DNA of 64,000 bases. Source: Protaetiibacter sp. SSC-01. GTDB lineage: Bacteria; Actinomycetota; Actinomycetes; Actinomycetales; Microbacteriaceae. The stretch lies in assembly GCF_014483895.1 (NCBI RefSeq), contig NZ_CP059987.1, positions 2,170,001-2,234,000 on the forward strand, written 5' to 3'. Each line of letters opens with the position of its first letter. The first letter of the stretch is position 1. A model generated the notes under the pieces. It was not told where the DNA came from. It saw nothing but the letters and a program-made list of their open reading frames with translations, and made no database searches. The position numbers and the translations under genes were made by a program. This document shows positions 1 to 64,000 of the stretch, in pieces.

Positions 1-38
1 GCGATGGCGGAGTACATGGGGGTTTCCGGGTTACTTGA

Positions 39-85
39 GGCGATCGAGGAGCGCGCCGCGCAGCGGCACGCGTCTCGAGATCACC
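39..85. repeat. Extragenic palindrome, type A
   Basis: A 47-bp imperfect inverted repeat with the outer arms GGCGATCGAGGAGCGC and ACGCGTCTCGAGATCACC. It lies 3 bp beyond the lemA stop codon. The same family recurs at 5369-5471, 21638-21658, 31914-31957 and 31979-32023, in each case in intergenic space and usually directly after a stop codon. It probably acts as a transcript-end hairpin or REP-like element; this role is inferred. Confidence 0.7.
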
Positions 86-88
86 GAA

Positions 89-661
89 TCAGAATTGCAC
101 GCGCGGCGGCTCGGCGATGGCTGCGGCATCCGCGACCTCGAAGAACTCGCGCTCGGTGAAGCCGAGCCCGCGCACGAAGAGGGTGTTCGGGAACAGCTTG
201 ATGCGCGTGTTGAGCTCGCGCACGCCGCCGTTGTAGAAGCGGCGCGAGGCCTGGATCTTGTCCTCGGTGTCGACGAGCTCGCCCTGCAGCTGCAGGAAGT
301 TCTGGTTCGCCTGCAGCTGCGGGTAGGCCTCGGCGACGGCGAAGATCGACTTGAGGGCGTTCTGGAACAGGCCCTCCGCCTGCGCCGCCTCGGCGGGTGT
401 CGAGGCGTTGACGGTCGCGGCGCGGGCGGCAGTCACCTGCTCGAACACGCCCTTCTCGTGGGCCGCGTAGCCCTTGACCGTCTCGATGAGGTTCGGGATG
501 AGGTCGGCGCGCCGCTTGAGCTGCACCGTGATGTCGCTCCACGCCTCGTCGACGCGCACGTTGAGCTTCACGAGTCCGTTGTAGGTCGACCAGAGGTAGA
601 TGCCTGCGATCACGACGACGAGGACGACGAGACCGATGACGACGAGCGCGATGGGGTCCAT
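89..661 (-). CDS. lemA: LemA family membrane protein
   Basis: The 190-residue product has one N-terminal membrane segment (about residues 4-24) followed by the LemA helical domain, with the family motifs VDEAWSDITVQLKRRADLIPN and NQNFLQLQGELVDTEDKIQ split over the middle of the protein. Length and architecture match the family (about 185-200 residues). LemA proteins are anchored with a short outside N-terminus and a cytoplasmic coiled helical bundle; their molecular role is not settled. The usual partner, a DUF2207 membrane protein, is not seen on the downstream side in this window. The ATG at 661 is the only start that keeps the membrane segment intact. Confidence 0.93.
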   Translation of the reverse strand: MDPIALVVIGLVVLVVVIAGIYLWSTYNGLVKLNVRVDEAWSDITVQLKRRADLIPNLIETVKGYAAHEKGVFEQVTAARAATVNASTPAEAAQAEGLFQNALKSIFAVAEAYPQLQANQNFLQLQGELVDTEDKIQASRRFYNGGVRELNTRIKLFPNTLFVRGLGFTEREFFEVADAAAIAEPPRVQF

Positions 662-735
662 ATCCGCATCCTACGGCGAGGCGGCATCCGCCCACCCGCC
701 CGTTCGCTGTGGGCAAGCGGCCCTTCGCCGCGGCT

Positions 736-2082
736 CTACGCCCCCAGCACGCGGTCGAGGTAGGCGTTGCGGAAGGTGCGGTCGGGGTCGAGCCGGTCGC
801 GCACCTTGAGGAAGTCGCCGAACCGCGGGTAGCGCTCCGCGAAGATCGACGCGTCGAGGTAGTGCATCTTGCCCCAGTGCGGCCGTCCGCCGTGCGCGAG
901 GAAGATCTGCTCCGCGGCGCGGAAGTACTCCTCCGGGTCGTCGCGCAGGTAGCGGTGCACGGCGATGTAGCCCGACTCGCGCCCGTGCGCGGTCGAGAGC
1001 CAGTTCTCGTCGGGTGCGGCGGCACGCACCTCGACGGGGAACGAGATGCGCCATCCGGATGCGTCGATCATCGCGCGCAGCTCGTGCAGCGCCGCGGGGA
1101 TCTCGTCGAGCGGCAGCGCGTACTCCATCTCGCGGAAGCGCACGCGACGCGGGGCCGTGAACACCTCGTAGGAGTAGTCGGTGTACTCGCGGTCGCCGTA
1201 GACCCTCGTGGCGAGGCGGTTGATCGAGGGGGTGATCTTCGGCGCCAGGTGGCCGACGTTGCACATCGCGGCGAGCGCGCCGTTCGACATGACCTCCTCC
1301 TCGATCCAGTTCGCGAAGCCGCCCACGGGGGCGCGGCCTGCGTCGAGCGGCAACCGCGTGTTGGTCTTCGTCATCACGCGATCGGTGTGCGGCCACCAGT
1401 AGAGCTCGAAGTGGTCGGCGGCCTCGACGCGCGCACGGAACTCGTCGATGACCTCGAAGGGCTCGGGATGCTCCACCGCCTTGAGCAGGTACGCGGGCAC
1501 GCACTGGATCTCGAGCTCGACGAGGACGCCGAGCGCACCGAGGCCCAGGCGCACGGCGGGGAGCAGCTCGGCGTTCTCGCGCTCGTTGACGCGCAGGATC
1601 GAGCCGTCGCCCGTCACGAGCACGGCGCCCGTGATGGTCGTCGCGAGGCCGCCGAACGCGAGCCCCGTGCCGTGGGTGCCCGTCGACGTGGCGCCCGCGA
1701 TCGACTGGCGATCGATGTCGCCCATGTTCTGCAGCGCGAGGCCCCACGGCGCGAGCAGCTCGGGCAGCTGGTAGAGGCGCGTGCCCGCGGCGAGCGTCAC
1801 CCGGCCGGTCTCCGAGTTCGCCGTGACGACCCCCTGCAGTCGGTCGAGGTCGACGAGGATGCCGTCGGTCGCGGCGATCGCCGTGAAGCTGTGGCCCGCC
1901 CCGACGGTCTTGACCGGCATCCCGCGCTCACGCGCCGTGCGCACGACCGCCTGCACCTCGGCGACGGTCGACGGCGAGGCGCGGAACGCGGGGCGCGACG
2001 CCTCGGACCGGCCCCAGTTGCGCCACGCGCCGGACGCGCGCAGCGGGGCCTGCGTCGTGCGGCCCTCCGTCGTCGCCGTCAC
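736..2082 (-). CDS. FAD-linked sugar-lactone oxidase (D-arabinono-1,4-lactone oxidase family)
   Basis: A 448-residue flavoprotein of the VAO/PCMH family. The N-terminal half carries the FAD-binding PCMH domain (VGAGHSFTAIAATDG near residues 55-70, then ATSTGTHGTG), and the C-terminal half is an ALO domain ending with the family motif RPHWGK about 50 residues from the end. Members oxidise aldonolactones such as L-gulono- or D-arabinono-1,4-lactone, so the substrate class is inferred from family. The GTG start at 2082 overlaps the stop of the upstream aldolase gene (GTGA), which shows translational coupling. The open frame extends further upstream, but that part is the antisense of the aldolase gene and is not coding. 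Confidence 0.88.
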   Translation of the reverse strand: MTATTEGRTTQAPLRASGAWRNWGRSEASRPAFRASPSTVAEVQAVVRTARERGMPVKTVGAGHSFTAIAATDGILVDLDRLQGVVTANSETGRVTLAAGTRLYQLPELLAPWGLALQNMGDIDRQSIAGATSTGTHGTGLAFGGLATTITGAVLVTGDGSILRVNERENAELLPAVRLGLGALGVLVELEIQCVPAYLLKAVEHPEPFEVIDEFRARVEAADHFELYWWPHTDRVMTKTNTRLPLDAGRAPVGGFANWIEEEVMSNGALAAMCNVGHLAPKITPSINRLATRVYGDREYTDYSYEVFTAPRRVRFREMEYALPLDEIPAALHELRAMIDASGWRISFPVEVRAAAPDENWLSTAHGRESGYIAVHRYLRDDPEEYFRAAEQIFLAHGGRPHWGKMHYLDASIFAERYPRFGDFLKVRDRLDPDRTFRNAYLDRVLGA

Positions 2083-3299
2083 AGGAACACCTTCCCTTCG
2101 CCGCGGTACGTCGGGATCCGGTCGAGGATGCGGCCGTCCTCCACCAGCAGGAACTCGTTCAGGTGCTCGGAGAGCTCGCCCGCCTTGACGTGGCGGAAGA
2201 ACACGCGGTCGCCGATCTTGAGGTCGGCGGCCGCGGGTCCCGTGACGGGCGTCTGCACCTCGCCGGCCTCCTCGCGCGGCAGGTACTTGAGCCCCTCGGG
2301 CCACGCGGGCCGCGGCAGTCGGTCCTGTCCGGGCGGGCCGGATGCGATCCATCCGCCGCCCAGCACGGTCGCGATGTCGGCGGTGGGCCGCCGCACGACG
2401 CTCAGCGCGAAGGACGCCGCGGGCGCGGGCTGGAAGTGCTCGTAGCCGTCGAAGAGCAGCGGCCCGAAGAGGCCGGAACCGGCCGCGATCTCGGTGACCG
2501 AGGTGTCGTCGTGGGTCGACTCGAGCGAGCCCGTGCCGCCGCCGTTGACGAACTCGAGGTCGACGATCTTGCGCACCTCGGCGACGGCGGCTCCGCGGCG
2601 CTCGCGCAGCTCGGCCGCCGACGCCTTCTGCATGGCGCGCACAGCGACATTCGACATGCCCTGGTTGCCGACGCCCGCGATCTGCGCCTCGTAGGCCATC
2701 ATCCCCACGAGCGAGAAGCCCTTGCGCTTGACGATCGCGGCGGCGAGCGAGGCGGCCTCGGCGACCTCGTGCACGGGCGAGCGACGCACGCCCACGTGGC
2801 CGAGCACGGGGTTGCGGTACGAGGCGTCGAGCTCGAGGCACACGCGGATGGTGGCGCGCTGGTCGGGCGGCGCGATGCGGTCGACGAGGTCGAGGTGCTT
2901 GAGCGAGTCGACCATGAGGGTCACGCGCGAGGCGAGCTGCTCATCCGCTGCGAGGCGTGCGATCGCGAGGCTGTCGGCCGTCGGGTAGCCGACCACGACG
3001 TCGTCGTGCGTCTCGGCGAGCCACAGCGCCTCGGGCAGCGTGTAGGCGAGGATGCCGCGATACCCCGGCAGGGCGAGCACGGCATCCAGCACCCCGCGCA
3101 CGCGCACCGACTTGCTCGCGACGCGGATGGGCGTGCCCTGGGCGCGCGCGAGCATGTCGTGCGCGTTCGCGGCGAGCGCCTCGACCGAGATCACGCCGTA
3201 CGGCGGCTCGATGCCGTCGGTCGCGGCGGCGAGCTTCGGCCACCACTCGGCCGGGGTCTGCCACGGCCGGTCGGTGCGGGGTTCGAGCGCGAGGGTCAC
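2079..3299 (-). CDS. PLP-dependent amino acid deaminase/aldolase (alanine racemase-like barrel)
   Basis: A 406-residue protein of the fold-type III PLP family (alanine racemase N-terminal domain plus D-serine dehydratase-like C-terminal domain). The PLP lysine is in VASKSVRVR around residue 63, near the N-terminus as in D-threonine aldolase and D-serine dehydratase. The C-terminal part contains a predicted metal-site region (VFFRHVKAGEL). Substrates of this subgroup are beta-hydroxy D-amino acids. The start is GTG at 3299 with CAGGAG eight bases upstream. It is the second gene of a MFS-aldolase-lactone oxidase operon. Exact substrate unknown. Confidence 0.85.
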   Translation of the reverse strand: MTLALEPRTDRPWQTPAEWWPKLAAATDGIEPPYGVISVEALAANAHDMLARAQGTPIRVASKSVRVRGVLDAVLALPGYRGILAYTLPEALWLAETHDDVVVGYPTADSLAIARLAADEQLASRVTLMVDSLKHLDLVDRIAPPDQRATIRVCLELDASYRNPVLGHVGVRRSPVHEVAEAASLAAAIVKRKGFSLVGMMAYEAQIAGVGNQGMSNVAVRAMQKASAAELRERRGAAVAEVRKIVDLEFVNGGGTGSLESTHDDTSVTEIAAGSGLFGPLLFDGYEHFQPAPAASFALSVVRRPTADIATVLGGGWIASGPPGQDRLPRPAWPEGLKYLPREEAGEVQTPVTGPAAADLKIGDRVFFRHVKAGELSEHLNEFLLVEDGRILDRIPTYRGEGKVFL

Positions 3300-3314
3300 G
3301 GGGCTGCTCCTGGA

Positions 3315-4610
3315 CTACTTGACGTCGCGCACGAGCGAGACGACGACGGCGCCGAGGATCGCGGCGAGCGCCGACAGCATGAACACGCCGCGGAAGCCGT
3401 CGAACGACGCGACGACGAGGGCGCCCAGCAGCGGGGCCAGGGCTTGCGGCACCTGGAACGCGATGTTCATGATGCCGAGGTCCTTGCCGCGGTCGTGCGG
3501 GTCGGGCAGCACCTGGGTGGCGAGGGCCTGGTCGACCGCGAGGAACGCGCCGTAGCCGAGGCCGAGGAGGCCTCCGGCGACGAAGGTGGCCTCGTAGCTC
3601 GGCGCGAACACGAGCACGAACGCCGCGATCGCCTGGGCGAGCGAGCCCCAGATGACGAAGACCTTGCGGCGGGCGAGGCGGTCAGACAGGTAGCCGACGG
3701 CGAGGGCCGAGATCACGACGCAGATGAGGTAGACGACGATGAGCGGCAGGAGCGCGTCATCCGCCTTGTCGATGCCGATGTCGAGGCCGAACGCGAGGTA
3801 GTAGAGCAGCAGGCCCGTGCCGAGTGCGTTGCCCGTGTTGACGAGCACGCGGCTCACGAGCGTCCACGCGAAGTCGGGGTGCTTGCGCGGGGAGATCCAG
3901 AGACCGCGCACGAGGGCGGCGCCCGAGAACTCCGGACGCTGCTCGCGCGTGATCGGGATCTCCTTCGTGACGAGCACGACCGGCACGACGAGGATGAGCA
4001 GGCCGACCGCCATCGTGAGGTAGCCGGGCAGCATCTCCGACTGGAACAACTCGGTGATGATGAGCACGCCGAGGATGATGCCGACGGCCTGCGGGGCCGA
4101 CATCCAGCCCGACACGAAGCCGCGCTGGCGCACCGGCACGAGGTCGGAGATGAGCGCCGTGAGGGCGGAGGCGAGCACGCAGAAGCCGACGATCGCGAGC
4201 GACCACAGAACCGCCACGGCGACGATGTCGGATGCGACGCCGAGGCCCGTGAGCGCGAGGGCGAAGAGCACAGCGCCGCCGATGATCCACGGGCGACGGC
4301 GGCCGAGCCGCGAGGTCGTGCGGTCGGAGAGGAAGCCCGTGACGGGGAACGCGACGATCGCGCACGCACCCGCGATGCCCGAGATCGTGCCGAAGGCGAG
4401 CACCGCAGGGATCCACTCCTCGGCGCCGACGCCGATGCCCGTGCCCTCGGCGACCTGCAGCGGCAGCAGCACCTGGAACGGGCCGAGCTGCGCCATCCAC
4501 ACGCCGAGCCAGGCGGCGGCGAAGGCGGTGATCCAGCGTCCGGTGACCGCGCGCTGCGGTTCGGCGAACGCGGCCGGCGCACCGGTGGTGGTGTACTGCG
4601 GTGTCGTCAT
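3315..4610 (-). CDS. MFS transporter (paralogue of the gene at 15070-16344)
   Basis: A 431-residue major facilitator with about 12 hydrophobic segments and an MFS loop motif LSDRTTSRLGRRRPW after the second segment. The N-terminus contains AFAEPQRAVTGRWITAFAAA, which is nearly repeated in the MFS gene at 15070-16344, so the two are paralogues. The ATG at 4610 has GGGAG at a normal distance. It heads the aldolase-oxidase operon, 15 bp before the aldolase gene, so it may import or export that pathway's substrate. The cargo is unknown. Confidence 0.9.
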   Translation of the reverse strand: MTTPQYTTTGAPAAFAEPQRAVTGRWITAFAAAWLGVWMAQLGPFQVLLPLQVAEGTGIGVGAEEWIPAVLAFGTISGIAGACAIVAFPVTGFLSDRTTSRLGRRRPWIIGGAVLFALALTGLGVASDIVAVAVLWSLAIVGFCVLASALTALISDLVPVRQRGFVSGWMSAPQAVGIILGVLIITELFQSEMLPGYLTMAVGLLILVVPVVLVTKEIPITREQRPEFSGAALVRGLWISPRKHPDFAWTLVSRVLVNTGNALGTGLLLYYLAFGLDIGIDKADDALLPLIVVYLICVVISALAVGYLSDRLARRKVFVIWGSLAQAIAAFVLVFAPSYEATFVAGGLLGLGYGAFLAVDQALATQVLPDPHDRGKDLGIMNIAFQVPQALAPLLGALVVASFDGFRGVFMLSALAAILGAVVVSLVRDVK

Positions 4611-4637
4611 GGCGGCTCCCGGGATTCGTGGTGGAGA

Positions 4638-5261
4638 TCAGGCGGACGGGGCGGATGTGGCTGCGGATGCGGATGCGGGCTCCGCGAACGGCGCGAGGGC
4701 TCTCGCGGCGAGGTCGATGGTGCGCTCGGCGGCGACGTCGTCGCGGTCGGCGAGCCAGCCGAGCGTCACGCCGTCGGTGATCGTGACGACGAGGCGCGCG
4801 AGCTCGGCGACGGGCACGGTCCAGCGGATGCCGAGATGGGCCTCGGCGGCGCTCAGGATCTGGGCCGCGAGGCCGTGGTAGCGCGCGTACTGCTCGGGCG
4901 GCAGGTCGGAGAGGTCGGGCGTGCGCAGCGCGTACTGCGTGAGCTCGAACATGGCCTGCTCGCGCCCGGGTGCCGCGCGCACGTGGTCGAGGTAGGCGGT
5001 GAGGGTGCGGCGGATGGCGTCGGCCGGGTCGACCGCGTCGGCGAGCAGGGCCGCGAGCGCGGCATCCCCCTCCCCCTCGACGACGAGCTCGACGACGTCG
5101 CGCAGCAGCTCGTCGCGCGACGGGACGGCGTAGTGGAAGCTGCCGAGCGGCATCCCCGCCTCGGCCACGATCGCGCGCGTCGTGGCGGCGTGCACCCCGT
5201 CGCGTTCGACGACGACGAGTGCCGCGCGGGCGAGCGCCGCCCGACGTTCGGATGCCGACAT
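4638..5261 (-). CDS. TetR family transcriptional regulator
   Basis: A 207-residue regulator with an N-terminal TetR helix-turn-helix (residues about 8-55; TTRAIVAEAGMPLGSFHYAV), followed by an all-helical ligand domain. The ATG at 5261 begins MSASERRAALARAALVVVE, and starting there gives a normal TetR N-terminus; the longer upstream frame runs through repeats. The gene ends 27 bp before the MFS gene and is co-directional, so it probably heads and regulates the MFS-aldolase-lactone oxidase operon. Confidence 0.88.
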   Translation of the reverse strand: MSASERRAALARAALVVVERDGVHAATTRAIVAEAGMPLGSFHYAVPSRDELLRDVVELVVEGEGDAALAALLADAVDPADAIRRTLTAYLDHVRAAPGREQAMFELTQYALRTPDLSDLPPEQYARYHGLAAQILSAAEAHLGIRWTVPVAELARLVVTITDGVTLGWLADRDDVAAERTIDLAARALAPFAEPASASAATSAPSA

Positions 5262-5368
5262 CCGTGCCACGCGCGCCCCCTCTCCCCTGCGAGCCCGAAG
5301 TTGGTCAAGTGTCCCAGACACGCGACCAGGACACCAATCCCCCCGTTGTGGTGCGGGCGCGCGCACCC

Positions 5369-5471
5369 GGTGCTCGAGGAGCGCCGACCCCCAGGTGGTC
5401 GAGGAGCGCCGCGCAGCGCCCCACCCCAGGTGGTCGAGGAGCGCCGCGCAGCGACGCGTCTCGAGACCACC
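5369..5471. repeat. Cluster of three type-A extragenic repeats
   Basis: Three tandem copies or part-copies of GGTGGTCGAGGAGCGCC lie at 5369-5386 (with GCTC for GGTC), 5394-5418 and 5429-5471. The last is complete, with the inverted arm CGCGTCTCGAGACCACC. They fill most of the 292-bp space between the TetR gene start and the tRNA. The rest of this space (5262-5368 and 5472-5553) shows no gene and no clear promoter to me. Confidence 0.75.
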
Positions 5472-5553
5472 GAACCGGCAGTAACGCCCCCTCAACCCCC
5501 ACAGGACGGGTCGAAACTGCCGTCACACCCCCGCCCGGGCAGAATGAACCCAC

Positions 5554-5627
5554 GCCCTCGTAGCCCAATCGGCAGAGGCAGGCGACTTAAAATCGCCTCA
5601 GTCTGGGTTCGAATCCCAGCGAGGGCA
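5554..5627 (+). tRNA. tRNA-Leu (UAA anticodon), short variable loop
   Basis: A full cloverleaf can be drawn by hand: acceptor GCCCTCG (5554-5560) with CGAGGGC (5620-5626), discriminator A at 5627, anticodon stem GGCGA/TCGCC, loop CTTAAAA with anticodon TAA at 5588-5590, T-arm CTGGG-TTCGAAT-CCCAG, and no encoded CCA. The variable region is only five bases (TCAGT, 5598-5602), whereas canonical leucine tRNAs have a long variable arm. An integrase remnant begins 15 bp past the 3' end, so the 3' half of this gene is the likely attachment site of the adjacent island. Confidence 0.9.
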
Positions 5628-5642
5628 CGCGGAGCGTGTGGC

Positions 5643-6015
5643 CTACTTTCCTTTATTTCCGGGGCAGAGCGACCACGGGAGCCCCCTCGCCCCCACCGAG
5701 CCCCCACATTTCCCCCACAGCTGCAGCGGAGCGCGGTCGAGCGCCTCGGCGACGGTGTCCTGGTCGCTCTCGAAGAGGTCGGCGTAGGTGTCGAGCGTCA
5801 TGGCCGCGGATTTGTGCCCCAGCATCCGCTGCACGGCCTTGACGTTCGCGCCCGCGGAGATTGCGAGCGAAGCGGAGGTGTGCCGCAGGTCGTGGAGGGT
5901 GAGCGTCGGGAAGGTGGGGTCGATCTCCTTGGCCGCGGCGATCGCGCGGACGTACCAGCCGCCGTTGCTGGTGGGACGTCGCAGGTGGTTCGTCCCGTTT
6001 CCGAAGTTGCCATGG
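5643..6015 (-). pseudogene. Tyrosine recombinase (phage-type integrase), C-terminal remnant
   Basis: About 124 residues remain of a tyrosine integrase. The catalytic block contains HDLRHT (Arg and His), MLGHKS (His) and the nucleophile region TLDTYADLFES (Tyr), followed by a natural C-terminal tail. The N-terminal arm-binding and core-binding domains and part of the catalytic domain are missing; the frame upstream of about 6015 belongs to a different gene fragment. Its stop lies 15 bp from the tRNA 3' end, the position expected for an integrase beside its att site. It cannot be functional as it stands. Confidence 0.85.
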
Positions 6016-6154
6016 CGATGACCCAGCTCCACCCGATGTACCGGTGAGGACGGTCGCCTCTCTTCCGCCGGAGGAGTTGTACGGCCCCCAGCAGGAGTGC
6101 GTACGACACCGTGATGGCGTGGATGAGGATCAGCGGGTCCCAACGTTCGAGCAT
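6010..6154 (-). pseudogene. DUF2306-like membrane protein, N-terminal fragment
   Basis: About 48 residues starting at ATG 6154 (LERWDPLILIHAITVSYALL, then GAVQLLRRKRG and HRYIGWSWV) resemble the N-terminus of DUF2306 predicted membrane proteins: a first transmembrane segment and the conserved RH.YIGW stretch. The reading frame then runs into the integrase remnant, so the gene was cut at about 6010-6015. The fold assignment is by pattern recognition only and rests on a short stretch. The interval 6155-6285 shows no gene. Confidence 0.5.
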
Positions 6155-6285
6155 GGCGCGAGGTTACTGAGCCACGGCCGCGTGACGGCGGTGGCGGAGG
6201 GGAGCGGCGGTGAGCATGTCAACCTTTCGGTCGGTGCGGCGCGGTTGAGTACCGAACCTGGCGAGGCGAGGTGGTGGGAGCGGCG

Positions 6286-6939
6286 TCAGACCGAGCGGCC
6301 GGCGCGGGTCATCGCGTCGGCGAACCCGTCGAGGAGCAGCTCGAGACCGTATTCGAATTCGGCCGCGTCATCCTGCGTGAAAAGGATGGGGCTGACTTCG
6401 GTGACAAGCGGAAGCAGTTTGCCCGTCGTCGGTGTGTCGATGGTGTCCCGACTGTCCGAGGTGACGGCACGTGCGTCGGGTGCGAAGTACCCGCCGAGTT
6501 CGATGTCGATGGTGCCGAGAGAGTACGCGGCGAGAGCGCGGTAGCAGCGGGCGGTGCTGAGTTCGTCGAAGCCTGCGCGGCGGAAGCTGCGGAAACCTGC
6601 TTCGACGAAAGCCAGCGCGTCGGGGGTGTGCGGAGGAAAGCGATTGATGAGCCGCGCAGCGTTCGGGTGACGCATCGCCACGTGCCGCACGGACCGCATG
6701 ATGAAGCGCATTGCGTCACGCCAGTGCACCTCCTCGGGCGGAGTCTCCACCTCCGCCATGAGAAGCTGCGCGACTCCGTCCAGCAGCGCCTCGCGGTCGG
6801 GGAAGTAGGTGTAGAGACCCATTGGCGAAGAGCCGAGATGCTGTGCCAACTTCCGCATCGTCAGCGCGTCGATGCCCTCGGCGTCGATGACGTCCAGTGC
6901 CGCTTGCGCGATGGCCCGCTGTGAGAGCTTTTCTGCCAT
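6286..6939 (-). CDS. TetR family repressor of the island operon
   Basis: A 217-residue regulator with an N-terminal TetR helix-turn-helix (TMRKLAQHLGSSPMGLYTYF, residues about 25-45) and a C-terminal helical domain resembling the tetracycline-repressor C-terminal family. The ATG at 6939 is fixed by AGGAGG eight bases upstream; an earlier in-frame ATG at 6969 would overlap the operator. It is divergent from the acetyltransferase gene at 7042. The shared 102-bp region carries two perfect palindromes, so autoregulation and repression of the seven-gene operon are likely. The inducer is unknown. Confidence 0.9.
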   Translation of the reverse strand: MAEKLSQRAIAQAALDVIDAEGIDALTMRKLAQHLGSSPMGLYTYFPDREALLDGVAQLLMAEVETPPEEVHWRDAMRFIMRSVRHVAMRHPNAARLINRFPPHTPDALAFVEAGFRSFRRAGFDELSTARCYRALAAYSLGTIDIELGGYFAPDARAVTSDSRDTIDTPTTGKLLPLVTEVSPILFTQDDAAEFEYGLELLLDGFADAMTRAGRSV

Positions 6940-6955
6940 TGTCTGTACCTCCTGC

Positions 6956-7010
6956 TTGACAGCGTACATCGTACGCTCCAGTATGTACCTCGTATCCGTA
7001 CAACGTACGG
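6956..7010 (+). promoter_or_regulatory. Divergent promoter with paired palindromic operators
   Basis: Two perfect inverted repeats with 3-nt centres, AGCGTACATCGTACGCT (6961-6977) and CCGTACAACGTACGG (6996-7010), share the core CGTAC-N3-GTACG, with centres 34 bp apart. A TTGACA at 6956-6961 and a weak -10 CAGTAT at 6979-6984 (17-bp spacer) could serve the plus-strand operon, which would place the first operator inside the spacer. Binding by the adjacent TetR protein is inferred from position. Confidence 0.7.
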
Positions 7011-7041
7011 GCCTACCGGAACAGCGTAAGGAGAGGTCACC

Positions 7042-7515
7042 ATGGTGGAAATCAGGGAAGCTACCCCCGTCGACGCCTCAGTGCTCGACGAGATGGTGCG
7101 TGAACTCGCGGCGCACGAGGACTCGCTCGAGCACGTGCATGTGGACGCCGATGCGTGGCGGCGCCTTCTCGTACGGCCGGACGTGACCGTGCTGATCGCG
7201 GAATCCGACGGGGCCGTGATCGGGTTCACCTCGACGGTGCGCCGCTTGCACCTGTGGAGCGGGGGCGACCTGCTGGCGCTGGACGACCTCTACGTCCGCC
7301 CCGAGCACCGCGACAAGGGAGTCGGCGGCGCGCTGATGTCCGCGGTCGCCCGGCTCGCCGCCCGCGATGGCCTCTCCGTCATCTGGGGAGTGCGCTTGGA
7401 CAACCACTCCGGGCAGCGGTTCTACGCCCGCCTCGGCGCCACCCTCAACACCAAGATGACCGCCAGCTGGACACCCGACAGCTACCGCCGCCATCTCACC
7501 ACGACCGCCCGCTGA
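7042..7515 (+). CDS. GNAT family N-acetyltransferase
   Basis: A 157-residue GNAT protein. The acetyl-CoA-binding stretch RPEHRDKGVGGALMSAVARL (about residues 91-110) has the R/Q-x-x-G-x-G/A pyrophosphate loop, followed by the C-terminal block RFYARLGA. ATG 7042 has AAGGAG at about eight bases. It is the first gene of the operon, directly downstream of the paired operators. Such enzymes acylate small amines, antibiotics or proteins; the acceptor cannot be deduced. Confidence 0.88.
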   Translation: MVEIREATPVDASVLDEMVRELAAHEDSLEHVHVDADAWRRLLVRPDVTVLIAESDGAVIGFTSTVRRLHLWSGGDLLALDDLYVRPEHRDKGVGGALMSAVARLAARDGLSVIWGVRLDNHSGQRFYARLGATLNTKMTASWTPDSYRRHLTTTAR

Positions 7516-7532
7516 TCAGAAACGACGAAGCC

Positions 7533-8285
7533 ATGACGTTCCAGCACGCCATCGAGGCCACCGGCCTCGTCAAGACCTACGGCACGGGACCCACCGCGGT
7601 CCGCGCCCTCGACCACGCGTCCCTCAGCATCGGCCGCGGTCGATTCACCGCCATCATGGGCCCGTCCGGCTCCGGCAAGTCCACTCTCATGCACGCCATG
7701 GCGGGACTCGACACCGTCGACGCCGGCAGCATCCGGCTCGGCGACCTTGAACTGGTCGGGCTGAGCGAGAAGAAGCGGACGCTGTTGCGCCGCACTCGCA
7801 TCGGCTTCATCTTCCAGTCGTACAACCTCATACCCGCTCTCACCGCCAAGGAGAACATCGAGCTGCCCCTGCGCCTAGCCGGTAAGAAAGCCGACAGCGG
7901 TTGGTTGCTTGAGCTCGCCACCACCCTCGGGATCGCCGACCGGCTCACCCATCGCCCTTCCGAGCTGTCCGGGGGACAGCAGCAGCGCGTCGCCGTGGCC
8001 CGCGCCCTCGCTGCCCGCCCCGAGGTCGTCTTCGCCGATGAACCCACCGGTGCGCTGGACTCCCGCGCCAGCACGGCGCTGCTGACCTTCCTCCGTCGTG
8101 CCGCGCACGACCTGGGGCAGACCATCGTCATGGTCACCCACGATCCGGTCGCCGCCGGCTACGCCGACAGGGTGGACTTCCTCTCGGACGGGCGGGTCGT
8201 GGACGGATTCGACAGCCCGACTGCCGCGTCCGTGCTCGACCGGATGGCTCGGTTCGACATGGAGCGCGACGAGGTGTCAGCATGA
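7533..8285 (+). CDS. ABC transporter ATP-binding protein (MacB/LolD type)
   Basis: A 250-residue ATPase with Walker A GPSGSGKST (about residue 42), Q-loop IFQSYNLIPALT, signature LSGGQQQR, Walker B VVFADEPTGALD and an H-loop in VTHDP. The sequence type is that of ATPases paired with FtsX/MacB-like permeases, and the next gene encodes one and overlaps it by ATGA. The pair probably extrudes a compound or lipid from the membrane rather than importing nutrients. Confidence 0.93.
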   Translation: MTFQHAIEATGLVKTYGTGPTAVRALDHASLSIGRGRFTAIMGPSGSGKSTLMHAMAGLDTVDAGSIRLGDLELVGLSEKKRTLLRRTRIGFIFQSYNLIPALTAKENIELPLRLAGKKADSGWLLELATTLGIADRLTHRPSELSGGQQQRVAVARALAARPEVVFADEPTGALDSRASTALLTFLRRAAHDLGQTIVMVTHDPVAAGYADRVDFLSDGRVVDGFDSPTAASVLDRMARFDMERDEVSA

Positions 8286-10795
8286 TTCGGTTCGCGTTCG
8301 CGCAGGTTCTCGCGCACCGGGTCCGACTGGTACTGACGGTCGTCGCCGTCATGCTCGGGGTCTCCTTCGTCTCCGGCGGCCTCGTGCTCAGCGACACCGC
8401 CCAGGAGCTGTTCGACGACCAGTTCGCCACCGCCACCGCCGGGACCGACGTGACAGTGCGCACGGCGACTGCCTTCGACTCCGGCATGGGCGTCGAGGTC
8501 GAACGCGACCCGATGCCGCCCAGCGTCCTCGCCGACGTCACCGCGCTCGACGAGGTCACCACGGCGGTGCCCGTCGCGAAGGGGACCGCCCGGCTGCAGC
8601 AGCAGGGAACGGACCTCGGCAGCTTCCAGTTGACCACCTGGGTCGACGAGCCCATCGGGTCCTACCCGCTCCTCGAGGGCAACGCGCCGAACCGACTCGG
8701 CGACGTCGTCATCGACAAGGCCGCCGCGACCACGCTCGGCCTAAGCATCGGCGACACTCTCACCGTCGCTGGGGCAGAAGCGGTGGACGCGCACATCGTC
8801 GGGCTAGCAGGGTTCGGCGACAGCGACGGACCGCCGGTCGGGTCCGTCGCGCTCACCACTCTGGCCACCGCTCAGCAGGTGCTGGCAGTGGGGGACGGGC
8901 ACAGTGAGATTCTCGTCACCTCGGACCTTCCCGTCGTGGAGATCCAGAGTGTGCTGGCGAACGAGCTCGGCTCCGACATTCAGGTCGCCACTGCCCAGGA
9001 CCTCGCCGCCGCGGGCGCTGAACAGGCCGCCTCCAACCTGGAAATGCTGCAGATCGTGCTGGTTGCGATGAGCGTGGCCGCCCTCATCATCGGCGCCTTC
9101 CTCATCGCCAACACCTTCAGCATCGTCATCTCCCAGCGAACCCGCGAGCTCGCCATCGTCCGGGCCGCCGGTGCTACCGGAAAGCAGGTGCTCGCCTCCG
9201 TGCTGGTGGAGGCCCTCATCGTCGGAGCGGTCGCCTCCGCCGCAGGCGTCGCCCTCGGAATCGTCAGCACCTACGGCCTACGCGCCCTCGCCCGTACCTT
9301 CGACGTGAGCATCCCAGACGGCGACCTCATGATCCTGCCTCGGACCATCATCATCGCGGTCGCAGTCGGCGTGGCCGTCACCGTGGTCGCCGCGATTGGG
9401 CCCGCCCGACGGGCCGCTGCGGTCTCACCGCTGGCGGCGATGCGCGCGAGCGCCGCCGAGGCGCGAGGTGTCGGGCGCTCCCGCAGCATCGCGGGAGCAG
9501 CCCTGCTGGCGGTCGGGGCAGCCGGTTCGGCTGCACCCTCCTTCGGCGCCCCGATGCTCCTGTTGGGTGCAGGGCTCGTGCTCGCACTCGTCGGCGTCGT
9601 CATGGTCGCTCCGCTCGCACTGCGCCCCGTGGTCGCACTGGTCGGGCGCGCCGGCGCTCGCACGGTCCCCGGACAGCTGGCGCGCGACGCCGCCCTGCTC
9701 GCGCCGCGCCGCACCGCCGCAACGGTCATGGCTCTGGCGTTCGGACTTGCCCTGATGGTGTTCGTGTCAATCGTCGGCGACTCCGTGAAGACAGCGACCG
9801 GTGCGCAGTACCGCGAAGTCATCTCCGCCGACGTCGTCATCGAAAGCGCCGGCCAGGAGATGCTCGGCGGCGTGCACTCGGCCGTGTACGACGAGGTCGT
9901 GGAGATCGCCGAAGTCGGCGACGCGACACGGCTGAAATACGGGCACTGGAAGGACGGCAAGACAACCAGCGCGCTTACCGGCCTCGACCCTGACGCCATC
10001 TTCACGGTCGCTCGCATCCAGATGGTGGACGGGGACATCGCGGACCTCAACGACGGCGGCGTGGTCATCGCCGAACGAGTCGCCACGGACCGGGACCTCA
10101 CCGTGGGCGACCAGCTTCCGATGACGTTCGCTCGCACCGGCGAGCAGCGGCTCCCCATCGTGGGAATCATCAAAGACAGGCCGGCGCAAGCCCTTCAGAC
10201 GGACTACTTCGTCTCCCTCGACACCTACGCCGCGCTCTTCACCGAAGACATGGACGCCAGCATCTTCGTGCTCGCCGGTGACGAGACCACCCCCGCAGAG
10301 CTCACCACGGCGCTGCAGGCGGCATTGGAAGGCCACCCGACGGTGCAGGTGCGCGACCAGGCCGCCGTCATCGCTGGCCGCACGCAGACCGTGGACCAGA
10401 TCCTCGGCCTGGTGACAGTGCTTCTCGCTTTCGCCATGGTCATCGCCGTACTCGGCATCGCGAACACCCTCGCCCTGTCGATCCTGGAACGCACTCGAGA
10501 GATCGGCCTGCTCCGCTCCATGGGAATGTCCCGCGGATCGGTCGCGCTGATGGTGCAGGCCGAAGCCGTCATCGTAGCCGTCGCTGCGGTCGTGACCGGT
10601 CTCGTGCTGGGTGTCGCCGGAAGCTTCGCGGCGGTTGGTGCGCTGTCCACCATCGCTCCGCTCAGCATCATGATCCCCGTGCCGCAGCTGTTCGTCATCG
10701 CCGGGATCGTGGCGGTAGCGGGGCTGCTGGCTGGCCTGGCCCCTGCCCGGCGGGCGGCCGGGCTCCCCGTCCTGGAGGCCCTCGCTCATGCGTGA
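8282..10795 (+). CDS. FtsX-like ABC transporter permease
   Basis: An 837-residue permease with a duplicated FtsX/MacB architecture: an N-terminal membrane helix, an extracytoplasmic domain of roughly 200 residues, a three-helix FtsX block near residues 255-380, two further hydrophobic segments and a second N-terminal-like helix, a second extracytoplasmic domain, and a final three-helix block (about 700-837). It works with the ATPase whose stop overlaps its start. Large two-FtsX permeases of actinobacteria are commonly linked to export or resistance; the substrate is not known. Confidence 0.92.
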   Translation: MIRFAFAQVLAHRVRLVLTVVAVMLGVSFVSGGLVLSDTAQELFDDQFATATAGTDVTVRTATAFDSGMGVEVERDPMPPSVLADVTALDEVTTAVPVAKGTARLQQQGTDLGSFQLTTWVDEPIGSYPLLEGNAPNRLGDVVIDKAAATTLGLSIGDTLTVAGAEAVDAHIVGLAGFGDSDGPPVGSVALTTLATAQQVLAVGDGHSEILVTSDLPVVEIQSVLANELGSDIQVATAQDLAAAGAEQAASNLEMLQIVLVAMSVAALIIGAFLIANTFSIVISQRTRELAIVRAAGATGKQVLASVLVEALIVGAVASAAGVALGIVSTYGLRALARTFDVSIPDGDLMILPRTIIIAVAVGVAVTVVAAIGPARRAAAVSPLAAMRASAAEARGVGRSRSIAGAALLAVGAAGSAAPSFGAPMLLLGAGLVLALVGVVMVAPLALRPVVALVGRAGARTVPGQLARDAALLAPRRTAATVMALAFGLALMVFVSIVGDSVKTATGAQYREVISADVVIESAGQEMLGGVHSAVYDEVVEIAEVGDATRLKYGHWKDGKTTSALTGLDPDAIFTVARIQMVDGDIADLNDGGVVIAERVATDRDLTVGDQLPMTFARTGEQRLPIVGIIKDRPAQALQTDYFVSLDTYAALFTEDMDASIFVLAGDETTPAELTTALQAALEGHPTVQVRDQAAVIAGRTQTVDQILGLVTVLLAFAMVIAVLGIANTLALSILERTREIGLLRSMGMSRGSVALMVQAEAVIVAVAAVVTGLVLGVAGSFAAVGALSTIAPLSIMIPVPQLFVIAGIVAVAGLLAGLAPARRAAGLPVLEALAHA

Positions 10796-12212
10796 ACGAA
10801 CCCGCCTGTACGTGCTCATCGCGGCGCAATTCGTGGTCATGCTCGACACCGCCGTCCTCAACGTCGCGCTGCCGACCATCGGGAGGGCGCTGTCGATGGA
10901 CCCCGTGGCCACAGCATGGCTGCTGAACGCGTACTTCCTCGTGTTCGGCGGGTGCCTGCTTGTCGCAGGCCGCGCCGCCGACGTCTTTGGCCGACGCCGC
11001 ATGTTCCTCATCGGCGCCGCACTCATGGTCGCCGGAGCGGCAATCGGGCTCACCAGCTCGACTGCGGCCACCCTCATCGCCGCCCGCCTGGTGCAGGCGC
11101 CGGGCGCCGCGGCGCTCAGCCCGGCGGCGATGTCGATGATCCTTGCGTCCACTGACGGGCAGGCTCGGGCGCGCGCCATGAGCGCGTGGGGTGCCGCATC
11201 GACGGTGGGCGGAGCGACTGGCGTCGCGGTGGGCGGTCTGGTCACCGCGGCGCTAGGGTGGCCGGCCATCTTCGGGCTCACCGGGGGTGTGGCCGCGCTG
11301 GTCCTCGCTTTCGGGTTCTGGCTCCTTCCCGCCGGCGGACCCGGACCGCGGCGGCCATTCGACGGTCCGGGCGCCACGCTGGTGACCGCTGCGGCGTTCG
11401 CCATCGCGTTCGCCGTGCTCTCCGTCCCGCAACAGGGCTGGCTGTCCGCCCCGGTCCTCACCGCGGCGGTGTGCTCGGTGATCCTGGTCGGGCTGCTCGT
11501 CATCCGCGAACGCCGTGCCCCGGACCCGCTGTTCCCCGGCACGGTGATGGGAAGCGCCCGCGTGGCGGTGACGCTGGTCGTGAACCTGCTGGGTGGTGCC
11601 GCGCGGATTGCATCGTTCGTGCTGGTGGCGTTCCTCCTGCAGCGCGTCCTGCGCATGGAGCCGGGCCCGGCGGGGATGGCGATGCTTCCCAGTTCGCTCA
11701 TCGGGTTCGCTGTCAGCGTCGCCGTGTTGCCGAAGTTGCTTGCTCGATTCGGGCCGGAACGTGTCGTCACCGCCGGCTGCGTCTCCCTTACCGCCGCACA
11801 CCTCATCTTCGCCGCAGCCGCTCCCGGCAGCTCGTATGCCGTGCAGGTGCTGCCTGGGCTCGCCCTGGCCGCGGCTGGCGTGGCGCTGAGCTTCACACCC
11901 ACCACGCTGATCCTTGCCCGCGAGGTCAGTCGCCGCGACGCCGGCGTGGGCTCGGGACTGGCGTCGGCCAGCGCCCAGCTCGGTGGGATGTTCGGTATCG
12001 CGGTGTTCGGCGCGGTTGACGCCGCCGCCACAGCAACGACGGGCTCTGCCGCCGGCGTGTCCGCTGCGTTCATCGTCGCCGCGGCTTTCGCCGCTGGTGC
12101 CGGTGTCCTGATGGTGGTCCAGCTGCGGTGGGACCGGCGGGCCATCCGCGTCGAACATGAAATCCCGGCGAGCCTGTTGGATCGTCCGGCTCGTCAGGCG
12201 GCCGCGCAATGA
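10788..12212 (+). CDS. MFS drug transporter, DHA2-type
   Basis: A 474-residue major facilitator beginning with a helix ending LDTAVLNVALPTIGRAL, typical of EmrB/QacA-like (DHA2) exporters. The loop 2-3 motif RAADVFGRRRMFLIG is present and about 14 hydrophobic segments can be traced. The start overlaps the permease gene by 8 nt and the stop overlaps the next acetyltransferase. A second exporter in the same operon strengthens the view that the operon handles a toxic small molecule. Confidence 0.9.
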   Translation: MRERTRLYVLIAAQFVVMLDTAVLNVALPTIGRALSMDPVATAWLLNAYFLVFGGCLLVAGRAADVFGRRRMFLIGAALMVAGAAIGLTSSTAATLIAARLVQAPGAAALSPAAMSMILASTDGQARARAMSAWGAASTVGGATGVAVGGLVTAALGWPAIFGLTGGVAALVLAFGFWLLPAGGPGPRRPFDGPGATLVTAAAFAIAFAVLSVPQQGWLSAPVLTAAVCSVILVGLLVIRERRAPDPLFPGTVMGSARVAVTLVVNLLGGAARIASFVLVAFLLQRVLRMEPGPAGMAMLPSSLIGFAVSVAVLPKLLARFGPERVVTAGCVSLTAAHLIFAAAAPGSSYAVQVLPGLALAAAGVALSFTPTTLILAREVSRRDAGVGSGLASASAQLGGMFGIAVFGAVDAAATATTGSAAGVSAAFIVAAAFAAGAGVLMVVQLRWDRRAIRVEHEIPASLLDRPARQAAAQ

Positions 12213-12823
12213 GCGACACGAACGGTGCCGTGCCGCACGTGCGACGAGTCGGCAGCGACGATCTGGCGACCATCGCGGACACCCTGGCCGCGGCGTTCAT
12301 CGACTACCCGTGGACACGATGGACCGTCCCGGGCTCCGAACACGACCTGCCACGGCTCCGGAGGTTGCAGGAGGCCTATCTCACCGCCTTCGCGCTCCCG
12401 TACGGCGCCATCTGGGCGACCTTGGACCTGAAATCGGTAGCAGTGTTCGTGCGCAACCCGGCAGCTACACCCGAGACGGCGGACTGGGACCGCATCACCT
12501 TCCTGCACGGCAGCGACGGCATCGCACGCGTTGAGCAGCACGAGCAGGCCGCCGCACCGCTCCGCCCTCATCACGACTGGACTCTGGCGACCGTCGGCAC
12601 CCATCCCGACTACCAGGGCCGCGGATACGGTGCAGCCGTCATCACCGCAGGGCTTGCCGACCTCGACGCACATGGCGGAACCTGCCTTCTCGAGACCTCC
12701 ACCGACGACAACATCCGTCTCTACCAGCGCCTCGGCTTCCAAACGGTCACCACGGTGGCCGCTCTCGCGGGCAGCCCGCCGGTCACGATCATGCTCCGGC
12801 GCCGCAGCGGACCGGCATCATGA
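12209..12823 (+). CDS. GNAT family N-acetyltransferase (second in operon)
   Basis: A 204-residue GNAT protein. The cofactor motif HPDYQGRGYGAAVI (about residues 131-144) is followed by ETSTDDNIRLYQRLGFQTV, the classical C-terminal GNAT block. It is unrelated in detail to the GNAT at 7042, so the operon carries two distinct acetyltransferases. ATGA overlaps join it to the genes on both sides. The acceptor is unknown. Confidence 0.88.
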   Translation: MSDTNGAVPHVRRVGSDDLATIADTLAAAFIDYPWTRWTVPGSEHDLPRLRRLQEAYLTAFALPYGAIWATLDLKSVAVFVRNPAATPETADWDRITFLHGSDGIARVEQHEQAAAPLRPHHDWTLATVGTHPDYQGRGYGAAVITAGLADLDAHGGTCLLETSTDDNIRLYQRLGFQTVTTVAALAGSPPVTIMLRRRSGPAS

Positions 12824-13731
12824 GCACGCCCGTCGTCCAAGCCGCGCTCAGAAGGGCGACGGAGTGGGAACGTCTCGCGCTATCGGAGATCGGGGACGGT
12901 CAGGCCGTCGCAGCGTTCGCCATCCCACCCACGTACCTGCTGGAAGCGGTGCGCTCCGTAGACGAGGCGGAATCCGCTCGTCTGCGGCGGGAAATGCGCG
13001 AGCGTTCGGACTCGCCCAGCGCACTTCTCACGGACCGGTTCGTTCGGTGGCTGCTGCGCCGGAACCAATTCCTGCCGCTCGACCCCCGCACGCGCCGACG
13101 GATCCAGGACACCTACGACCGGGGCTTCCTACGCGCACTGCGGCTCCACGAGCATGCGACCCGGCGCGACCTCGCCGGCCTGATCGAGGACCACGGCAAC
13201 GCGCTCCGGTCGCTGGTTACCGATATCACCGGCGGAGCGCCGCGGGACGTCGTCTCCGGCGAATACAGCCCCGCCACGCAACTGGCCGTGCTCGGACTCA
13301 CCATGGCTTCCGTCCGTGGCCCGGTCCTCGACATCGGCAGCGGTGAACATGCCCTCCTGGTCCACCACCTGCGGTCAGCGGGAGTGGAAGCGCACGGCAT
13401 CGACCACCTCGCGGACGGCGCGATGCAGGCGGACTGGCTCACCTTCGATCCCGGACGCAACCGGTGGGCGACGATCACCGCGCACCACTCCTTCACCCTG
13501 CATTTCCGCCACCACCATCACCGCGCGGACGCCGGCGACACCGCATCGGCGTATGCCGAGGCCTTCATGCGATACCTGTTCGCACTCGAAGTTGGGGGCA
13601 CTTTCGCGTACGCGCCAGCCGTCCCCTTCTTTGAAGCGCTCCTTCCTCCCGACCGCTGGCTGGCCCGGCCAACCGCCCGGATCCTCAACGGTGTGACGAC
13701 CACCTCAACGCAGATCACCCGGAGGTACTGA
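12820..13731 (+). CDS. Putative SAM-dependent methyltransferase
   Basis: A 303-residue protein. Residues about 165-190 read GPVLDIGSGEHALLVHHLRS followed by VEAHGID, which fits Rossmann methyltransferase motif I (D-x-G-x-G) and the acidic end of strand 2. About 160 helical residues precede this domain and I do not recognise them. A histidine-rich stretch (HFRHHHHR) follows motif III. Methyltransferase activity is an inference from motif I alone. The gene is coupled by overlap to the acetyltransferase before and the SnoaL-like gene after. Confidence 0.6.
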   Translation: MSTPVVQAALRRATEWERLALSEIGDGQAVAAFAIPPTYLLEAVRSVDEAESARLRREMRERSDSPSALLTDRFVRWLLRRNQFLPLDPRTRRRIQDTYDRGFLRALRLHEHATRRDLAGLIEDHGNALRSLVTDITGGAPRDVVSGEYSPATQLAVLGLTMASVRGPVLDIGSGEHALLVHHLRSAGVEAHGIDHLADGAMQADWLTFDPGRNRWATITAHHSFTLHFRHHHHRADAGDTASAYAEAFMRYLFALEVGGTFAYAPAVPFFEALLPPDRWLARPTARILNGVTTTSTQITRRY

Positions 13732-14150
13732 TGAACTCGCCCGATCTCGTCTCTTTCATGCCCGCCCGTGCTGCCGCGCCCGACGGCTACCGGGGCGCGC
13801 TGGACGCCTACATCGCAGGAACCAACACACACGACTTCGACCACGTCCGCCCGCTGCTCCACCCGGATGTCGTCTTCCGATTCAGCGACACCGACTGCAC
13901 CACGCTGCTCGCCGCCCAGCACTATTTCGAGAACACCTGGTCGGTCGTCCAAGACGAGCACTACGAAGCAGTCGACGTCGCGTGGCGGGTTCCGACTCCG
14001 ACAACCGCCATCGCGTCCTACACCTACCGATGGGCGGGAGTCATCGACGGCGAACGCCGGAGCGGCAGCGGACGCGCCACGAACGTCTTCGTCACCGGTA
14101 CCGACGGCCGCTGGGTGCTCGCACACGAACACCTCAGCCCAGCCCCTTGA
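13731..14150 (+). CDS. SnoaL-like / NTF2-fold protein
   Basis: A 139-residue protein with the NTF2-like pattern: DGYRGALDAYIAGTNTHDF, then a conserved HPDVVF, and at the C-terminus a sheet with GRWVLAHEHLS. The fold is used by polyketide cyclases, isomerases and small binding proteins. It is the last gene of the seven-gene operon, and its ATG shares a base with the previous stop (TGATG). A role in modifying or sequestering the operon's compound is a guess. Confidence 0.72.
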   Translation: MNSPDLVSFMPARAAAPDGYRGALDAYIAGTNTHDFDHVRPLLHPDVVFRFSDTDCTTLLAAQHYFENTWSVVQDEHYEAVDVAWRVPTPTTAIASYTYRWAGVIDGERRSGSGRATNVFVTGTDGRWVLAHEHLSPAP

Positions 14151-14188
14151 CGACTCCTTCTCGAAGGTCGCGCCCGGTTCTGCAGCAG

Positions 14189-14374
14189 CTAGACGCCTGA
14201 TGCGGGGCGACGCTCTGGCGTCGGTACCGGTGCACGCACGCCGAGCTGCGCCCACGCGTCGGCGAGCATCCGCACGCCCTGCTCGAGCTCCTCGGGCGGG
14301 CTGGTCATGGGCAGGCGGAGGAAGCGCTCGAGGGAGCCGTCGATGGAGAACTTCGGGCCGGGCACGAGCGACAT
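14189..14374 (-). pseudogene. Aminotransferase class I/II, C-terminal fragment
   Basis: Sixty-one residues in frame (LVPGPKFSIDGSLERFLRLP, then SPPEELEQGVRMLADAW) match the last part of fold-type I PLP aminotransferases of the kind fused in MocR/GntR regulators: the small-domain strand with a carboxylate-binding arginine followed by the final helix. Nothing upstream of 14374 continues it, so about 85 percent of the gene is missing. It is a scar at the right side of the island. Confidence 0.6.
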
Positions 14375-14379
14375 CGTCG

Positions 14380-15056
14380 GTGGCCACTATTGGCATACGA
14401 CGGAGTCGTACAACGCGGGAGACACCGCCCGAATACGGGCATTGTTGGAGTACATCGCCGCGTCAGAGTGCGTCTCTCTGGTGGCCGTGCAAACGGACGT
14501 CATCAACGGCGATCTGGAGCACGCCCGGAGAGAGTGCCTCGCCGGCCTCTTGGCCGCCCTTTCGCAAGCCGGCGTGCGGCTAGTGGTACTCGAGCGAAGG
14601 CGAACTCAAGCGGAGCGCAACGCAGATTCGGCGCTTATACGACGGCTCGTGGTCAGCCAGCGAGCCGGACGCGTCGAGGCGGTCCAGGCAACCCCTTCCG
14701 CCGAGGAGTTACTCTGGGCACCCGACGTCGTGGGCTGGGCGATGCGCCGTGACCTCGCTACCGGCGATCCGGTGTGGTTCGATACCGTCGAGTCGTGCGT
14801 TCAGGTTGTGCACGCCTGCGACGGGTTTCGCCTTAACGCGAAGAGGCCGGATCATGCCGCAGCAGTTGATTCCGGCCCCGACGAATCCACCGTCCTTGCG
14901 GATAGGGGGAAGCGACGTTCTTCGCGTTCAAGTGTGCCACTCAAGCGCGACCCATCGCAACGCCTCTCGGCCTTTCTCAGTGAGCTCTCACATGCGACGT
15001 CACGTGAGACATATGCGGCGACTCGCGCATGGATTCTCGAGGAGTTCCCGCCGTAG
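14380..15056 (+). pseudogene. 5'-truncated hypothetical protein
   Basis: An open frame continues from about 14380 to a stop at 15056 (roughly 225 residues). The part from HYWHTTESYNAGDTARIRAL onward has normal protein composition and includes LLWAPDVVGWAMRRDLATGD, a pattern seen in small actinobacterial hypothetical proteins. The in-frame codons before 14380 are antisense to the aminotransferase remnant, so the true start was lost. The base composition is visibly less GC-rich than the flanks and codon choice is looser (CGA, TTG, ATA). Function not recognised. Confidence 0.45.
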
Positions 15057-15069
15057 TGCAGCAGGTGAG

Positions 15070-16344
15070 CTACTTCACTTTCGCGACGAGCGCGATGACC
15101 GCGGCGCCGATGGCGGTGAGGAAGCCGGCGAGCAGGAAGAGCCCGGAGAAGCCGCCGACCGCGGCGACGATGAGGGCACCGAGGAGCGGCGCCATCGCGA
15201 CCGGCACCTGGTAGGCGACGTTCATGATGCCGAGGTCCTTGGCGCGGTGGTGCGCGTGCGGGATCACCTGGGTGGCGAGCGCCTGGCCCGCGGAGAGGTA
15301 GGCGCCGTAGCCGAGGCCGAGGAAGACCGCCGCGGCGAAGGTGATCGTGTAGTCGGTGAAGAAGGCGAGCACGAGCGCCGACAGAGCCTGCAGCAGCGCG
15401 CCCCAGATCACGAACACTTTGCGGCGCGCGATGCGGTCGGAGACGCGGCCGAGGATGAGCGCCGACGCGACGACGCACACGAGGTAGACGACGATGAGCG
15501 GCAGGAAGGCCTGGCGGGCCTGGTCGCCGAACTCGAGCTCGTGCGCGATGTAGTAGAGCAGCAGGCCCGTGCCGAGCGCGTTGCCGGCGTTCACGAGGAA
15601 GCCGCTCACCCAGGTCCAGGCGAAGTCGGGGTGCTTCTTGGGCGAGACCCACATGCCCGCGAGGAGCGACCCGGCGGGGCGCTGGTCGGCCGTGATGGGC
15701 GTCTCCTTGACGAACAGCATCACCGGCACGACGAGCACGACGAGCGCGACGGCGAGCACGACGTAGCCGACGGTCACCGTCGTGAACACGAGCGTGAAGA
15801 GCACGGCGCCGAGGATGATGCCGACGGCGCGGGGCGACGACAGCCACCCCGAGACCCAGCCGCGCTGGCGCACCGGCACCTGGTCGTTGATCAGCGCCGT
15901 GAGGGCGGCGACGACGGCGCTGAAGCCGACGAGCGCGAGCGCCCAGAGCACCGTGATGAGCACGAGGCCCTGCACGAAGCCGAGCGCGAGGAGCCCGACG
16001 GCGAACAGGATCGAGCCGCCGAGGATCCACGGGCGGCGGCGCCCCAGCTTCGAGGTCGTGCGGTCGGACAGGTAGCCCGCGATCGGGAACGACAGGATCA
16101 TCGCGGCGCCCGCGATGCCCGACACGACGCCGAAGGCGACCACCGGGTCCGTCCAGTTCGCGGTGCCGTCGACCTCGGCTGCGACCTGCAGCGGCAGGGC
16201 GACGCGGAACGGCCCCAGCTGCCCCATCCAGACGCCGACCCAGGCGGCGGCGAAGGCGGCGATCCAGGCGCCGGTGACGGCCCGCTGGGGCTCCACGAAC
16301 GGCGCGACGGACGGGGGCGTGGACACGGATGCGGCGTGCGACAC
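15070..16344 (-). CDS. MFS transporter (paralogue of the gene at 3315-4610)
   Basis: A 424-residue major facilitator with about 12 membrane segments and the loop motif LSDRTTSKLGRRRPWILGG. The start VEPQRAVTGAWIAAFAAAWV is almost the same as in the MFS at 3315-4610, as are the central RQRGWVSGWLSSP and C-terminal blocks, so the two arose by duplication. GTG 16344 is chosen because AGAGGAG lies just upstream; the longer frame overlaps ndh's terminator. It ends 13 bp from the truncated island gene. Confidence 0.9.
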   Translation of the reverse strand: MSHAASVSTPPSVAPFVEPQRAVTGAWIAAFAAAWVGVWMGQLGPFRVALPLQVAAEVDGTANWTDPVVAFGVVSGIAGAAMILSFPIAGYLSDRTTSKLGRRRPWILGGSILFAVGLLALGFVQGLVLITVLWALALVGFSAVVAALTALINDQVPVRQRGWVSGWLSSPRAVGIILGAVLFTLVFTTVTVGYVVLAVALVVLVVPVMLFVKETPITADQRPAGSLLAGMWVSPKKHPDFAWTWVSGFLVNAGNALGTGLLLYYIAHELEFGDQARQAFLPLIVVYLVCVVASALILGRVSDRIARRKVFVIWGALLQALSALVLAFFTDYTITFAAAVFLGLGYGAYLSAGQALATQVIPHAHHRAKDLGIMNVAYQVPVAMAPLLGALIVAAVGGFSGLFLLAGFLTAIGAAVIALVAKVK

Positions 16345-16390
16345 GGCGACTCCTCTTCTTCGAGCAGACCTCCACTGTCGCAACATTCGA

Positions 16391-16430
16391 ACGGCCCGTC
16401 GCCCCCCAGAGAGAGGGTGCGACGGGCCGT
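16391..16430 (-). terminator. Hairpin terminator downstream of ndh
   Basis: A perfect 12-bp inverted repeat, ACGGCCCGTCGC and GCGACGGGCCGT, with a 16-nt loop, lies 17 bp past the stop of the type II NADH dehydrogenase gene and before the MFS gene start. No long T run follows, as is common in high-GC actinobacteria. Confidence 0.65.
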
Positions 16431-16447
16431 CCAGTAGAACGAGTGCG

Positions 16448-17770
16448 TTACGCCTTGGGGCGCGACGCGAAGGTCTCGAAGGCCTCGCGCGGCACGTCGC
16501 GTGCCGGGATGCCGACGAGGTCGCGCTGGAACAGGAAGTTGACGATCCAGTTGCCGAACACGCGCGCCTTGCGCTCCCACATGGGCATCGCGAAGCCGTG
16601 GTAGCCGCGGTGCATGAACCAGGCGATGAAGCCCTTGATGGCGAGCTTCTTGTACTGGTACACGCCGCGGTAGAGGCCGATGCCGGCGACCGCGCCGAGG
16701 TTCTTGTGGAAGTACTCGACGGGGGCGTCGCCGCGGATCTCCGCCACGAGGTTCTTCGCGAGCAGCTTGCCCTGACGCACGGCGTGCTGGGCGTTCGGCA
16801 CGCAGAAGCCGCCGACGCCGGCACCCGTGAGGTCGGGCACGGCGGCCACGTCGCCCGCGGTCCACGCGTCCGGCACGACGTTCCCGTTCTCGTCGATGAC
16901 GCGCAGGTCGGCCTGGGCCCGGATGCGGCCGCGCTCCTCGAGCGGAAGGTCGGTTCCGCGCACGACCGGGTTGGCCATGACGCCCGCCGTCCACACGATG
17001 AGGTCGGACTCGAAGGTCTCGCCCGTGGAGAGCTCGATCTTGCCGTCGACGGCGCTCACGAGCTGGGTGTCGAGGTGCACCTGGGCGCCGCGGCTGTCGA
17101 GCTCGCGGAGCACCCAGTGGCTCGTCGGCAGCGACACCTCGGGCATGATGCGGCCCATCGCCTCGATGAGGTGGAAGTGGGTGTCGTCGAAGGTGAGGGT
17201 GTCGTACGCGCCGACGAGCGAGCTCGCGAGGCTGCGCAGCTCGCCGAACACCTCGATGCCCGCGAAGCCGCCGCCGACGACGGTGACCGTGAGCAGGCGG
17301 TCGCGCTCGGGACCGGCGGGGAGGTTCGACGCCTTCGCGAAGTTGTCGGTGAGGCGGTCGCGGATCGACGCGGCCTCCTCGATCGTCTTGAGGCCGATGG
17401 CCTCGTCGGCGACGCCGGGGATCGGGAAGGTGCGCGAGACGGCGCCCGCGGTGACGACGATCGTGTCGTAGTCGACGGTCCACGGCTCGCCGACGGCGGG
17501 CGTGAGCTCGGCCGTCTTGCTGGCGTGGTCGATCTTGGTGACCTTGGCCGTGATGACCTTCGTCTTCTTGAGGTGGCGCCGGTGGGCGACGACCGCGTGG
17601 CGGGGCTCGATCGAGCCGGCGGCGACCTCGGGCAGGAACGGCTGGTAGGTCATGTAGGGCAGCGGGTCGACGATCGTGACCTCGGCCTCTCCGCGGCGCA
17701 GATGCTTCTGCAGCTTCTTGGCGGTGTAGAAGCCGGCGTAGCCGCCGCCGACGATCAGGATCTTGCGCAC
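16448..17770 (-). CDS. ndh: Type II NADH dehydrogenase (NAD(P)/FAD-dependent oxidoreductase)
   Basis: A 440-residue two-dinucleotide-binding flavoprotein. The FAD motif GGGYAGFYTAKKL is at residues 8-20, a second nucleotide motif VVGGGFAGIEVFGEL lies near residue 170, WTAGV near 270, and the FAD-ribityl motif AGDVAAVPDL near 310. The C-terminal part has an amphipathic or hydrophobic stretch (KGFIAWFMHRGYHG) expected for membrane association. NDH-2 oxidises NADH and reduces menaquinone without pumping protons. GTG 17770 has GAGGAG ten bases upstream. It sits alone, ending at a hairpin. Confidence 0.92.
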   Translation of the reverse strand: MRKILIVGGGYAGFYTAKKLQKHLRRGEAEVTIVDPLPYMTYQPFLPEVAAGSIEPRHAVVAHRRHLKKTKVITAKVTKIDHASKTAELTPAVGEPWTVDYDTIVVTAGAVSRTFPIPGVADEAIGLKTIEEAASIRDRLTDNFAKASNLPAGPERDRLLTVTVVGGGFAGIEVFGELRSLASSLVGAYDTLTFDDTHFHLIEAMGRIMPEVSLPTSHWVLRELDSRGAQVHLDTQLVSAVDGKIELSTGETFESDLIVWTAGVMANPVVRGTDLPLEERGRIRAQADLRVIDENGNVVPDAWTAGDVAAVPDLTGAGVGGFCVPNAQHAVRQGKLLAKNLVAEIRGDAPVEYFHKNLGAVAGIGLYRGVYQYKKLAIKGFIAWFMHRGYHGFAMPMWERKARVFGNWIVNFLFQRDLVGIPARDVPREAFETFASRPKA

Positions 17771-17811
17771 GCTGGGGGCACTCCTCGCTGGGGGAAAAAG
17801 TCGCCTCCAAT

Positions 17812-19074
17812 CTACCGTGCGCCGCGACCCCGTCTGTACGAGATGACGAGACCGGCCAGGAACCCGCCGACGATGAACGCCACGAGCAGCACGCCGAGCA
17901 GCGGTGCGCCGACCCGACTGAGCAGCATGGGGCTCGGAAGCAGCACGCCCACGGGGTCGAACGGGCGCGCGGTGCGCTCCTCGCGTGTGACCGGCGCGGG
18001 GCCGGGACGGATGCCGGTCTCGCCTCCCTCGTGGGGCCGGTTGACGCGGATCCACTCCGCGAGGTCGCCCATGGGGTTCTCGTCGACGGGGGCGACCTGG
18101 GCGCGCACCGCGGCATCCGCGTCGAGCAGGCCGAAGCCGTAGGCGACGTCGGGCCCGGGCTCCCCCGCGTCGCGCGCCGTCGAGGTGATGCGGTTGATGA
18201 CGTCGGCTGCGCCGAGCTCCGGATGCGCCGCGCGCACGAGCGCGACGACTCCCGACACGATGGGAGCCGCACCGCTCGTGCCGCTCCACCTGACGTGGCT
18301 TCCGTCGGGCATGACGCCGACGAGGCTCTCGCTCGGCGCGGCGACGCCGATCGTGACGCCCTGCGTCGAGGCGTTGTGGCTCGGGGCGCCCGAGGTATCG
18401 ACGCCCGCGACCGTGAGCACGCCGGGCATCGTGGCGGGGGCTCCCACGACATCCGTTCCGGAACCGCGGTTGCCGGCGGCCGCGACGACGACGACCTCGT
18501 GCTCGGCGGCGTAGCCGAACGCGTCGTCCCAGCTGACGGGCCAGTCGAGGGTGTTGCGCGTGAGCGACATGTTGATGACGTCGGCGCCGTTGTCGACCGC
18601 CCAGCGCACGGCGTCGGCGATCTGGTCGTCGGAGTCGTCGCCGAAGCCGATCGAGATCGCGAGCACCGACGCCTCGGGTGCGCTGCCGATGACGCCGGAG
18701 CCGTCGCCCGTGCCGCGGCCGGCCGCGAGCGACGCGACGAGGGTGCCGTGGTGTCCGTCCTCCCCGACGGGCGCGCGGCCGTCGGACGAGCCCTCTCCCG
18801 AGACATCGGTGCCACCGACGACCGCGCCCTGCAGCTCGCGGGGGTTCGCGACCCCCGTGTCGATGACGGCGATCGTGACGCCCGCCCCGCGCGTCACCTG
18901 CCAGGCGCTGCGGATGCCGTACGCGTCGAGCCAGTACTCGGCGTCGCGCACGGCGTCGGCGGGGGCGTGGGGTGCGTGCGGCGCGTGCGGCGCCGCCGCC
19001 GCGGGGGCGACGGATGCCGTGCTCGCGACGGCGATGGCGAGCGCGACGGCCGTGAGCGCGCGACGCCGCGGCAT
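17812..19074 (-). CDS. Secreted, membrane-anchored subtilisin-like serine protease
   Basis: A 420-residue S8 peptidase with a signal peptide (residues 1-28), a short HAP repeat, and catalytic residues Asp72 (VIDTG), His109 (DGHHGTLVA), oxyanion Asn201 (AAGNRG) and Ser267 (GTSGAAP). A C-terminal hydrophobic anchor (about 388-410) ends in SYRRGRGAR. This organisation resembles mycosins, but no type VII secretion genes are nearby. ATG 19074 follows the DUF501 stop by one base, so it is probably cotranscribed with ftsB and DUF501. Substrate unknown. Confidence 0.9.
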   Translation of the reverse strand: MPRRRALTAVALAIAVASTASVAPAAAAPHAPHAPHAPADAVRDAEYWLDAYGIRSAWQVTRGAGVTIAVIDTGVANPRELQGAVVGGTDVSGEGSSDGRAPVGEDGHHGTLVASLAAGRGTGDGSGVIGSAPEASVLAISIGFGDDSDDQIADAVRWAVDNGADVINMSLTRNTLDWPVSWDDAFGYAAEHEVVVVAAAGNRGSGTDVVGAPATMPGVLTVAGVDTSGAPSHNASTQGVTIGVAAPSESLVGVMPDGSHVRWSGTSGAAPIVSGVVALVRAAHPELGAADVINRITSTARDAGEPGPDVAYGFGLLDADAAVRAQVAPVDENPMGDLAEWIRVNRPHEGGETGIRPGPAPVTREERTARPFDPVGVLLPSPMLLSRVGAPLLGVLLVAFIVGGFLAGLVISYRRGRGAR

Positions 19075-19075
19075 G

Positions 19076-19594
19076 TCAGCCCTCGAGGGCCGCGCCCGGC
19101 TCGGCGCACTCGCAGCGGTCGGGCGACCAGCTCGCGCGCGCGAGGGCCGCGTCGCCGACGGGGTTGACGCCCGGGCCGGCCGCGAGGGAGTGCGCGGCGA
19201 GGGCGTGCAGGCACTTGACGCGGTCGGGCATGCCGCCCGCCGAGAAGCCCGCGATCTCCGGTACGACCTCGATGCTCTCGCGGTCGGCGAGGTAGGAGGC
19301 GTGCGCGGCGCGGTAGGCGTCCGCGGTCTCGCCCTCGAGCTCGGCGGCGAGCTCAAGCATGACGCCCGTCGCCTCGAGCGTCGACAGCGCGGCGGTCGCC
19401 GCGGGATGCGACAGGTAGTAGAGCGTCGGGAAGGGCGTGCCGTCGGGCAGGCGCGGGCTCGTCGCGACGACGGTGGGGTTGCCGCACACACAGCGCGCGG
19501 CGATGCCGATGACGCCGCGCGCGGGGCGTCCGAGCTGGCGCGACACGACCGCGACCTCGGCGTCGGTGGGCGGTGTGAAGGGCGGGCGGGTCAT
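19076..19594 (-). CDS. DUF501 domain-containing protein
   Basis: A 172-residue protein with the DUF501 pattern: LGRPARGVIGIAARCVCGNP near the start, PFPTLYYLSHP, and a cysteine-bearing MPDRVKCLHALAAHSLA segment followed by CECAE near the end. Conserved Cys and His residues suggest a metal site, but function is not established. It overlaps the ftsB stop by 4 nt and precedes the protease gene, an order often seen after eno in actinobacteria. Confidence 0.9.
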   Translation of the reverse strand: MTRPPFTPPTDAEVAVVSRQLGRPARGVIGIAARCVCGNPTVVATSPRLPDGTPFPTLYYLSHPAATAALSTLEATGVMLELAAELEGETADAYRAAHASYLADRESIEVVPEIAGFSAGGMPDRVKCLHALAAHSLAAGPGVNPVGDAALARASWSPDRCECAEPGAALEG

Positions 19595-20103
19595 CCGGCG
19601 TTCCCCTGGTTCGGGCTCTCGAGCTGGTCGGGCGTGGCCTCGGTGAGGCCCGCGGTGTACACCGACGAGAGCAGGGCGGTGACCCAGTCGACGCGCGTCG
19701 TCTCGATGCTGTCGCTGATGGGCTGACCGTCCGTGACGGTCGGGGCGTCGCGGTCGGCGATCACGAGGTAGGCCGTGTCGCCCGGGTAGATGTAGTACAG
19801 GCGGTCGCGGGCCTGCGACTCGATGTAGGCGGGGTCGCTCCAGCGGGCCACCTCGGCGTTGATGTCGTCGAGCTCCTGCTGGGCGCGGTCGACCTCTGCC
19901 TCGAGCTGGGCGATCTGCTGCCGCTGCTCGACGAGGGTCTTGAGCTGCGGCGCGAGCACGACGAGGGCCGCGACGATGAGCGCGAGCACCGTGAGCGCGA
20001 ACCCGGAGAGCCGGAAGTTGCGCAGCCACAGCGCGGCGCGCGGCGGCTCCGCCATGGCGACGGCCACGCGCTCGGCGCGCGGCGTGCGACTCTTCGGGCT
20101 CAC
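19591..20103 (-). CDS. ftsB: Septum formation initiator, FtsB/DivIC family
   Basis: A 170-residue bitopic membrane protein: basic N-terminus, one membrane segment (about residues 32-54, LSGFALTVLALIVAALVVL), then a coiled coil rich in Leu, Gln and Glu (QRQQIAQLEAEVDRAQQEL) and the conserved YIESQARDRLYYIYPGD. FtsB-like proteins bridge the divisome with FtsL and FtsQ. The gene follows eno in the same direction and leads an ftsB-DUF501-protease unit. The start is GTG 20103; an internal ATG 16 codons later is a possible alternative. Confidence 0.9.
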   Translation of the reverse strand: MSPKSRTPRAERVAVAMAEPPRAALWLRNFRLSGFALTVLALIVAALVVLAPQLKTLVEQRQQIAQLEAEVDRAQQELDDINAEVARWSDPAYIESQARDRLYYIYPGDTAYLVIADRDAPTVTDGQPISDSIETTRVDWVTALLSSVYTAGLTEATPDQLESPNQGNAG

Positions 20104-20184
20104 TCCCCCAGGCTAAGCGACGTGCCCCGTCCCCGACGTCAGGCCGAGCGCGCCGCGCAGCTCGCACCGCAGGGAGACACAGCA

Positions 20185-20291
20185 GCAGGAGCGGCGGATT
20201 CCTTTGCGAGTCGCTGGCATCGGGCCGGGCGGGAGCGCGCCGTCCAGGCGCGCGGGGGCATGCGACTCGCGAAGGGATCCGCCGCTCCTGC
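20185..20291. repeat. Long inverted repeat downstream of eno
   Basis: Arms of 30 bp (20185-20214 and 20262-20291) are inversely repeated with two mismatches, both compatible with G-U pairing, around a 47-bp GC-rich loop. The arms begin GCAGGAGCGGCGGATTCC and end GGATCCGCCGCTCCTGC. It starts 13 bp past the eno stop and lies before ftsB, so it may end or protect the eno transcript. It is different in sequence from the two extragenic repeat families elsewhere in the window. Confidence 0.75.
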
Positions 20292-20303
20292 GGCGTCAGA
20301 GGG

Positions 20304-22948
<2,645 letters not shown>

Positions 22949-23051
22949 CCGTCGATTGTGTCAGGTGGCGCGGGGTCGTCCGTCTGACGGATGCTCGGCA
23001 TCATCCGCGCGGGGGACGCGGGGCGGCATCCGCCCGGCCTAGGTTCTCCCC

Positions 23052-24023
23052 ATGAGCAGCCCCGAGGCCCTCCCCCGCCCCGACGCCGCAGCGGCGCCCG
23101 CCGACATCCGGGTGACGGATGCCGCACGCTCGTTCGGCGACGTGCACGCCGTGCGCTCCGTCACCTTCGAGGCCCGCCCGGGCGAGGTCACGGGCCTCGT
23201 GGGGCCGAACGGCTCGGGCAAGACGACGCTCCTGCTCATGCTCGCGACGCTGCTCGCGCCCGACCGCGGCGAGATCCGCATCGCGGGCCTCGACCCCGTG
23301 ACGCAGCCGGCCGCGGTGCGCGCGCTGCTCGGCTGGATGCCCGACGTGCTCGGCTCGTGGCCGAACCTCACGGTGCGCCGCAGCCTCGAGCTCACGGCGC
23401 GGCTCTACGACATCCCGCGCCCCGCGGCGGCGGACCGCGCCGAGGAGCTCGTCGCGCTCGTCGACCTCGAGGAGCTCGCCGACCGGCCGACGCGCGTTCT
23501 GTCGCGCGGGCAGAAGCAGCGCCTGAGCCTCGCGCGCGCCCTCGTTCACGACCCGCGCGTGCTCCTGCTCGACGAGCCGGCATCCGGTCTCGACCCGGGG
23601 GCGCGCATCGCCCTGCGCCTGCTGCTGCGGCGGCTCGCGGCGGAGGGCCGCACGATCGTCGTGTCGAGCCACGTGCTGTCGGAGCTCGACGAGCTCGCCG
23701 ACCGCGCCGTGTTCCTCGACGCGGGCTCGACCGTGAGCGACGAGCGCGTCGCCGCGGCGCGCGGCACCGAGCGCGGCTGGCGCGTGCGGGCGCTCGACGG
23801 CGCCGGCCTCTACAAGGCGCTCGTCGAGGCGGGTGTCGATGCGGCGCGCATCGTGACGGAACCGCAGGGGCTCGTCGTGCCGATCGCGGGCGAGGAGCGC
23901 GCGGCCGAGCTGCTCGCGAAGCTCGTCGGGGCGGGCATCAAGGTCGTGACCTTCGCACCCGCCGTCGGCGACCTCGAGCACACCTTCCTCGATCTCAGCA
24001 ACGGCGGGGAGGAGGCCCGATGA
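23052..24023 (+). CDS. ABC transporter ATP-binding protein
   Basis: A 323-residue ATPase with Walker A GPNGSGKTT, a signature of the form LSRGQKQR (LSGGQ variant), Walker B VLLLDEPASGLD and H-loop SSHVLSELDELAD. The C-terminal 100 residues are an extra domain of the type found in ABC-2 exporters. The stop overlaps the next permease gene by ATGA. The pair is an ABC-2 type export or membrane-remodelling system; cargo unknown. Confidence 0.92.
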   Translation: MSSPEALPRPDAAAAPADIRVTDAARSFGDVHAVRSVTFEARPGEVTGLVGPNGSGKTTLLLMLATLLAPDRGEIRIAGLDPVTQPAAVRALLGWMPDVLGSWPNLTVRRSLELTARLYDIPRPAAADRAEELVALVDLEELADRPTRVLSRGQKQRLSLARALVHDPRVLLLDEPASGLDPGARIALRLLLRRLAAEGRTIVVSSHVLSELDELADRAVFLDAGSTVSDERVAAARGTERGWRVRALDGAGLYKALVEAGVDAARIVTEPQGLVVPIAGEERAAELLAKLVGAGIKVVTFAPAVGDLEHTFLDLSNGGEEAR

Positions 24024-25087
24024 ACTCCATGACCCGGATGTGGACGGTCGCGTCGATCGAGCTGCGGCAGCGCGTGCGCGGTGCTGCCTGGTACGTGCTG
24101 CTCGGCGTGTTCGTGTTCATCGTGCTCGTCGTCACGCTCTTCACGACGATCGGCACCTGGAACACCGAGGCGCCCGGCGCCGTGCTCTACTCGGTCATCG
24201 TCTACTTCGTGCTGCTGCTCGGCACGCTCGTGACACCCGCCCTGAGCGGCAACGCCGTCAACGGCGACCGCGAGAACGGCACCCTCGCGACGACCCAGGT
24301 GACCCTCGTCTCGACGACGCAGCTCGTGCTCGGCAAGTTCGTCGCCGCGTGGATCACGGCGCTCGCCTTCCTCGCGGCCGCCCTGCCGTTCCTCGTGTTC
24401 GCACTCGTGCTGGGCGGCGCATCCGTCGACACGGCGATCGTCTCGATCCTCGTGCTCGCGGCGGAGCTCGGCGTGGTGGCGGCCGTCGGCGTCGGGGTCT
24501 CGGGCCTCATCCGCCGCCCGCTCTTCTCGGTCGTGACGACGTACCTCGTGGTCGCGCTGCTCTCGATCGGCACCCTCATCGCCTTCGGGCTCGGCGGCAT
24601 GGTCGCCCAGCGCGAGGTGACCGTGGTGAACGAGTCGATCGACTGGGACGCGTCGACGGGCGACATCGACCCCGACACCGGCCTGCCCGAGAACCCCGTC
24701 TGCGAGCCGTACGAGTACACCTACACCGTGCCGGGCTTCGACGCCGTGTGGTGGACGCTCGCCGCCAACCCGTATGTGCTGCTCGCGGATGCGGCTCCCA
24801 CCCACTTCGACCGCTACGGCAACCCCGACGACCTGTTCGGCTCGATCAAGTACGGCGTGCGCCAGGCGCAGCTTCCGCCCGAGCTCGGTCAGGGCTGGTC
24901 GGAGTGCGAGCCCCAGTACCCCGTGTACGACCAGGACACGGCACGCGAGGTGCTCGACAAGACGGTGCCGAGCTGGGCCGTGGGCCTCGGCATCCACGTG
25001 CTGCTCGGTGTGGGACTGCTCGTGGGCGCGATTTCGCGCACGCGGGCGCCGGCGCGGAAGCTCGCCGCCGGGAGTCGCATCGCCTGA
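24020..25087 (+). CDS. ABC-2 type transporter permease
   Basis: A 355-residue membrane protein with six hydrophobic segments arranged as in NatB/ABC-2 permeases: the first near residue 20-40, a cluster near 55-210, and the last at about 322-342. A large acidic extracytoplasmic loop (about 210-310, containing CEPYEYTYTVPGFD) separates the fifth and sixth. ATG 24020 overlaps the ATPase stop. Substrate unknown. Confidence 0.88.
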   Translation: MNSMTRMWTVASIELRQRVRGAAWYVLLGVFVFIVLVVTLFTTIGTWNTEAPGAVLYSVIVYFVLLLGTLVTPALSGNAVNGDRENGTLATTQVTLVSTTQLVLGKFVAAWITALAFLAAALPFLVFALVLGGASVDTAIVSILVLAAELGVVAAVGVGVSGLIRRPLFSVVTTYLVVALLSIGTLIAFGLGGMVAQREVTVVNESIDWDASTGDIDPDTGLPENPVCEPYEYTYTVPGFDAVWWTLAANPYVLLADAAPTHFDRYGNPDDLFGSIKYGVRQAQLPPELGQGWSECEPQYPVYDQDTAREVLDKTVPSWAVGLGIHVLLGVGLLVGAISRTRAPARKLAAGSRIA

Positions 25088-25148
25088 GTCCGCTCCCAGG
25101 TACGCGGGCGAGGCTGGGGCTTTCCGTCCAACGAGGGAAGGACCCCCC

Positions 25149-25904
25149 ATGGCCACCTACGATGTCGCGGATCGCTCCGCGATCGTCACCGGCGGCGGCA
25201 GCGGCATCGGCCGCTCCGTCGCGCTGCTCCTCGCCGCGAACGGCGCGAGCGTCGTCGTCGCCGACCTCAAGAGGGAGTCGGCGGATGCCGTCGTCGCCGA
25301 GATCGAGGCGGCGGGCGGCACGGCCGTCGCGCACGTCGGCGACGTCTCCGATCCCGGCGACGCGGTCGCCGCGGTCGAGGCCGCGCAGAAGCTCGGCCCG
25401 CTGCGCATAGCCGTCAACAACGCGGGCATCGGCGGCCCCTCCGCGCCGACGGGCGAGTACCCGCTCGACGGCTGGCAGAAGGTCATCGACATCAACCTGT
25501 CGGCCGTGACCTACGGGATGCGGGCGCAGCTGCCCGCGATGGTCGCGAACGGCGGCGGCTCGATCGTCAACGTCGCGTCGATCCTCGGCTCGGTCGGCTT
25601 CGCGAACTCGGTCGCCTACGTCGCCGCGAAGCACGGCGTCGTCGGAGCGACCAAGAACGCGGCGCTCGAGTACGCGGCGCAGGGCGTGCGCGTGAACTCG
25701 GTCGGACCCGGCTTCATCAAGACGCCGCTCGTCGAGTCGAGCCTCGACGCCGACACCATGAAGTTCCTCGAGGGCAGGCACGCGCTGGGCCGCCTCGGCG
25801 ACCCGGATGAGGTGGCCGCGCTCGTCGCGTTCCTCGCCTCCGACGCGGCCTCGTTCATCACGGGCAGCTACCACCTCGTCGACGGCGGCTACACGGCGCA
25901 GTAG
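25149..25904 (+). CDS. Short-chain dehydrogenase/reductase
   Basis: A 251-residue classical SDR. It has the cofactor motif TGGGSGIGRS at residues 14-23, Asp-Leu-Lys after the second strand (favouring NAD), NNAGIG, the catalytic Ser in NVASILGS, and YVAAK for the Tyr-Lys pair, then PGFIKTPL. This is a 3-oxoacyl-ACP reductase-like or sugar alcohol-type oxidoreductase; the substrate cannot be told from the sequence. It follows the ABC-2 permease by 61 bp. Confidence 0.9.
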   Translation: MATYDVADRSAIVTGGGSGIGRSVALLLAANGASVVVADLKRESADAVVAEIEAAGGTAVAHVGDVSDPGDAVAAVEAAQKLGPLRIAVNNAGIGGPSAPTGEYPLDGWQKVIDINLSAVTYGMRAQLPAMVANGGGSIVNVASILGSVGFANSVAYVAAKHGVVGATKNAALEYAAQGVRVNSVGPGFIKTPLVESSLDADTMKFLEGRHALGRLGDPDEVAALVAFLASDAASFITGSYHLVDGGYTAQ

Positions 25905-25922
25905 CGCCGCGCATCCGCTCCC

Positions 25923-26978
25923 CTACGTTCGGGAAGAGGACGCGCCGTGCTCGGTGCCGGCCGGCGCGTCGTCCTCCCGAACGAGCACGGGTTCGGGGTC
26001 GGATGCGGGCAGCGGCTCGGGCGTGGGCGACGCGGCCGCGGGCTCGAGGCGCACGAGCACGATGCCGCCGAGGATGAGGGCGGCGCCGACGAGGCCGAGC
26101 GGCGCGATGGCCTCGCCGAGGAAGATCCAGCCGACGACGCCCGCGAAGACGACCTCGCTGAGCCCGAGGAACGACGCGACGCGCGTGCCGAGGAGCGTGA
26201 TCGACGTGATGCCCGCGACGTACGCGAACGCCGTCGACACGACGCCGACCGTCGCGAGCGGCACCCACCAGGCGCTGCGCATCCCGAAGAAGTCGACCTC
26301 GCCGAACGTCGCCTCCATCGGCAGCACTCCGATGAGGCCCGCGAGGCCGAGCGTGAGGGCGCCGATCACGAAGCCCGCCCACGCGAGCGTCACGGGCGGC
26401 ACGCCCTCCGGCACGCGGTCGCCGACGACGTAGTAGAAAGCGACGCCGATCATCGCGACGGCGGCGAGCGCGAGACCGAGCGGGTCGAGCGTGCCCGAGC
26501 CGGTCGGTCCGATGACGAGCACGAGGCCGCCGAGCGCGAGGGCCGCGCCGATGAGCACGATGCGGTGCGGCATCCGGCGCGTGCGCGCCCACGCGAGCAG
26601 CAGCAGCGCGACCGGCGCGAGGTACTCGATGAGGAGCGCGATGCTCACGGGGATGCGCTCGATCGACGCATAGAACGCGAGCTGCACGCCCGCGACGGCG
26701 AGCACGGCGTAGGAGAGCACGATGCGCCAGCCGCGCAGCAGCGGGCGCACGTCGAACCGCACCGCCACGAGCGCCGGGATCGCGAGCACGACGGCGGCGA
26801 CGAGCAGGCGCCCGAACACGGCGGCGCCCGGACTCCAGCCCTCGGAGAAAAGCGGCTTGACGATCGTTCCGCCCGCTCCGAAGGCGAGGCCGGCGGCGAG
26901 GCCCATGACGACGCCGAGCACGCCGCGGCGGGGTGAGGCGATGAGGCGTTCCACGGGGGTGCTCCTGGCTGATGTCAT
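25923..26978 (-). CDS. EamA/DMT family transporter
   Basis: A 351-residue protein with ten hydrophobic segments in two EamA repeats, the first including FAYASIERIPVSIALLIEYL and the second SAFAYVAGITSITLLGTRVA, the usual DMT signatures. A proline- and glutamate-rich C-terminal tail (SPTPEPLPASDPEPVLV) is unusual in length. Such proteins export metabolites or amino acids. It is divergent from the CGNR regulator gene with only 53 bp between the starts. Confidence 0.88.
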   Translation of the reverse strand: MTSARSTPVERLIASPRRGVLGVVMGLAAGLAFGAGGTIVKPLFSEGWSPGAAVFGRLLVAAVVLAIPALVAVRFDVRPLLRGWRIVLSYAVLAVAGVQLAFYASIERIPVSIALLIEYLAPVALLLLAWARTRRMPHRIVLIGAALALGGLVLVIGPTGSGTLDPLGLALAAVAMIGVAFYYVVGDRVPEGVPPVTLAWAGFVIGALTLGLAGLIGVLPMEATFGEVDFFGMRSAWWVPLATVGVVSTAFAYVAGITSITLLGTRVASFLGLSEVVFAGVVGWIFLGEAIAPLGLVGAALILGGIVLVRLEPAAASPTPEPLPASDPEPVLVREDDAPAGTEHGASSSRT

Positions 26979-27031
26979 GGGCTAAGTTGAGTTCAGTCGT
27001 GACAGTATCGGCCGCGGAGGTCAGGAGTCAA

Positions 27032-27583
27032 ATGCTTTTCACCCATGACACCGAACTGAATCTCACCTTCCTCCAAGCGCTGCTCGACACTGTCGCCGAG
27101 GCGTCCGAGAGCGGGTCCGATGAGCTCTCCACGACCGACGACCTCGCCGCGCTGCTCTCGCGCTGGACCTTCACGGGACGCATCGACCGCGACGAGCGCG
27201 AGCTCGCCGAGGTGCGCGACACCCGCGAGCGCGTGCGGGCCATCTGGGGCGCCGACGAGGACGCCGTCGTCGCGTGGGTCAACGAGATCCTCGCCGAGGC
27301 GAAGGCCGTGCCGCGCGTCGTCGACCACGACGGGCTCGGCTGGCACATCCACGCGATCGGCGACGATGCACCCCTCGCGAAGCGGCTGCTCGTCGAGGCC
27401 GCCATGGCGTTCGTCGACGTCGTGCGCGCCGGGCGGCTCGACCGCCTGCGGGATTGCGAGGCCGACGATTGCGAGGGCGTCTTCGTCGACCTGTCGAAGA
27501 ACGGCTCGAAGCGGTTCTGCTCGGCGCGCTGCGGCAACCGCATGGCGGTGCGGGCGTACCGGGCGCGGACCACCGCTGGTTGA
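27032..27583 (+). CDS. CGNR zinc-finger regulator (ABATE domain)
   Basis: A 183-residue protein with an N-terminal ABATE-type helical domain (beginning FTHDTELNLTFLQALLDTV) and a C-terminal CGNR zinc finger (CEADDCEGVFVDLSKNGSKR and CSARCGNRMAVRAYRAR). The start ATG 27032 has AGGAG at six bases. CGNR proteins are DNA-binding regulators, and the divergent EamA gene is the obvious target. The final three residues and the stop codon (GCTGGTTGA) come from an extragenic repeat that begins here. Confidence 0.88.
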   Translation: MLFTHDTELNLTFLQALLDTVAEASESGSDELSTTDDLAALLSRWTFTGRIDRDERELAEVRDTRERVRAIWGADEDAVVAWVNEILAEAKAVPRVVDHDGLGWHIHAIGDDAPLAKRLLVEAAMAFVDVVRAGRLDRLRDCEADDCEGVFVDLSKNGSKRFCSARCGNRMAVRAYRARTTAG

Positions 27584-27737
27584 GTAGCCCGCGGAGCGGG
27601 CACCCCCGCTGTTTGAGTAGCCCGCGGAGCGGGCGTGTCGAAACCAGCCCGACGGATACCGCGAGGCTGGTTTCGACACGCGCCTGCGGCGCTGCTCAAC
27701 CAGCGGTGAAGCGGCGGCGCTCCTCAACCAGCGGGGT
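27573..27737. repeat. Type-B extragenic repeat cluster between convergent genes
   Basis: Two direct part-copies of CGCTGGTTGAGTAGCCCGCG (27573-27600 and 27608-27635) are followed by the inverted copy GGCTGGTTTCGACACGCGCC...GCTGCTCAACCAGCGG (27671-27707) and a further CTCAACCAGCGG (27725-27737). Both outer ends are inside the last codons of the convergent CGNR and mazG genes and supply their stop codons. The hairpins could terminate transcription in both directions. Confidence 0.75.
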
Positions 27738-28395
27738 TCTCCGCCGTGCGGATGTCGTCCTGCAGGCGGCGGAGGGCGTCGCGCAGGGCGCGCTCGGGGT
27801 CGAGGCCCGCGGTGCGCGCGGCCACGACGGTCGCGAGCAGCTCGTCGCCGAGCTCCGCCTCCGTCTGGGGCACGGCATCCGCCGCGGCGGGTACGACGCC
27901 GACCTTCTCGGCCTTGCCGACGAGCTTCGCGGCGAGCGCGAGCGCCGGCATCCCCTGCGGCACGCCGTCGAGCACGCTCTCGCGGCCCGGCTTCTCGACG
28001 CGCTTGAGCTCGTCCCAGCGGGCCATGACGGCATCAGGGGTGTCGGCGACGGCGTCGCCGAAGACGTGCGGATGCCGGCCCACCATCTTCGCGGTCATGT
28101 GCGCCGCGACGTCCTCGAGGGTGAAGCGCCCCTCCTCGGCCGCGATGTCGGAGTGGAAGATCACCTGGTAGAGCACGTCGCCGAGCTCCTCGACGAGCTC
28201 GGCGTCGTCGCCCGCCTCGATCGCGTCGACGAGCTCGTAGGTCTCCTCCACGAGGTACTGCACGAGCGACGCGTGCGTCTGGTCGCGATCCCACGCGCAT
28301 CCGCCGGGCGCCCGCAGGTGCTCGAGCACCGCGATGAGCTCCTCGAGCTTCGGATGCGGCGTGGTGGGCACGACGGGGGCGTCCGGCTGGCTCAT
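27724..28395 (-). CDS. mazG: MazG nucleoside triphosphate pyrophosphohydrolase
   Basis: A 223-residue all-alpha NTP pyrophosphatase. The metal-binding pattern EExxE-x(n)-ExxD appears as VEETYELVDAIEAGDDAEL and EELGDVLYQVIFHSDIA, and WDRDQTHASL precedes it; a second degenerate MazG repeat fills the C-terminal half. The enzyme hydrolyses canonical and damaged NTPs. ATG 28395 is in place. Its last codons (AAC CCC GCT GGT TGA) lie in the type-B repeat. Confidence 0.95.
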   Translation of the reverse strand: MSQPDAPVVPTTPHPKLEELIAVLEHLRAPGGCAWDRDQTHASLVQYLVEETYELVDAIEAGDDAELVEELGDVLYQVIFHSDIAAEEGRFTLEDVAAHMTAKMVGRHPHVFGDAVADTPDAVMARWDELKRVEKPGRESVLDGVPQGMPALALAAKLVGKAEKVGVVPAAADAVPQTEAELGDELLATVVAARTAGLDPERALRDALRRLQDDIRTAENPAG

Positions 28396-28421
28396 GCGCC
28401 CCAGACTGCCAGACTCGTGCC

Positions 28422-29009
28422 GTGAAGACCGGTCGCAGCGCCCTCGGGGTCGTGCTCGTGGTGGCGCTCGTCGCGCTCCTCGCGATCGCGTGGGAGCAGG
28501 GCTTCCTGGGGCTGCCCGCGCCGGAGACCGCAGCACCTGCCGCGCCCGCCGCATCCGCACCCGCCGAGCCCGGCGAAGACGCCGGCTCCCCCGCCTCCGG
28601 CACCCCGGCCGTGCCCGCGGATGCCGCAGAGGCGTGGATCGAGTACGTGCACGACGGCGACACCCTCTTCCTGACCGATGGCCGCAAGGTGCGCCTGCTC
28701 GGCATCGACACCCCGGAGGTCGGCGAGCACGCCGAGTGCTGGGGCGACGTGGCACGCGAGCGGCTGCGCGCGGTGCTGCCCGAGGGCACGCACGTACGCA
28801 CGGTCGCCGACGTGCGTCCGCTCGACAAGTACGGCCGCTCGCTGCTGTTCCTCTTCACCGACGACGGCGCGCTCGTGAACCTCGACCTCGTGCGCCAGGG
28901 CTACGCCGAGACCGTCGTGCTCGAGCCGAACGTGCTGTGGAGCGCCGAGTTCGAGGCCGCAGAGGACGCCGCACAGGCCGCGGGCCTCGGCATCTGGAGC
29001 GCCTGCTAG
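28422..29009 (+). CDS. Secreted thermonuclease-like nuclease
   Basis: A 195-residue protein with an N-terminal signal or anchor (residues 7-24), a low-complexity Ala/Pro linker (about 30-68) and an SNase domain. The domain shows HDGDTLFL, RLLGIDTPE and DKYGRSLLFLF, and ends AGLGIWSAC. The catalytic set Arg-Asp-Glu of staphylococcal nuclease is represented by RLLGIDTPE and the downstream YGR. Probably an extracellular Ca-dependent nuclease. The start is GTG 28422. It is divergent from mazG and convergent with the MFS gene, with a 4-nt overlap of stops. Confidence 0.9.
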   Translation: MKTGRSALGVVLVVALVALLAIAWEQGFLGLPAPETAAPAAPAASAPAEPGEDAGSPASGTPAVPADAAEAWIEYVHDGDTLFLTDGRKVRLLGIDTPEVGEHAECWGDVARERLRAVLPEGTHVRTVADVRPLDKYGRSLLFLFTDDGALVNLDLVRQGYAETVVLEPNVLWSAEFEAAEDAAQAAGLGIWSAC

Positions 29010-30472
29010 CTGACCTCGGGCACGGGCCCCGTGACGGGGGCGGGCTCGGATGCGGGGGCAGCGGATGCGGCTCCCTCGCGGCGCTCGCGCGGCATGAGCA
29101 GCGCGAAGAGCAGCATGAGCACGCCCACGATCGCCGCCCCGACGAAGACGGCCGTCGACGCCGCGACGATCGTCGCGGGGTCGGTCTCGTCGCCGCCGTG
29201 CGAGGCGATGACGGCGTTCGCGACGGCACCGAGCACCGCGGCGCCGATTGCCTGGCCGACGGAGCGCGTGAACATGCTTGCGCCCGTCACGACGCCGCGC
29301 TCCTCCCAGCCGACGCTCGACTGCGCCGCGACGAGGGTCGGCACGGCGGCGAAGCCGAAGCCGAGCCCGATGACGAAGGCGACGGTCGCGACGGACCACA
29401 CGGAGGGGTACGGGCCGAGCAGGGCGAGGGCCGCCGTGCCGACGACGACGATCGCGCCTCCGAGGAGCGCCGTCGAGCGGAACCCGATGCGCAGGTAGAG
29501 GCGACCCGACAGCGAGGCGGCGATGGGCCATCCGATCGTGAGCGTCGCGAGAGCGAGCCCGCCCACGAGCTCGCTCACCCCGAGGCCCACGACGAGGTAG
29601 GTCGGCACGAAGGCCGTGAGACCGATGAGGGCCGCGCCGACCGTGAAGCCGACGAGGTTCGTGGCGCGCAGCAGCGGCCGCGTCGCGACCCACAGCGGCA
29701 GAACGGGCTCGGCGGCGCGCCGCTCGACGAGCACGAACGCCGCGAGCAGCACGATGCCCGCCCCGAAGACCGCGAACGACGTCACCGAGAACCACGCCCA
29801 TCCGTTGCCGCCCTCGAGCACGCCGACGAGCAGGAGGGTGAGGGATGCCGTGAGCAGCACCGCGCCCGCGTAGTCGATGCGGTGCCGCCGCGGCGTGAGC
29901 TTCTCGTGGTAGCCGCGGGCCAGCAGCCACATCGCGACCGCGCACAGCGGGACGTTGATGAAGAAGATGCCGCGCCACACGTCCCACATCGCGAAGAGGC
30001 CGCCGAGCGCGGGGCCCGCGACCGCCGCGATCGCCCACACGCTCGCGACGTAGCCCTGCACCTTCGCGCGCTCCTCGACCGTGTAGATGTCGCCGACGAT
30101 CGTGATCGTGATGGGCAGCACGGCACCCGCCCCGATGCCCTGCAGGGCGCGGAACGCGATGAGGCTCGGCATGTCCCATGCGAGACCGCACAGGATCGAC
30201 GCGAGCAGGAACACCCCGAGGCCGAACAGGATGACGCGCTTGCGTCCGATCTGGTCGGCGAGCTTCGAGTAGACCGGCACCGTCACCGACTGCGTCAGCA
30301 CGTACACGGAGAAGAGCCACGGGAACTGCGAGAAGCCGCCGACGTCGGCCACGATCGCGGGCACCGCCGTCGACAGGATCGTCGCGTCGATCGCGACGAC
30401 ACCCGTCGCGACCATGACCGCCAGCAGGATGGGCCCTCGCTCGGACCGCAGCCCGACACCGTTATTCGTCAT
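29006..30472 (-). CDS. MFS transporter, DHA2 (EmrB/QacA) type
   Basis: A 488-residue exporter with about 14 hydrophobic segments. It opens AVMVATGVVAIDATILSTAV (motif D1 of DHA2 proteins) and has the loop KLADQIGRKRVILFGLG; motif C is LQGIGAGAVLPITITIVGD. The ATG at 30472 is chosen over a GTG at 30490, but no clear Shine-Dalgarno sequence is seen for either. Likely a multidrug or metabolite exporter. Confidence 0.88.
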   Translation of the reverse strand: MTNNGVGLRSERGPILLAVMVATGVVAIDATILSTAVPAIVADVGGFSQFPWLFSVYVLTQSVTVPVYSKLADQIGRKRVILFGLGVFLLASILCGLAWDMPSLIAFRALQGIGAGAVLPITITIVGDIYTVEERAKVQGYVASVWAIAAVAGPALGGLFAMWDVWRGIFFINVPLCAVAMWLLARGYHEKLTPRRHRIDYAGAVLLTASLTLLLVGVLEGGNGWAWFSVTSFAVFGAGIVLLAAFVLVERRAAEPVLPLWVATRPLLRATNLVGFTVGAALIGLTAFVPTYLVVGLGVSELVGGLALATLTIGWPIAASLSGRLYLRIGFRSTALLGGAIVVVGTAALALLGPYPSVWSVATVAFVIGLGFGFAAVPTLVAAQSSVGWEERGVVTGASMFTRSVGQAIGAAVLGAVANAVIASHGGDETDPATIVAASTAVFVGAAIVGVLMLLFALLMPRERREGAASAAPASEPAPVTGPVPEVS

Positions 30473-30525
30473 CGTCGTTAACCCAAGCACCGGATGGCCC
30501 TCCGCATTCCCGGCAGAATGGCCCG

Positions 30526-31272
30526 ATGGACCTCCAGCTGCTCGCCCTCCTGCTGGTGGTCGTGACCCTCCTCGTGTGGCGCGCGGTCAACCGCGAGCGC
30601 CGCGAGTACGCGCAGTTCAAGCGGATGCGGGCCACCGCGCGCCGTCAGAAGGTCATGCGCAGGTGGCTCGTCGAGTCCGCGCTCGTGTTCGGCGGGCTCT
30701 CGGGGGCCGTGCTGCTCGCGACGTGGGACCTCGTGCCCGTCGCGCTCGCCGACGCCCAGGAATGGGCGCCCATCGCCGCATCCCGTGCCTTCTTCCTCGA
30801 CACCGTGATCGGCCGCGTCCTCGTGATCGTCGGCTGGGTGCTGCTCGCTGTGGCGCTCGTGCTGCCGTTCCTGCTGCTGAGGAACGCGGATGCCGACGAC
30901 GTGCCGAAGCTCGGCGACATCGGCGCCCTCCTCCCCCGCACCCGCGGCGAGCTGCCCTACGGCGCCGGCCTCGCCCTCTCGGCGGGCGTCTTCGAGGAGA
31001 CGATGTTCCGCCTCGCGCTGCCAACGCTGCTCTTCGGGATCGTGCCGAACGGCCCGCTCGCGTTCGCCATCGCATCCATGCTGTTCGGCGCCCTGCACCT
31101 CTACCAGAAGTGGGTCGGCGTGCTCACCGCGACCCTGCTGGGCGTCGTTTTCGCCTACCTGTACCTCGTGTCCGGCACGATCCTCGTGCCGATCGTCGTG
31201 CACGTGCTCGTCGACCTGCGCTCGCTCGTGCTGCTGCCGCTCGTGCTCGGGAAGGTGTGGACGAAGCCCTGA
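30526..31272 (+). CDS. CPBP family intramembrane glutamic endopeptidase
   Basis: A 248-residue membrane protein (ABI/CAAX-processing type) with about six hydrophobic segments. The three active-site motifs are seen: EETMFR (near residue 157), FGALHLY (near 188), and HVLVDL (near 225). The N-terminal segment is followed by a basic stretch (NRERREYAQFKRMRATARRQ). Such proteases process prenylated peptides or act in bacteriocin immunity and stress; no precursor peptide is visible nearby. Confidence 0.88.
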   Translation: MDLQLLALLLVVVTLLVWRAVNRERREYAQFKRMRATARRQKVMRRWLVESALVFGGLSGAVLLATWDLVPVALADAQEWAPIAASRAFFLDTVIGRVLVIVGWVLLAVALVLPFLLLRNADADDVPKLGDIGALLPRTRGELPYGAGLALSAGVFEETMFRLALPTLLFGIVPNGPLAFAIASMLFGALHLYQKWVGVLTATLLGVVFAYLYLVSGTILVPIVVHVLVDLRSLVLLPLVLGKVWTKP

Positions 31273-31887
31273 TCAGCCGGCCGGGCGCTCGTCGACCGGG
31301 CGGTCGTCGGCGTGCCGCGCGAGGTGGCGGGCGTAGCGCTCGGTGAGCTGCACCATGAGGTCCGGGGTCGAGCGGTCGAGGCCGAACACGTAGCCCGGGA
31401 AGTCGAGTCCCTGCTGGATCGCCCAGATCTCGTCGTGCCTGTCGGGGCTCAGGATGCTCGGCGGGTCACCCACCGCGACCCACGCGATCGGCACGGTCGA
31501 GCCCTCCGGCAGCACCGTGCGCAGGTGCACGACGGCGTTGATGCGCACCTCGCTGCGGGCCCCGATGCGCGCGCCGTTGAACACCCGCGAACCCGTCGCG
31601 AGGAACACCTCGTCGCCGATCGTCGCGCCCGAGACGGATGCCATGGGGCCGACGAGCACGTGGTCGCCGATGTGCAGGGGGTCGGTCGAGCTCGCCCGCA
31701 GGAGCGCGTTCTCCATGACGATGCTCGACTCGCCGATGGTGATCGGGCCGCCCTCGGACGTGATGATCGCGCCGTGCAGCACCTGGCATCCGGGGCCGAT
31801 CGTGACATCGCCCGACACGACGGCGGTCGGCGCGATCACGGCGGACGGGTCGACGCGGGGGCTGTGGCCGAGGTGCTCGTACAGCAT
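31273..31887 (-). CDS. Left-handed beta-helix protein of the gamma-carbonic anhydrase/acyltransferase family
   Basis: A 204-residue hexapeptide-repeat protein (residues about 12-125; for example SAVIAPTAVVSGDVTIGPGC) with a C-terminal helix, the gamma-carbonic anhydrase-like layout. In the position where gamma-carbonic anhydrases have IGH....HG zinc ligands this protein reads VGPMASVSG, so at least two ligand histidines appear to be missing. It is therefore better described as a carbonic anhydrase/acetyltransferase-like protein of unknown activity. ATG 31887 is used because the upstream frame enters repeat DNA. Confidence 0.8.
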   Translation of the reverse strand: MLYEHLGHSPRVDPSAVIAPTAVVSGDVTIGPGCQVLHGAIITSEGGPITIGESSIVMENALLRASSTDPLHIGDHVLVGPMASVSGATIGDEVFLATGSRVFNGARIGARSEVRINAVVHLRTVLPEGSTVPIAWVAVGDPPSILSPDRHDEIWAIQQGLDFPGYVFGLDRSTPDLMVQLTERYARHLARHADDRPVDERPAG

Positions 31888-31913
31888 GGCGTCAGGGTAG
31901 ACCCGGACGCCGA

Positions 31914-32023
31914 GTTGGTCGAGGAGCGCCCGCGGAGCGGACGCGTCTCGAGACCACGGTCGGGTGCGATCGGGTGTCGGTGATCTCGAGACGCGTCGCC
32001 TGGGGCGGCGCTCCTCGATCACC
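31914..32023. repeat. Inverted pair of type-A extragenic repeats
   Basis: Two complete type-A elements, at 31914-31957 (GTTGGTCGAGGAGCGCC ... TCTCGAGACCAC) and 31979-32023 (GGTGATCTCGAGACGCGTCG ... GCTCCTCGATCACC), are separated by 21 bp. They face each other in the gap between mfd (whose stop is at 32026-32024) and the beta-helix gene. Probably a terminator or REP-type pair. Confidence 0.75.
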
Positions 32024-35000
32024 TCAGTGTTGCGCCGCCGAACCGGTCGCCGCGGTCAGCAGCTGGCCGACCCACTCGATGAGCTCCGCATCCGAGGCGC
32101 CTTCGGGCATGGGCACGTTGACGGCGTGCTGCGCCGCGAAGAACTTGACGCCCGGGTACATGCGCGTGAGCCGCACCTGGATCGAGTCGGGCGGGTCGAG
32201 CGGTGCGAGGCGCATCCGCCCGCCCATCGCGACGACCTCGCCGAGGCCCGCCTTCTGCGCCTGCCGCCGCAGCCGCGAGACGGCGACGAGCTGCTGCACG
32301 GGCTCGGGCGGCGTGCCGTAGCGGTCGGTGAGCTCCTCCACGACGCGGTCGAGGGTGTCGTCGGGCGAGAGCGGGGCGGATGCCGTCGAGAGCTTCTGGT
32401 AGGCCTCGAGCCGCAGGCGCTCCGACTCGATGTACTCCTCGGGGATGCGCGCGTCCACGGGCAGCTCGAGCCGCAGCTCCGTCTGCCCCTCCGCGACGTC
32501 GCCGCGGAACGCCGACACGGCCTCGCCGATCATGCGCAGGTAGAGGTCGAAGCCGACGCCCGCGATGTGCCCCGACTGCTCGCCGCCGAGCAGGTTGCCG
32601 GCACCGCGGATCTCGAGGTCCTTGAGGGCGATCTGCATGCCGCCGCCGAGCTCGTTGTTGGTCGCGATCGTCTCGAGGCGGTCCTGCGCCGTCTCGGTGA
32701 GCGGCTTCTCGGGGTCGTAGAGGAAGTACGCGTAGGCGCGCTCGCGGCCACGGCCGACGCGGCCGCGGATCTGATGCAACTGGCTGAGTCCGTACTTGTC
32801 GGCCTGGTCGATGATGAGCGTGTTCGCGTTCGCGATGTCGATGCCGGTCTCGATGATCGTCGTCGTCACGAGCACGTCGAAGCGTCGCTCCCAGAAGTCG
32901 ACGATCACCTGCTCGAGCTGGTGCTCGGTGAGCTTGCCGTGCGCGACGGCGATGCGCGCCTCGGGCACGAGCTCGGCGAGCTCGGCCGCGACGCGGTTGA
33001 TCGACGAGACGCGGTTGTGCACGAAGAACACCTGGCCCTCGCGCAGCAGCTCGCGGCGGATCGCGGCCGTGATCTGCTTGTCGCTGCGCGGCCCGACGTA
33101 GGTGAGGATCGGATGCCGGTCCTCGGGCGGGGTCGCGAGGGTCGACATCTCGCGGATGCCCGTGACCGCCATCTCGAGCGTGCGCGGGATGGGGGTCGCG
33201 CTCATCGCGAGGATGTCGACGTTGGTCTTCATCTTCTTGAGCGCGTCCTTGTGCTCGACGCCGAAGCGCTGCTCCTCGTCGATGATGACGAGCCCGAGGT
33301 CTTTGAAGCGCACGGCCTCGGAGAGGATGCGGTGGGTTCCGATGACGACGTCGACCTCGCCGCGCTCGAGCCCCTCGATCGTCTCCTTCGACTCCTTCTC
33401 GGTCTGGAACCGGCTGAGGGCGCGCAGGTGCACGGGGAACCCGGCGAAGCGCTCCTGGAAGGTCTCGAGGTGCTGCTTGACGAGCAGCGTCGTCGGCACG
33501 AGCACGGCGACCTGCTTGCCGTCCTGCACGGCCTTGAAGGCGGCGCGCACGGCGATCTCGGTCTTGCCGTAGCCGACGTCGCCCGAGACGAGGCGGTCCA
33601 TGGGGATGGGCCGCTCCATGTCGGCCTTGACCTCGTCGATGGTCTGCAGCTGGTCGGGCGTCTCGGCGAAGGGGAACGCCTCCTCGAGCTCGCGCTGCCA
33701 CGGGGTGTCGGGGCTGAACGCGTAGCCGGGGCTCGCCATGCGGGCGCTGTAGAGCTTGACGAGCTCGACCGCGATGTCGCGCACCGCCTTGCGCGCCTTG
33801 CCCTTCGCGGCCGCCCAGTCCGATCCGCCCATCTTGGAGAGCGCGGGATTCTCGCCGCCGACGTAGCGGCTCAGCTGGTCGAGCTGGTCGGTGGGCACGT
33901 AGAGCCGGTCGCCCGGCTGGCCGCGCTTCGACGGCGCGTACTCGAGCACGAGGTACTCGCGCGTGACCTTCTCGTGCTGCGTGCCGAGGGGGCCGCGCGA
34001 GACGCGTCCGCCGCCCGCGACCTCGCGCGTGACGAGCTCGACGAAGCGGCCGATGCCGTGCGTCTCGTGCACGACGGCGTCGCCGGGCTTGAGCTGCAGC
34101 GGGTCGACGACGTTGCGGCGGCGGCTCGCGAGCCTCTTGGGCTGGCGCGAGTCGATGCCCGCCGCGCGACCGTAGAACTCGGCCTCCGAGAGCAGCGCGA
34201 AGCGCGCGTCGTCCTGTTCGAAACCCGCCTCGACGGATGCCGTGACGAGGTACGCGACGCCGGGCTCGGGCTCCGAGGGCACGGCGTCGACGACGCGTGC
34301 AGCGATCTCCCGCTCGGCGAGCACCTGGGCCGCGCGGTCGACGAGACCCGCGCCGGCGGCGGCGACCGCGACCGACCACTCGCCCTTGAGGAGCGCTGCG
34401 ACGTGGCCGATGGCGCCCTCGGCACTGCCCGCGAAGCTCGGGATGGCGCGACCGTCGAGGCGCGTGACCTCGTCGTCGTCGGTGTCGAACGGGCTCACCG
34501 TCCACCATGTGCGCGGGCGCGCCTCGGCGCGCAGGGCCGACACCGTGAGGAAGTCGCCCGTGTCGAGGCTCGCCTGCAGGTCGATGGGCGCGGCGCCGCC
34601 CGCCGTCGCGGCGCTCCACGCGGCCTCGAGGAACTCGCGGTTCGTCTCGGAGAGGCTCAGGGCGCGCGTCGCGACGCGCTCGGGCGAGAGCACGACGACC
34701 GCCGCATCCTCGGGCAGGTAGTCGGTGATCGGCACGAGCCGACCGACGAGCGCGGGCGTGAGCGACTCCATGCCCTCGACCGGGATGCCGTCGGCGATCT
34801 TCGCGAGCATCTGGCCGATCGCCTCGTACTCGTGCTGCAGCTCCGCGGCCCGGCCGCGCACGGCATCCGTGATGAGCAGCTCGCGCGCGGGGCCGAGCTC
34901 GACGGGGCCGAGGTCGCCCGGGAGCGAGCGCTGGTCGGCGACCGAGAAGCCGCGCAGCTGCTCGAGCTCGTCGCCGAAGAAGTCCGCGCGCACGGGGTGC

Positions 35001-35626
35001 TCGGCATCCGGCGGGAAGACGTCGAGGATGCCGCCGCGCACCGCGAACTCGCCGCGGCGCGTCACGAGGTCGACGCGCGCGTAGGCGAGCTCGGCGAGGC
35101 GCGTCGCGAGGGAGTTGAGCTCGTAGCCGCGCCCGCCCTGCGTGAGCACGATCGGCTCGAGCTCGTCGAGACCGGGAGCGAGAGGCTGCAGCGCCGCCCG
35201 CACGGATGCCACGAGCACGAGCGGGCGGTCGCGCGGCCCGTCCTGCCACAGACGCAACTGCCGGAGTGAGCGCAGGCGACGGCCGACGGTCTCGGCGGAC
35301 GGGCTCAGCCGCTCGTGCGGGAGCGTCTCCCACGCCGGGAACGGGAGCACGAGCGCGTCGGGCGCCCACGTCGCGAACGACGCCGCGACGGCCTCGGCCT
35401 CGCGACTCGTGGCCGTGATGGCGAGGAGCGCCTGGCCGCGACCGGCGGCCTCCGCGCGACGCGCGAGGAGACCGGCGAGCAGCGGAACGCGCAGACCCTC
35501 GACCGCCGAGAAGTCGGCGTCGGAGCGGGCCTCGGCGAGCGCCTCGCGGAAGGTATGGGCGCGCGCGAGCACCGGAATCAATGACGCGAGTCCCACTGGA
35601 TCGAGCTTACGCGGCTGCGACGACAC
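32024..35626 (-). CDS. mfd: Transcription-repair coupling factor
   Basis: A 1200-residue Mfd with a UvrB-like N-terminal module (for example PFPAWETLPHERLSPSAETV), an RNA-polymerase-interaction domain around residues 490-590 (VVHETHGIGRFVELV), and a RecG-like translocase with Walker A SGDVGYGKTE, DEEQRFG, TATPIPRTLEMA and GRVGRGRERAYAYF, then the TRCF C-terminal domain. It removes stalled RNA polymerase and recruits UvrA. The GTG at 35626 gives a full-length N-terminus; a second in-frame GTG about ten codons later is possible. Confidence 0.96.
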   Translation of the reverse strand: MSSQPRKLDPVGLASLIPVLARAHTFREALAEARSDADFSAVEGLRVPLLAGLLARRAEAAGRGQALLAITATSREAEAVAASFATWAPDALVLPFPAWETLPHERLSPSAETVGRRLRSLRQLRLWQDGPRDRPLVLVASVRAALQPLAPGLDELEPIVLTQGGRGYELNSLATRLAELAYARVDLVTRRGEFAVRGGILDVFPPDAEHPVRADFFGDELEQLRGFSVADQRSLPGDLGPVELGPARELLITDAVRGRAAELQHEYEAIGQMLAKIADGIPVEGMESLTPALVGRLVPITDYLPEDAAVVVLSPERVATRALSLSETNREFLEAAWSAATAGGAAPIDLQASLDTGDFLTVSALRAEARPRTWWTVSPFDTDDDEVTRLDGRAIPSFAGSAEGAIGHVAALLKGEWSVAVAAAGAGLVDRAAQVLAEREIAARVVDAVPSEPEPGVAYLVTASVEAGFEQDDARFALLSEAEFYGRAAGIDSRQPKRLASRRRNVVDPLQLKPGDAVVHETHGIGRFVELVTREVAGGGRVSRGPLGTQHEKVTREYLVLEYAPSKRGQPGDRLYVPTDQLDQLSRYVGGENPALSKMGGSDWAAAKGKARKAVRDIAVELVKLYSARMASPGYAFSPDTPWQRELEEAFPFAETPDQLQTIDEVKADMERPIPMDRLVSGDVGYGKTEIAVRAAFKAVQDGKQVAVLVPTTLLVKQHLETFQERFAGFPVHLRALSRFQTEKESKETIEGLERGEVDVVIGTHRILSEAVRFKDLGLVIIDEEQRFGVEHKDALKKMKTNVDILAMSATPIPRTLEMAVTGIREMSTLATPPEDRHPILTYVGPRSDKQITAAIRRELLREGQVFFVHNRVSSINRVAAELAELVPEARIAVAHGKLTEHQLEQVIVDFWERRFDVLVTTTIIETGIDIANANTLIIDQADKYGLSQLHQIRGRVGRGRERAYAYFLYDPEKPLTETAQDRLETIATNNELGGGMQIALKDLEIRGAGNLLGGEQSGHIAGVGFDLYLRMIGEAVSAFRGDVAEGQTELRLELPVDARIPEEYIESERLRLEAYQKLSTASAPLSPDDTLDRVVEELTDRYGTPPEPVQQLVAVSRLRRQAQKAGLGEVVAMGGRMRLAPLDPPDSIQVRLTRMYPGVKFFAAQHAVNVPMPEGASDAELIEWVGQLLTAATGSAAQH

Positions 35627-35653
35627 GCGCCCGGCCCGCCTCCCGCGGGCGCT

Positions 35654-36556
35654 TTACGCGCCCGCGAACCCCGCGATGCGCTCGACGGCCGTCGGCGCGT
35701 GCGGCAGGTTCATGACGTCGATCACGAGCAGGTCGACGCCGATCGCCGCGTAGGCCGCGAGGCGATCGCGCAGCGCCCCCGGGTCGACGCCGCCGAGGGC
35801 GTCGTCGCCGCCCTCGGGCTCCACGCGGATGCGCGTCGAGAGCTCCAGCTCGGAGGCGGGGCGGCCGGTGGCGCGCCTCCGCTCGGCGATGCGCTCGAGC
35901 ACGGCCGCGGTCTCGACGGGGTCGAGGTCGGCGCCGAGCCAGCCGTCGCCGAGCGCGACGACGCGGTCGAGGGCCGCATCCGAGTTGCCGCCGATGAGCA
36001 CGGGCGGGCCGCCCGGCCGGGCGGGCTGCGCGGGCAGGCCCATGTTGTCGACCCGCCAGAAGCGGCCGTCGAAACGCACGGCGTCGCTCGAGCGCCAGAG
36101 CTCGCGCATGAGGCGGATGGCCTCGTCGGTGCGCGGCCCGCGCTCGCTCCGCGGCACGCCGAGCGCCGCGAACTCCTCGGCCATCCAGCCGATCCCGGCG
36201 CCGAGCAGGATGCGGCCGTCCGAGAGCGCGTCGAGGGTCGCGAGCTCCTGGGCGAGCACGACCGGGTGGCGGTACGGCACGACCAGCACGTTCGTGCCGA
36301 TCCGCACGCGCTCCGTGACGCCCGCGACGAGCCCCATCGTCGCGATCGGCTCGAACCACGCCCGACCCGTGCGGAACGCGATCGCGCCGCGATCCTCGGA
36401 GTAGGGGTAGCCGCCGGGCGGGGCGCCGGGCTGCAGGATGCGGTCGGTCGTCCAGACGCTGTCGGCGCCGGAGGCCTCCGCGGCGCGTGCGGTGTCGAGC
36501 ACGGCCGCGCGCGACGCGACGGCGCCCTCGACGGGGAGGACGAATCCGAGCTTCAC
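35654..36556 (-). CDS. LLM class (F420- or flavin-dependent) oxidoreductase
   Basis: A 300-residue luciferase-like TIM barrel: LGFVLPVEGAVASRAAVLDT, SGADSVWTTDRI, RIGTNVLVVPYRHPVVLAQE, LGAGIGWMAEEFAALGVP and VLIGGNSDAALDR, all typical of actinobacterial F420-dependent LLM enzymes. The choice between F420 and FMN cannot be settled from sequence by eye. GTG 36556 has AAGGAG six bases upstream and overlaps the stop of the MFS gene (GTGA). It is the last gene of the sixteen-gene catabolic run. Confidence 0.88.
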   Translation of the reverse strand: MKLGFVLPVEGAVASRAAVLDTARAAEASGADSVWTTDRILQPGAPPGGYPYSEDRGAIAFRTGRAWFEPIATMGLVAGVTERVRIGTNVLVVPYRHPVVLAQELATLDALSDGRILLGAGIGWMAEEFAALGVPRSERGPRTDEAIRLMRELWRSSDAVRFDGRFWRVDNMGLPAQPARPGGPPVLIGGNSDAALDRVVALGDGWLGADLDPVETAAVLERIAERRRATGRPASELELSTRIRVEPEGGDDALGGVDPGALRDRLAAYAAIGVDLLVIDVMNLPHAPTAVERIAGFAGA

Positions 36557-37728
36557 GTGAGCTCCTTCCTGCCGAGGCCGGCCACCGCGGCGACGCTCGA
36601 GAGGCCGCCGACGGCGACGAGGCCCGCGACGAACCCGGGCCACGCGCCGAGGTCGAAGACGAGGCCGAGCGCCCAGCCGAGCACGGCGGCGCCCGCGTAG
36701 TAGGCGATCGTGTAGAGGGCGGACGGCAGGGCGCTGCCGCGCCCGAGCTCGGCGACCCAGCCCGCGGCGACGGCGTGCAGCGCGAAGAAGCCGGCCGTCA
36801 CGATCACGAGGCCGAGCACGATCGTCGGCACCATCTCGGGCAGCGTCACGAGCGCGCCGATCATCTGCGCGGCGAGCCCCGCCGCGACGAGGCGGTGCCG
36901 CCCGATCCGCGCGACGATGCGGCCCGAGCGCGCGGCGGTGAACGAGCCGACGAGGTAGACGACGAACACGGCCGTCACGGTGATGTCGGGCAGCCCGAAC
37001 GGCTCGTGCAGTAGGCGGAATCCGATGAAGTTGTAGATCGCGACGAACGCCCCCATCTGAAGGAACGCGAGCGCGCACAGCGCGAGCACCCGAGGGTCGC
37101 GCAGGGCACGGCGCGCCGCGCCGGGGGCGTCGGGCACCTCGACGACGCGCGGCGTGAGCACGAGGAAGGCCGCCGCCGCGATCGCCGAGAGCACCGAGAC
37201 CGCGACGAGCGCCATCCGCCAGTCGCCGAACGCCCCGACGACCCCGGCCACGAGGCGGCCGCTCAGGCCGCCGATCGCGGTGCCGCTCACGTACCAGCCT
37301 GCCGCGGCGGCGGCCCGCGTGCGGTCGAGCACGTCGCCCAGGTGCGTCACGGCGAGCGCGGGGATGCCGGCGAGCACGGCCCCCTGCACGAAGCGCACGA
37401 GCAGGAGGGAGACGATGCCGTCGGTCGCCGCGACGAGGGGGCTCAGCAGGATCGTCGCGATGACGGCGATGCGCAGGAGGGTGCCGCGCCGCACGCGGCG
37501 GGCCACGATCGACCACGGCACGACCGCGAGCGCGAGGCCGAGCGCGCCCGCCGACTGGACGAGCGCGGCCGACGACGCCGTGAGGGCGAACTCGCGCGCG
37601 ATCGCGGGCAGGAGCGCCTGCACGCCGTAGAGCTCGGCGAACGCGACGAGGCCCGCCGCCCCGAATGCCACGACGGTCGGCGCGAAGGACGCGCCGCCGG
37701 CGGGTGCGGATGCGGATGCGGGTCTCAC
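36553..37728 (-). CDS. MFS transporter (YnfM/arabinose-efflux-like)
   Basis: A 391-residue MFS protein with 12 hydrophobic segments, beginning AFAELYGVQALLPAIAREFA, a hallmark of the YnfM/AraJ group. The loop after segment two is VARRVRRGTLL and a long cytoplasmic loop occurs near residue 195. The GTG start at 37728 overlaps the stop of the dehydrogenase gene, and its own stop overlaps the LLM gene start, so it is translationally coupled on both sides. It may export or import an intermediate of the pathway. Confidence 0.85.
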   Translation of the reverse strand: MRPASASAPAGGASFAPTVVAFGAAGLVAFAELYGVQALLPAIAREFALTASSAALVQSAGALGLALAVVPWSIVARRVRRGTLLRIAVIATILLSPLVAATDGIVSLLLVRFVQGAVLAGIPALAVTHLGDVLDRTRAAAAAGWYVSGTAIGGLSGRLVAGVVGAFGDWRMALVAVSVLSAIAAAAFLVLTPRVVEVPDAPGAARRALRDPRVLALCALAFLQMGAFVAIYNFIGFRLLHEPFGLPDITVTAVFVVYLVGSFTAARSGRIVARIGRHRLVAAGLAAQMIGALVTLPEMVPTIVLGLVIVTAGFFALHAVAAGWVAELGRGSALPSALYTIAYYAGAAVLGWALGLVFDLGAWPGFVAGLVAVGGLSSVAAVAGLGRKELT

Positions 37729-38585
37729 CGCGCGAGCCACCGGGCGATCTCCGTGTGGTCGGCTCCCGGCTCGAGCTCCTCGAGCGCGCGCCGCCAGCTC
37801 GCGAGAGTCGCCGACGCCACGGGGCTCTCGACGCCCGTCTCCTCGAGCAGGCCGGTCGCGATGCGCGCGTCCTTGACCATGAGGGCGAGCGCGAAGCCGG
37901 AGTCGAAGGTGCCCGGCAGGATGTAGCGCGGCCACTTGAGCTCGCTCGATCCGCTGCGGCCGCTCGAGCCGTTCACGACCTCGAGCAGCACGGCCGGCTC
38001 GACGCCGAAGCGCTCCCCCGCGAGCACCGCCTCGCTCGTGAGCAGCAGATGCGACGCCGAGAGCAGGTTGTTGAGGGCCTTGACGGCGTGCCCCGCGCCG
38101 ACGGGTCCCACCCGCACGACGCGGCCGAACACCTCGAGCACGCCCGCGACGCGGTCGAGCAGCGCGTCGGGCCCCGCCGCCATGACGGTGAGGGTGCCGT
38201 TCTCGGCGCCCAGGACGCCGCCCGAGACGGGGGCGTCGACGAGACCGATGCCGGATGCCGCGAGCTCCTCCGCGAGCGCACGCGTGCGCGCGGGGTCGGA
38301 GGATCCTGCGTCGACGACCACGGCATCCACGGCGAGCGCCTCGCGCATCGCGGGGTCGCGCAGCACGCCCTCGACGGCGTCCGAGTCGGGCAGCAGCAGC
38401 ACGACGACCTCGGCGCCCGCGACCGCCTCGACGGCCGACGCGGAGGCCCGGCCGCCCGCTGCTGCGAGGCGCTCGCGCGCCGGGGCCACGGGGTCGGCGC
38501 CGTGCACGTGATGCCCCGCCGCGACGAGCCGCGCGGCGAGCGCGCCGCCCATCCGTCCGAGGCCGACGACCGCGACGCGCGTCAC
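37725..38585 (-). CDS. NAD(P)-dependent beta-hydroxyacid dehydrogenase (HIBADH family)
   Basis: A 286-residue enzyme. It has the Rossmann motif VGLGRMGGALAARL at residues 7-20, the substrate-binding DAPVSGGVLGAENGTLTVM, the catalytic-lysine segment GAGHAVKALNNLL, and KDARIATGL at the expected C-terminal position. Family members act on 3-hydroxyisobutyrate, tartronate semialdehyde, 2-hydroxy-3-oxopropionate and related acids. It is coupled by 4-nt overlaps to a cyclase and a MFS gene, so the substrate is probably a ring-opened acid. Confidence 0.88.
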   Translation of the reverse strand: MTRVAVVGLGRMGGALAARLVAAGHHVHGADPVAPARERLAAAGGRASASAVEAVAGAEVVVLLLPDSDAVEGVLRDPAMREALAVDAVVVDAGSSDPARTRALAEELAASGIGLVDAPVSGGVLGAENGTLTVMAAGPDALLDRVAGVLEVFGRVVRVGPVGAGHAVKALNNLLSASHLLLTSEAVLAGERFGVEPAVLLEVVNGSSGRSGSSELKWPRYILPGTFDSGFALALMVKDARIATGLLEETGVESPVASATLASWRRALEELEPGADHTEIARWLAR

Positions 38586-39565
38586 TTGAACGCCAGCGCG
38601 TTCGCGGGCGATCCCGTGCCGCCGCGCTTGTTGAGCGGTGCGGACGCGAGCAGGCCCTCGTAGACGCCGTCGACGGCCGAGTCGGCTGCGAGCGCGCGCA
38701 GGTCCCACATCTCGCCGATCCCGATGCCGAGGAGCGCCGCGAGGCGGTAGTGCAGGAAGCCCTCGGAGTCGTCGCGCTGCATGGGCATCGCCTCGACCGC
38801 GGGGCAGTCGGAGGCGACGGCGACGACGCCCGAGTCCCACAGCCACTCGGCCATCTCCTCGGCGCGGTCGAGGCCCGGAGCCGGGAAGAAGTGCTCGAGG
38901 TCGTGGTCGGTCGTCGAGAAGTCCGCGCCCCGCGCGAGGCGCAGTTTCGTCTGCTCGTCGCTCGCGAGGTACCAGTCGATCCAGCCGACGTGGACGAGGA
39001 GGAACGTGCCCGGCGTGAGGGCGACGCCCTGCGCGTCGAGGATGTCCTTCATCTCGGCGACCGTGATGGCGCGCGTCGTGCCCGCGTCGATCGGCTCGCC
39101 CCGCTCGGCGAAATAGCGCTCCGCGTCGACGAGCACGAAGCGGCCCGCGAGGCCTTTGCGCGCCCACGCGTCGATGCCGAAGCGAGGCGGGTCGGCCGTG
39201 AGGTCCGCGGTCGTCCAGCCGTTGTAGGAGCCGTAGCGCGGATGCCGCACGTGCGCGAGCGCGTCCCACTGGCTCGAGGCCTGGGGGTAGAAGCAGTCGT
39301 AGCGGTCGTCGGGCCCGGAGGGGCCGTCGATGATCGTGTGCTCGAGCCGGCCGCGGCCGAGGATCGGCGGGCTCGGCTCGTCGAGCTCCCAGTTGAGCGA
39401 GAACACGGCGCCGCGGCGCACGAGGCGCGCGGCCTGGGCCGTGCGCTCGGGCGTGAGGAGGTTCATGGCGCCGATCTCGTCGTCGTCGCCCCACACACCC
39501 CACGCGGAGCGCGGCGGGTGCTCGGGGGCGATCGGCAGATCGCGGTAGGCGGGGATCTCGGTCAT
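38582..39565 (-). CDS. Cyclase family protein (paralogue of 43800-44783)
   Basis: A 327-residue protein of the cyclase/kynurenine-formamidase-like superfamily. The metal-site region reads YPQASSQWDALAHVRH, where histidine and aspartate replace the HTGTHxDxxxH of classical formamidases, and WDLRAL lies near the C-terminus. Family members hydrolyse formamides or lactones. It shares length and many blocks (WGVxGxDDEIG, HYRLxxxLG) with the second cyclase. ATG 39565 overlaps the VOC gene stop. Confidence 0.85.
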   Translation of the reverse strand: MTEIPAYRDLPIAPEHPPRSAWGVWGDDDEIGAMNLLTPERTAQAARLVRRGAVFSLNWELDEPSPPILGRGRLEHTIIDGPSGPDDRYDCFYPQASSQWDALAHVRHPRYGSYNGWTTADLTADPPRFGIDAWARKGLAGRFVLVDAERYFAERGEPIDAGTTRAITVAEMKDILDAQGVALTPGTFLLVHVGWIDWYLASDEQTKLRLARGADFSTTDHDLEHFFPAPGLDRAEEMAEWLWDSGVVAVASDCPAVEAMPMQRDDSEGFLHYRLAALLGIGIGEMWDLRALAADSAVDGVYEGLLASAPLNKRGGTGSPANALAFK

Positions 39566-40080
39566 GATTCTCCTTCCAGGGCGAGCACGCTCGGACGGCC
39601 CGTGCGCGGGTCCACCGGGGCGGGGCTGCCGTCGTCGAGCACGATGGGGCCGGGCAGCGCCGACACGAGCTCGAGCCGCGTCCCGCTCCAGGGCTCGGCT
39701 GCGGCGAAGAACAGCAGGCGCCGGCCCTCGGCATCCGTGTTCTGCGCCTCGACGCGCACCCCCGCTGCCGTCACGCGCTCGTACTCGGCATCGAGGTCGC
39801 GGATGCCGGTGAAGGCCAGGTGGTGCACGCCCGCGTGGCGCGCGGCGTGCGTCCCCTCCCCGGTCGCCTCGAGCAGCTCGATGCGGGGACCCGGGCCGCG
39901 GGTGACGGCGAAGCGTGCGTCGTGGCGGTGCGGGCAGTCGCTCGAGTCGTCCTCGTAGCGGTCGGTGCGGTAGCGGCCCACGGGGCTGAACTCGACGTCG
40001 AGCGCACGCGTGTAGCGCGCCATGGCCTCCTCGAGGTCGAGCACGAGGACGCCGATGTGATCGACGACGGGCAGCGCCAC
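39562..40080 (-). CDS. VOC family protein (first copy)
   Basis: A 172-residue vicinal-oxygen-chelate protein with two beta-alpha-beta-beta-beta modules. Probable metal ligands are His in VDHIGVLV (residue about 8), His in GVHHLAF (about 88) and Glu in TRLELVS (about 138). The tail GPIVLDDGSPAPVDPRTGRPS is also found in the VOC protein at 46681-47196, so these two are close paralogues. VOC proteins include dioxygenases, epimerases, glyoxalases and ring-opening enzymes. The start is GTG 40080. Confidence 0.85.
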   Translation of the reverse strand: MALPVVDHIGVLVLDLEEAMARYTRALDVEFSPVGRYRTDRYEDDSSDCPHRHDARFAVTRGPGPRIELLEATGEGTHAARHAGVHHLAFTGIRDLDAEYERVTAAGVRVEAQNTDAEGRRLLFFAAAEPWSGTRLELVSALPGPIVLDDGSPAPVDPRTGRPSVLALEGES

Positions 40081-40083
40081 CGC

Positions 40084-41094
40084 CTACTCCTGGCTGAGCC
40101 GGCGGCCGATGCTGCTGAAGGCCACGGCGGCGATGAGCAGGATGCCCTGGAACAGGAACTGCACGAACGAGGGCACGCCCACGAGTGCGAGGCCGTTGAA
40201 CCCGACCGCGACCGTCACGACGCCGACGAGGGTTCCCACGACGTGGAACTGGCCCTCGCGCAGCACGGTGGAGCCGAGGAACGCGGCGGCGAACGACGAC
40301 ATCGTGTAGTTGTCGCCACCCGTCGGCTGGCCGCTGCCGATCGACGACGCGAGCAGCACGCCCGTGACGGCCGCGAAGAGGGCGGCGATCACGAACGCCG
40401 TCGTCGTCACGCGACCCGTGCGCACGCCCGTGAGGCGCGCGGCCTCGGTGTTGCCGCCCGTCGCGCGGAGGTTGCGGCCGAAGTCGGTCTTGTTGAGCAC
40501 GACCCACAGGATGAGCAACGCGCCCGCCATGTAGAAGACGGGCTTGGGCACGCCCATCCAGTTGCCGATCGCGATCTGCAGGAACTCGGGGAACTGCGTC
40601 GAGACGGGCTGCGGGGTGCCGCCCGAGATGAAGTAGTTGACGCCGATGAGGGCGCTGCCCGTTCCGAGCGTGCCGACGAGCGCGTTGACGCGCAGCACCG
40701 TCACGAGGAAGCCGTTCACGAGGCCCACGACGACGCCCGCGAGGAGCGCGATCATGATCGCGAGGGGGATCGGCACACCCTGCAGCATGAGGATCGTGAC
40801 GATGATGCCCGAGAGGCTCACCATGTAGCCGATCGAGAGGTCGAACTGCCCGCTCGCGAGCACGAGCGTGAGGCCGCCCGCGACGATCGCGGAGAGCGCC
40901 GACTGGTTGAGCACCTGCAGCAGGTTCGGGATCGTCAGGAAGTACGGCGACGCGATGCTGAAGACGATGAGCAGCACGCCGAGCGCGATGAGCGCGCCGT
41001 AGCGTCCGAGGATCGCGGCCGTGCGGCGTCCGATCCGCGACGCGAGGCTGCGCGTGTGCTCGGCGGAGGCCTGGGGGCTCTCGATGAGGGTCAC
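40084..41094 (-). CDS. Sugar ABC transporter permease (RbsC type)
   Basis: A 336-residue membrane protein with about ten hydrophobic segments of the BPD_transp_2 family; the signature LASGQFDLSIGYMVSLSG and the EAA-like loop GRNLRATGGNTEAARLTGV are those of ribose/galactose-type permeases. GTG 41094 overlaps the ATPase stop, and the next gene (VOC) begins 3 bp after its end. It forms an importer with the two genes upstream. Confidence 0.92.
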   Translation of the reverse strand: MTLIESPQASAEHTRSLASRIGRRTAAILGRYGALIALGVLLIVFSIASPYFLTIPNLLQVLNQSALSAIVAGGLTLVLASGQFDLSIGYMVSLSGIIVTILMLQGVPIPLAIMIALLAGVVVGLVNGFLVTVLRVNALVGTLGTGSALIGVNYFISGGTPQPVSTQFPEFLQIAIGNWMGVPKPVFYMAGALLILWVVLNKTDFGRNLRATGGNTEAARLTGVRTGRVTTTAFVIAALFAAVTGVLLASSIGSGQPTGGDNYTMSSFAAAFLGSTVLREGQFHVVGTLVGVVTVAVGFNGLALVGVPSFVQFLFQGILLIAAVAFSSIGRRLSQE

Positions 41095-42626
41095 GACGAC
41101 GTCCTTTCCTGGGTGTAGATCGCTTCGAGCATCTGGGCCTCGGTCACGCCGGGCCCCTCGATCTCGCCGAGAGTGCGGCCCTCGACCATCACGACGACGC
41201 GGTGGCACACGGCGAGCTCCTCGAGCTCGCTGCACACGACGACGACGGCGCCGCCCTGGGCGGCGAACTCCTCCGCGGTGGCCCAGATCTGGCGGCGGGC
41301 GCCGATGTCGACGCCGCGGGTCGGCTCGTCGAGCAGCATGATCCCGATGTCGCGGGCGAGCCAGCGCGCGAACACGACCTTCTGCTGGTTGCCCCCCGAG
41401 AGGGTGCGCACGGGCGAGTGGACGGATGCGGTCTTCACACCCAGCCGCTCGACCATCGATCGCACGAGGGCGCGGGCGCGGCCGTCGGCGAGGAAGGGCA
41501 GCCACCTCACGGCGCGGGCGCTGCGCCATCCGCCCATCTTGGTGTTGAAGAGCACGCTCTCGTCCATGACGAGGGCCTGAGAGCGCCGCTCCTCGGGCAC
41601 GAGCGCGACGCCGCGGGTGATCGCGTCGGAGACCGAGCGCGGACGGTAGGGGCGGCCGCCGAGGGTCATCTCGCCCGCGGCGGGGCGCTCGGCTCCGAAG
41701 ATCAGGCGGAGAGTCTCGGTGCGGCCGGCGCCGACGACGCCCGCGAGACCGAGGATCTCGCCGCGACGGAGGTCGAACGACACGTCGTGCACGCGGGGGC
41801 CGCGCGCGAGGCCGCGCACCGAGAGCACGACGTCGGCGTCGCTCTTCACGGGCGCATCCGGGGTCTCGACGGTCTCGGCGACGCTGCCGGCGCCCGTGAT
41901 GCCGAGCACGAGGTCCTCGCGGGTGTAGCCGCCCCGCTCGTAGGAGGCGACCGTCTGGCCGTCCTTGAACACGGTGACGGCGTCGCACAGCTCCTCGATC
42001 TCGTCGAGGCGGTGGCTCACGTAGGCGACGGCGACGCCCGCGGCCGAGAGCTCGCGGACGATGCCGAAGAGACGCTCGCACTCGACGTCCGAGAGCGAGG
42101 CGGTGGGCTCGTCCATGGAGACGAAGCGGGCCTCACCGACGAGGGCGCGGCCGATGGCGACGAGGCCGCGCTCGGCGATCGAGAGCTCGCGCACGGGCTT
42201 GTCGAGGGAGAAGCGCAGATCGAGCCGCTCGGCGACCTCGCGCGCGAGCGCCTTGCGACGGCGCGCGTCACCGAGGCCGAGGGGCGTCGTGGGCCGCACG
42301 CCGATCGTCATGTTGTCGATCGCGGAGAACTCGGGCACGAGCGCGAGCTCCTGGTAGATGAAGGCGAACCCGAGGTCCGCCGCGCGGCGCGGGGAGCCGA
42401 CGTCGGTCGGCTCTCCCGCCACGAGCAGCTCGCCGGAGTCGGGGGTCACGACCCCGGCGAGCACGTTCAGGAACGTGGACTTGCCTGCGCCGTTCGCGCC
42501 GACGAGCCCGTGCACCTGACCCGGCAGGATGTCGAGACCGACGCCGCGCAGCGCACGCACCGCACCGAAGGACTTGGTCAGTCCACGGGCGCTGATGAGC
42601 GGGGATGCGGGCGCGGCGTCGGTCAT
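41091..42626 (-). CDS. Sugar ABC transporter ATP-binding protein (RbsA/MglA type)
   Basis: A 511-residue double ATPase. Domain 1 has Walker A GANGAGKST (residues about 42-50), the signature LSIAERG and Walker B RFVSMDEPTASL. Domain 2 has the degenerate Walker A GVVGAGRTE with the signature LSGGNQQK and Walker B IMLLDEPTRGVD. This is the classic ribose-type organisation with one active and one variant site. It is followed in frame overlap by the permease and preceded by the binding protein. Confidence 0.95.
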   Translation of the reverse strand: MTDAAPASPLISARGLTKSFGAVRALRGVGLDILPGQVHGLVGANGAGKSTFLNVLAGVVTPDSGELLVAGEPTDVGSPRRAADLGFAFIYQELALVPEFSAIDNMTIGVRPTTPLGLGDARRRKALAREVAERLDLRFSLDKPVRELSIAERGLVAIGRALVGEARFVSMDEPTASLSDVECERLFGIVRELSAAGVAVAYVSHRLDEIEELCDAVTVFKDGQTVASYERGGYTREDLVLGITGAGSVAETVETPDAPVKSDADVVLSVRGLARGPRVHDVSFDLRRGEILGLAGVVGAGRTETLRLIFGAERPAAGEMTLGGRPYRPRSVSDAITRGVALVPEERRSQALVMDESVLFNTKMGGWRSARAVRWLPFLADGRARALVRSMVERLGVKTASVHSPVRTLSGGNQQKVVFARWLARDIGIMLLDEPTRGVDIGARRQIWATAEEFAAQGGAVVVVCSELEELAVCHRVVVMVEGRTLGEIEGPGVTEAQMLEAIYTQERTSS

Positions 42627-42657
42627 CGATGTCTCCTGTCGGATGGTGAGGGGTGCG

Positions 42658-43650
42658 TCAGGCCGCGTACTCGGGGTGCTCGGCCAGGAACTCCTCGAGG
42701 TTGTCGGGCGTCACGATGATCGTGTTCGCGTCGACCTCCTGCGGGTCCTCGCCGGCAAGGTGGGCCTTGATGAGCTCGACGAGCTGGCCACCCTCGCCCG
42801 CGGCGTCGATGTAGAGCACCGCGGAGATGTCACCGCTGCGGAGCGGCTCGACGACCTGGTCCGAGAAGTCCCACGTGTAGATCGGGACGTCGCGGTCGGC
42901 CTGCTGGAGCGCGGCGTAGGCGCCCATGGCCGGGTCGGAGAAGCACGCCCAGATGACGAGGTCGGAGCCCTCGCTCTCGGGGTTCGCCTGCAGCCACGCG
43001 GCGGTGGCGTTCTGCGCGTCGGTCACCTGACCGGGCACGACGACCTCGTGCTTCTCGATCTTGTCGCTCAGACCCGCGGCCTCGAGCTTCTCGTCGAGGT
43101 CGGCCTCGCGCGCGCGGCAGGGAGCGCCGGGCTGGAGGGTCATGGCGAGGATCTTGAGCTTCGGGAGGTCCTTGATCTGCTCGATCATGTACTCGTTGAC
43201 CGGCGAGGCGGCGGTCGTCGAGATGGCGCCGGCGACGCCGTCGGCGAGCGAGCCGGCGAGGTAGAAGACGGGGATCTGCGCGGCGGCGGCGCCCGTCATG
43301 CACTGGGCCATCTGGTTGGTGTCGAACACCGAGATGACGATCGCGTCGACCTGGCGGGTCACGTACTGCGTGCAGATGGTGTTGGCCTGAGCCGCGTCGC
43401 CCTTCGGGTCCTGGCTCAGCACCTCCCAGCCCTCGGCCTCCATGGCGGTCTTGGCACCGTCGGTCTCGGACTTCGCCGAGAGGGTGGTCGTGTCGTAGCT
43501 CACGATGCCGACGGTGTACGTGTCGTCGCCGCCGTCCTTCGAGCCGTTGCTGCTGCCGTCGATGGAACAGCCGGCGAGCATGACGCCGGCGAGCGCGAGC
43601 GCGCCCAGCGCGAGGCCGCGGCGGCCGCGCTTTCCGAATTCTGTGATCAC
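42658..43650 (-). CDS. Sugar ABC transporter substrate-binding lipoprotein
   Basis: A 330-residue protein with a lipobox LAGC (Cys at about residue 28) after a charged N-terminus, then a Peripla_BP_4-type binding fold: TYTVGIVSYDTTTLSA, ICTQYVTRQVDAIVISVFDT, and DFSDQVVEPLRSGDISAVLY. The Rbs/Xyl family is consistent with the partners. GTG 43650 has AAGGAGG at a good distance. A 149-bp gap before it could hold its own promoter, but I see no convincing hexamers. The ligand is unknown. Confidence 0.9.
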   Translation of the reverse strand: MITEFGKRGRRGLALGALALAGVMLAGCSIDGSSNGSKDGGDDTYTVGIVSYDTTTLSAKSETDGAKTAMEAEGWEVLSQDPKGDAAQANTICTQYVTRQVDAIVISVFDTNQMAQCMTGAAAAQIPVFYLAGSLADGVAGAISTTAASPVNEYMIEQIKDLPKLKILAMTLQPGAPCRAREADLDEKLEAAGLSDKIEKHEVVVPGQVTDAQNATAAWLQANPESEGSDLVIWACFSDPAMGAYAALQQADRDVPIYTWDFSDQVVEPLRSGDISAVLYIDAAGEGGQLVELIKAHLAGEDPQEVDANTIIVTPDNLEEFLAEHPEYAA

Positions 43651-43799
43651 GTCTTCCTCCTTGAAGGTGGTGTCCTCGACACCCGGGTACGGCGGACGGT
43701 GCTCCGCGCAACGCCCAGCATCCCGATGGCCCTCGCGGTCCACATGCACGCGCCCGCCACCTAGTTGCGTGCGCCTGCCAGGCGATGCCGCGACAGCGG

Positions 43800-44783
43800 T
43801 CACATGAGGGCGAGGGCGTTCGCGGGCGAGCCGATACCGCCCGGGATCCGCAGCGGCGCTGCCGTGAGCAGGCCCTCCCAGCGGTCCTCGCGCGCGCAGT
43901 GCTCGGCGAGCGCGTCGAGGTCCCAGAGCTCGCCCACCGCCATCCCGAGCATGGGGATGAGGCGGTAGTGCAGCCAGCCGTCGACGCTGTCGCGCTCGAA
44001 CGGCATGGCCTCGAGCGCGGGGTTGTCTGCGACGATCGCCGCGGCCTCGACGTCCCACAGCCACGCAGCGAGGTCCTCGCTCGCCGCGAGACCTGGCGTC
44101 GGCGGCATGAGCTCGCGGTCGCGCGAGAGGTCGTCGCTCGGCACCATCGCGGCGATGCGGGCGCGCTCCTCGCGCGAGGCCGCGCGGTAGCCCGCGAGCC
44201 ATCCGGTTCGCACGAGGACCGCGGAGCCGGGCGCCAGCTCGACGCCCTGGGCGACCGCGGTCGCCACGAGGTCGTCGACGCCGATCAGCTCTCGCGCGTC
44301 CCAGCGGATCGGACGACCGTAGGAGGCGCGGTGCCGCGCGACGTCGAGCAGCACGAAGCGCGCTGCGATGCCCCGCGCGCCCCAGCGGTCGATGCCGAGA
44401 CGGGATCCGCGGCCGACGCCAACGGCACCCGCGGGCACGCCGTTGTAGAAGCCGAGCTCCGGATGCCGCACGTGCGCGAGCGAGTCCCACTGGCTCGAGG
44501 CCTGGGGGTGCAGGTCGTCGATGCGGTCGTCGAGCGACGTCGGCTCCTGCACCACGGTGTGCGTGAAGCCGCGGCGCCCGAAGAGCGGCGGGTCGGGCTC
44601 GTCGAGCGGCAGCGAGAGCGGGAACGCGACACCCTCGCGCACGAGGGATGCGGCGGCCACAGCGCGGTCGGGCGTCGCCTCGTTGAGCGTGCCGATCTCG
44701 TCGTCGGCACCGTACACGCCCCAGGAGGTGCCCCGCGGCGCGTCCTCGCGCACGGCGAGGTCGCGGTAGCGCGGCCGCGTCAC
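43800..44783 (-). CDS. Cyclase family protein (second copy)
   Basis: A 327-residue paralogue of the cyclase at 38582-39565, with the same length, YGADDEIGTLN, the site HPQASSQWDSLAHVRHPELG, and GWLHYRLIPMLGMAVGELWDL. It is overlapped at its 5' end by a VOC gene (GTGA), as the other cyclase is. The two VOC-cyclase couples therefore look like a duplicated module whose members now serve different steps or substrates. Confidence 0.85.
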   Translation of the reverse strand: MTRPRYRDLAVREDAPRGTSWGVYGADDEIGTLNEATPDRAVAAASLVREGVAFPLSLPLDEPDPPLFGRRGFTHTVVQEPTSLDDRIDDLHPQASSQWDSLAHVRHPELGFYNGVPAGAVGVGRGSRLGIDRWGARGIAARFVLLDVARHRASYGRPIRWDARELIGVDDLVATAVAQGVELAPGSAVLVRTGWLAGYRAASREERARIAAMVPSDDLSRDRELMPPTPGLAASEDLAAWLWDVEAAAIVADNPALEAMPFERDSVDGWLHYRLIPMLGMAVGELWDLDALAEHCAREDRWEGLLTAAPLRIPGGIGSPANALALM

Positions 44784-45295
44784 AACTCCACCCGGATGCG
44801 CTCGTGGGGTGGACGGCGACGGGCGGGCGCCTCGATCGCCTCGACGTACGATCCCACCACGTCTCGCACATCGAAGAAGGCGTATGCACCGTCGCCGTCC
44901 ACACCATGTCCTCCCCCGCTGAGCACCTCGCCGATGCCGAGTCCGGCGAAGTGGGCACGGGCCTCCGCGAGCGACGGCACGTAGTAGCCCACGTGGTGCA
45001 GGCCCGGTCCGCGCTCGTCGAGGAACGTCGTGTAGATGCTCGGCCCGGTAACCGGCTGGATGATCTCCAGGGCAGGGCCGTAGGAGGGCATCGCCACGAC
45101 GGAGGTGTAGTCGGCGTCCTCGCCGAGATAGCGGCGCACGGGGACGTAGGCGCCGTCGTAGGTCCAGACGTTCCACTCGGCGACGCCGAGGACACGCGCC
45201 ATGCGCTCGACGGCCGGGCGCAGCTCGGGGACGACGTACGCGATCTGGTCGGGTGCGCGGCCGACGAGCGGCAGCCGCTCGGCGGCGCCCGTCAC
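44780..45295 (-). CDS. VOC family protein (second copy)
   Basis: A 171-residue VOC protein. The first ligand position is Gln (PDQIAYVVPEL) instead of His, followed by GLHHVGYYV (His) and GSYVEAIE (Glu), so its metal site resembles that of methylmalonyl-CoA epimerase-type members more than dioxygenases. It lacks the DDGSP tail of the other two VOC proteins in the locus. It is coupled by overlap to the carboxymuconolactone-type gene before it and the cyclase after it. Confidence 0.8.
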   Translation of the reverse strand: MTGAAERLPLVGRAPDQIAYVVPELRPAVERMARVLGVAEWNVWTYDGAYVPVRRYLGEDADYTSVVAMPSYGPALEIIQPVTGPSIYTTFLDERGPGLHHVGYYVPSLAEARAHFAGLGIGEVLSGGGHGVDGDGAYAFFDVRDVVGSYVEAIEAPARRRPPHERIRVEL

Positions 45296-45690
45296 GCCTC
45301 GGCGTCCATGTCCGTGAAGACCTGGCGCGCGACCCGGAACGCGTCGAGTGCGGCCGGCACACCGCAGTAGATGGCGGCCTGCAGGAGCACCTCGCGGATC
45401 TCCTCGCGGCTCACGCCGTTGTTGACGGCGCCGCGCACGTGGATCGCGAGCTCGTGCGGGCGGTTGAGAGCCGTCATCATCGCGAGGTTGAGCATGCTGC
45501 GAGTTCTCCGCGGCAGCTCGTCACGGGTCCACACGCGACCCCAGCAGTACTCCGTGACGAGCTCCTGCAGGTCGCGCGTGAAGTCGTCCATCGCGGCGAG
45601 CGAGCGATCCACGTACGCGTCCCCGAGCACGGCACGACGCACCGCGAGGCCGGCGTCGAATTGCTGCTGGGAGGTCATTTCGCTGGGCAT
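45292..45690 (-). CDS. Carboxymuconolactone decarboxylase family protein
   Basis: A 132-residue all-helical protein of the AhpD-like/PcaC family. Core blocks are LAMMTALNRPHELAIHVRGA and GVSREEIREVLLQAAIYCGV; no CxxC is present, so it is a decarboxylase-like rather than AhpD-like member. In the protocatechuate pathway PcaC opens gamma-carboxymuconolactone, and here the context suggests a comparable lactone step. ATG 45690 has a GGGGAG upstream; ATG 45678 is an alternative. Confidence 0.85.
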   Translation of the reverse strand: MPSEMTSQQQFDAGLAVRRAVLGDAYVDRSLAAMDDFTRDLQELVTEYCWGRVWTRDELPRRTRSMLNLAMMTALNRPHELAIHVRGAVNNGVSREEIREVLLQAAIYCGVPAALDAFRVARQVFTDMDAEA

Positions 45691-45757
45691 GCGGCCATGC
45701 TCCCCATCCGCGCCGAACGGCGCTTGACCACGCGCGTCAGGCTCCTGCGTGTGCAGG

Positions 45758-46684
45758 TCAGCTCGGATGCAGGAGCGCCGCCGCGAGGAACAGGACGGGC
45801 ACGGCCACCACGGTGGTGAGAAGCACGACGTCACGCGCGTGGACGACGCCTTTCCCGAAGCGCTCGGCGTACGTGTACACGACCTGCCCGGTCGGCAGTG
45901 CGGCGATCACCACGGTCGCGAAGACGATAGCCGGGTCGAGGCCGAGCAGGGGCCCCGCGACGACCCATGCCACGAGCGGCATGATGATCGCCTTGATGAC
46001 GGTCGCCACGACGATCGGCAGCCGGTCGCTCCCGGGCTCGAGCACCCGACGGCCGCGCAGCGACACCCCGAAGGCGAGCAGCACGACGGGGATCGCAGCG
46101 TCCGCGAGCAAGTCGAGCGGCACCTCCACGACATCCGGGAGCCGGATGCCGGAGAGGCTGATGGCCACGCCCGTCGCCGACGCCGCGACGACGGGGTTGC
46201 GCAGGGGCTGGGTCACGATGCGCCCGAGCGAGAGCGGCCGACCCGAGGTGCCGTCGAGCACCGCCATGAGCACCGGCGTGAACGCGATGGGCTGCAGCAC
46301 GAGCACGGCCGCGATCGCCTGCGGGTCGTCGAGCACGAACATCGCGACCGGCAGCCCCATGTTGTTGCTGTTGAGGAACACGACGCTCGCCGCGCCGATC
46401 GCGGTCTCGCCCGCGCCGCGCCGGAAGAACGCCAGCGACAGCACGAGGTACAGTACGGCCGCCGCGGCCGCGCTCACGGCCGCCACGAGCATGTAGTCCG
46501 ACAGGATGATGCGCAGGTCGGCATGCGCGAGGATCCGGAACAGGATCGCGGGCGTCGCGACGTAGAACGCGACGCGGGTGAGGGCGTTCGCCGTCTCCTC
46601 GCCGAACGCCCCGAGCCGGGCGCACACGTAGCCGATGAGGATGATCGCGCCGATAACGGCGACGCCCTCGACGACGCCGATCAC
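45758..46684 (-). CDS. AEC family transporter
   Basis: A 308-residue membrane protein with ten hydrophobic segments in two halves, opening GAIILIGYVCARLGAF and containing NSNNMGLPVAMFVL, the conserved Asn-rich crossover of auxin-efflux-carrier-like proteins, and ALPTGQVVYTYAERFG near the C-terminus. Such carriers move carboxylates such as malate. It is coupled to the VOC gene upstream by 4 nt (start GTG 46684) and is probably the uptake or release route for an acid of this pathway. Confidence 0.88.
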   Translation of the reverse strand: MIGVVEGVAVIGAIILIGYVCARLGAFGEETANALTRVAFYVATPAILFRILAHADLRIILSDYMLVAAVSAAAAAVLYLVLSLAFFRRGAGETAIGAASVVFLNSNNMGLPVAMFVLDDPQAIAAVLVLQPIAFTPVLMAVLDGTSGRPLSLGRIVTQPLRNPVVAASATGVAISLSGIRLPDVVEVPLDLLADAAIPVVLLAFGVSLRGRRVLEPGSDRLPIVVATVIKAIIMPLVAWVVAGPLLGLDPAIVFATVVIAALPTGQVVYTYAERFGKGVVHARDVVLLTTVVAVPVLFLAAALLHPS

Positions 46685-47196
46685 GACGCCGGCGGCCCCC
46701 AGAGGCTCGCCTTGCCCGTGACGGGGTCGCGCCACAGCGGCGACCCGTCGTCGGCCACGAGCGGGCCGGGGAGCGGCGAGATGAACTCCATGCGGATGCC
46801 GTCGAGGAAGTTCTTGTCGGTGAACATCAGCAAGATGCGGCCCTGCTCGTCGAACGAGCAGCCGTCGATCGCGACCCCCCTGCTCGCGAGCAGCTCGCGG
46901 TGTGCCTCGGGGTCGGCGACGTTCTGGATGCCGAGGTGGTGGATGCCGAGCTGGTCCGGGCCGTGGGTGCCCGATCCGGTGACCTCCATGAGCTCGATAC
47001 GCGGCGGGCCCTCGAGCGAGAACGAGATGCGGGCGTCGTGGAAGTGCGGCTCGGGGTCGCTGTGGTCGGCGTAGCGCTCGGTGCGGTAGCGCCCGATCGG
47101 GCTGAACGTGTAGCCGGTCACCGTCGACCAGCGCTCGATCGCCTCCTCGAGGTCGGGCACGAGGATGCCGATGTGCTCGATGAGGGGTGCGGTCAT
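46681..47196 (-). CDS. VOC family protein (third copy)
   Basis: A 171-residue paralogue of the VOC at 39562-40080: it shares FSPIGRYRTERY, the metal ligands IEHIGILV (His), GIHHLGI (His) and RMEFIS (Glu), and the C-terminal GPLVADDGSPLWRDPVTG. The His-His-Glu triad is intact, so an active metal enzyme is likely. ATG 47196 overlaps the stop of the serine hydrolase gene. Confidence 0.85.
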   Translation of the reverse strand: MTAPLIEHIGILVPDLEEAIERWSTVTGYTFSPIGRYRTERYADHSDPEPHFHDARISFSLEGPPRIELMEVTGSGTHGPDQLGIHHLGIQNVADPEAHRELLASRGVAIDGCSFDEQGRILLMFTDKNFLDGIRMEFISPLPGPLVADDGSPLWRDPVTGKASLWGPPAS

Positions 47197-48338
47197 CGCT
47201 GACTCCTGGGTTCGGTGCGCGGGGCGAGCCCCCGCATGCAGTGGCGGATGGTGTCGACGAGGGCGAGCCCCGCGGGGCTCGCCCCCGCCATGCGGGGGAA
47301 GACGTCGGTCGTCCAGGCGACCGCGAGGCCCGAGTCGGGGTCGGCGAAGACGAACGAGCCGCCCGCCGCCTCGTGCCCGTAGGAGCGGCCGCCGTAGAGC
47401 GGTAGCTGAGCGAACGGCAGCTGCATGCCCGACGAGAACGCGGTCTCGACGCCGAGCACGGCGTCGGTGCCGCGCGACAGCACCTCCTCGAACGAGCGAC
47501 GGGCGGCATCCGACAGCAGCGGGCCGTCGAGCGTCGCGGCGAGGAGACGAGCGAGGTCGCGTGCGCCCGCGACCCCGCTCGAGGAGGGGAAGCCCGCCCG
47601 GAGGAAGCCCGGGTCGTTGTAGATGTCCATCTCGCGCGAGAGCGCTGCGGTGGTGCCCGCGGGGATGCCGCTCGCGGCCACGAAGGCGGCGCGCGTCTCC
47701 GAGATGGCGGGGCTCAGGTAGCGCACCTTCGCGACGCGCGGGAACGCGGCATCCGGCAGCCCGAGCCACACGTCGACGCCGAGCGGCCCCGCGACGTGCT
47801 CCGCGAGGTACTCCCCCACGGTCGTGCCCACGCGGCGCCGGAAGACGCCCTCGAGCAGCGGGGCGAACGTGAAGGCGTGGTAGCCGTGCCGCGTGTTCGG
47901 CTCCCAGTAGGGCTCCTGCTGCGCGACGGCGTCCTCGGCGGCGCCGGCCATGAGCTCGTCGTAGCCCAGCCGGCGGTCGAGCGAGGCGATGCCGGAGCGG
48001 TGGGCGAGCACCATGCGGGGCGTGATCGCGGCGGTCGAGGCGCGGCGGAACTCGGGCCAGTCGCTCGCGAGGGGCTCGTCGAGGTCGAGGAGCCCGGCGT
48101 CGGCGGCGTGGGCCGCGACGATCGCGGTGACGGCCTTCGAGACCGAGAAGACCGGCTGCACCGTGTCGGCCGCATAGGTGCCGCCCCACAGGTCGACGAC
48201 GAGCTCGCCGTCGCGCACGACCGCGAGCGCGGCGCCGCCCTCGCCCTGTGCCGAGACGGCGCGCGCGAACACCTCGCGGAGCTCCTCGAAGGGGGCGGCC
48301 GCGGTGCCGCCCACCGGGATCTGCTCGGGACCGGACAT
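47193..48338 (-). CDS. Serine hydrolase (beta-lactamase/EstB-type esterase)
   Basis: A 381-residue protein of the class C beta-lactamase-like family. The nucleophile motif SVSK (SxxK) is at about residue 70, YHAFTF supplies the tyrosine motif, and a C-terminal SYGHEAAGGSFVFADPDSGLA takes the KTG-type position. No signal peptide is visible, so a cytoplasmic esterase is likely rather than a beta-lactamase or DD-peptidase. Start and stop overlap the neighbours. It may release an ester- or lactone-linked group. Confidence 0.85.
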   Translation of the reverse strand: MSGPEQIPVGGTAAAPFEELREVFARAVSAQGEGGAALAVVRDGELVVDLWGGTYAADTVQPVFSVSKAVTAIVAAHAADAGLLDLDEPLASDWPEFRRASTAAITPRMVLAHRSGIASLDRRLGYDELMAGAAEDAVAQQEPYWEPNTRHGYHAFTFAPLLEGVFRRRVGTTVGEYLAEHVAGPLGVDVWLGLPDAAFPRVAKVRYLSPAISETRAAFVAASGIPAGTTAALSREMDIYNDPGFLRAGFPSSSGVAGARDLARLLAATLDGPLLSDAARRSFEEVLSRGTDAVLGVETAFSSGMQLPFAQLPLYGGRSYGHEAAGGSFVFADPDSGLAVAWTTDVFPRMAGASPAGLALVDTIRHCMRGLAPRTEPRSQR

Positions 48339-49351
48339 CAGCGGTAGATCGGCGCCAGGTGCTCGCGGAAGTACTCGAGGCCCTGCGCGAGCTCGACGAC
48401 CGGGTCGGGCGAGTGGTCGATCTCCTCGGTCGCCCAGCCGCTCCATCCGTGCTCGCGCAGGATGTGCATCCACGTCTCCCAGTCGACGATGCCCGAGCCG
48501 AGGATGCGGAACGACTGCATCGTCTGCTCGTGGCGCTGCTTCTGGTCACCGCGCTGGAGGTGGCCGGACTTCGGGCCGATGCAGTCCTTCCAGTGCATCG
48601 TCGGGATGCGGTCGATGTGGTCGCGCAGCACCGCCACGGCGTCGCCGCCGTCGAGGGTGATGTGGCCCGCGTCGGGGCACAGCGCGATCGAGGCGGGGTC
48701 GGTGAGCTCCAGCACCGTCGCGATGTCCTCGTTGCGCGAGCAGATCGAGTAGGCGTCGGTGTGGATCGCGATCTTGACGCCGTGCTCGATCGTGATCGCG
48801 CCCAGGCGGTTGAGGTGCTCGGCGAAGCGCTCGTGCACCTCGCGGTCGACCGGACGGGTGAAGTCCTCCTCGGTCGCCGTGTCGTCGGGGCTCTCGTTGC
48901 CGAACCGGCTGCGCGGGAGGTTGCCCGACACGATCGTGCCTGCACCCATCTCGGCGAGGAACTCGGCGTGACGGCGGAACGCGTCGTCGGCGACGGGGAT
49001 GAGCTCGGGGTCGGCGATCGCGTTGCCGATGAGCTGGCGCCCGTGGGCGTAGCTTGAGCTCAGCTCGAGTCCGCGCTCGTCGAGGGCGGCGCGGAAGCCG
49101 TCGACGCTGCCGTAGACCTTGAGCGCGGCCTCCCAGCCGGCCGGGTCGGGGGCGAGCTCGACGCCCTCGAGCCCCGCGTCGCGGGCGCCGTCGAGCATCC
49201 CGTCGAAGTAGCGACGCGGGTCGGCCCAGAAGGCCTCAGTCCAGCGCGGGTGGTTGAGGCCCGGCTCGAGCCCCCACCAGCCCGACTCGTAGAAGCCGAT
49301 GATGTTGGTGCTGAAGCGGATGTTGGGCTCGCCCTCGTGCGCGTGGCTCAT
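48338..49351 (-). CDS. Sugar phosphate isomerase/epimerase (xylose isomerase-like TIM barrel)
   Basis: A 337-residue AP-endonuclease-2-type barrel with metal-ligand patterns spaced along it: GVELAPDPAGW, SSSYAHGR, KIAIHTDAYSI, LCPDAGHITLDGGD, PTMHWKDC and GWATEEID. The family includes 2-keto-myo-inositol dehydratase, tagatose epimerases and C-glycoside-cleaving subunits. Coupled directly to the Gfo/Idh/MocA dehydrogenase upstream (4-nt overlap), a pairing frequent in inositol and oxidised-sugar catabolism. Confidence 0.88.
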   Translation of the reverse strand: MSHAHEGEPNIRFSTNIIGFYESGWWGLEPGLNHPRWTEAFWADPRRYFDGMLDGARDAGLEGVELAPDPAGWEAALKVYGSVDGFRAALDERGLELSSSYAHGRQLIGNAIADPELIPVADDAFRRHAEFLAEMGAGTIVSGNLPRSRFGNESPDDTATEEDFTRPVDREVHERFAEHLNRLGAITIEHGVKIAIHTDAYSICSRNEDIATVLELTDPASIALCPDAGHITLDGGDAVAVLRDHIDRIPTMHWKDCIGPKSGHLQRGDQKQRHEQTMQSFRILGSGIVDWETWMHILREHGWSGWATEEIDHSPDPVVELAQGLEYFREHLAPIYR

Positions 49352-50478
49352 GCGTGCGCCCCCGCCTCGCCGACCGTCACCCAGCTGTCCGACTGGGCGG
49401 CGGCGTAGACGGCCGCGACGACGTCCTCGACGTGCGCCGCGCGGGCGAAGTCGGGCGCGGTGGGCGTGCCGTCGACGATCGCGCGCACGAAGTGCTGCAT
49501 CTGGATCGCCGAGACATCGGGGTAGCCCGTGCCGAGGCCGGCGAGGCGCCACCAGCCGTCGGGGTGCTGGTCGTTCGTGTGGATGGTGCGGAAGCCCCGG
49601 TGGTCGGCGGGCTCGTCGACGTAGGCGACACGGAAGACCTCGCGGTCGTTCCAGTCGAACTGCACGGCGGCACGGCTCGCGTCGAACTCGAAGTAGACGC
49701 GGTTCTTCCGGCCGACGCCGTACTGGTTGACGCTGAAGGTGCCGATCGCGCCGTTCGCGAACTCGGCGAGCCACACGGCCGCGTCGTCGATGAGGTCGCC
49801 CTCGACACGCTCGGACTCGGGGCGCCATCCGTCGCCCGAGTAGCTGCGGGCGCGCGCGGCGACGCGCACGATGTCGCCGAACAGGTGCTCGGCGAGGTCG
49901 ATGATGTGCGAGCCGATGTCGCCGACCGTGCCGGACCCGCCCGTGGCCTTGGTGGCGCGCCAGCGGTTCGGGTCGGCCCAGAAGCCGACCTCCTGCGTGT
50001 AGCTCGCCCGGAACTGCAGGGGCGTGCCGAGCTTGCCCTCGTCGAGCAGCTTCTTGGCGAACGACACCGCGGGCGTGTGGCGGTAGTTGTACCCGACCTG
50101 CGTCACGACTCCGGCCTTCTCGGCTGCGGCGACGATGGCGCGCGCCTCGTCCGGGTCGTTCGTGATGGGCTTCTCGCAGAACACGTGCTTGCCCGCCTCG
50201 ATCGCCGCGAGGGCGATCTCGGCGTGGAACTGCGGCGGGGTGCAGATGTCGACGATGTCGATGTCGTCGCGGGCGACGGCGGCACGCCAGTCGGTGCCCG
50301 ACTCGTTCCAGCCGTACGCGGAGGCCGCCGTGGCCGCGACCTCGGCGTTCGCGTCGACGAGCACCTGCTTGACGATCGTCGCGCCGAGATCGCTCGCGAT
50401 GGGCGCGAGCGCGTAGGCGAGGCTGTGCGCGCGACCCATGAATCCGGCTCCGACGAGCGCGACCTTCAGTTCCTTCAC
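49348..50478 (-). CDS. Gfo/Idh/MocA family NAD(P)-dependent dehydrogenase
   Basis: A 376-residue oxidoreductase with the Rossmann motif VALVGAGFMGRAH (residues 6-18), CEKPIT carrying the catalytic-site lysine (about 100), and TVGDIGSHIIDLAEHL with the conserved Asp and His (about 190). Substrates are usually sugars or cyclitols oxidised at one carbon. GTG 50478 has GGAAGGA eight bases upstream. It is the first gene of the sixteen-gene run; a 94-bp gap separates it from the AraC gene. Confidence 0.92.
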   Translation of the reverse strand: MKELKVALVGAGFMGRAHSLAYALAPIASDLGATIVKQVLVDANAEVAATAASAYGWNESGTDWRAAVARDDIDIVDICTPPQFHAEIALAAIEAGKHVFCEKPITNDPDEARAIVAAAEKAGVVTQVGYNYRHTPAVSFAKKLLDEGKLGTPLQFRASYTQEVGFWADPNRWRATKATGGSGTVGDIGSHIIDLAEHLFGDIVRVAARARSYSGDGWRPESERVEGDLIDDAAVWLAEFANGAIGTFSVNQYGVGRKNRVYFEFDASRAAVQFDWNDREVFRVAYVDEPADHRGFRTIHTNDQHPDGWWRLAGLGTGYPDVSAIQMQHFVRAIVDGTPTAPDFARAAHVEDVVAAVYAAAQSDSWVTVGEAGAHA

Positions 50479-50572
50479 CGGTGTCCTTCCGTGTGGTGTG
50501 GTTCCCAGAGTGCGCGAGCCGCGGCCGGGCGTCTTGCCTACGCCCGACTCGCGATTGCTCGAGACCGCCGTG

Positions 50573-51433
50573 CTACGCGGATGCGCGCAGCTCGGATGCG
50601 CCGGTCGAGCCGAGGGCGGCCTGCCGGTACGCGCGAGGCGAGGCCCCGAAGGTCGACTTGAACAGGCGGCTGAAGTGGGCGGCGTCCCACAGGCCCCAGC
50701 GGGCCCCGATCGCGCTCACCGAGACGCCCGCCTGGGCGGGGTCGGCGAGGTCGGTGCGGCAGTGCTCGAGGCGGCGGGTGCGGATCCAGGCGCCGAGGGT
50801 CATGCCCTCGCGCTCGAAGAGCCGGTGCAGGGTGCGGGTGGAGATGTTCTGGGCGGCCGCGATGCGGTCGGGCGTCAGGTCGAGCTCGCCGAGATGCTCC
50901 TCGATGTAGTCGAGGGCGTCGCGCAGCATCGAGGAGCGCCATCCGCTGGTGGGGTCGTCGTCTGCGGCGTCGAGGCACATGAGGCCGATGAGCCCCACGA
51001 CGTGCTGCGCGAGGCGGGCCGGGTGGTCGGTGCACGCCTGCCCCTGCGCGGCGAGTCCCCGCAGCAGGTGGGCGACGAGACCGGAGGTTCCGGTCGCGGC
51101 GACCTGGACGCGGCCGGCGGCGGCGCGCAGGGCGGGCGCGTGCGGACCGGCCGCGCTCTCGGGGACGCGCACGACGATGAGCTCGGCGTCGCCCGCGACG
51201 TCGACCCGCACGCGTCCGGATCCGCAGAGCACCGCGAGCTGCGCGGGGCCGAGCGCCGGGGGCTCCGCACCGAGGCGGGCGACGCCCGCCACGAGGTACG
51301 CGACGTCGAAGTAGGACTCCCCGCCCGGGCGGTCGCCGAGGGTCCAGTTCCCCGCGGTGAGCGAGAACACCTCGAGGCGGTCGATCCGGACGGCGGTCGG
51401 CGGGACGGCGGCGGGGGCGGGCGTGGTCATCAT
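50573..51433 (-). CDS. AraC family transcriptional regulator
   Basis: A 286-residue regulator with an N-terminal cupin-like sensor region of the AraC_binding_2 kind (to about residue 150) and a C-terminal double helix-turn-helix (about 165-275), including LTPDRIAAAQNISTRTLHRL and FSRLFKSTFGASPRAYR. ATG 51433 has AAGGAG upstream. It lies immediately before the catabolic run in the same direction, so it is the prime candidate activator of it. Palindromes in its own upstream region point to control by a further factor or autoregulation. Confidence 0.88.
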   Translation of the reverse strand: MMTTPAPAAVPPTAVRIDRLEVFSLTAGNWTLGDRPGGESYFDVAYLVAGVARLGAEPPALGPAQLAVLCGSGRVRVDVAGDAELIVVRVPESAAGPHAPALRAAAGRVQVAATGTSGLVAHLLRGLAAQGQACTDHPARLAQHVVGLIGLMCLDAADDDPTSGWRSSMLRDALDYIEEHLGELDLTPDRIAAAQNISTRTLHRLFEREGMTLGAWIRTRRLEHCRTDLADPAQAGVSVSAIGARWGLWDAAHFSRLFKSTFGASPRAYRQAALGSTGASELRASA

Positions 51434-51450
51434 CGACTCCTTGGGCAGTG

Positions 51451-51522
51451 GTTACTCGTGTCCGTTACTCGTATCCGTTACACGAGTAACCAACATTGAA
51501 AGGGGAGTTTACTCGTGTAAAC
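51451..51522. promoter_or_regulatory. Operator cluster with repeated GTTACTCGTGTAAC-type sites
   Basis: Four related sites lie in 72 bp upstream of the AraC gene: GTTACTCGTGT (51451-51461), GTTACTCGTAT (51464-51474), the palindrome GTTACACGAGTAAC (51477-51490) and the palindrome GTTTACTCGTGTAAAC (51507-51522). The rest of the gap (51434-51579) shows no gene. The cognate protein is unknown; the AraC or LacI proteins beside it are candidates. Confidence 0.75.
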
Positions 51523-51579
51523 GGCGGCGTCAAGTTCGCATCCGCGACACGCCGGGGGTGGCGGTCGCGACGGGGCGCG

Positions 51580-52563
51580 TCAGGCCGTGCGGCGCTCGAT
51601 GACGTGCAGCAGATCGTGGTCGATCGGCTCGGGCTCGATGTCGTCGAGCAGCGCGATCGCCGACGCCACGACGTCGTCGCCCCAGCGGTCGACGTCGATC
51701 TCGACGGTCGTCAGGTCGAGCCGGGCGGAGGGGATGTTGTCGACGCCGATGACGGCGAGGTCGCGCCCCGCCTCGAGCCCGCGCGCCTGCAGCGCGCTCA
51801 CCAGGAGCAGCCCGATCTCGTCGTTGTGCGTCGCGACGGCCGTGAGCCCCTCGCTCGCGAGGAAGACGTCGAGCGCGGCGGTCACCGAGTCCATGTCGGC
51901 GGGATCGACCGTGCACACGACGGGCTCGGGGATGCCGAGCTGCGCGCACTCGTCCTGGAGGCCGCGGAGACGCTCCCCCGCGATGAGCTGGAGGCTCGGC
52001 TCGCTCGGCAGCACGTAGCCCAGCACGCGATGCCCCTTCGCGGTCAGGTGGTCGGCCTGCAGTCGGCCGATGCGCGCGTTCGGCATCGTGCCGTGCACGC
52101 GCAGGACGCGGCTCGCGGTGTTCTCGAGCCCCTCCTGCTCGCTGAGGGTGAGGCCGCCCATGACGACGACGAGGCTCGGCGAGACGAGCTGCCAGAGCTC
52201 CTGCACGGAGCGCAGCGACTCGTCGTAGCGGTGGATGAGCAGCACGAAACCGCGCTCCGCGAGCGCGACGTCGAGCTTCCGCAGCAGCGTGTTCGAGATG
52301 TAGCCGGGCGAGAAGTCGCGCACGAGGGCGAGCACGACATCGCTGCGGCCGAGGCGCAGCATCCGGGCCGGCGCGTACGGCACGTGGCCGAGCTCGCGCG
52401 CGGTGCGCAGCACGAGCTCGCGCGTCGCATCCGAGATCGCGCGGCCCTCGACGTCGTTGAGCACATAGCTCACCGTGGCGCGGGAGACCCCGCAGGCACG
52501 CGCGATGTCGGCGTGCGTGACCCGCTTCGGGCGACGCGGAACGGCACTCGCCTCCGCCGACAT
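51580..52563 (-). CDS. LacI family transcriptional regulator
   Basis: A 327-residue repressor with an N-terminal LacI helix-turn-helix (THADIARACGVSRATVSYVL, residues about 16-35, then the hinge YAPARMLRLGRS) and a periplasmic-binding-type effector domain ending VEIDVDRWGDDVVASAIALL. ATG 52563 has GGAGGGGGAG upstream. It is divergent from the Gfo-quinone reductase operon (202 bp between starts) and co-directional with the AraC gene. Its operator was not located. Confidence 0.9.
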   Translation of the reverse strand: MSAEASAVPRRPKRVTHADIARACGVSRATVSYVLNDVEGRAISDATRELVLRTARELGHVPYAPARMLRLGRSDVVLALVRDFSPGYISNTLLRKLDVALAERGFVLLIHRYDESLRSVQELWQLVSPSLVVVMGGLTLSEQEGLENTASRVLRVHGTMPNARIGRLQADHLTAKGHRVLGYVLPSEPSLQLIAGERLRGLQDECAQLGIPEPVVCTVDPADMDSVTAALDVFLASEGLTAVATHNDEIGLLLVSALQARGLEAGRDLAVIGVDNIPSARLDLTTVEIDVDRWGDDVVASAIALLDDIEPEPIDHDLLHVIERRTA

Positions 52564-52765
52564 CGCTCCCCCTCCCGGGCTGGGCGGCACACGATACGTG
52601 CGCCTCGCTCGGGATACTACCCACCGCTCCGCTCGCGACGTTTGCGCGTGGCCGTCAGGGCCTGGCGCGTCCGCGACAGCTCGCTCCCTTGCCCGCCGCT
52701 GCCAGACCGTTGCGCGCGTCCGCCACCCTCGTCGGGGCGACGTCGGTCGCGCCTAACATGACGGC

Positions 52766-53821
52766 ATGTCGCTGCCGACAACGCTGCCCGAGCCCGTCAT
52801 CCCCCGCCTCGTCGGAGGCCCCACCCTGCGCTGGGGCGTTCTCGCTCCCGGCTTCATCGCGGGCGTCTTCGCGTCGACGCTGCACCGCAACACCGACCAG
52901 CGGATCGCCGCGGTCGCCTCGCGCAGCGCCGAGCGGGCCGAGACGTTCGCGCGCAGCCACGGGATCGACCGCAGCTACGACGACTACCGCGCCCTCGTCG
53001 ACGACCCGGGCATCGACATCGTCTACGTCGCCGCTCCCCACACCGAGCACCTCGCGCTCGCGACGCTCGCCCTCGAGGCCGGCAAGCACGTGCTCGTCGA
53101 GAAGCCGATCGCCGCGAGCGCCGACGAGGCGCGCCGGATCGCCGAGGCGGCGCGCGCGGCGGGGCGCTTCGCGATGGAGGCGATGCACACGCGCTTCCAC
53201 CCGCGCATGACCGTCATCGAGCGCCTGCTCGCCGACGGCGCCCTGGGCGAGCTGCGGCTCGTGCAGGCCGAGCTCGGCCTCGGCAACGTGCCCGTCGACC
53301 CGACGAGCCGCCTCTACGACCCCGCCCTCGGCGGCGGGGCCGCTCTCGACCTCGGCGTCTACCCGCTGTGGTTCCACGACTTCGTGCTCGGCGCCCCGAC
53401 CCGCCTCGACGTGAGCGGCACGCTCGCCGTGACCGGCGTCGAGGACCAGTGGAACGCGACCCTCCATCACGACGACGGCGCGACCGGCGAGATCGCCGCC
53501 ACGATGCGCACGTGGACCCCGAGCCACGCCGCGATCGGCGGGGCCGAGGGCCGCATCCACCTCGACTCGCGGCATCCGCAGCCCGGCGGCTTCACCGTGT
53601 ACGACGTGCGCAACCAGCCCGTGTCGCGCTTCGACGACGAGACCGGCGTCGTCGGCACCGACGGGCTCTGCCGACAGGCCGCCTGGGCCGCGCAGCACAT
53701 CGCCGACGGCCTGCTCGAGTCGCCCCTGCACCCGCTCGCCACGAGCATCCGCGTGCTCGAGACCGTCGACGGCGTGCGCGCCGGTCTCGGCGCCGCCCCG
53801 ATCGGAGAGGACGCCGCATGA
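52766..53821 (+). CDS. Gfo/Idh/MocA family oxidoreductase
   Basis: A 351-residue dehydrogenase with a slightly unusual nucleotide loop (WGVLAPGFIAGVFASTL), the conserved EKPIAASADEARRIAEAA block, AMHTRFHP and ALDLGVYPLWF. It resembles trans-dihydrodiol/xylose dehydrogenase-like members more than the inositol dehydrogenase type at 49348. ATGA overlaps the next gene. Divergent from the LacI regulator, which may control it. Confidence 0.9.
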   Translation: MSLPTTLPEPVIPRLVGGPTLRWGVLAPGFIAGVFASTLHRNTDQRIAAVASRSAERAETFARSHGIDRSYDDYRALVDDPGIDIVYVAAPHTEHLALATLALEAGKHVLVEKPIAASADEARRIAEAARAAGRFAMEAMHTRFHPRMTVIERLLADGALGELRLVQAELGLGNVPVDPTSRLYDPALGGGAALDLGVYPLWFHDFVLGAPTRLDVSGTLAVTGVEDQWNATLHHDDGATGEIAATMRTWTPSHAAIGGAEGRIHLDSRHPQPGGFTVYDVRNQPVSRFDDETGVVGTDGLCRQAAWAAQHIADGLLESPLHPLATSIRVLETVDGVRAGLGAAPIGEDAA

Positions 53822-54711
53822 TCACCGCCCGTTACGCCCGCTACGGAGGCCCCGAGGTCGTCGAGCTCGTCGAGCTGCCCCGACCGGAGCCCGGACCCGG
53901 CGAGTACCTCGTCGAGCTGCGCGCCGCGGGGCTCAACCCCGCCGACGTCAAGGTGCGCCGCGGTGCGACGCCGGTCGCCCCGCTCCCCTCCGGCATCGGC
54001 CGCGAGTTCGCGGGCGTCGTCGTCGCCGTCGGCGAGGGGGCGGCGCGCTACCGCGTCGGCGACGAGGTCATCGGTACGGGCGAGTGGGTCATCGGCGAGT
54101 ACGCGACGGCTCCCGAGGAGCTGCTCGCAGCGAAGCCCGCCGAGCTGCCCTGGACGTGGGCGGCGAGCATCCCGGTCGCCATCCAGACCGCGGCCGTCGC
54201 CGTCGCCTCGCAGGATCCGCGGCCCGGCGACACCGTGCTCGTGAGCGCCGCCGCGGGCGGCGTGGGCTTCTTCGCCTCGCAACTGGCTGTGCGCACGGGC
54301 GCACGCGTTATCGGCACGGCGAGCGAGCGCAACCACGCGCTGCTGCGCGAGCTCGGGGTCGAGCCCATCGTGTACGGCGACGGCCTCGAGGAGCGTCTCC
54401 GCGCTCTCGCGCCCGAGGGCATCGACATCGTGCTCGACCACCAGGGCCGCGAGACGATCGAGACCGCGCTCGCGCTCGGCGTCGCCCGCGACCGCATCAA
54501 CACGATCTCCGGCTACGACGGCTGGTACGCCGTGCGCTACGTGGGCCGCAAGGGCATGAACCGCGAGCTCGTCGAGCGCCTCGCGAGCGAGCTCGTCGAC
54601 GGCACGCTCCGCATGCGGATCGAAGCCGAGTATCCGCTCGCGCGCATCAGGGACGGCTACCGCCACCTCGAGTCGGGCCATCTGGCGGGCAAGGTCGTGC
54701 TCACGATCTGA
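53818..54711 (+). CDS. Zinc-independent alcohol dehydrogenase/NADPH:quinone reductase (MDR)
   Basis: A 297-residue medium-chain reductase. The GroES-like half begins ARYARYGGPEVVELVELPRP and the cofactor half has VSAAAGGVGFFASQLAV, then GTASERNHALLRELG. No zinc-ligand cysteines are present, fitting the quinone oxidoreductase subgroup. It is somewhat short for the family (about 320). ATG 53818 overlaps the upstream stop; a strong hairpin follows its stop. Confidence 0.9.
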   Translation: MITARYARYGGPEVVELVELPRPEPGPGEYLVELRAAGLNPADVKVRRGATPVAPLPSGIGREFAGVVVAVGEGAARYRVGDEVIGTGEWVIGEYATAPEELLAAKPAELPWTWAASIPVAIQTAAVAVASQDPRPGDTVLVSAAAGGVGFFASQLAVRTGARVIGTASERNHALLRELGVEPIVYGDGLEERLRALAPEGIDIVLDHQGRETIETALALGVARDRINTISGYDGWYAVRYVGRKGMNRELVERLASELVDGTLRMRIEAEYPLARIRDGYRHLESGHLAGKVVLTI

Positions 54712-54728
54712 GGCACCCGCGCACACGA

Positions 54729-54760
54729 GAACGGCCGCCCCTCGCGAGGGGCGGCCGTTC
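54729..54760. terminator. Bidirectional hairpin terminator
   Basis: A perfect 16-bp self-complementary stem with no loop bases on paper (GAACGGCCGCCCCTCG followed by its complement CGAGGGGCGGCCGTTC) sits between the convergent quinone reductase and binding-protein genes, 17 bp from one stop and 15 bp from the other. It can end transcription from both sides. Confidence 0.85.
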
Positions 54761-54775
54761 CGCGTGCGGGGTCGA

Positions 54776-56056
54776 CTACTTGGTGTCGAACTCCTTCTGC
54801 ATCGAGGCCAGCATGTCGGCCGGCGTCGCCGAGCCCACGAGCAGGCCCTGGATGCCGTTCACCATGGCCGATTCGATGCGGGCGTTGGGCCACATCTGGT
54901 TGAGGTAGTGCACCGCGTGGCCCTCGTCGAGAGCCGCGACGAGGTACTCCTCGTTGGCGTCGGCCGGGCTGTAGCCCTCGGTGATCGTCGGGACGGTGCC
55001 CGGCATGGCCGCCTGGTACAGCTCGATGTTGTCGGCGAGGAACTGCACGAACTTCTTCGCGGTCTCCTGACGCGGCGTCTTGGCGTAGATCGCCGCGCCA
55101 CCCTGCGTCGACAGCGTCACGGCGTTGGTGCTCTCGTCGTCGTCGCTGTGGAAGGGGTGGATGCGGAACTCGCCGTCCGGGGCGACGGCCTGCAGCGCCG
55201 CGATGCGCGTGCCGATCAGGAACTGGCCGAAGGCCTCGCCCTGCGCGACCATGCGGTTCGACTCGTCGTACGGCGTGCCGGTCGCGTTCGGCTGGAAGCA
55301 GCCCGCGTCGATCATGTCGACGTACTTCTCGGTCGCCTCCACGTAGCCCTCGTGGTCGGAGAAGGTCGTCTTGCCGTCGAGCAGCTCCTGGTCGAACTCG
55401 GTGCCCTCGCCGTAGACGAGGTCGGCGACGAGCGCGTAGTACGGCGCCTGGCCGGCGTAGAGGTTGTTGCCGGCGAGCGCGTAGGCGACCTTGCCGGCGG
55501 CCGAGGCGGCCTCGCAGAACGGGATGACGTCACTCCACGTGGTCGGAGCGGTGAGCCCCGCCTCGTCGAGCGCCGCCTGGTTGTAGACGGGGGCGAAGGC
55601 CGTCGCGAGCGGGGCCATGATGTAGGCCGCGCCGTCGATGCTCACGAGCTCGCGGATGAAGTCGGGGTAGGCGGAGACCCAGTCCTGGTCCGAGAGGTCG
55701 GTCATGAAGTCGCCACCGTCGAGCTGGCGGATGGCGGCCGTGTTCCCGTCGCCCGGCCACACGTAGAACACGTCCGCCGCGGTCCCCGTGCCGAGCTGCG
55801 TGCGGATCGAGGCCTGGTACTGCGCCGTGTCGGCGGTCGTCACGACCACCTGGATGTCGGGGTTGGCCTCCTGGAACGCCGCGACCACGGCGTCGATACC
55901 GGCCTTCTCGTTGGCCAGCCAGTCGATCTTGAGGAAGGTGCCGTCGTCGGTCGCGCCACCACCACTCTCGGTGCCGGGTGCCGAGCATCCGGCGAGAAGC
56001 AGACCGGTCGCCGCCAACGTGGCAGCTCCGATCGTGAGCTTTCGGTTCCACTGCAT
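54776..56056 (-). CDS. Carbohydrate ABC transporter substrate-binding lipoprotein
   Basis: A 426-residue extracellular solute-binding protein (family 1) with a lipoprotein signal and lipobox LLAGC (Cys about residue 24). Then come LKIDWLANEKAGIDAVVAAF, ADVFYVWPGDGN and VTLSTQGGAAIYAKTPRQ. It delivers an oligosaccharide or polyol to the two permeases downstream. No ATPase gene accompanies the set, as is usual for importers sharing MsiK-type ATPases in actinobacteria. Confidence 0.92.
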   Translation of the reverse strand: MQWNRKLTIGAATLAATGLLLAGCSAPGTESGGGATDDGTFLKIDWLANEKAGIDAVVAAFQEANPDIQVVVTTADTAQYQASIRTQLGTGTAADVFYVWPGDGNTAAIRQLDGGDFMTDLSDQDWVSAYPDFIRELVSIDGAAYIMAPLATAFAPVYNQAALDEAGLTAPTTWSDVIPFCEAASAAGKVAYALAGNNLYAGQAPYYALVADLVYGEGTEFDQELLDGKTTFSDHEGYVEATEKYVDMIDAGCFQPNATGTPYDESNRMVAQGEAFGQFLIGTRIAALQAVAPDGEFRIHPFHSDDDESTNAVTLSTQGGAAIYAKTPRQETAKKFVQFLADNIELYQAAMPGTVPTITEGYSPADANEEYLVAALDEGHAVHYLNQMWPNARIESAMVNGIQGLLVGSATPADMLASMQKEFDTK

Positions 56057-56101
56057 CGTGGGTTTCCTTTCTTCGGGGTGCTGTGTTGGTGGTGGGTCTT
56101 C

Positions 56102-56923
56102 TCAGCCCTTGATGCCGCTCGCGAATCCCTGGATGAGGGTCTTCTGGAAGACGAAGAACGCGATGAGCACGGGGATGACGCTGATGAGCAGAGCCGCGAA
56201 CACGAGCGGCCAGACCGTCGTGTTCTCGTTGACGAAGCTGTAGACGGCGATCGGCACGGTGCGGTTCGGCGATCCGCTGAGGTAGAGCAGCGGGGTGAGG
56301 AAGTCGTTCCAGACGAAGAGTCCGTTGAGGATGATCACGGTGCCCGTGATCGGCCGCAGCAGCGGGAACACCACGCGGCGGAAGCGACCGAAGGTGCCCG
56401 CTCCGTCGAGGGACGCGGCCTCTTCGTACTCGGCGGGGATCTGTCGCAGGAACGTCGTGTAGAGGAACAGCGTGAACGGCAGGCGCAGCCCGACGTAGAT
56501 GATGACGAGCGGCACCATCGTGCCGAGCAGGCCGAGCGCCGCGAAGTTGCGGTACAGCGGCACGAGGCCGAGCTGGAACGGCACGAGCAGGCCGATCATG
56601 AACAGGTAGAAGGCCGGCGCCGACCAGCGGGCCGTGGCACGAGCGAGGCCGTAGGCGCACAGCGATCCGAGCCCGACGAGCAGCAGCACGCTCACGACCG
56701 TGATGACGGCGCTGTTGACCATCGCCTGCCCGAGACCGGACTGCGCCCACGCGTTCGCGAAGTTGTCGAACGTCGGGTTCGCGGTCGGGACGAGCGGCGA
56801 CGAGAGGTCGGTCTGGTCGCGGATCGAGAGATTGATGAGCACGTACACCGGGACCATGAAGATCAGGGCGACGACGATCATCACGCCCTCGAGGGTGCCG
56901 GTGCGCCACGTGTATCGGTTCAT
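56102..56923 (-). CDS. Carbohydrate ABC transporter permease (MalG type)
   Basis: A 273-residue permease with six membrane segments and the EAA loop EYEEAASLDGAGTFGRFRRV, ending FQKTLIQGFASGIKG as in MalG-like proteins. Start ATG 56923 overlaps the stop of the partner permease. It forms a heterodimer channel with it. Confidence 0.92.
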   Translation of the reverse strand: MNRYTWRTGTLEGVMIVVALIFMVPVYVLINLSIRDQTDLSSPLVPTANPTFDNFANAWAQSGLGQAMVNSAVITVVSVLLLVGLGSLCAYGLARATARWSAPAFYLFMIGLLVPFQLGLVPLYRNFAALGLLGTMVPLVIIYVGLRLPFTLFLYTTFLRQIPAEYEEAASLDGAGTFGRFRRVVFPLLRPITGTVIILNGLFVWNDFLTPLLYLSGSPNRTVPIAVYSFVNENTTVWPLVFAALLISVIPVLIAFFVFQKTLIQGFASGIKG

Positions 56924-57882
56924 CGCGCACCTCCGGAGCGCAGCAGGCCGCGGTACTGGAAGAAGCCCAGGATCCCGACGATGACGGCGAGCACGAGGGC
57001 GATCGCCGCGCCTCGTCCGAGCTCGCCGAACTGGAAGGCGGTGCGGTAGACGAGGGTCGAGAGCGAGTGGCTCGAGTCGGCGGGGCCGCCGCCCGTCGTC
57101 ACCCAGACCTGGTCGAAGATCATGAAGCCGCGGATGAGCGACAGCATGATGTTGACCGTGATGGCGGGCGCGAGCAGCGGGCGGACGACGTACCAGAATC
57201 GCGCGATGGGCCCCGCGCCGTCGATCGCGGCCGCCTCGAGCTGCTCCGGCGGAATGCCCTGGAGGCCCGCGAGATAGATGACCATCGTGTAGCCCGTGAA
57301 CTGCCAGATCACGATGATGCTGATCGAGTAGACGACGAGGTTGGGGTCGCCGAGCCAGTTGGGGTTGGCGTCGTGCAGTCCGATCGCGTGCAGCAGCTGG
57401 GTGATCGCGCCGTTGTTGACCTGGAACAGGTACTGCCAGAGGTACGCGATGACGACGGACAGCAGCACGACGGGCATGAAGAACAGCACGCGCAGGACGT
57501 TGCGGCTCTTGATGCGCGAGTGCAGGGCGAGCGCGACGAGCAGGCCGAGGATGTTCTCGAAGACCGTCGAGAGGATCGCGTACAGGAACGTGTTGCCGAT
57601 CGCCTTGACGCTCACGGCGTCCTCGAACAGGCGCGTGAAGTTGTCGATGCCGACGAACGACCAGTCGCTCGAGAGCCCGTTCCAGTTGGTGAACGAGAAG
57701 AACACGCCCTGGAAGCTCGGGATGAGCACGACGAACCCGTAGAACACGGCCGCCGGCAGGATGAAGAGCCAGATGAAACGGCTCCCCGTGCGTCGGGCGT
57801 TCCGACGGGCCGCGGACTCGCGCACCGTCCGGCCGGTCTCGGCCGGCGACGGCTCGGTCGCAGCGGTCACTGTCGACGTCAA
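56920..57882 (-). CDS. Carbohydrate ABC transporter permease (MalF type)
   Basis: A permease of about 320 residues with six membrane segments and the EAA loop PEQLEAAAIDGAGPIARFWYV, followed by a MalF-like C-terminal half. I place the start at TTG 57882, because GAGGAGG lies eight bases upstream of it. An upstream GTG directly abuts that Shine-Dalgarno sequence, and the longest frame (to 57957) would run over the palindrome at 57940-57953. The gene is divergent from the kinase operon. Confidence 0.85.
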   Translation of the reverse strand: MTSTVTAATEPSPAETGRTVRESAARRNARRTGSRFIWLFILPAAVFYGFVVLIPSFQGVFFSFTNWNGLSSDWSFVGIDNFTRLFEDAVSVKAIGNTFLYAILSTVFENILGLLVALALHSRIKSRNVLRVLFFMPVVLLSVVIAYLWQYLFQVNNGAITQLLHAIGLHDANPNWLGDPNLVVYSISIIVIWQFTGYTMVIYLAGLQGIPPEQLEAAAIDGAGPIARFWYVVRPLLAPAITVNIMLSLIRGFMIFDQVWVTTGGGPADSSHSLSTLVYRTAFQFGELGRGAAIALVLAVIVGILGFFQYRGLLRSGGAR

Positions 57883-57939
57883 CTTCGGCACCTCCTCGGG
57901 TCGTGGTTCAGCCAATCTCTCGCTGCGCGACCCGAAGCG

Positions 57940-57953
57940 CTTGCGTCTGCAAG
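57940..57953. promoter_or_regulatory. LacI-type palindromic operator
   Basis: CTTGCGTCTGCAAG is a near-perfect palindrome (CTTGC / GCAAG) lying 58 bp upstream of the permease start. A matching half-site GACGCAAG lies at 58160-58167, nearer to the kinase gene. This fits a repressor controlling both arms of the sugar locus. The rest of the 351-bp divergent region 57883-58233 contains no gene that I can support. Confidence 0.55.
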
Positions 57954-58233
57954 ACACCTTCTAGACACGTGCCGACATCGCCGCGGATGCGACACGACGG
58001 CCGGATGTCGCCACGGCCAGTGGCTCGCGAGCCCACGGCTCCCCCGCGAAAAGCGTAAGCCAGGGGCGTATCCCGATCGGCACGCGAGCACGTACGCGCC
58101 GTACCCCATCCGGAACCGCGCGCTCGCGTGCGCGCCCGCGGTCATGAGGTCGGCACGGAGACGCAAGCCCCGGACGCTCCGGCCGCGTATCGATGAGATG
58201 CGGGCCGCGGAGGCGCCCGCAAGAGGAGCCGAG

Positions 58234-59973
58234 ATGACCCGACTGTTCAACGATCCCGCCGACTTCGCCGACGAGCTCGTCGCGGGCTTCGTCGCCGCCA
58301 ACCGCGACCGCGTGCGCGCCGTCCCCGGCGGTGTCGTGCGCTCGACCGCGAGCGCGCCCGGCACGGCGGCGCTCGTGATCGGCGGCGGCTCCGGCCACTA
58401 CCCCGCGTTCGGCGGCCTCGTCGGGCCCGGCCTCGCGCACGGCGCCGCGATGGGCAACCTGTTCGCCTCGCCGTCGACGCAGCAGGTGCTCTCGGTCGCA
58501 CGCGCCGCCTCGAACGGCGGCGGCGTGCTGCTGTCGTACGGCAACTACGCGGGCGACGTGCTCAACTTCGACGCCGCCGAGGCGCGCCTCAACGCCGAGG
58601 GCATCCCGACCCGCACGGTCGTCGTGACCGACGACATCTCCTCGGCCCCCGCATCCGAGCGGCACAAGCGCCGCGGCATCGCGGGCGACCTCACGGTCTT
58701 CAAGGTCGCCGGCGCCGCGGCCGAGGAGGGCGCCTCGCTCGACGAGCTCGTGCGCATCGCGACGAAGGCGAACGACCGCACCCGCAGCTTCGGCGTCGCG
58801 TTCGGCGGCTGCACGCTCCCCGGCGCGAGCGAGCCGCTGTTCAGCGTGCCGGACGGCCGGATGGCGGTGGGCCTCGGCATCCACGGCGAGCCCGGAATCG
58901 GCGAGACCGACATCCCCACCGCCGACGGCCTCGCCGAGCTCTTCGTCGAGAAGCTCCTGGGCGAGCTGCCCGACGACGTGCCCTCCACCGCCGGGCAGCG
59001 CGCGGTCGTGATCCTGAACGGCCTCGGCTCGGTCAAGTACGAGGAGCTCTTCGTCGTCTACGGCGGCGTCGCGCGCCGCCTCGAGGAGGCCGGCGTCGAG
59101 ATCGCCGGCTCCGAGGTGGGCGAGTTCTGCACCTCCTTCGACATGGCCGGCGCCTCGCTCACGCTCTTCTGGGTCGACGAGGAGCTCGAGCACCTGTGGC
59201 ACGCCCCCGCCGACAGCCCCGCCTTCCGCACGGGCCGCGTGGAGGCCCGATCCGCGGCCGGCGCGGGCGCGCAGGCCGACGAGACCGGCACGCCGGATGC
59301 CGTCCCGCCCGCGTCGGACGCCTCGCGCCGCGCGGCGGCCCGTCTCGCGGACGCGCTCGCGGCCCTCGCGGCCACGATCGACGAGAACGTCGCGGAGCTC
59401 GGGCGCATCGACGCCGTCGCGGGCGACGGCGACCACGGCATCGGCATGCAGCGCGGCGCGACCGCGGCCGTCCGGGCCGCCACCGAGGCGCGCGACGCGG
59501 GAGTCGGGGCCGGGACGCTCCTCGAGCGCGCGGCCGACGCGTGGTCGCACCGCGCGGGCGGCACCTCCGGCGCCCTGTGGGGTGTCATGCTGCGCGCCGC
59601 CGGCGAGCGCCTCGGCGACGAGTCCGAGCCCGACGCCGCGACGGCCGCCGCCGCCGTCCGCGACGCCCTCGACGGCATCCGCCGTTTCGGCAAGGCCGAG
59701 GTGGGCGACAAGACGATGGTCGACGCGATCGTGCCGTTCGCCGAGACGCTCGCGACCCGCGTCGACGCGGGCGACTCACTCGTCGAGGCGTGGACGGAGG
59801 CGGCCCGGGCCGCTCGCGACGCCGCCGCCGCGACGGCCGAGCTGCTGCCGCGGATGGGCCGCGCCCGTCCGCACGCCGAGAAGAGCCTCGGTACGCCCGA
59901 TGCGGGCGCCCACTCCTTCGCCCTCGCCGTCACCGCGGTCGGGGCCACCCTCTCGCGAAAGGACCCCTCATGA
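58234..59973 (+). CDS. Fused DhaK-DhaL ATP-dependent ketose kinase (probable erythrulose/dihydroxyacetone kinase)
   Basis: A 579-residue kinase with a DhaK domain (residues 1-330) joined by an Ala/Pro linker to a DhaL domain (about 360-579). The substrate-binding histidine is in [11 protein letters not shown], and [12 protein letters not shown] is the loop near the sugar. DhaL supplies the Mg-ATP aspartates in [10 protein letters not shown] and GGTSGALWG. This fused form uses ATP, unlike the PTS-type DhaK/L/M. Because RpiB-like and TIM-like isomerase genes overlap it, I favour a tetrulose kinase role. ATG 58234 has AGAGGAG upstream. Confidence 0.9.
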
Positions 59974-60446
59974 CCGCCCTCGAACCGCTGCGCATCGTCG
60001 TCGGCTCGGACGACGCCGGCTTCCAGTACAAGGAGGCCCTCAAGGCCGACCTCGAGGCGTCGGACCTCGTCGCCTCGGTGACCGATGTCGGGGTCGACGC
60101 CGACGGCCACACCGCCTACCCCAAGGTCGCGATCGCCGCGGCCGAGCTGGTCGCGCGCGGCGAGGCGGACCGCGCCCTGCTGATCTGCGGCACGGGGCTC
60201 GGCGTCGCGATCTCCGCCAACAAGGTCCCCGGGGTCCGCGCCGTCACGGCCCACGACTCGTTCTCGGTCGAGCGGGCCGTGCTCTCCAACAACGCGCAGG
60301 TGCTCACGATGGGCCAGCGCGTCATCGGCCTCGAGCTCGCCCGCCGCCTCGTGCGCGAGTGGCTCACCTACCGCTTCGACACCACGAGCGCCTCGGCCGA
60401 GAAGGTCGCCGTCATCGATCGGTACGAAGCCACCGGGAACTGCTGA
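59970..60446 (+). CDS. RpiB/LacAB family isomerase (probable tetrulose-4-phosphate isomerase)
   Basis: A 158-residue aldose-ketose isomerase with the catalytic Cys in [16 protein letters not shown] (about residue 71) and the phosphate-binding arginines of the ribose 5-phosphate isomerase B family. The N-terminal motif is [11 protein letters not shown], where ribose 5-phosphate isomerase B enzymes have GSDHAGF, so the usual His is Asp here. Overlaps with kinase and TIM-like genes suggest it turns erythrulose 4-phosphate into erythrose 4-phosphate; this is inferred from analogous pathways in Mycobacterium and Brucella. Confidence 0.88.
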
Positions 60447-61207
60447 TGGCGCGCGCCGTCGTCGGCGTGAGCCTCAAGATGTACTTCGGGCACCGTGCCG
60501 CGAAGGAGTGGCTGGCCGATGTCGCCGACATCGCCGCGACGTCGCCCGCCGTCGCCTCCGGTGACGTCGAGCTCTTCGTCGCCCCGACCTTCGTACAGCT
60601 GCTGCCCGCGCTCGAGGCGGTCGGTGGCACGCGCGTCGTCGTCGCCGCGCAGGACGCGGCGACCCACGACACCGGCGCGTTCACGGGCGAGGTGAGCCCC
60701 GCCGAGCTCGCCGAGATCGGCGTCGGGATGGTCGAGCTCGGCCACGCCGAGCGGCGGCGCCTGTACGGCGAGACGGATGCGGTGGTCGCCGAGAAGTCGG
60801 CCGCGGCGCTCCGCAACGGCCTCACCCCCGTGCTGTGCATCGGCGAGCCCCACCGGGTCGCACCCGAGGAGGCGCTCGCGTTCGCCGCCGAGCAGGTGCG
60901 CGCCGCCCTCGGCGGCGCCCCGGCGGGCCGTGTCATCCTCGCGTACGAGCCCGTGTGGGCCATCGGCGCGAGCGAGCCGGCCCCCGTAGACCACATCCGT
61001 CACGTCACGGCGGGGCTGCGCCGGCTGCTCGCCGAGTGGCCCGAGCGCCCCGGCTCCGCCGTCCTCTACGGGGGCTCCGCGGGCCCGGGCCTCCTCACGG
61101 AGCTCGGCGACGACGTCGACGGGCTGTTCCTCGGCCGCTTCGCCCACGACCCGGCTGCGCTGCGCGCCGTGCTCGGGGAGGCAGCGGCGCTCGCCGCGAC
61201 GCGCTAG
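60446..61207 (+). CDS. Triosephosphate isomerase-like enzyme (probable tetrulose-phosphate isomerase)
   Basis: A 253-residue TIM-family protein, 60446-61207, with all catalytic residues kept: Lys in GVSLKMYFG (residue about 11), His in VELGHAERR (about 98) and Glu in ILAYEPVWAIG (about 169), plus the phosphate loop YGGSAGPG. The start SLKMYFG instead of the ANWKMN of true TpiA is typical of the EryH/LerI subgroup that isomerises erythrulose 1-phosphate. Its ATG shares a base with the RpiB stop. It ends the operon; a weak hairpin lies at 61224-61240. Confidence 0.88.
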   Translation: MARAVVGVSLKMYFGHRAAKEWLADVADIAATSPAVASGDVELFVAPTFVQLLPALEAVGGTRVVVAAQDAATHDTGAFTGEVSPAELAEIGVGMVELGHAERRRLYGETDAVVAEKSAAALRNGLTPVLCIGEPHRVAPEEALAFAAEQVRAALGGAPAGRVILAYEPVWAIGASEPAPVDHIRHVTAGLRRLLAEWPERPGSAVLYGGSAGPGLLTELGDDVDGLFLGRFAHDPAALRAVLGEAAALAATR

Positions 61208-61275
61208 ACGAGACTCGCCCTCGGCCGAGAAAGCCTCGGCGCCGCCGGTGCGAAGCCCGGGAACGGCCTTCGCCG

Positions 61276-61860
61276 CTACGCCCGCGGCGCGTGCCAGCGC
61301 TGCTGGGCGGCGAGCAGGCCCTCGCGCACGAGGTCCTCGGTGGCGTCGGCGGCATCCGAGAGCAGCGACGGCAGCACCTCGCGCTCGGCCTTCGAGAACG
61401 GCGAGAGCACGTAGTCGGCCGGATCCTGGCGGCCGGGCGGGCGGCCGATGCCGATGCGCACGCGCGCGAAGTCCGGGGTGCCGAGGGCCGACTGGATGTC
61501 GCGCAGGCCGTTGTGGCCGCCGTGGCCACCGCCGACCTTGAGGCGCACGGTGTCGAACGGGATGTCGAGCTCGTCGTGCAGCACGACGACGCGGTCGGCG
61601 CCGAGGCCGAAGAACTTGGCGGCCGACGAGACGGGGCCGCCCGAGAGGTTCATGTAGGAGTTGGGCTTCACGAGCACGAGCTTCGGAAGCCCCGGACCCA
61701 ACCGGCCCTCGGCGAGCTGGGTGTTCGTCTTGTGGCGCGTGAACCGTGCGCCGATGCGCTCGGCGAGCACATCGAGGGCCATCTGGCCCACGTTGTGGCG
61801 ATGAGCGGCGTAGCCGGGCCCGGGATTCCCGAGCCCGGCTACGAGCCAGGCATCCGCCAT
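61276..61860 (-). CDS. pth: Peptidyl-tRNA hydrolase
   Basis: A 194-residue Pth with the conserved Asn in VAGLGNPGPGY, catalytic His in HRHNVGQMALD, KPNSYMNLSGG, Asp in VLHDELDIPF and GGGHGGHNGLRDI. It frees tRNA from peptidyl-tRNAs that drop off ribosomes. ATG 61860 starts 21 bp past rplY, so rplY-pth is an operon as in many bacteria. Confidence 0.97.
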   Translation of the reverse strand: MADAWLVAGLGNPGPGYAAHRHNVGQMALDVLAERIGARFTRHKTNTQLAEGRLGPGLPKLVLVKPNSYMNLSGGPVSSAAKFFGLGADRVVVLHDELDIPFDTVRLKVGGGHGGHNGLRDIQSALGTPDFARVRIGIGRPPGRQDPADYVLSPFSKAEREVLPSLLSDAADATEDLVREGLLAAQQRWHAPRA

Positions 61861-61881
61861 GAGCGGGAGGTCGATCCGTCG

Positions 61882-62505
61882 TTACTCGGCGTCGCCCTCG
61901 GCGGCAGCCTCCTCGGCCGGGGCCTCGGGAGCGGCCTCGCCCTCGCCCTCCTCGGGCAGGTCGACCTTCGCGGGAGCCGTGATCGCGACGACGAGCGTCT
62001 CGGGGTCGGACACGAGCGAGGCGCCCTTCGGCAGCTCGAGCTCGCCGGCCGTGATGTGCGTGCCCTCCTCGAGGCCCTCGACGCTCACGACGACGTTCTC
62101 GGGGATGTGCGTGGCCTCGGCCTCGATCGTGATGGTGGCGGCGTCGAGCGCGACGATCGTGCCGGCGAACGACTCGCCCTCGACGTGCACGGGCACGTCG
62201 ACCTGGACCTTCTCGCCCTTCTTCACGACGATGAGGTCGACGTGCTCGATGATCTGGCGCACCGGGTCCTTCTGCACGTCCTTCACGAGGGCGAGCTGGC
62301 TCGTGCCGGCGATGTCGAGGTCGAGCACGGCGTTCGCCTTGCGCAGGATGAGGCTGACCTCGTGGCCCGGCAGGGTCACGTGCTGCGGCTCGGTGCCGTG
62401 GCCGTAGATGACGGCGGGGATCTTGCCGGCGGCGCGGATCTTGCGGGCAGCGCCCTTGCCGAACTGGTCGCGGACCTCCGCGACGAGCTTGTTGTCGTCG
62501 GACAT
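61882..62505 (-). CDS. rplY: 50S ribosomal protein L25/general stress protein Ctc
   Basis: A 207-residue two-domain protein: L25 beta-barrel (about 1-93, including RDQFGKGAARKIRAAGKIPA and YGHGTEPQHVTLPGHE) that binds 5S rRNA, followed by a TL5 C-terminal beta domain and a strongly acidic Glu/Ala tail. ATG 62505 has AAGGAG six bases upstream. Upstream sequence (62506-62672) shows no other gene. Confidence 0.96.
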   Translation of the reverse strand: MSDDNKLVAEVRDQFGKGAARKIRAAGKIPAVIYGHGTEPQHVTLPGHEVSLILRKANAVLDLDIAGTSQLALVKDVQKDPVRQIIEHVDLIVVKKGEKVQVDVPVHVEGESFAGTIVALDAATITIEAEATHIPENVVVSVEGLEEGTHITAGELELPKGASLVSDPETLVVAITAPAKVDLPEEGEGEAAPEAPAEEAAAEGDAE

Positions 62506-62672
62506 GGTGACTCCTTGTGGTGGGGACTGGGCCCCGTCGTGGATTGTTTTCAACTCGAACGCGCAACAGCGTGAGGAAAGACTCTGGGCCTGCCCACCGC
62601 GTCGATCACGGATGCGACTCGCGCCGCATCCCTCGCCGAAGTTCCCGACGATTCTACACGCCCCGAAAGTCG

Positions 62673-62722
62673 CCGTTCCGCGTGTTCGTTCCCGAAGGAA
62701 CGGGTGCGAACACGCGGAACGG
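62673..62722 (-). terminator. Hairpin downstream of the 2-hydroxyacid dehydrogenase gene
   Basis: Perfect 16-bp arms CCGTTCCGCGTGTTCG and CGAACACGCGGAACGG enclose an 18-bp loop. It begins ten bases past the dehydrogenase stop (minus strand) and precedes rplY. A short T run (CGACTTT) follows on the minus strand, consistent with intrinsic termination. Confidence 0.8.
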
Positions 62723-62731
62723 GAACAAAGG

Positions 62732-63763
62732 TCAGTAGAACTCGCGCGTGTTGACGACGTTGAGCAGCGGCTCGCCGTCGAGGAAGCGGCGCGCGTTCTC
62801 GGCGAAGAGCTCGGCGATGAGGCGCGGCTCATGGGGGCTGATGGCGGCGGTGTGGGGCGCGAGCACGACGTTCGGCAGCTCCCACAGGGGGCTCTCCTCG
62901 GGCAGCGGCTCGACGGCGGTCACGTCGAGCACCGCGAGGCCGACGCGGCCGTCCTGCAGCGCCTCGATGAGCGCGGGTTCGTCGACGGTCGTACCGCGGC
63001 CGACGTTGACGACGGTCGCGCCGGGTTTGACGCTCGCGAGCACCTCGGCCGACAGCATCCCGCGCGTCGCCTCCGTGCCGGGCAGGGCGAGCACGATCGC
63101 GTCGGCCTCGGATGCCGCCTCCGCGAAGCGCTCGACGGGCACGATGCGCTCGACGTCCGCCTCGACCTCGCGGCGGTGCACGCCGACCACCCGGCAGCCG
63201 AGCGCCGTGAGCTTCGACGCCGTGAGTCGGCCGATCGCGCCGAGCCCGACGACGAGCACGGTCGTCTCGGCGAGCGAGTGGAGCGGCTCGCGCGGGCCCC
63301 ACTTCTTGTCGCGCTGCATGCCGAGCAGCCACGGGAGGCGCTTGGCGCCCGCGAGCACGCCGAAGACGGCGAACTCGGCGAGCGGCGTCGCGTGCACGCC
63401 CGCGGACGTCGTGAAGACGATGCGCTCGAGGTCGGCCTCCGCGAGCCGCGCGGCGCGCACCTGCTGCCCGCCACCCGCGGGGATCGTGTGCACCCACTGG
63501 AGGCCCGGATTGGCGGCGACCGTGCGGCCGAGCGCGCGCCCCGACTGGTCGGGCACGCCGAACAGCACGTCGGCCGAGTCGAGCAGCGCCTCGTAGCGCG
63601 CCTGCTCCTCGGGCGTGCGCTGCTTGGGCCCGACCATCCAGTCGATCTCGGGGTCGTTGAGCAGCTCCGGCTCCCACACCACCTCGAGGCGCTCGTCGCG
63701 CGCGATGAGCTCGACGAGGTCGGCGGCGAGCGGCGTGGCGATCACGACGCGCAGGCGGGTCAT
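62732..63763 (-). CDS. D-2-hydroxyacid dehydrogenase
   Basis: A 343-residue NAD(P)-dependent enzyme of the D-isomer family. The cofactor motif VVGLGAIGRLTASKL is at about residues 170-184, the substrate and catalytic set includes Arg in NVGRGTTVDEPAL, a Glu region EPLPEESPLW, and the His of APHTAAISPHEP. It could reduce glyoxylate, hydroxypyruvate or 2-ketogluconate; the gluconokinase gene upstream (4-nt overlap of stop and start) suggests sugar-acid metabolism. Confidence 0.93.
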   Translation of the reverse strand: MTRLRVVIATPLAADLVELIARDERLEVVWEPELLNDPEIDWMVGPKQRTPEEQARYEALLDSADVLFGVPDQSGRALGRTVAANPGLQWVHTIPAGGGQQVRAARLAEADLERIVFTTSAGVHATPLAEFAVFGVLAGAKRLPWLLGMQRDKKWGPREPLHSLAETTVLVVGLGAIGRLTASKLTALGCRVVGVHRREVEADVERIVPVERFAEAASEADAIVLALPGTEATRGMLSAEVLASVKPGATVVNVGRGTTVDEPALIEALQDGRVGLAVLDVTAVEPLPEESPLWELPNVVLAPHTAAISPHEPRLIAELFAENARRFLDGEPLLNVVNTREFY

Positions 63764-64000
63764 GCGGTCTCCAGTTCCTGTGCCGCGGCATCCGCGATGG
63801 CGAGCGGGGGCGCGGCGATGTCGTACACGAGCACGTGCTCGTCGGGCCCCGGCAGCTCGAGCGTCGCGAGCTGCGAGTCGAGCAGGGCGAGCGGCATGAA
63901 GTGATCGGGCTGGCTCGCCGTGCGCTCGTGCATGCGCTCGGCGAGCAGCTCGCGGGTGCCGTCGAGCAGCACGAAGCGGGCCCCCGGCGCGGCGGCGCGC
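63760..64000 (-). CDS. gntK: Gluconokinase, 3' part (runs off the window)
   Basis: About 79 residues of the C-terminus are present and the 5' part lies beyond position 64000. The seen segment FVLLDGTRELLAERMHERTA, then HFMPLALLDSQLATLELP, matches the lid and C-terminal helix of GntK-type gluconokinases (P-loop kinases with phosphorylation of gluconate to 6-phosphogluconate). The P-loop itself is outside the window. It overlaps the hydroxyacid dehydrogenase gene by 4 nt. Confidence 0.88.
   Translation of the reverse strand, partial: RAAAPGARFVLLDGTRELLAERMHERTASQPDHFMPLALLDSQLATLELPGPDEHVLVYDIAAPPLAIADAAAQELETA

Follow-up and report, generated by a model that had tools for sequence, protein, structure and literature searches.

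A LacI-associated operon of core and cassette genes, probably for breakdown of a ring-shaped, sugar-like compound, in Protaetiibacter

Introduction

What compound is broken down by the products of a long run of catabolic genes in Protaetiibacter sp. SSC-01? The run lies in a 64,000-nucleotide stretch of this genome (the window), and a sequence-only reading had assigned it to an undescribed pathway in which oxidation of a sugar is followed by opening of a ring or lactone. Each gene type in the operon is known, and the combination matches none of the known pathways tested (levoglucosan, myo-inositol and β-ketoadipate), in agreement with the claim that the pathway is undescribed. In the open-licence literature searched, no description of this gene set was found, nor, among the papers listed, anything on D-apiose. 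The substrate is probably a ring-shaped, sugar-like compound, possibly glycosylated.

Layout of the gene run

A purpose-written gene caller based on codon usage returned sixteen minus-strand genes, here termed A to P, at 35654-50478, and thus independently reproduced the single-direction run of the earlier reading with the same end points. The 15 junctions comprise ten overlaps (nine of 4 bp and one of 1 bp), one 3-bp gap, and four gaps of 31, 53, 79 and 149 bp, so that the earlier figures of eleven overlapping or touching junctions and a longest gap of 149 bp are right. Because gene order is kept in two further genomes of the genus, in one of which (G005) gene N survives only as a short remnant, the run is more than a chance arrangement. 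The gene families named earlier were recovered with Pfam and NCBIfam at the family level only; curated NCBIfam cut-offs were missed by most proteins of the run, the exceptions being F (PcaC) and P (TIGR03619). Judged by eye in three genomes, the true start of F probably lies about 15 bp upstream of the called start.

Upstream of A the same strand continues with a gene for an AraC-family regulator (50573-51433) and then a LacI-family gene (51580 to about 52563). The run is better read as an operon of seventeen genes, of which the AraC gene is probably the first.

Regulators and candidate control sites

The LacI-family repressor (51580-52563, minus strand; Pfam Peripla_BP_3) is 327 amino acids long with an upstream start that takes in the helix-turn-helix; this start was identified by inspecting the sequence upstream, and the orthologue in G004 is also 327 amino acids. 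The AraC-family regulator (minus strand; Pfam HTH_18 and AraC_binding_2) is present in G004, G005 and G008, and a relative with 46% identity lies near A in G465. Between the two regulator genes is a σ70-like element, TTGACG-16-TAAACT (51506-51533, minus strand), which is probably the operon promoter: no other match to a promoter-like consensus lies within 35400-53000, where 0.3 are expected; its TTGAC is conserved in four of four genomes.

The same gap carries a palindrome, TTACWCGWGTAA, that occurs exactly twice per genome in the four genomes with the operon (G000, G004, G005 and G008), each time between the LacI and AraC genes. It was found in none of six other genomes searched, of which five lack the operon and one, G465, contains relatives of A to C; the reversed pattern, used as a control, had no match in any of the ten genomes. 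We regard this palindrome as a probable LacI operator. One copy, TTACTCGTGTAA on the plus strand (51509-51520), shares three bases with the -10 hexamer; the second, TTACACGAGTAA on the plus strand, is at 51478-51489, and two possible operator half-sites, CGAGTAAC, are found at 51451-51471 on the minus strand. The local repressor gene and the genome-unique operator pair together speak for shared control at the start of the transcript.

Two further elements may participate in control. Ahead of A, a candidate AraC-type direct repeat, GCAA and GCAAGA 21 bp apart (50532-50558, minus strand), is invariant in four of four genomes and is tentatively assigned to the AraC regulator; a strict pattern for such a repeat gave no match, its own site included, so that the evidence for it is the alignment. 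In the 149-bp gap ahead of the importer genes, a conserved 26-bp element (43743-43768, minus strand) is a possible internal control site, through which segments of the run might be regulated independently. Its positions are invariant at 24 of 26 in three of three genomes, and with up to three mismatches allowed the window contains five matches where 1.3 would be expected.

A core operon with an optional cassette

At the same site, the same-genus genome G008 has only the LacI and AraC genes, A to E and O, without the nine middle genes F to N and without the LLM gene. This compact locus identifies F to N (37725-45678) as a cassette that has been gained or lost, and it counts against the earlier view of a single indivisible sixteen-gene pathway. 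The operon therefore consists of a core (AraC, A to E and O), the optional cassette, and the LLM gene. The core genes, all on the minus strand as is the rest of the run, encode a Gfo/Idh/MocA dehydrogenase (A, 49348-50478), an IolE-like TIM barrel of the AP_endonuc_2 family proposed to be a β-eliminase or dehydratase (B, 48338-49351), a serine esterase of the β-lactamase fold (C, 47193-48338), a VOC protein (D, 46681-47196), an AEC carrier (E, 45758-46684) and an MFS carrier (O, 36553-37671).

The cassette is made up of a PcaC-like protein of the carboxymuconolactone decarboxylase (CMD) family (F, 45292-45678), two VOC-cyclase pairs, an Rbs-type importer and a β-hydroxyacid dehydrogenase of the HIBADH family (N, 37725-38585). 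In the first pair, VOC protein G (44780-45295) precedes long-type cyclase-family hydrolase H (43800-44783); in the second, VOC protein L (39562-40080), a paralogue of D, precedes M (38582-39565), a paralogue of H. The importer is encoded by I (solute-binding protein, 42658-43650), J (sugar ABC ATPase of Rbs/Ara type, 41091-42626) and K (sugar ABC permease, 40084-41094). The compact operon of G008 has no cyclase, and ring opening is therefore placed outside the core.

This division raises the alternative that two unrelated pathways share one transcript, the core serving one compound and the cassette another. The core does stand alone in G008, a conserved element lies ahead of the importer genes, and in G007 a cyclase gene adjoins an Rbs-type importer with A to E not close by. 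However, D of the core and L of the cassette belong to one VOC family, no further operator copy was found inside the run with one mismatch allowed, and on one contig pair of G465 an importer is found together with A, B, C and two cyclases. We consider two separate pathways unlikely.

Dehydrogenase and TIM-barrel proteins compared with known pathways

The best NCBIfam match of A is levoglucosan dehydrogenase (NF052479). The levoglucosan pathway (LgdA, LgdB1, LgdB2 and LgdC, as in Bacillus smithii and Paenarthrobacter) resembles the present locus in pairing a Gfo dehydrogenase with a TIM-barrel partner and in having a LacI gene and a sugar ABC importer, and an operon of the LgdA-LgdB1-LgdC type was therefore weighed. 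However, A scores 343 bits against a cut-off of 650, which a Klebsiella plasmid control exceeds with 749, and is 39% identical to the Klebsiella levoglucosan dehydrogenase, whereas LgdA orthologues were grouped at about 70% identity in PMC10066097. A belongs to its own clade beside levoglucosan dehydrogenase. B is 337 amino acids long as against about 275 for LgdB1, and it does not group with two short TIM barrels, of 271 and 274 amino acids, that were treated as LgdB1-like. It forms its own clade, separate from the TIM barrels of Klebsiella and the Rhodobacteraceae that were treated as LgdB1- and LgdB3-like. The run also lacks an LgdB1-type gene and adds VOC, cyclase, CMD and esterase genes. 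A levoglucosan operon is very improbable and was rejected on the LgdA cut-off and the clade.

Catabolism of myo-inositol, which proceeds through IolG, IolE, IolD, IolB, IolC and IolJ, likewise begins with a dehydrogenase followed by an IolE-type TIM barrel, and two of the three PDB matches of B are IolE. Unlike that pathway, the 20 proteins scanned (35654-54711) include no recognizable IolD, IolB, IolC or IolJ, and A and B miss the cut-offs for IolG (112 of 355 bits) and IolE (107 of 290 bits). Relatives of A and B occur together elsewhere: on a plasmid of R. erythropolis R138 (52% and 45% identity) and in G465 (A 69%, B 68-74%), where C adjoins B as it does here.

Operons for β-elimination of O- and C-glycosides (AtOGE, and the DgpA and CarA types) share the logic of oxidation followed by elimination with a TIM-barrel enzyme. 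A third possibility is that A and B release an aglycone by β-elimination from a glycoside, and that the cassette then degrades this aglycone, which may be aromatic. Members of the B clade in R. etli, Ketogulonicigenium and Martelella are part of LacI-TIM-ABC-GMC gene sets, GMC denoting oxidoreductases, and in G479 a relative of D shares a cluster on one strand with a pyranose oxidase (548 bits against a cut-off of 545). Such pathways, as described in PMC10628242 and PMC7676230, use a Gfo-type or other dehydrogenase, then TIM-barrel eliminase and hydratase, and a Gfo reductase. A candidate for the last is S (52766-53821, plus strand), a second, divergent Gfo/Idh/MocA dehydrogenase and possible keto-sugar reductase that adjoins the LacI gene in the window, G004 and G008. 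Membership of S in the system is uncertain, as is that of T (53818-54711, plus strand), a protein resembling quinone reductases and alcohol dehydrogenases whose gene is beside S in G004 and G008. Against β-elimination of a glycoside, no operator copy adjoins S, B stands apart from the LgdB1- and LgdB3-like TIM barrels, and AtOGE is not among the three PDB matches of B. A further difference from the known operons is that no small CGE β subunit was recognized in the run.

The aromatic question

The glycoside alternative also draws on relatives of F. Of 578 records, five clusters were inspected, three of which resemble pyridine or aromatic ring degradation. An aromatic aglycone may thus be part of the substrate; we hold the glycoside alternative as a whole to be rather unlikely.

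With 175 bits, F itself exceeds the PcaC cut-off of 156, which would fit a branch of the β-ketoadipate pathway. This branch is scarcely credible: PcaB, PcaD and PcaHG were not recognized in the run, neither PcaHG nor PcaB is listed beside F relatives in any of the five inspected clusters, and the whole genome gave one weak, partial intradiol-dioxygenase match (PF00775, 38 bits) and no protocatechuate-dioxygenase pair. On this last result the branch was rejected, and the aromatic half of the sequence-only reading, taken as β-ketoadipate chemistry, is left without support.

The LLM-class oxidoreductase P (35654-36556), absent at this site in G008, passes the model for F420-dependent enzymes (TIGR03619, 217 against 167 bits). 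F420 is a doubtful cofactor for it, as the host genome has no match to CofD (PF01933, E 0.001), though the cofactor may have another source; of 14 genomes, 10 were positive in the control.

VOC proteins and long-type cyclases

D and L retain the residues of a putative metal site (H8, E68, H87 and E137 in D) in seven of seven alignment rows; in G, two of these four positions are not retained in the alignment. The sole structure model, of a VOC protein, had a pLDDT of 47 and was too poor for use. H and M pass the PF04199 cut-off of 23 bits (47 and 51 bits), belong to a long subtype and match no NCBIfam model. Their putative metal-site residues (the first Q, D, H, H and E) are conserved in 20 of 20 rows; short cyclases have His metal ligands where H and M have Gln.

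D and L are 44-45.5% identical, and H and M 46-46.7%. D resembles proteins of G952 (56%) and G479 (53%) more than it does L, and the identity of M to a cyclase of G465 (58%) exceeds that to H, so that the VOC and cyclase genes are unlikely to have been duplicated recently at this locus. The D relative in G952 lies beside an FGGY kinase and 3-hexulose-6-phosphate synthase; for another, from R. opacus (31%), no neighbouring sugar enzyme is listed.

A cyclase-family enzyme opens a cyclic 1,3-dione by retro-Claisen hydrolysis, as described in PMC10470551. The phloroglucinol pathway, with its dihydrophloroglucinol cyclohydrolase of the cyclase family, is similar in that such an enzyme is proposed to open a cyclic dione. 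It differs in that H and M are of the long subtype and that no phloroglucinol reductase or acetoacetate-lyase family protein was recognized in the run. Cyclase relatives are found also beside AMP-ligase or acyl-CoA-type genes, and the family therefore does not fix the chemistry. The R138 plasmid encodes a cyclase with 29-32% identity to H and M; for R138-like cyclases in 4 of 10 further records, the adjoining gene is of the AMP-ligase type in three and an alcohol dehydrogenase in one, and we dropped the attempt to read function from these neighbours.

A proposed pathway

The reading that we favour is a LacI-controlled operon for a cyclic polyol or glycoside, with core and cassette, in which A, B, a VOC protein and a cyclase would act in that order; our confidence in it is evenly balanced with doubt. 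LacI bound to the two palindromes at the promoter would block the transcript until a ligand derived from the substrate removes it, and AraC would then raise expression from A onwards. The cyclic polyol or glycoside would enter through carriers E and O, and through the Rbs-type importer when the cassette is present. A would oxidize a ring hydroxyl to a ketone, B would eliminate the β substituent (water or an aglycone), D or L, as metal-dependent VOC enzymes, would shift the carbonyl through an enediol, and the product, a cyclic dione or lactone, would be hydrolysed to the open form by cyclases H and M. C may strip an acyl group, F may decarboxylate a β-keto acid, and N may reduce an aldehyde. 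The gene sets around B-clade proteins, the sugar enzymes near D relatives, the conserved putative metal sites and the cyclase-family precedent for opening a 1,3-dione speak for this reading; the cyclase-free G008 operon, the mixed surroundings of cyclase relatives, the low identity of the R138 cyclase and the R. opacus relative of D weigh against it. Of the order proposed earlier, sugar-type oxidation as the first stage is supported and ring opening is plausible; the aromatic part lacks support as β-ketoadipate chemistry, though an aromatic aglycone may be involved.

A bolder and rather improbable extension is thiamine-free opening of a cyclitol ring, with IolD and IolB both replaced by a VOC protein and a long-type cyclase. 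As in inositol breakdown, A and B would yield a cyclic 1,2-dione; the VOC enzyme would shift the carbonyl to give a 1,3-dione, and the long-type cyclase would form the 2-deoxy-5-keto-aldonate directly by retro-Claisen hydrolysis. The operon in the window would be related to such a system, with a similar ring as its substrate. On paper, this route takes the inositol dione to exactly the substrate of IolC. On the R138 plasmid, the relatives of A, B and the cyclase adjoin a DeoC/LacD aldolase and an IolC that exceeds its cut-off, and neither IolD nor IolB was seen in that 25 kb, for which the gene table of the record is incomplete and the open reading frame calls are crude.

Implications

Here a Gfo dehydrogenase with its TIM-barrel partner, VOC proteins and cyclases of the long type share one transcript, with an apparently private repressor, so that the substrate can be found by induction and by screening LacI or the binding protein for ligands. 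The compact G008 locus and the G005 locus with its decayed N are natural variants that already separate core genes from dispensable ones. Should the VOC-cyclase step prove real, long-type cyclases, which matched no NCBIfam model, would gain a function, and a new route of ring opening would be established.

Gene run and control region

The sixteen genes called by codon usage at 35654-50478, lettered A to P in order of transcription, lie on the minus strand of a one-contig, 2.96 Mb Microbacteriaceae genome (G000). Overlaps occur at 10 of the 15 junctions, and one further junction has a gap of 3 bp. By Pfam and NCBIfam, A is a Gfo/Idh/MocA protein, B an IolE-like TIM barrel, C a beta-lactamase-fold esterase, E an AEC protein, F a PcaC-like CMD protein, N a HIBADH-family protein, O an MFS protein and P an LLM protein. 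D, G and L are VOC proteins, H (43800-44783) and M (38582-39565) are cyclases, and I-K form an Rbs-type importer. D and L are 45.5% identical, and H and M 46.7%. Genes for an AraC protein (50573-51433) and a LacI protein (51580-52563) lie upstream of A on the same strand, and the block is retained in two genomes of the same genus, with 16 genes in G004 and 15 in G005; the sequence-only reading, which had described a sixteen-gene run, was right but understated it.

The gap between the LacI and AraC genes holds the only sigma70-like consensus match in 35400-53000 (0.3 expected), weak evidence if taken alone, together with two copies of the palindrome TTACWCGWGTAA and additional half-sites. One copy shares 3 bases with the -10 hexamer. 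In whole-genome searches of ten genomes, this 12-mer was found at two places per genome in G000, G004, G005 and a third congener, G008, always in the LacI-AraC gap, and was absent from G001, G002, G003, G006, G007 and G465; the reversed pattern, used as a control, matched none of the ten genomes. Position, symmetry and co-occurrence lead us to infer that TTACWCGWGTAA is the LacI binding site, and the two look like a repressor-operator pair private to the operon. As G465 carries relatives of A, B, C and the AraC gene without TTACWCGWGTAA, control there is of another kind. The AraC-A gap contains GCAA and GCAAGA spaced 21 bp apart, invariant in four of four genomes, a candidate AraC site. Within the 149-bp gap ahead of the importer, a 26-bp stretch is invariant at 24 positions in three of three genomes, and an internal control site is therefore possible. 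The element preceding the importer (43743-43759) has 5 matches in the window against 1.3 expected; four are degenerate copies with 3 mismatches, at 3140, 29273, 53725 and 57162.

A core and a separable cassette

The G008 locus reads T (quinone-reductase/alcohol-dehydrogenase-like), S (a second Gfo/Idh/MocA gene), LacI, AraC, A, B, C, D, E, O and then mfd; F-N (37725-45678 in the window) are missing, as is P at the same site. Among the four operon genomes, G008 diverges most (A 86% versus 90%). No A orthologue was found in G001, G002, G003, G006 or G007, where the best A-like match reaches at most 50% identity (none in G006), and A-E, H, M and O were all without a match at E 1e-5 in the 13 to 19 kb upstream of mfd in these five genomes. 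The compact locus and the loci that lack A-E and O together indicate that A-E and O form the core and that the F-N segment between E and O was either gained or lost. A single indivisible sixteen-gene pathway, as read earlier, does not fit G008, although the outline of sugar oxidation as the first event stands.

Remnants record the loss of single genes in relatives: about 50 codons from the middle of P remain in G001 (L062:17820-17969), and in the M-O gap of G005 (locus L015) the first codons of N are apparently joined to its last. By eye, the interval from mfd to peptidyl-tRNA hydrolase varies across the genus (loci L058-L062, from G006, G002, G007, G003 and G001) and is occupied by other genes, some of them importers. 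The compact G008 locus adjoins, also by eye, a Dak-like 579-aa ORF and an ABC-permease-like ORF. The window itself carries at 54776-61207 an SBP_bac_1-type importer, a Dak1-Dak2 kinase, a 158-aa gene and a triosephosphate-isomerase-family gene, which we take to resemble a tetritol or erythrulose catabolic set. At 5554-14374, directly after a tRNA-Leu gene, GC is partly lower and coding scores are weak, possibly marking an integrated element.

Rarity was counted in database samples of each rank rather than in all genomes. Of 398 family genomes, 7 contain a match to H of E 1e-70 or better, and identity reaches at least 77% only in G000, G004 and G005. B at 1e-70 is found in 2 of 394 class genomes (its own and G465, where the match is partial), D at 1e-12 in 2 of 396 order genomes (its own and G952), and the D/L alignment at 1e-15 in 3 of 396 phylum genomes (its own, G479 and G1280).

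Relatives of A and B

On the Rhodococcus erythropolis R138 plasmid, relatives of A (52%) and B (45%) are adjacent. Close by are a cyclase (29-32% to H/M), a DeoC/LacD aldolase and an IolC that passes its cut-off (345 versus 300 bits). G465 has A (69%), B (68% and 73-74% on two contig ends, presumably a single gene) and C (54%) together. The A contig (locus L054), which terminates in A and B, also carries two cyclase genes whose products are 58% and 50% identical to M and which flank the genes of an Rbs-type importer. It further encodes an AraC relative, an HxlA-like protein under the cut-off (159 versus 200), a SIS protein, a 2-hydroxyacid dehydrogenase and two PfkB kinases.

B also has more distant relatives in R. 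etli, K. vulgare and Martelella (three plasmid records inspected out of 137); they belong to LacI-TIM-ABC-GMC gene sets whose GMC proteins received no NCBIfam assignment. A 17-row TIM-barrel tree, in which three rows are long branches of uncertain placement, groups B and R138 with these three GMC-type sets in a single clade (100/100) and leaves the Klebsiella types, short and long, outside it. The LacI-TIM barrel-ABC-GMC oxidoreductase set is thus conserved on alphaproteobacterial plasmids (loci L026, L068 and L069), with the TIM barrel in the B clade. A 16-row Gfo tree places A with G004, G008, G465 and R138 (99/99), in a clade that includes one very long branch of uncertain placement. Levoglucosan dehydrogenase was rejected as the identity of A (343 versus a cut-off of 650); a Klebsiella gene passes (749 versus 650).

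VOC proteins and cyclases

The D relative in G952 adjoins an FGGY kinase, HxlA (207 versus a cut-off of 200), a TIM barrel and an aldolase. That in G479 clusters on one strand with genes for a zinc dehydrogenase, a sugar carrier and an SDR; a pyranose oxidase (548 versus 545) belongs to this cluster at a distance of about four genes, and a TIM barrel is on the opposite strand. The Gloeothece relative (39% over 132 aa) has an annotated iolE, a GMC protein and a second TIM barrel in its vicinity, and that in G1280, on a 4 kb contig, adjoins relatives of the importer genes J and K. Counting against a sugar reading, the R. opacus relative (31%) has an adjacent branched-chain-type ABC importer and no sugar enzyme listed. 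Judged by the VOC ligand pattern, D and L retain in a seven-row alignment the metal residues expected for the mechanism proposed below. Across 14 rows, G alone lacks H8 and E68, Gloeothece alone lacks H87, and E137 is never missing; G is thus a different kind of VOC protein.

Every cyclase neighbourhood inspected is recorded here. Sugar- or cyclitol-like neighbours occur on the R138 plasmid, in G007 (Rbs-type importer, aldolase, FGGY-like protein), in G348 (shikimate-dehydrogenase-like protein, FGGY kinase, DUF2090), in G248, which by eye resembles the G348 set with CoA-transferase- and MaoC-like genes added, and in Aminobacter (Gfo, GMC, gluconolactonase, carbohydrate ABC genes). Acyl-CoA or AMP-ligase types accompany the cyclases of Rhodococcus DK17, Cnuibacter, Tsukamurella, Blastomonas and Salinigranum; in Salinigranum a Gfo gene and a carbohydrate permease also lie at greater distance. 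The Sinorhizobium cyclase adjoins a CMD-family gene, a beta-keto-acid-cleavage-type protein and a fumarylacetoacetate-hydrolase-family gene, and the Corynebacterium cyclase an alcohol dehydrogenase; for G002, G140, G236 and a second G005 cyclase, neighbouring ORFs were listed without family assignment. With neighbours so mixed, the cyclase family alone cannot tell sugar from aromatic substrates, and it is the A, B and D partners that argue for sugar-like chemistry. The long cyclases, including both in the window, carry Gln-x-x-x-Gln-x-Asp, with the first Gln in 20 of 20 rows and the second in 19 of 20; short cyclases have His where long ones have Gln.

An aromatic half had also been proposed for the pathway. 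Five F relatives were inspected among 578 plasmid records, in contexts of pyridine-type degradation, trigonelline, a cluster with maleylacetate reductase and P450 and, for two, tripartite-carrier and central-metabolism-like genes. Contexts of ring degradation are frequent in this set and speak for some aromatic connection of F, but PcaHG or PcaB was listed beside none of the five, and a beta-ketoadipate type finds no support. P exceeds an F420 family cut-off (217 versus 167 bits); as the host genome has no CofD-family match, P may use flavin.

Proposed pathway

Published precedents exist: PMC7676230 describes oxidation by LgdA, beta-elimination by LgdB1 and hydration by LgdB2; in PMC10628242 AtOGE acts after glycoside oxidation, and PMC10470551 documents a cyclase-family Mn-dependent retro-Claisen hydrolase. 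On our best reading, A would oxidise the substrate, B would then eliminate, D and L would isomerise and H and M would open the product, with trimming by C, F and N. We regard the operon as a novel form of oxidise-and-eliminate sugar catabolism, one that carries a VOC-cyclase cassette.
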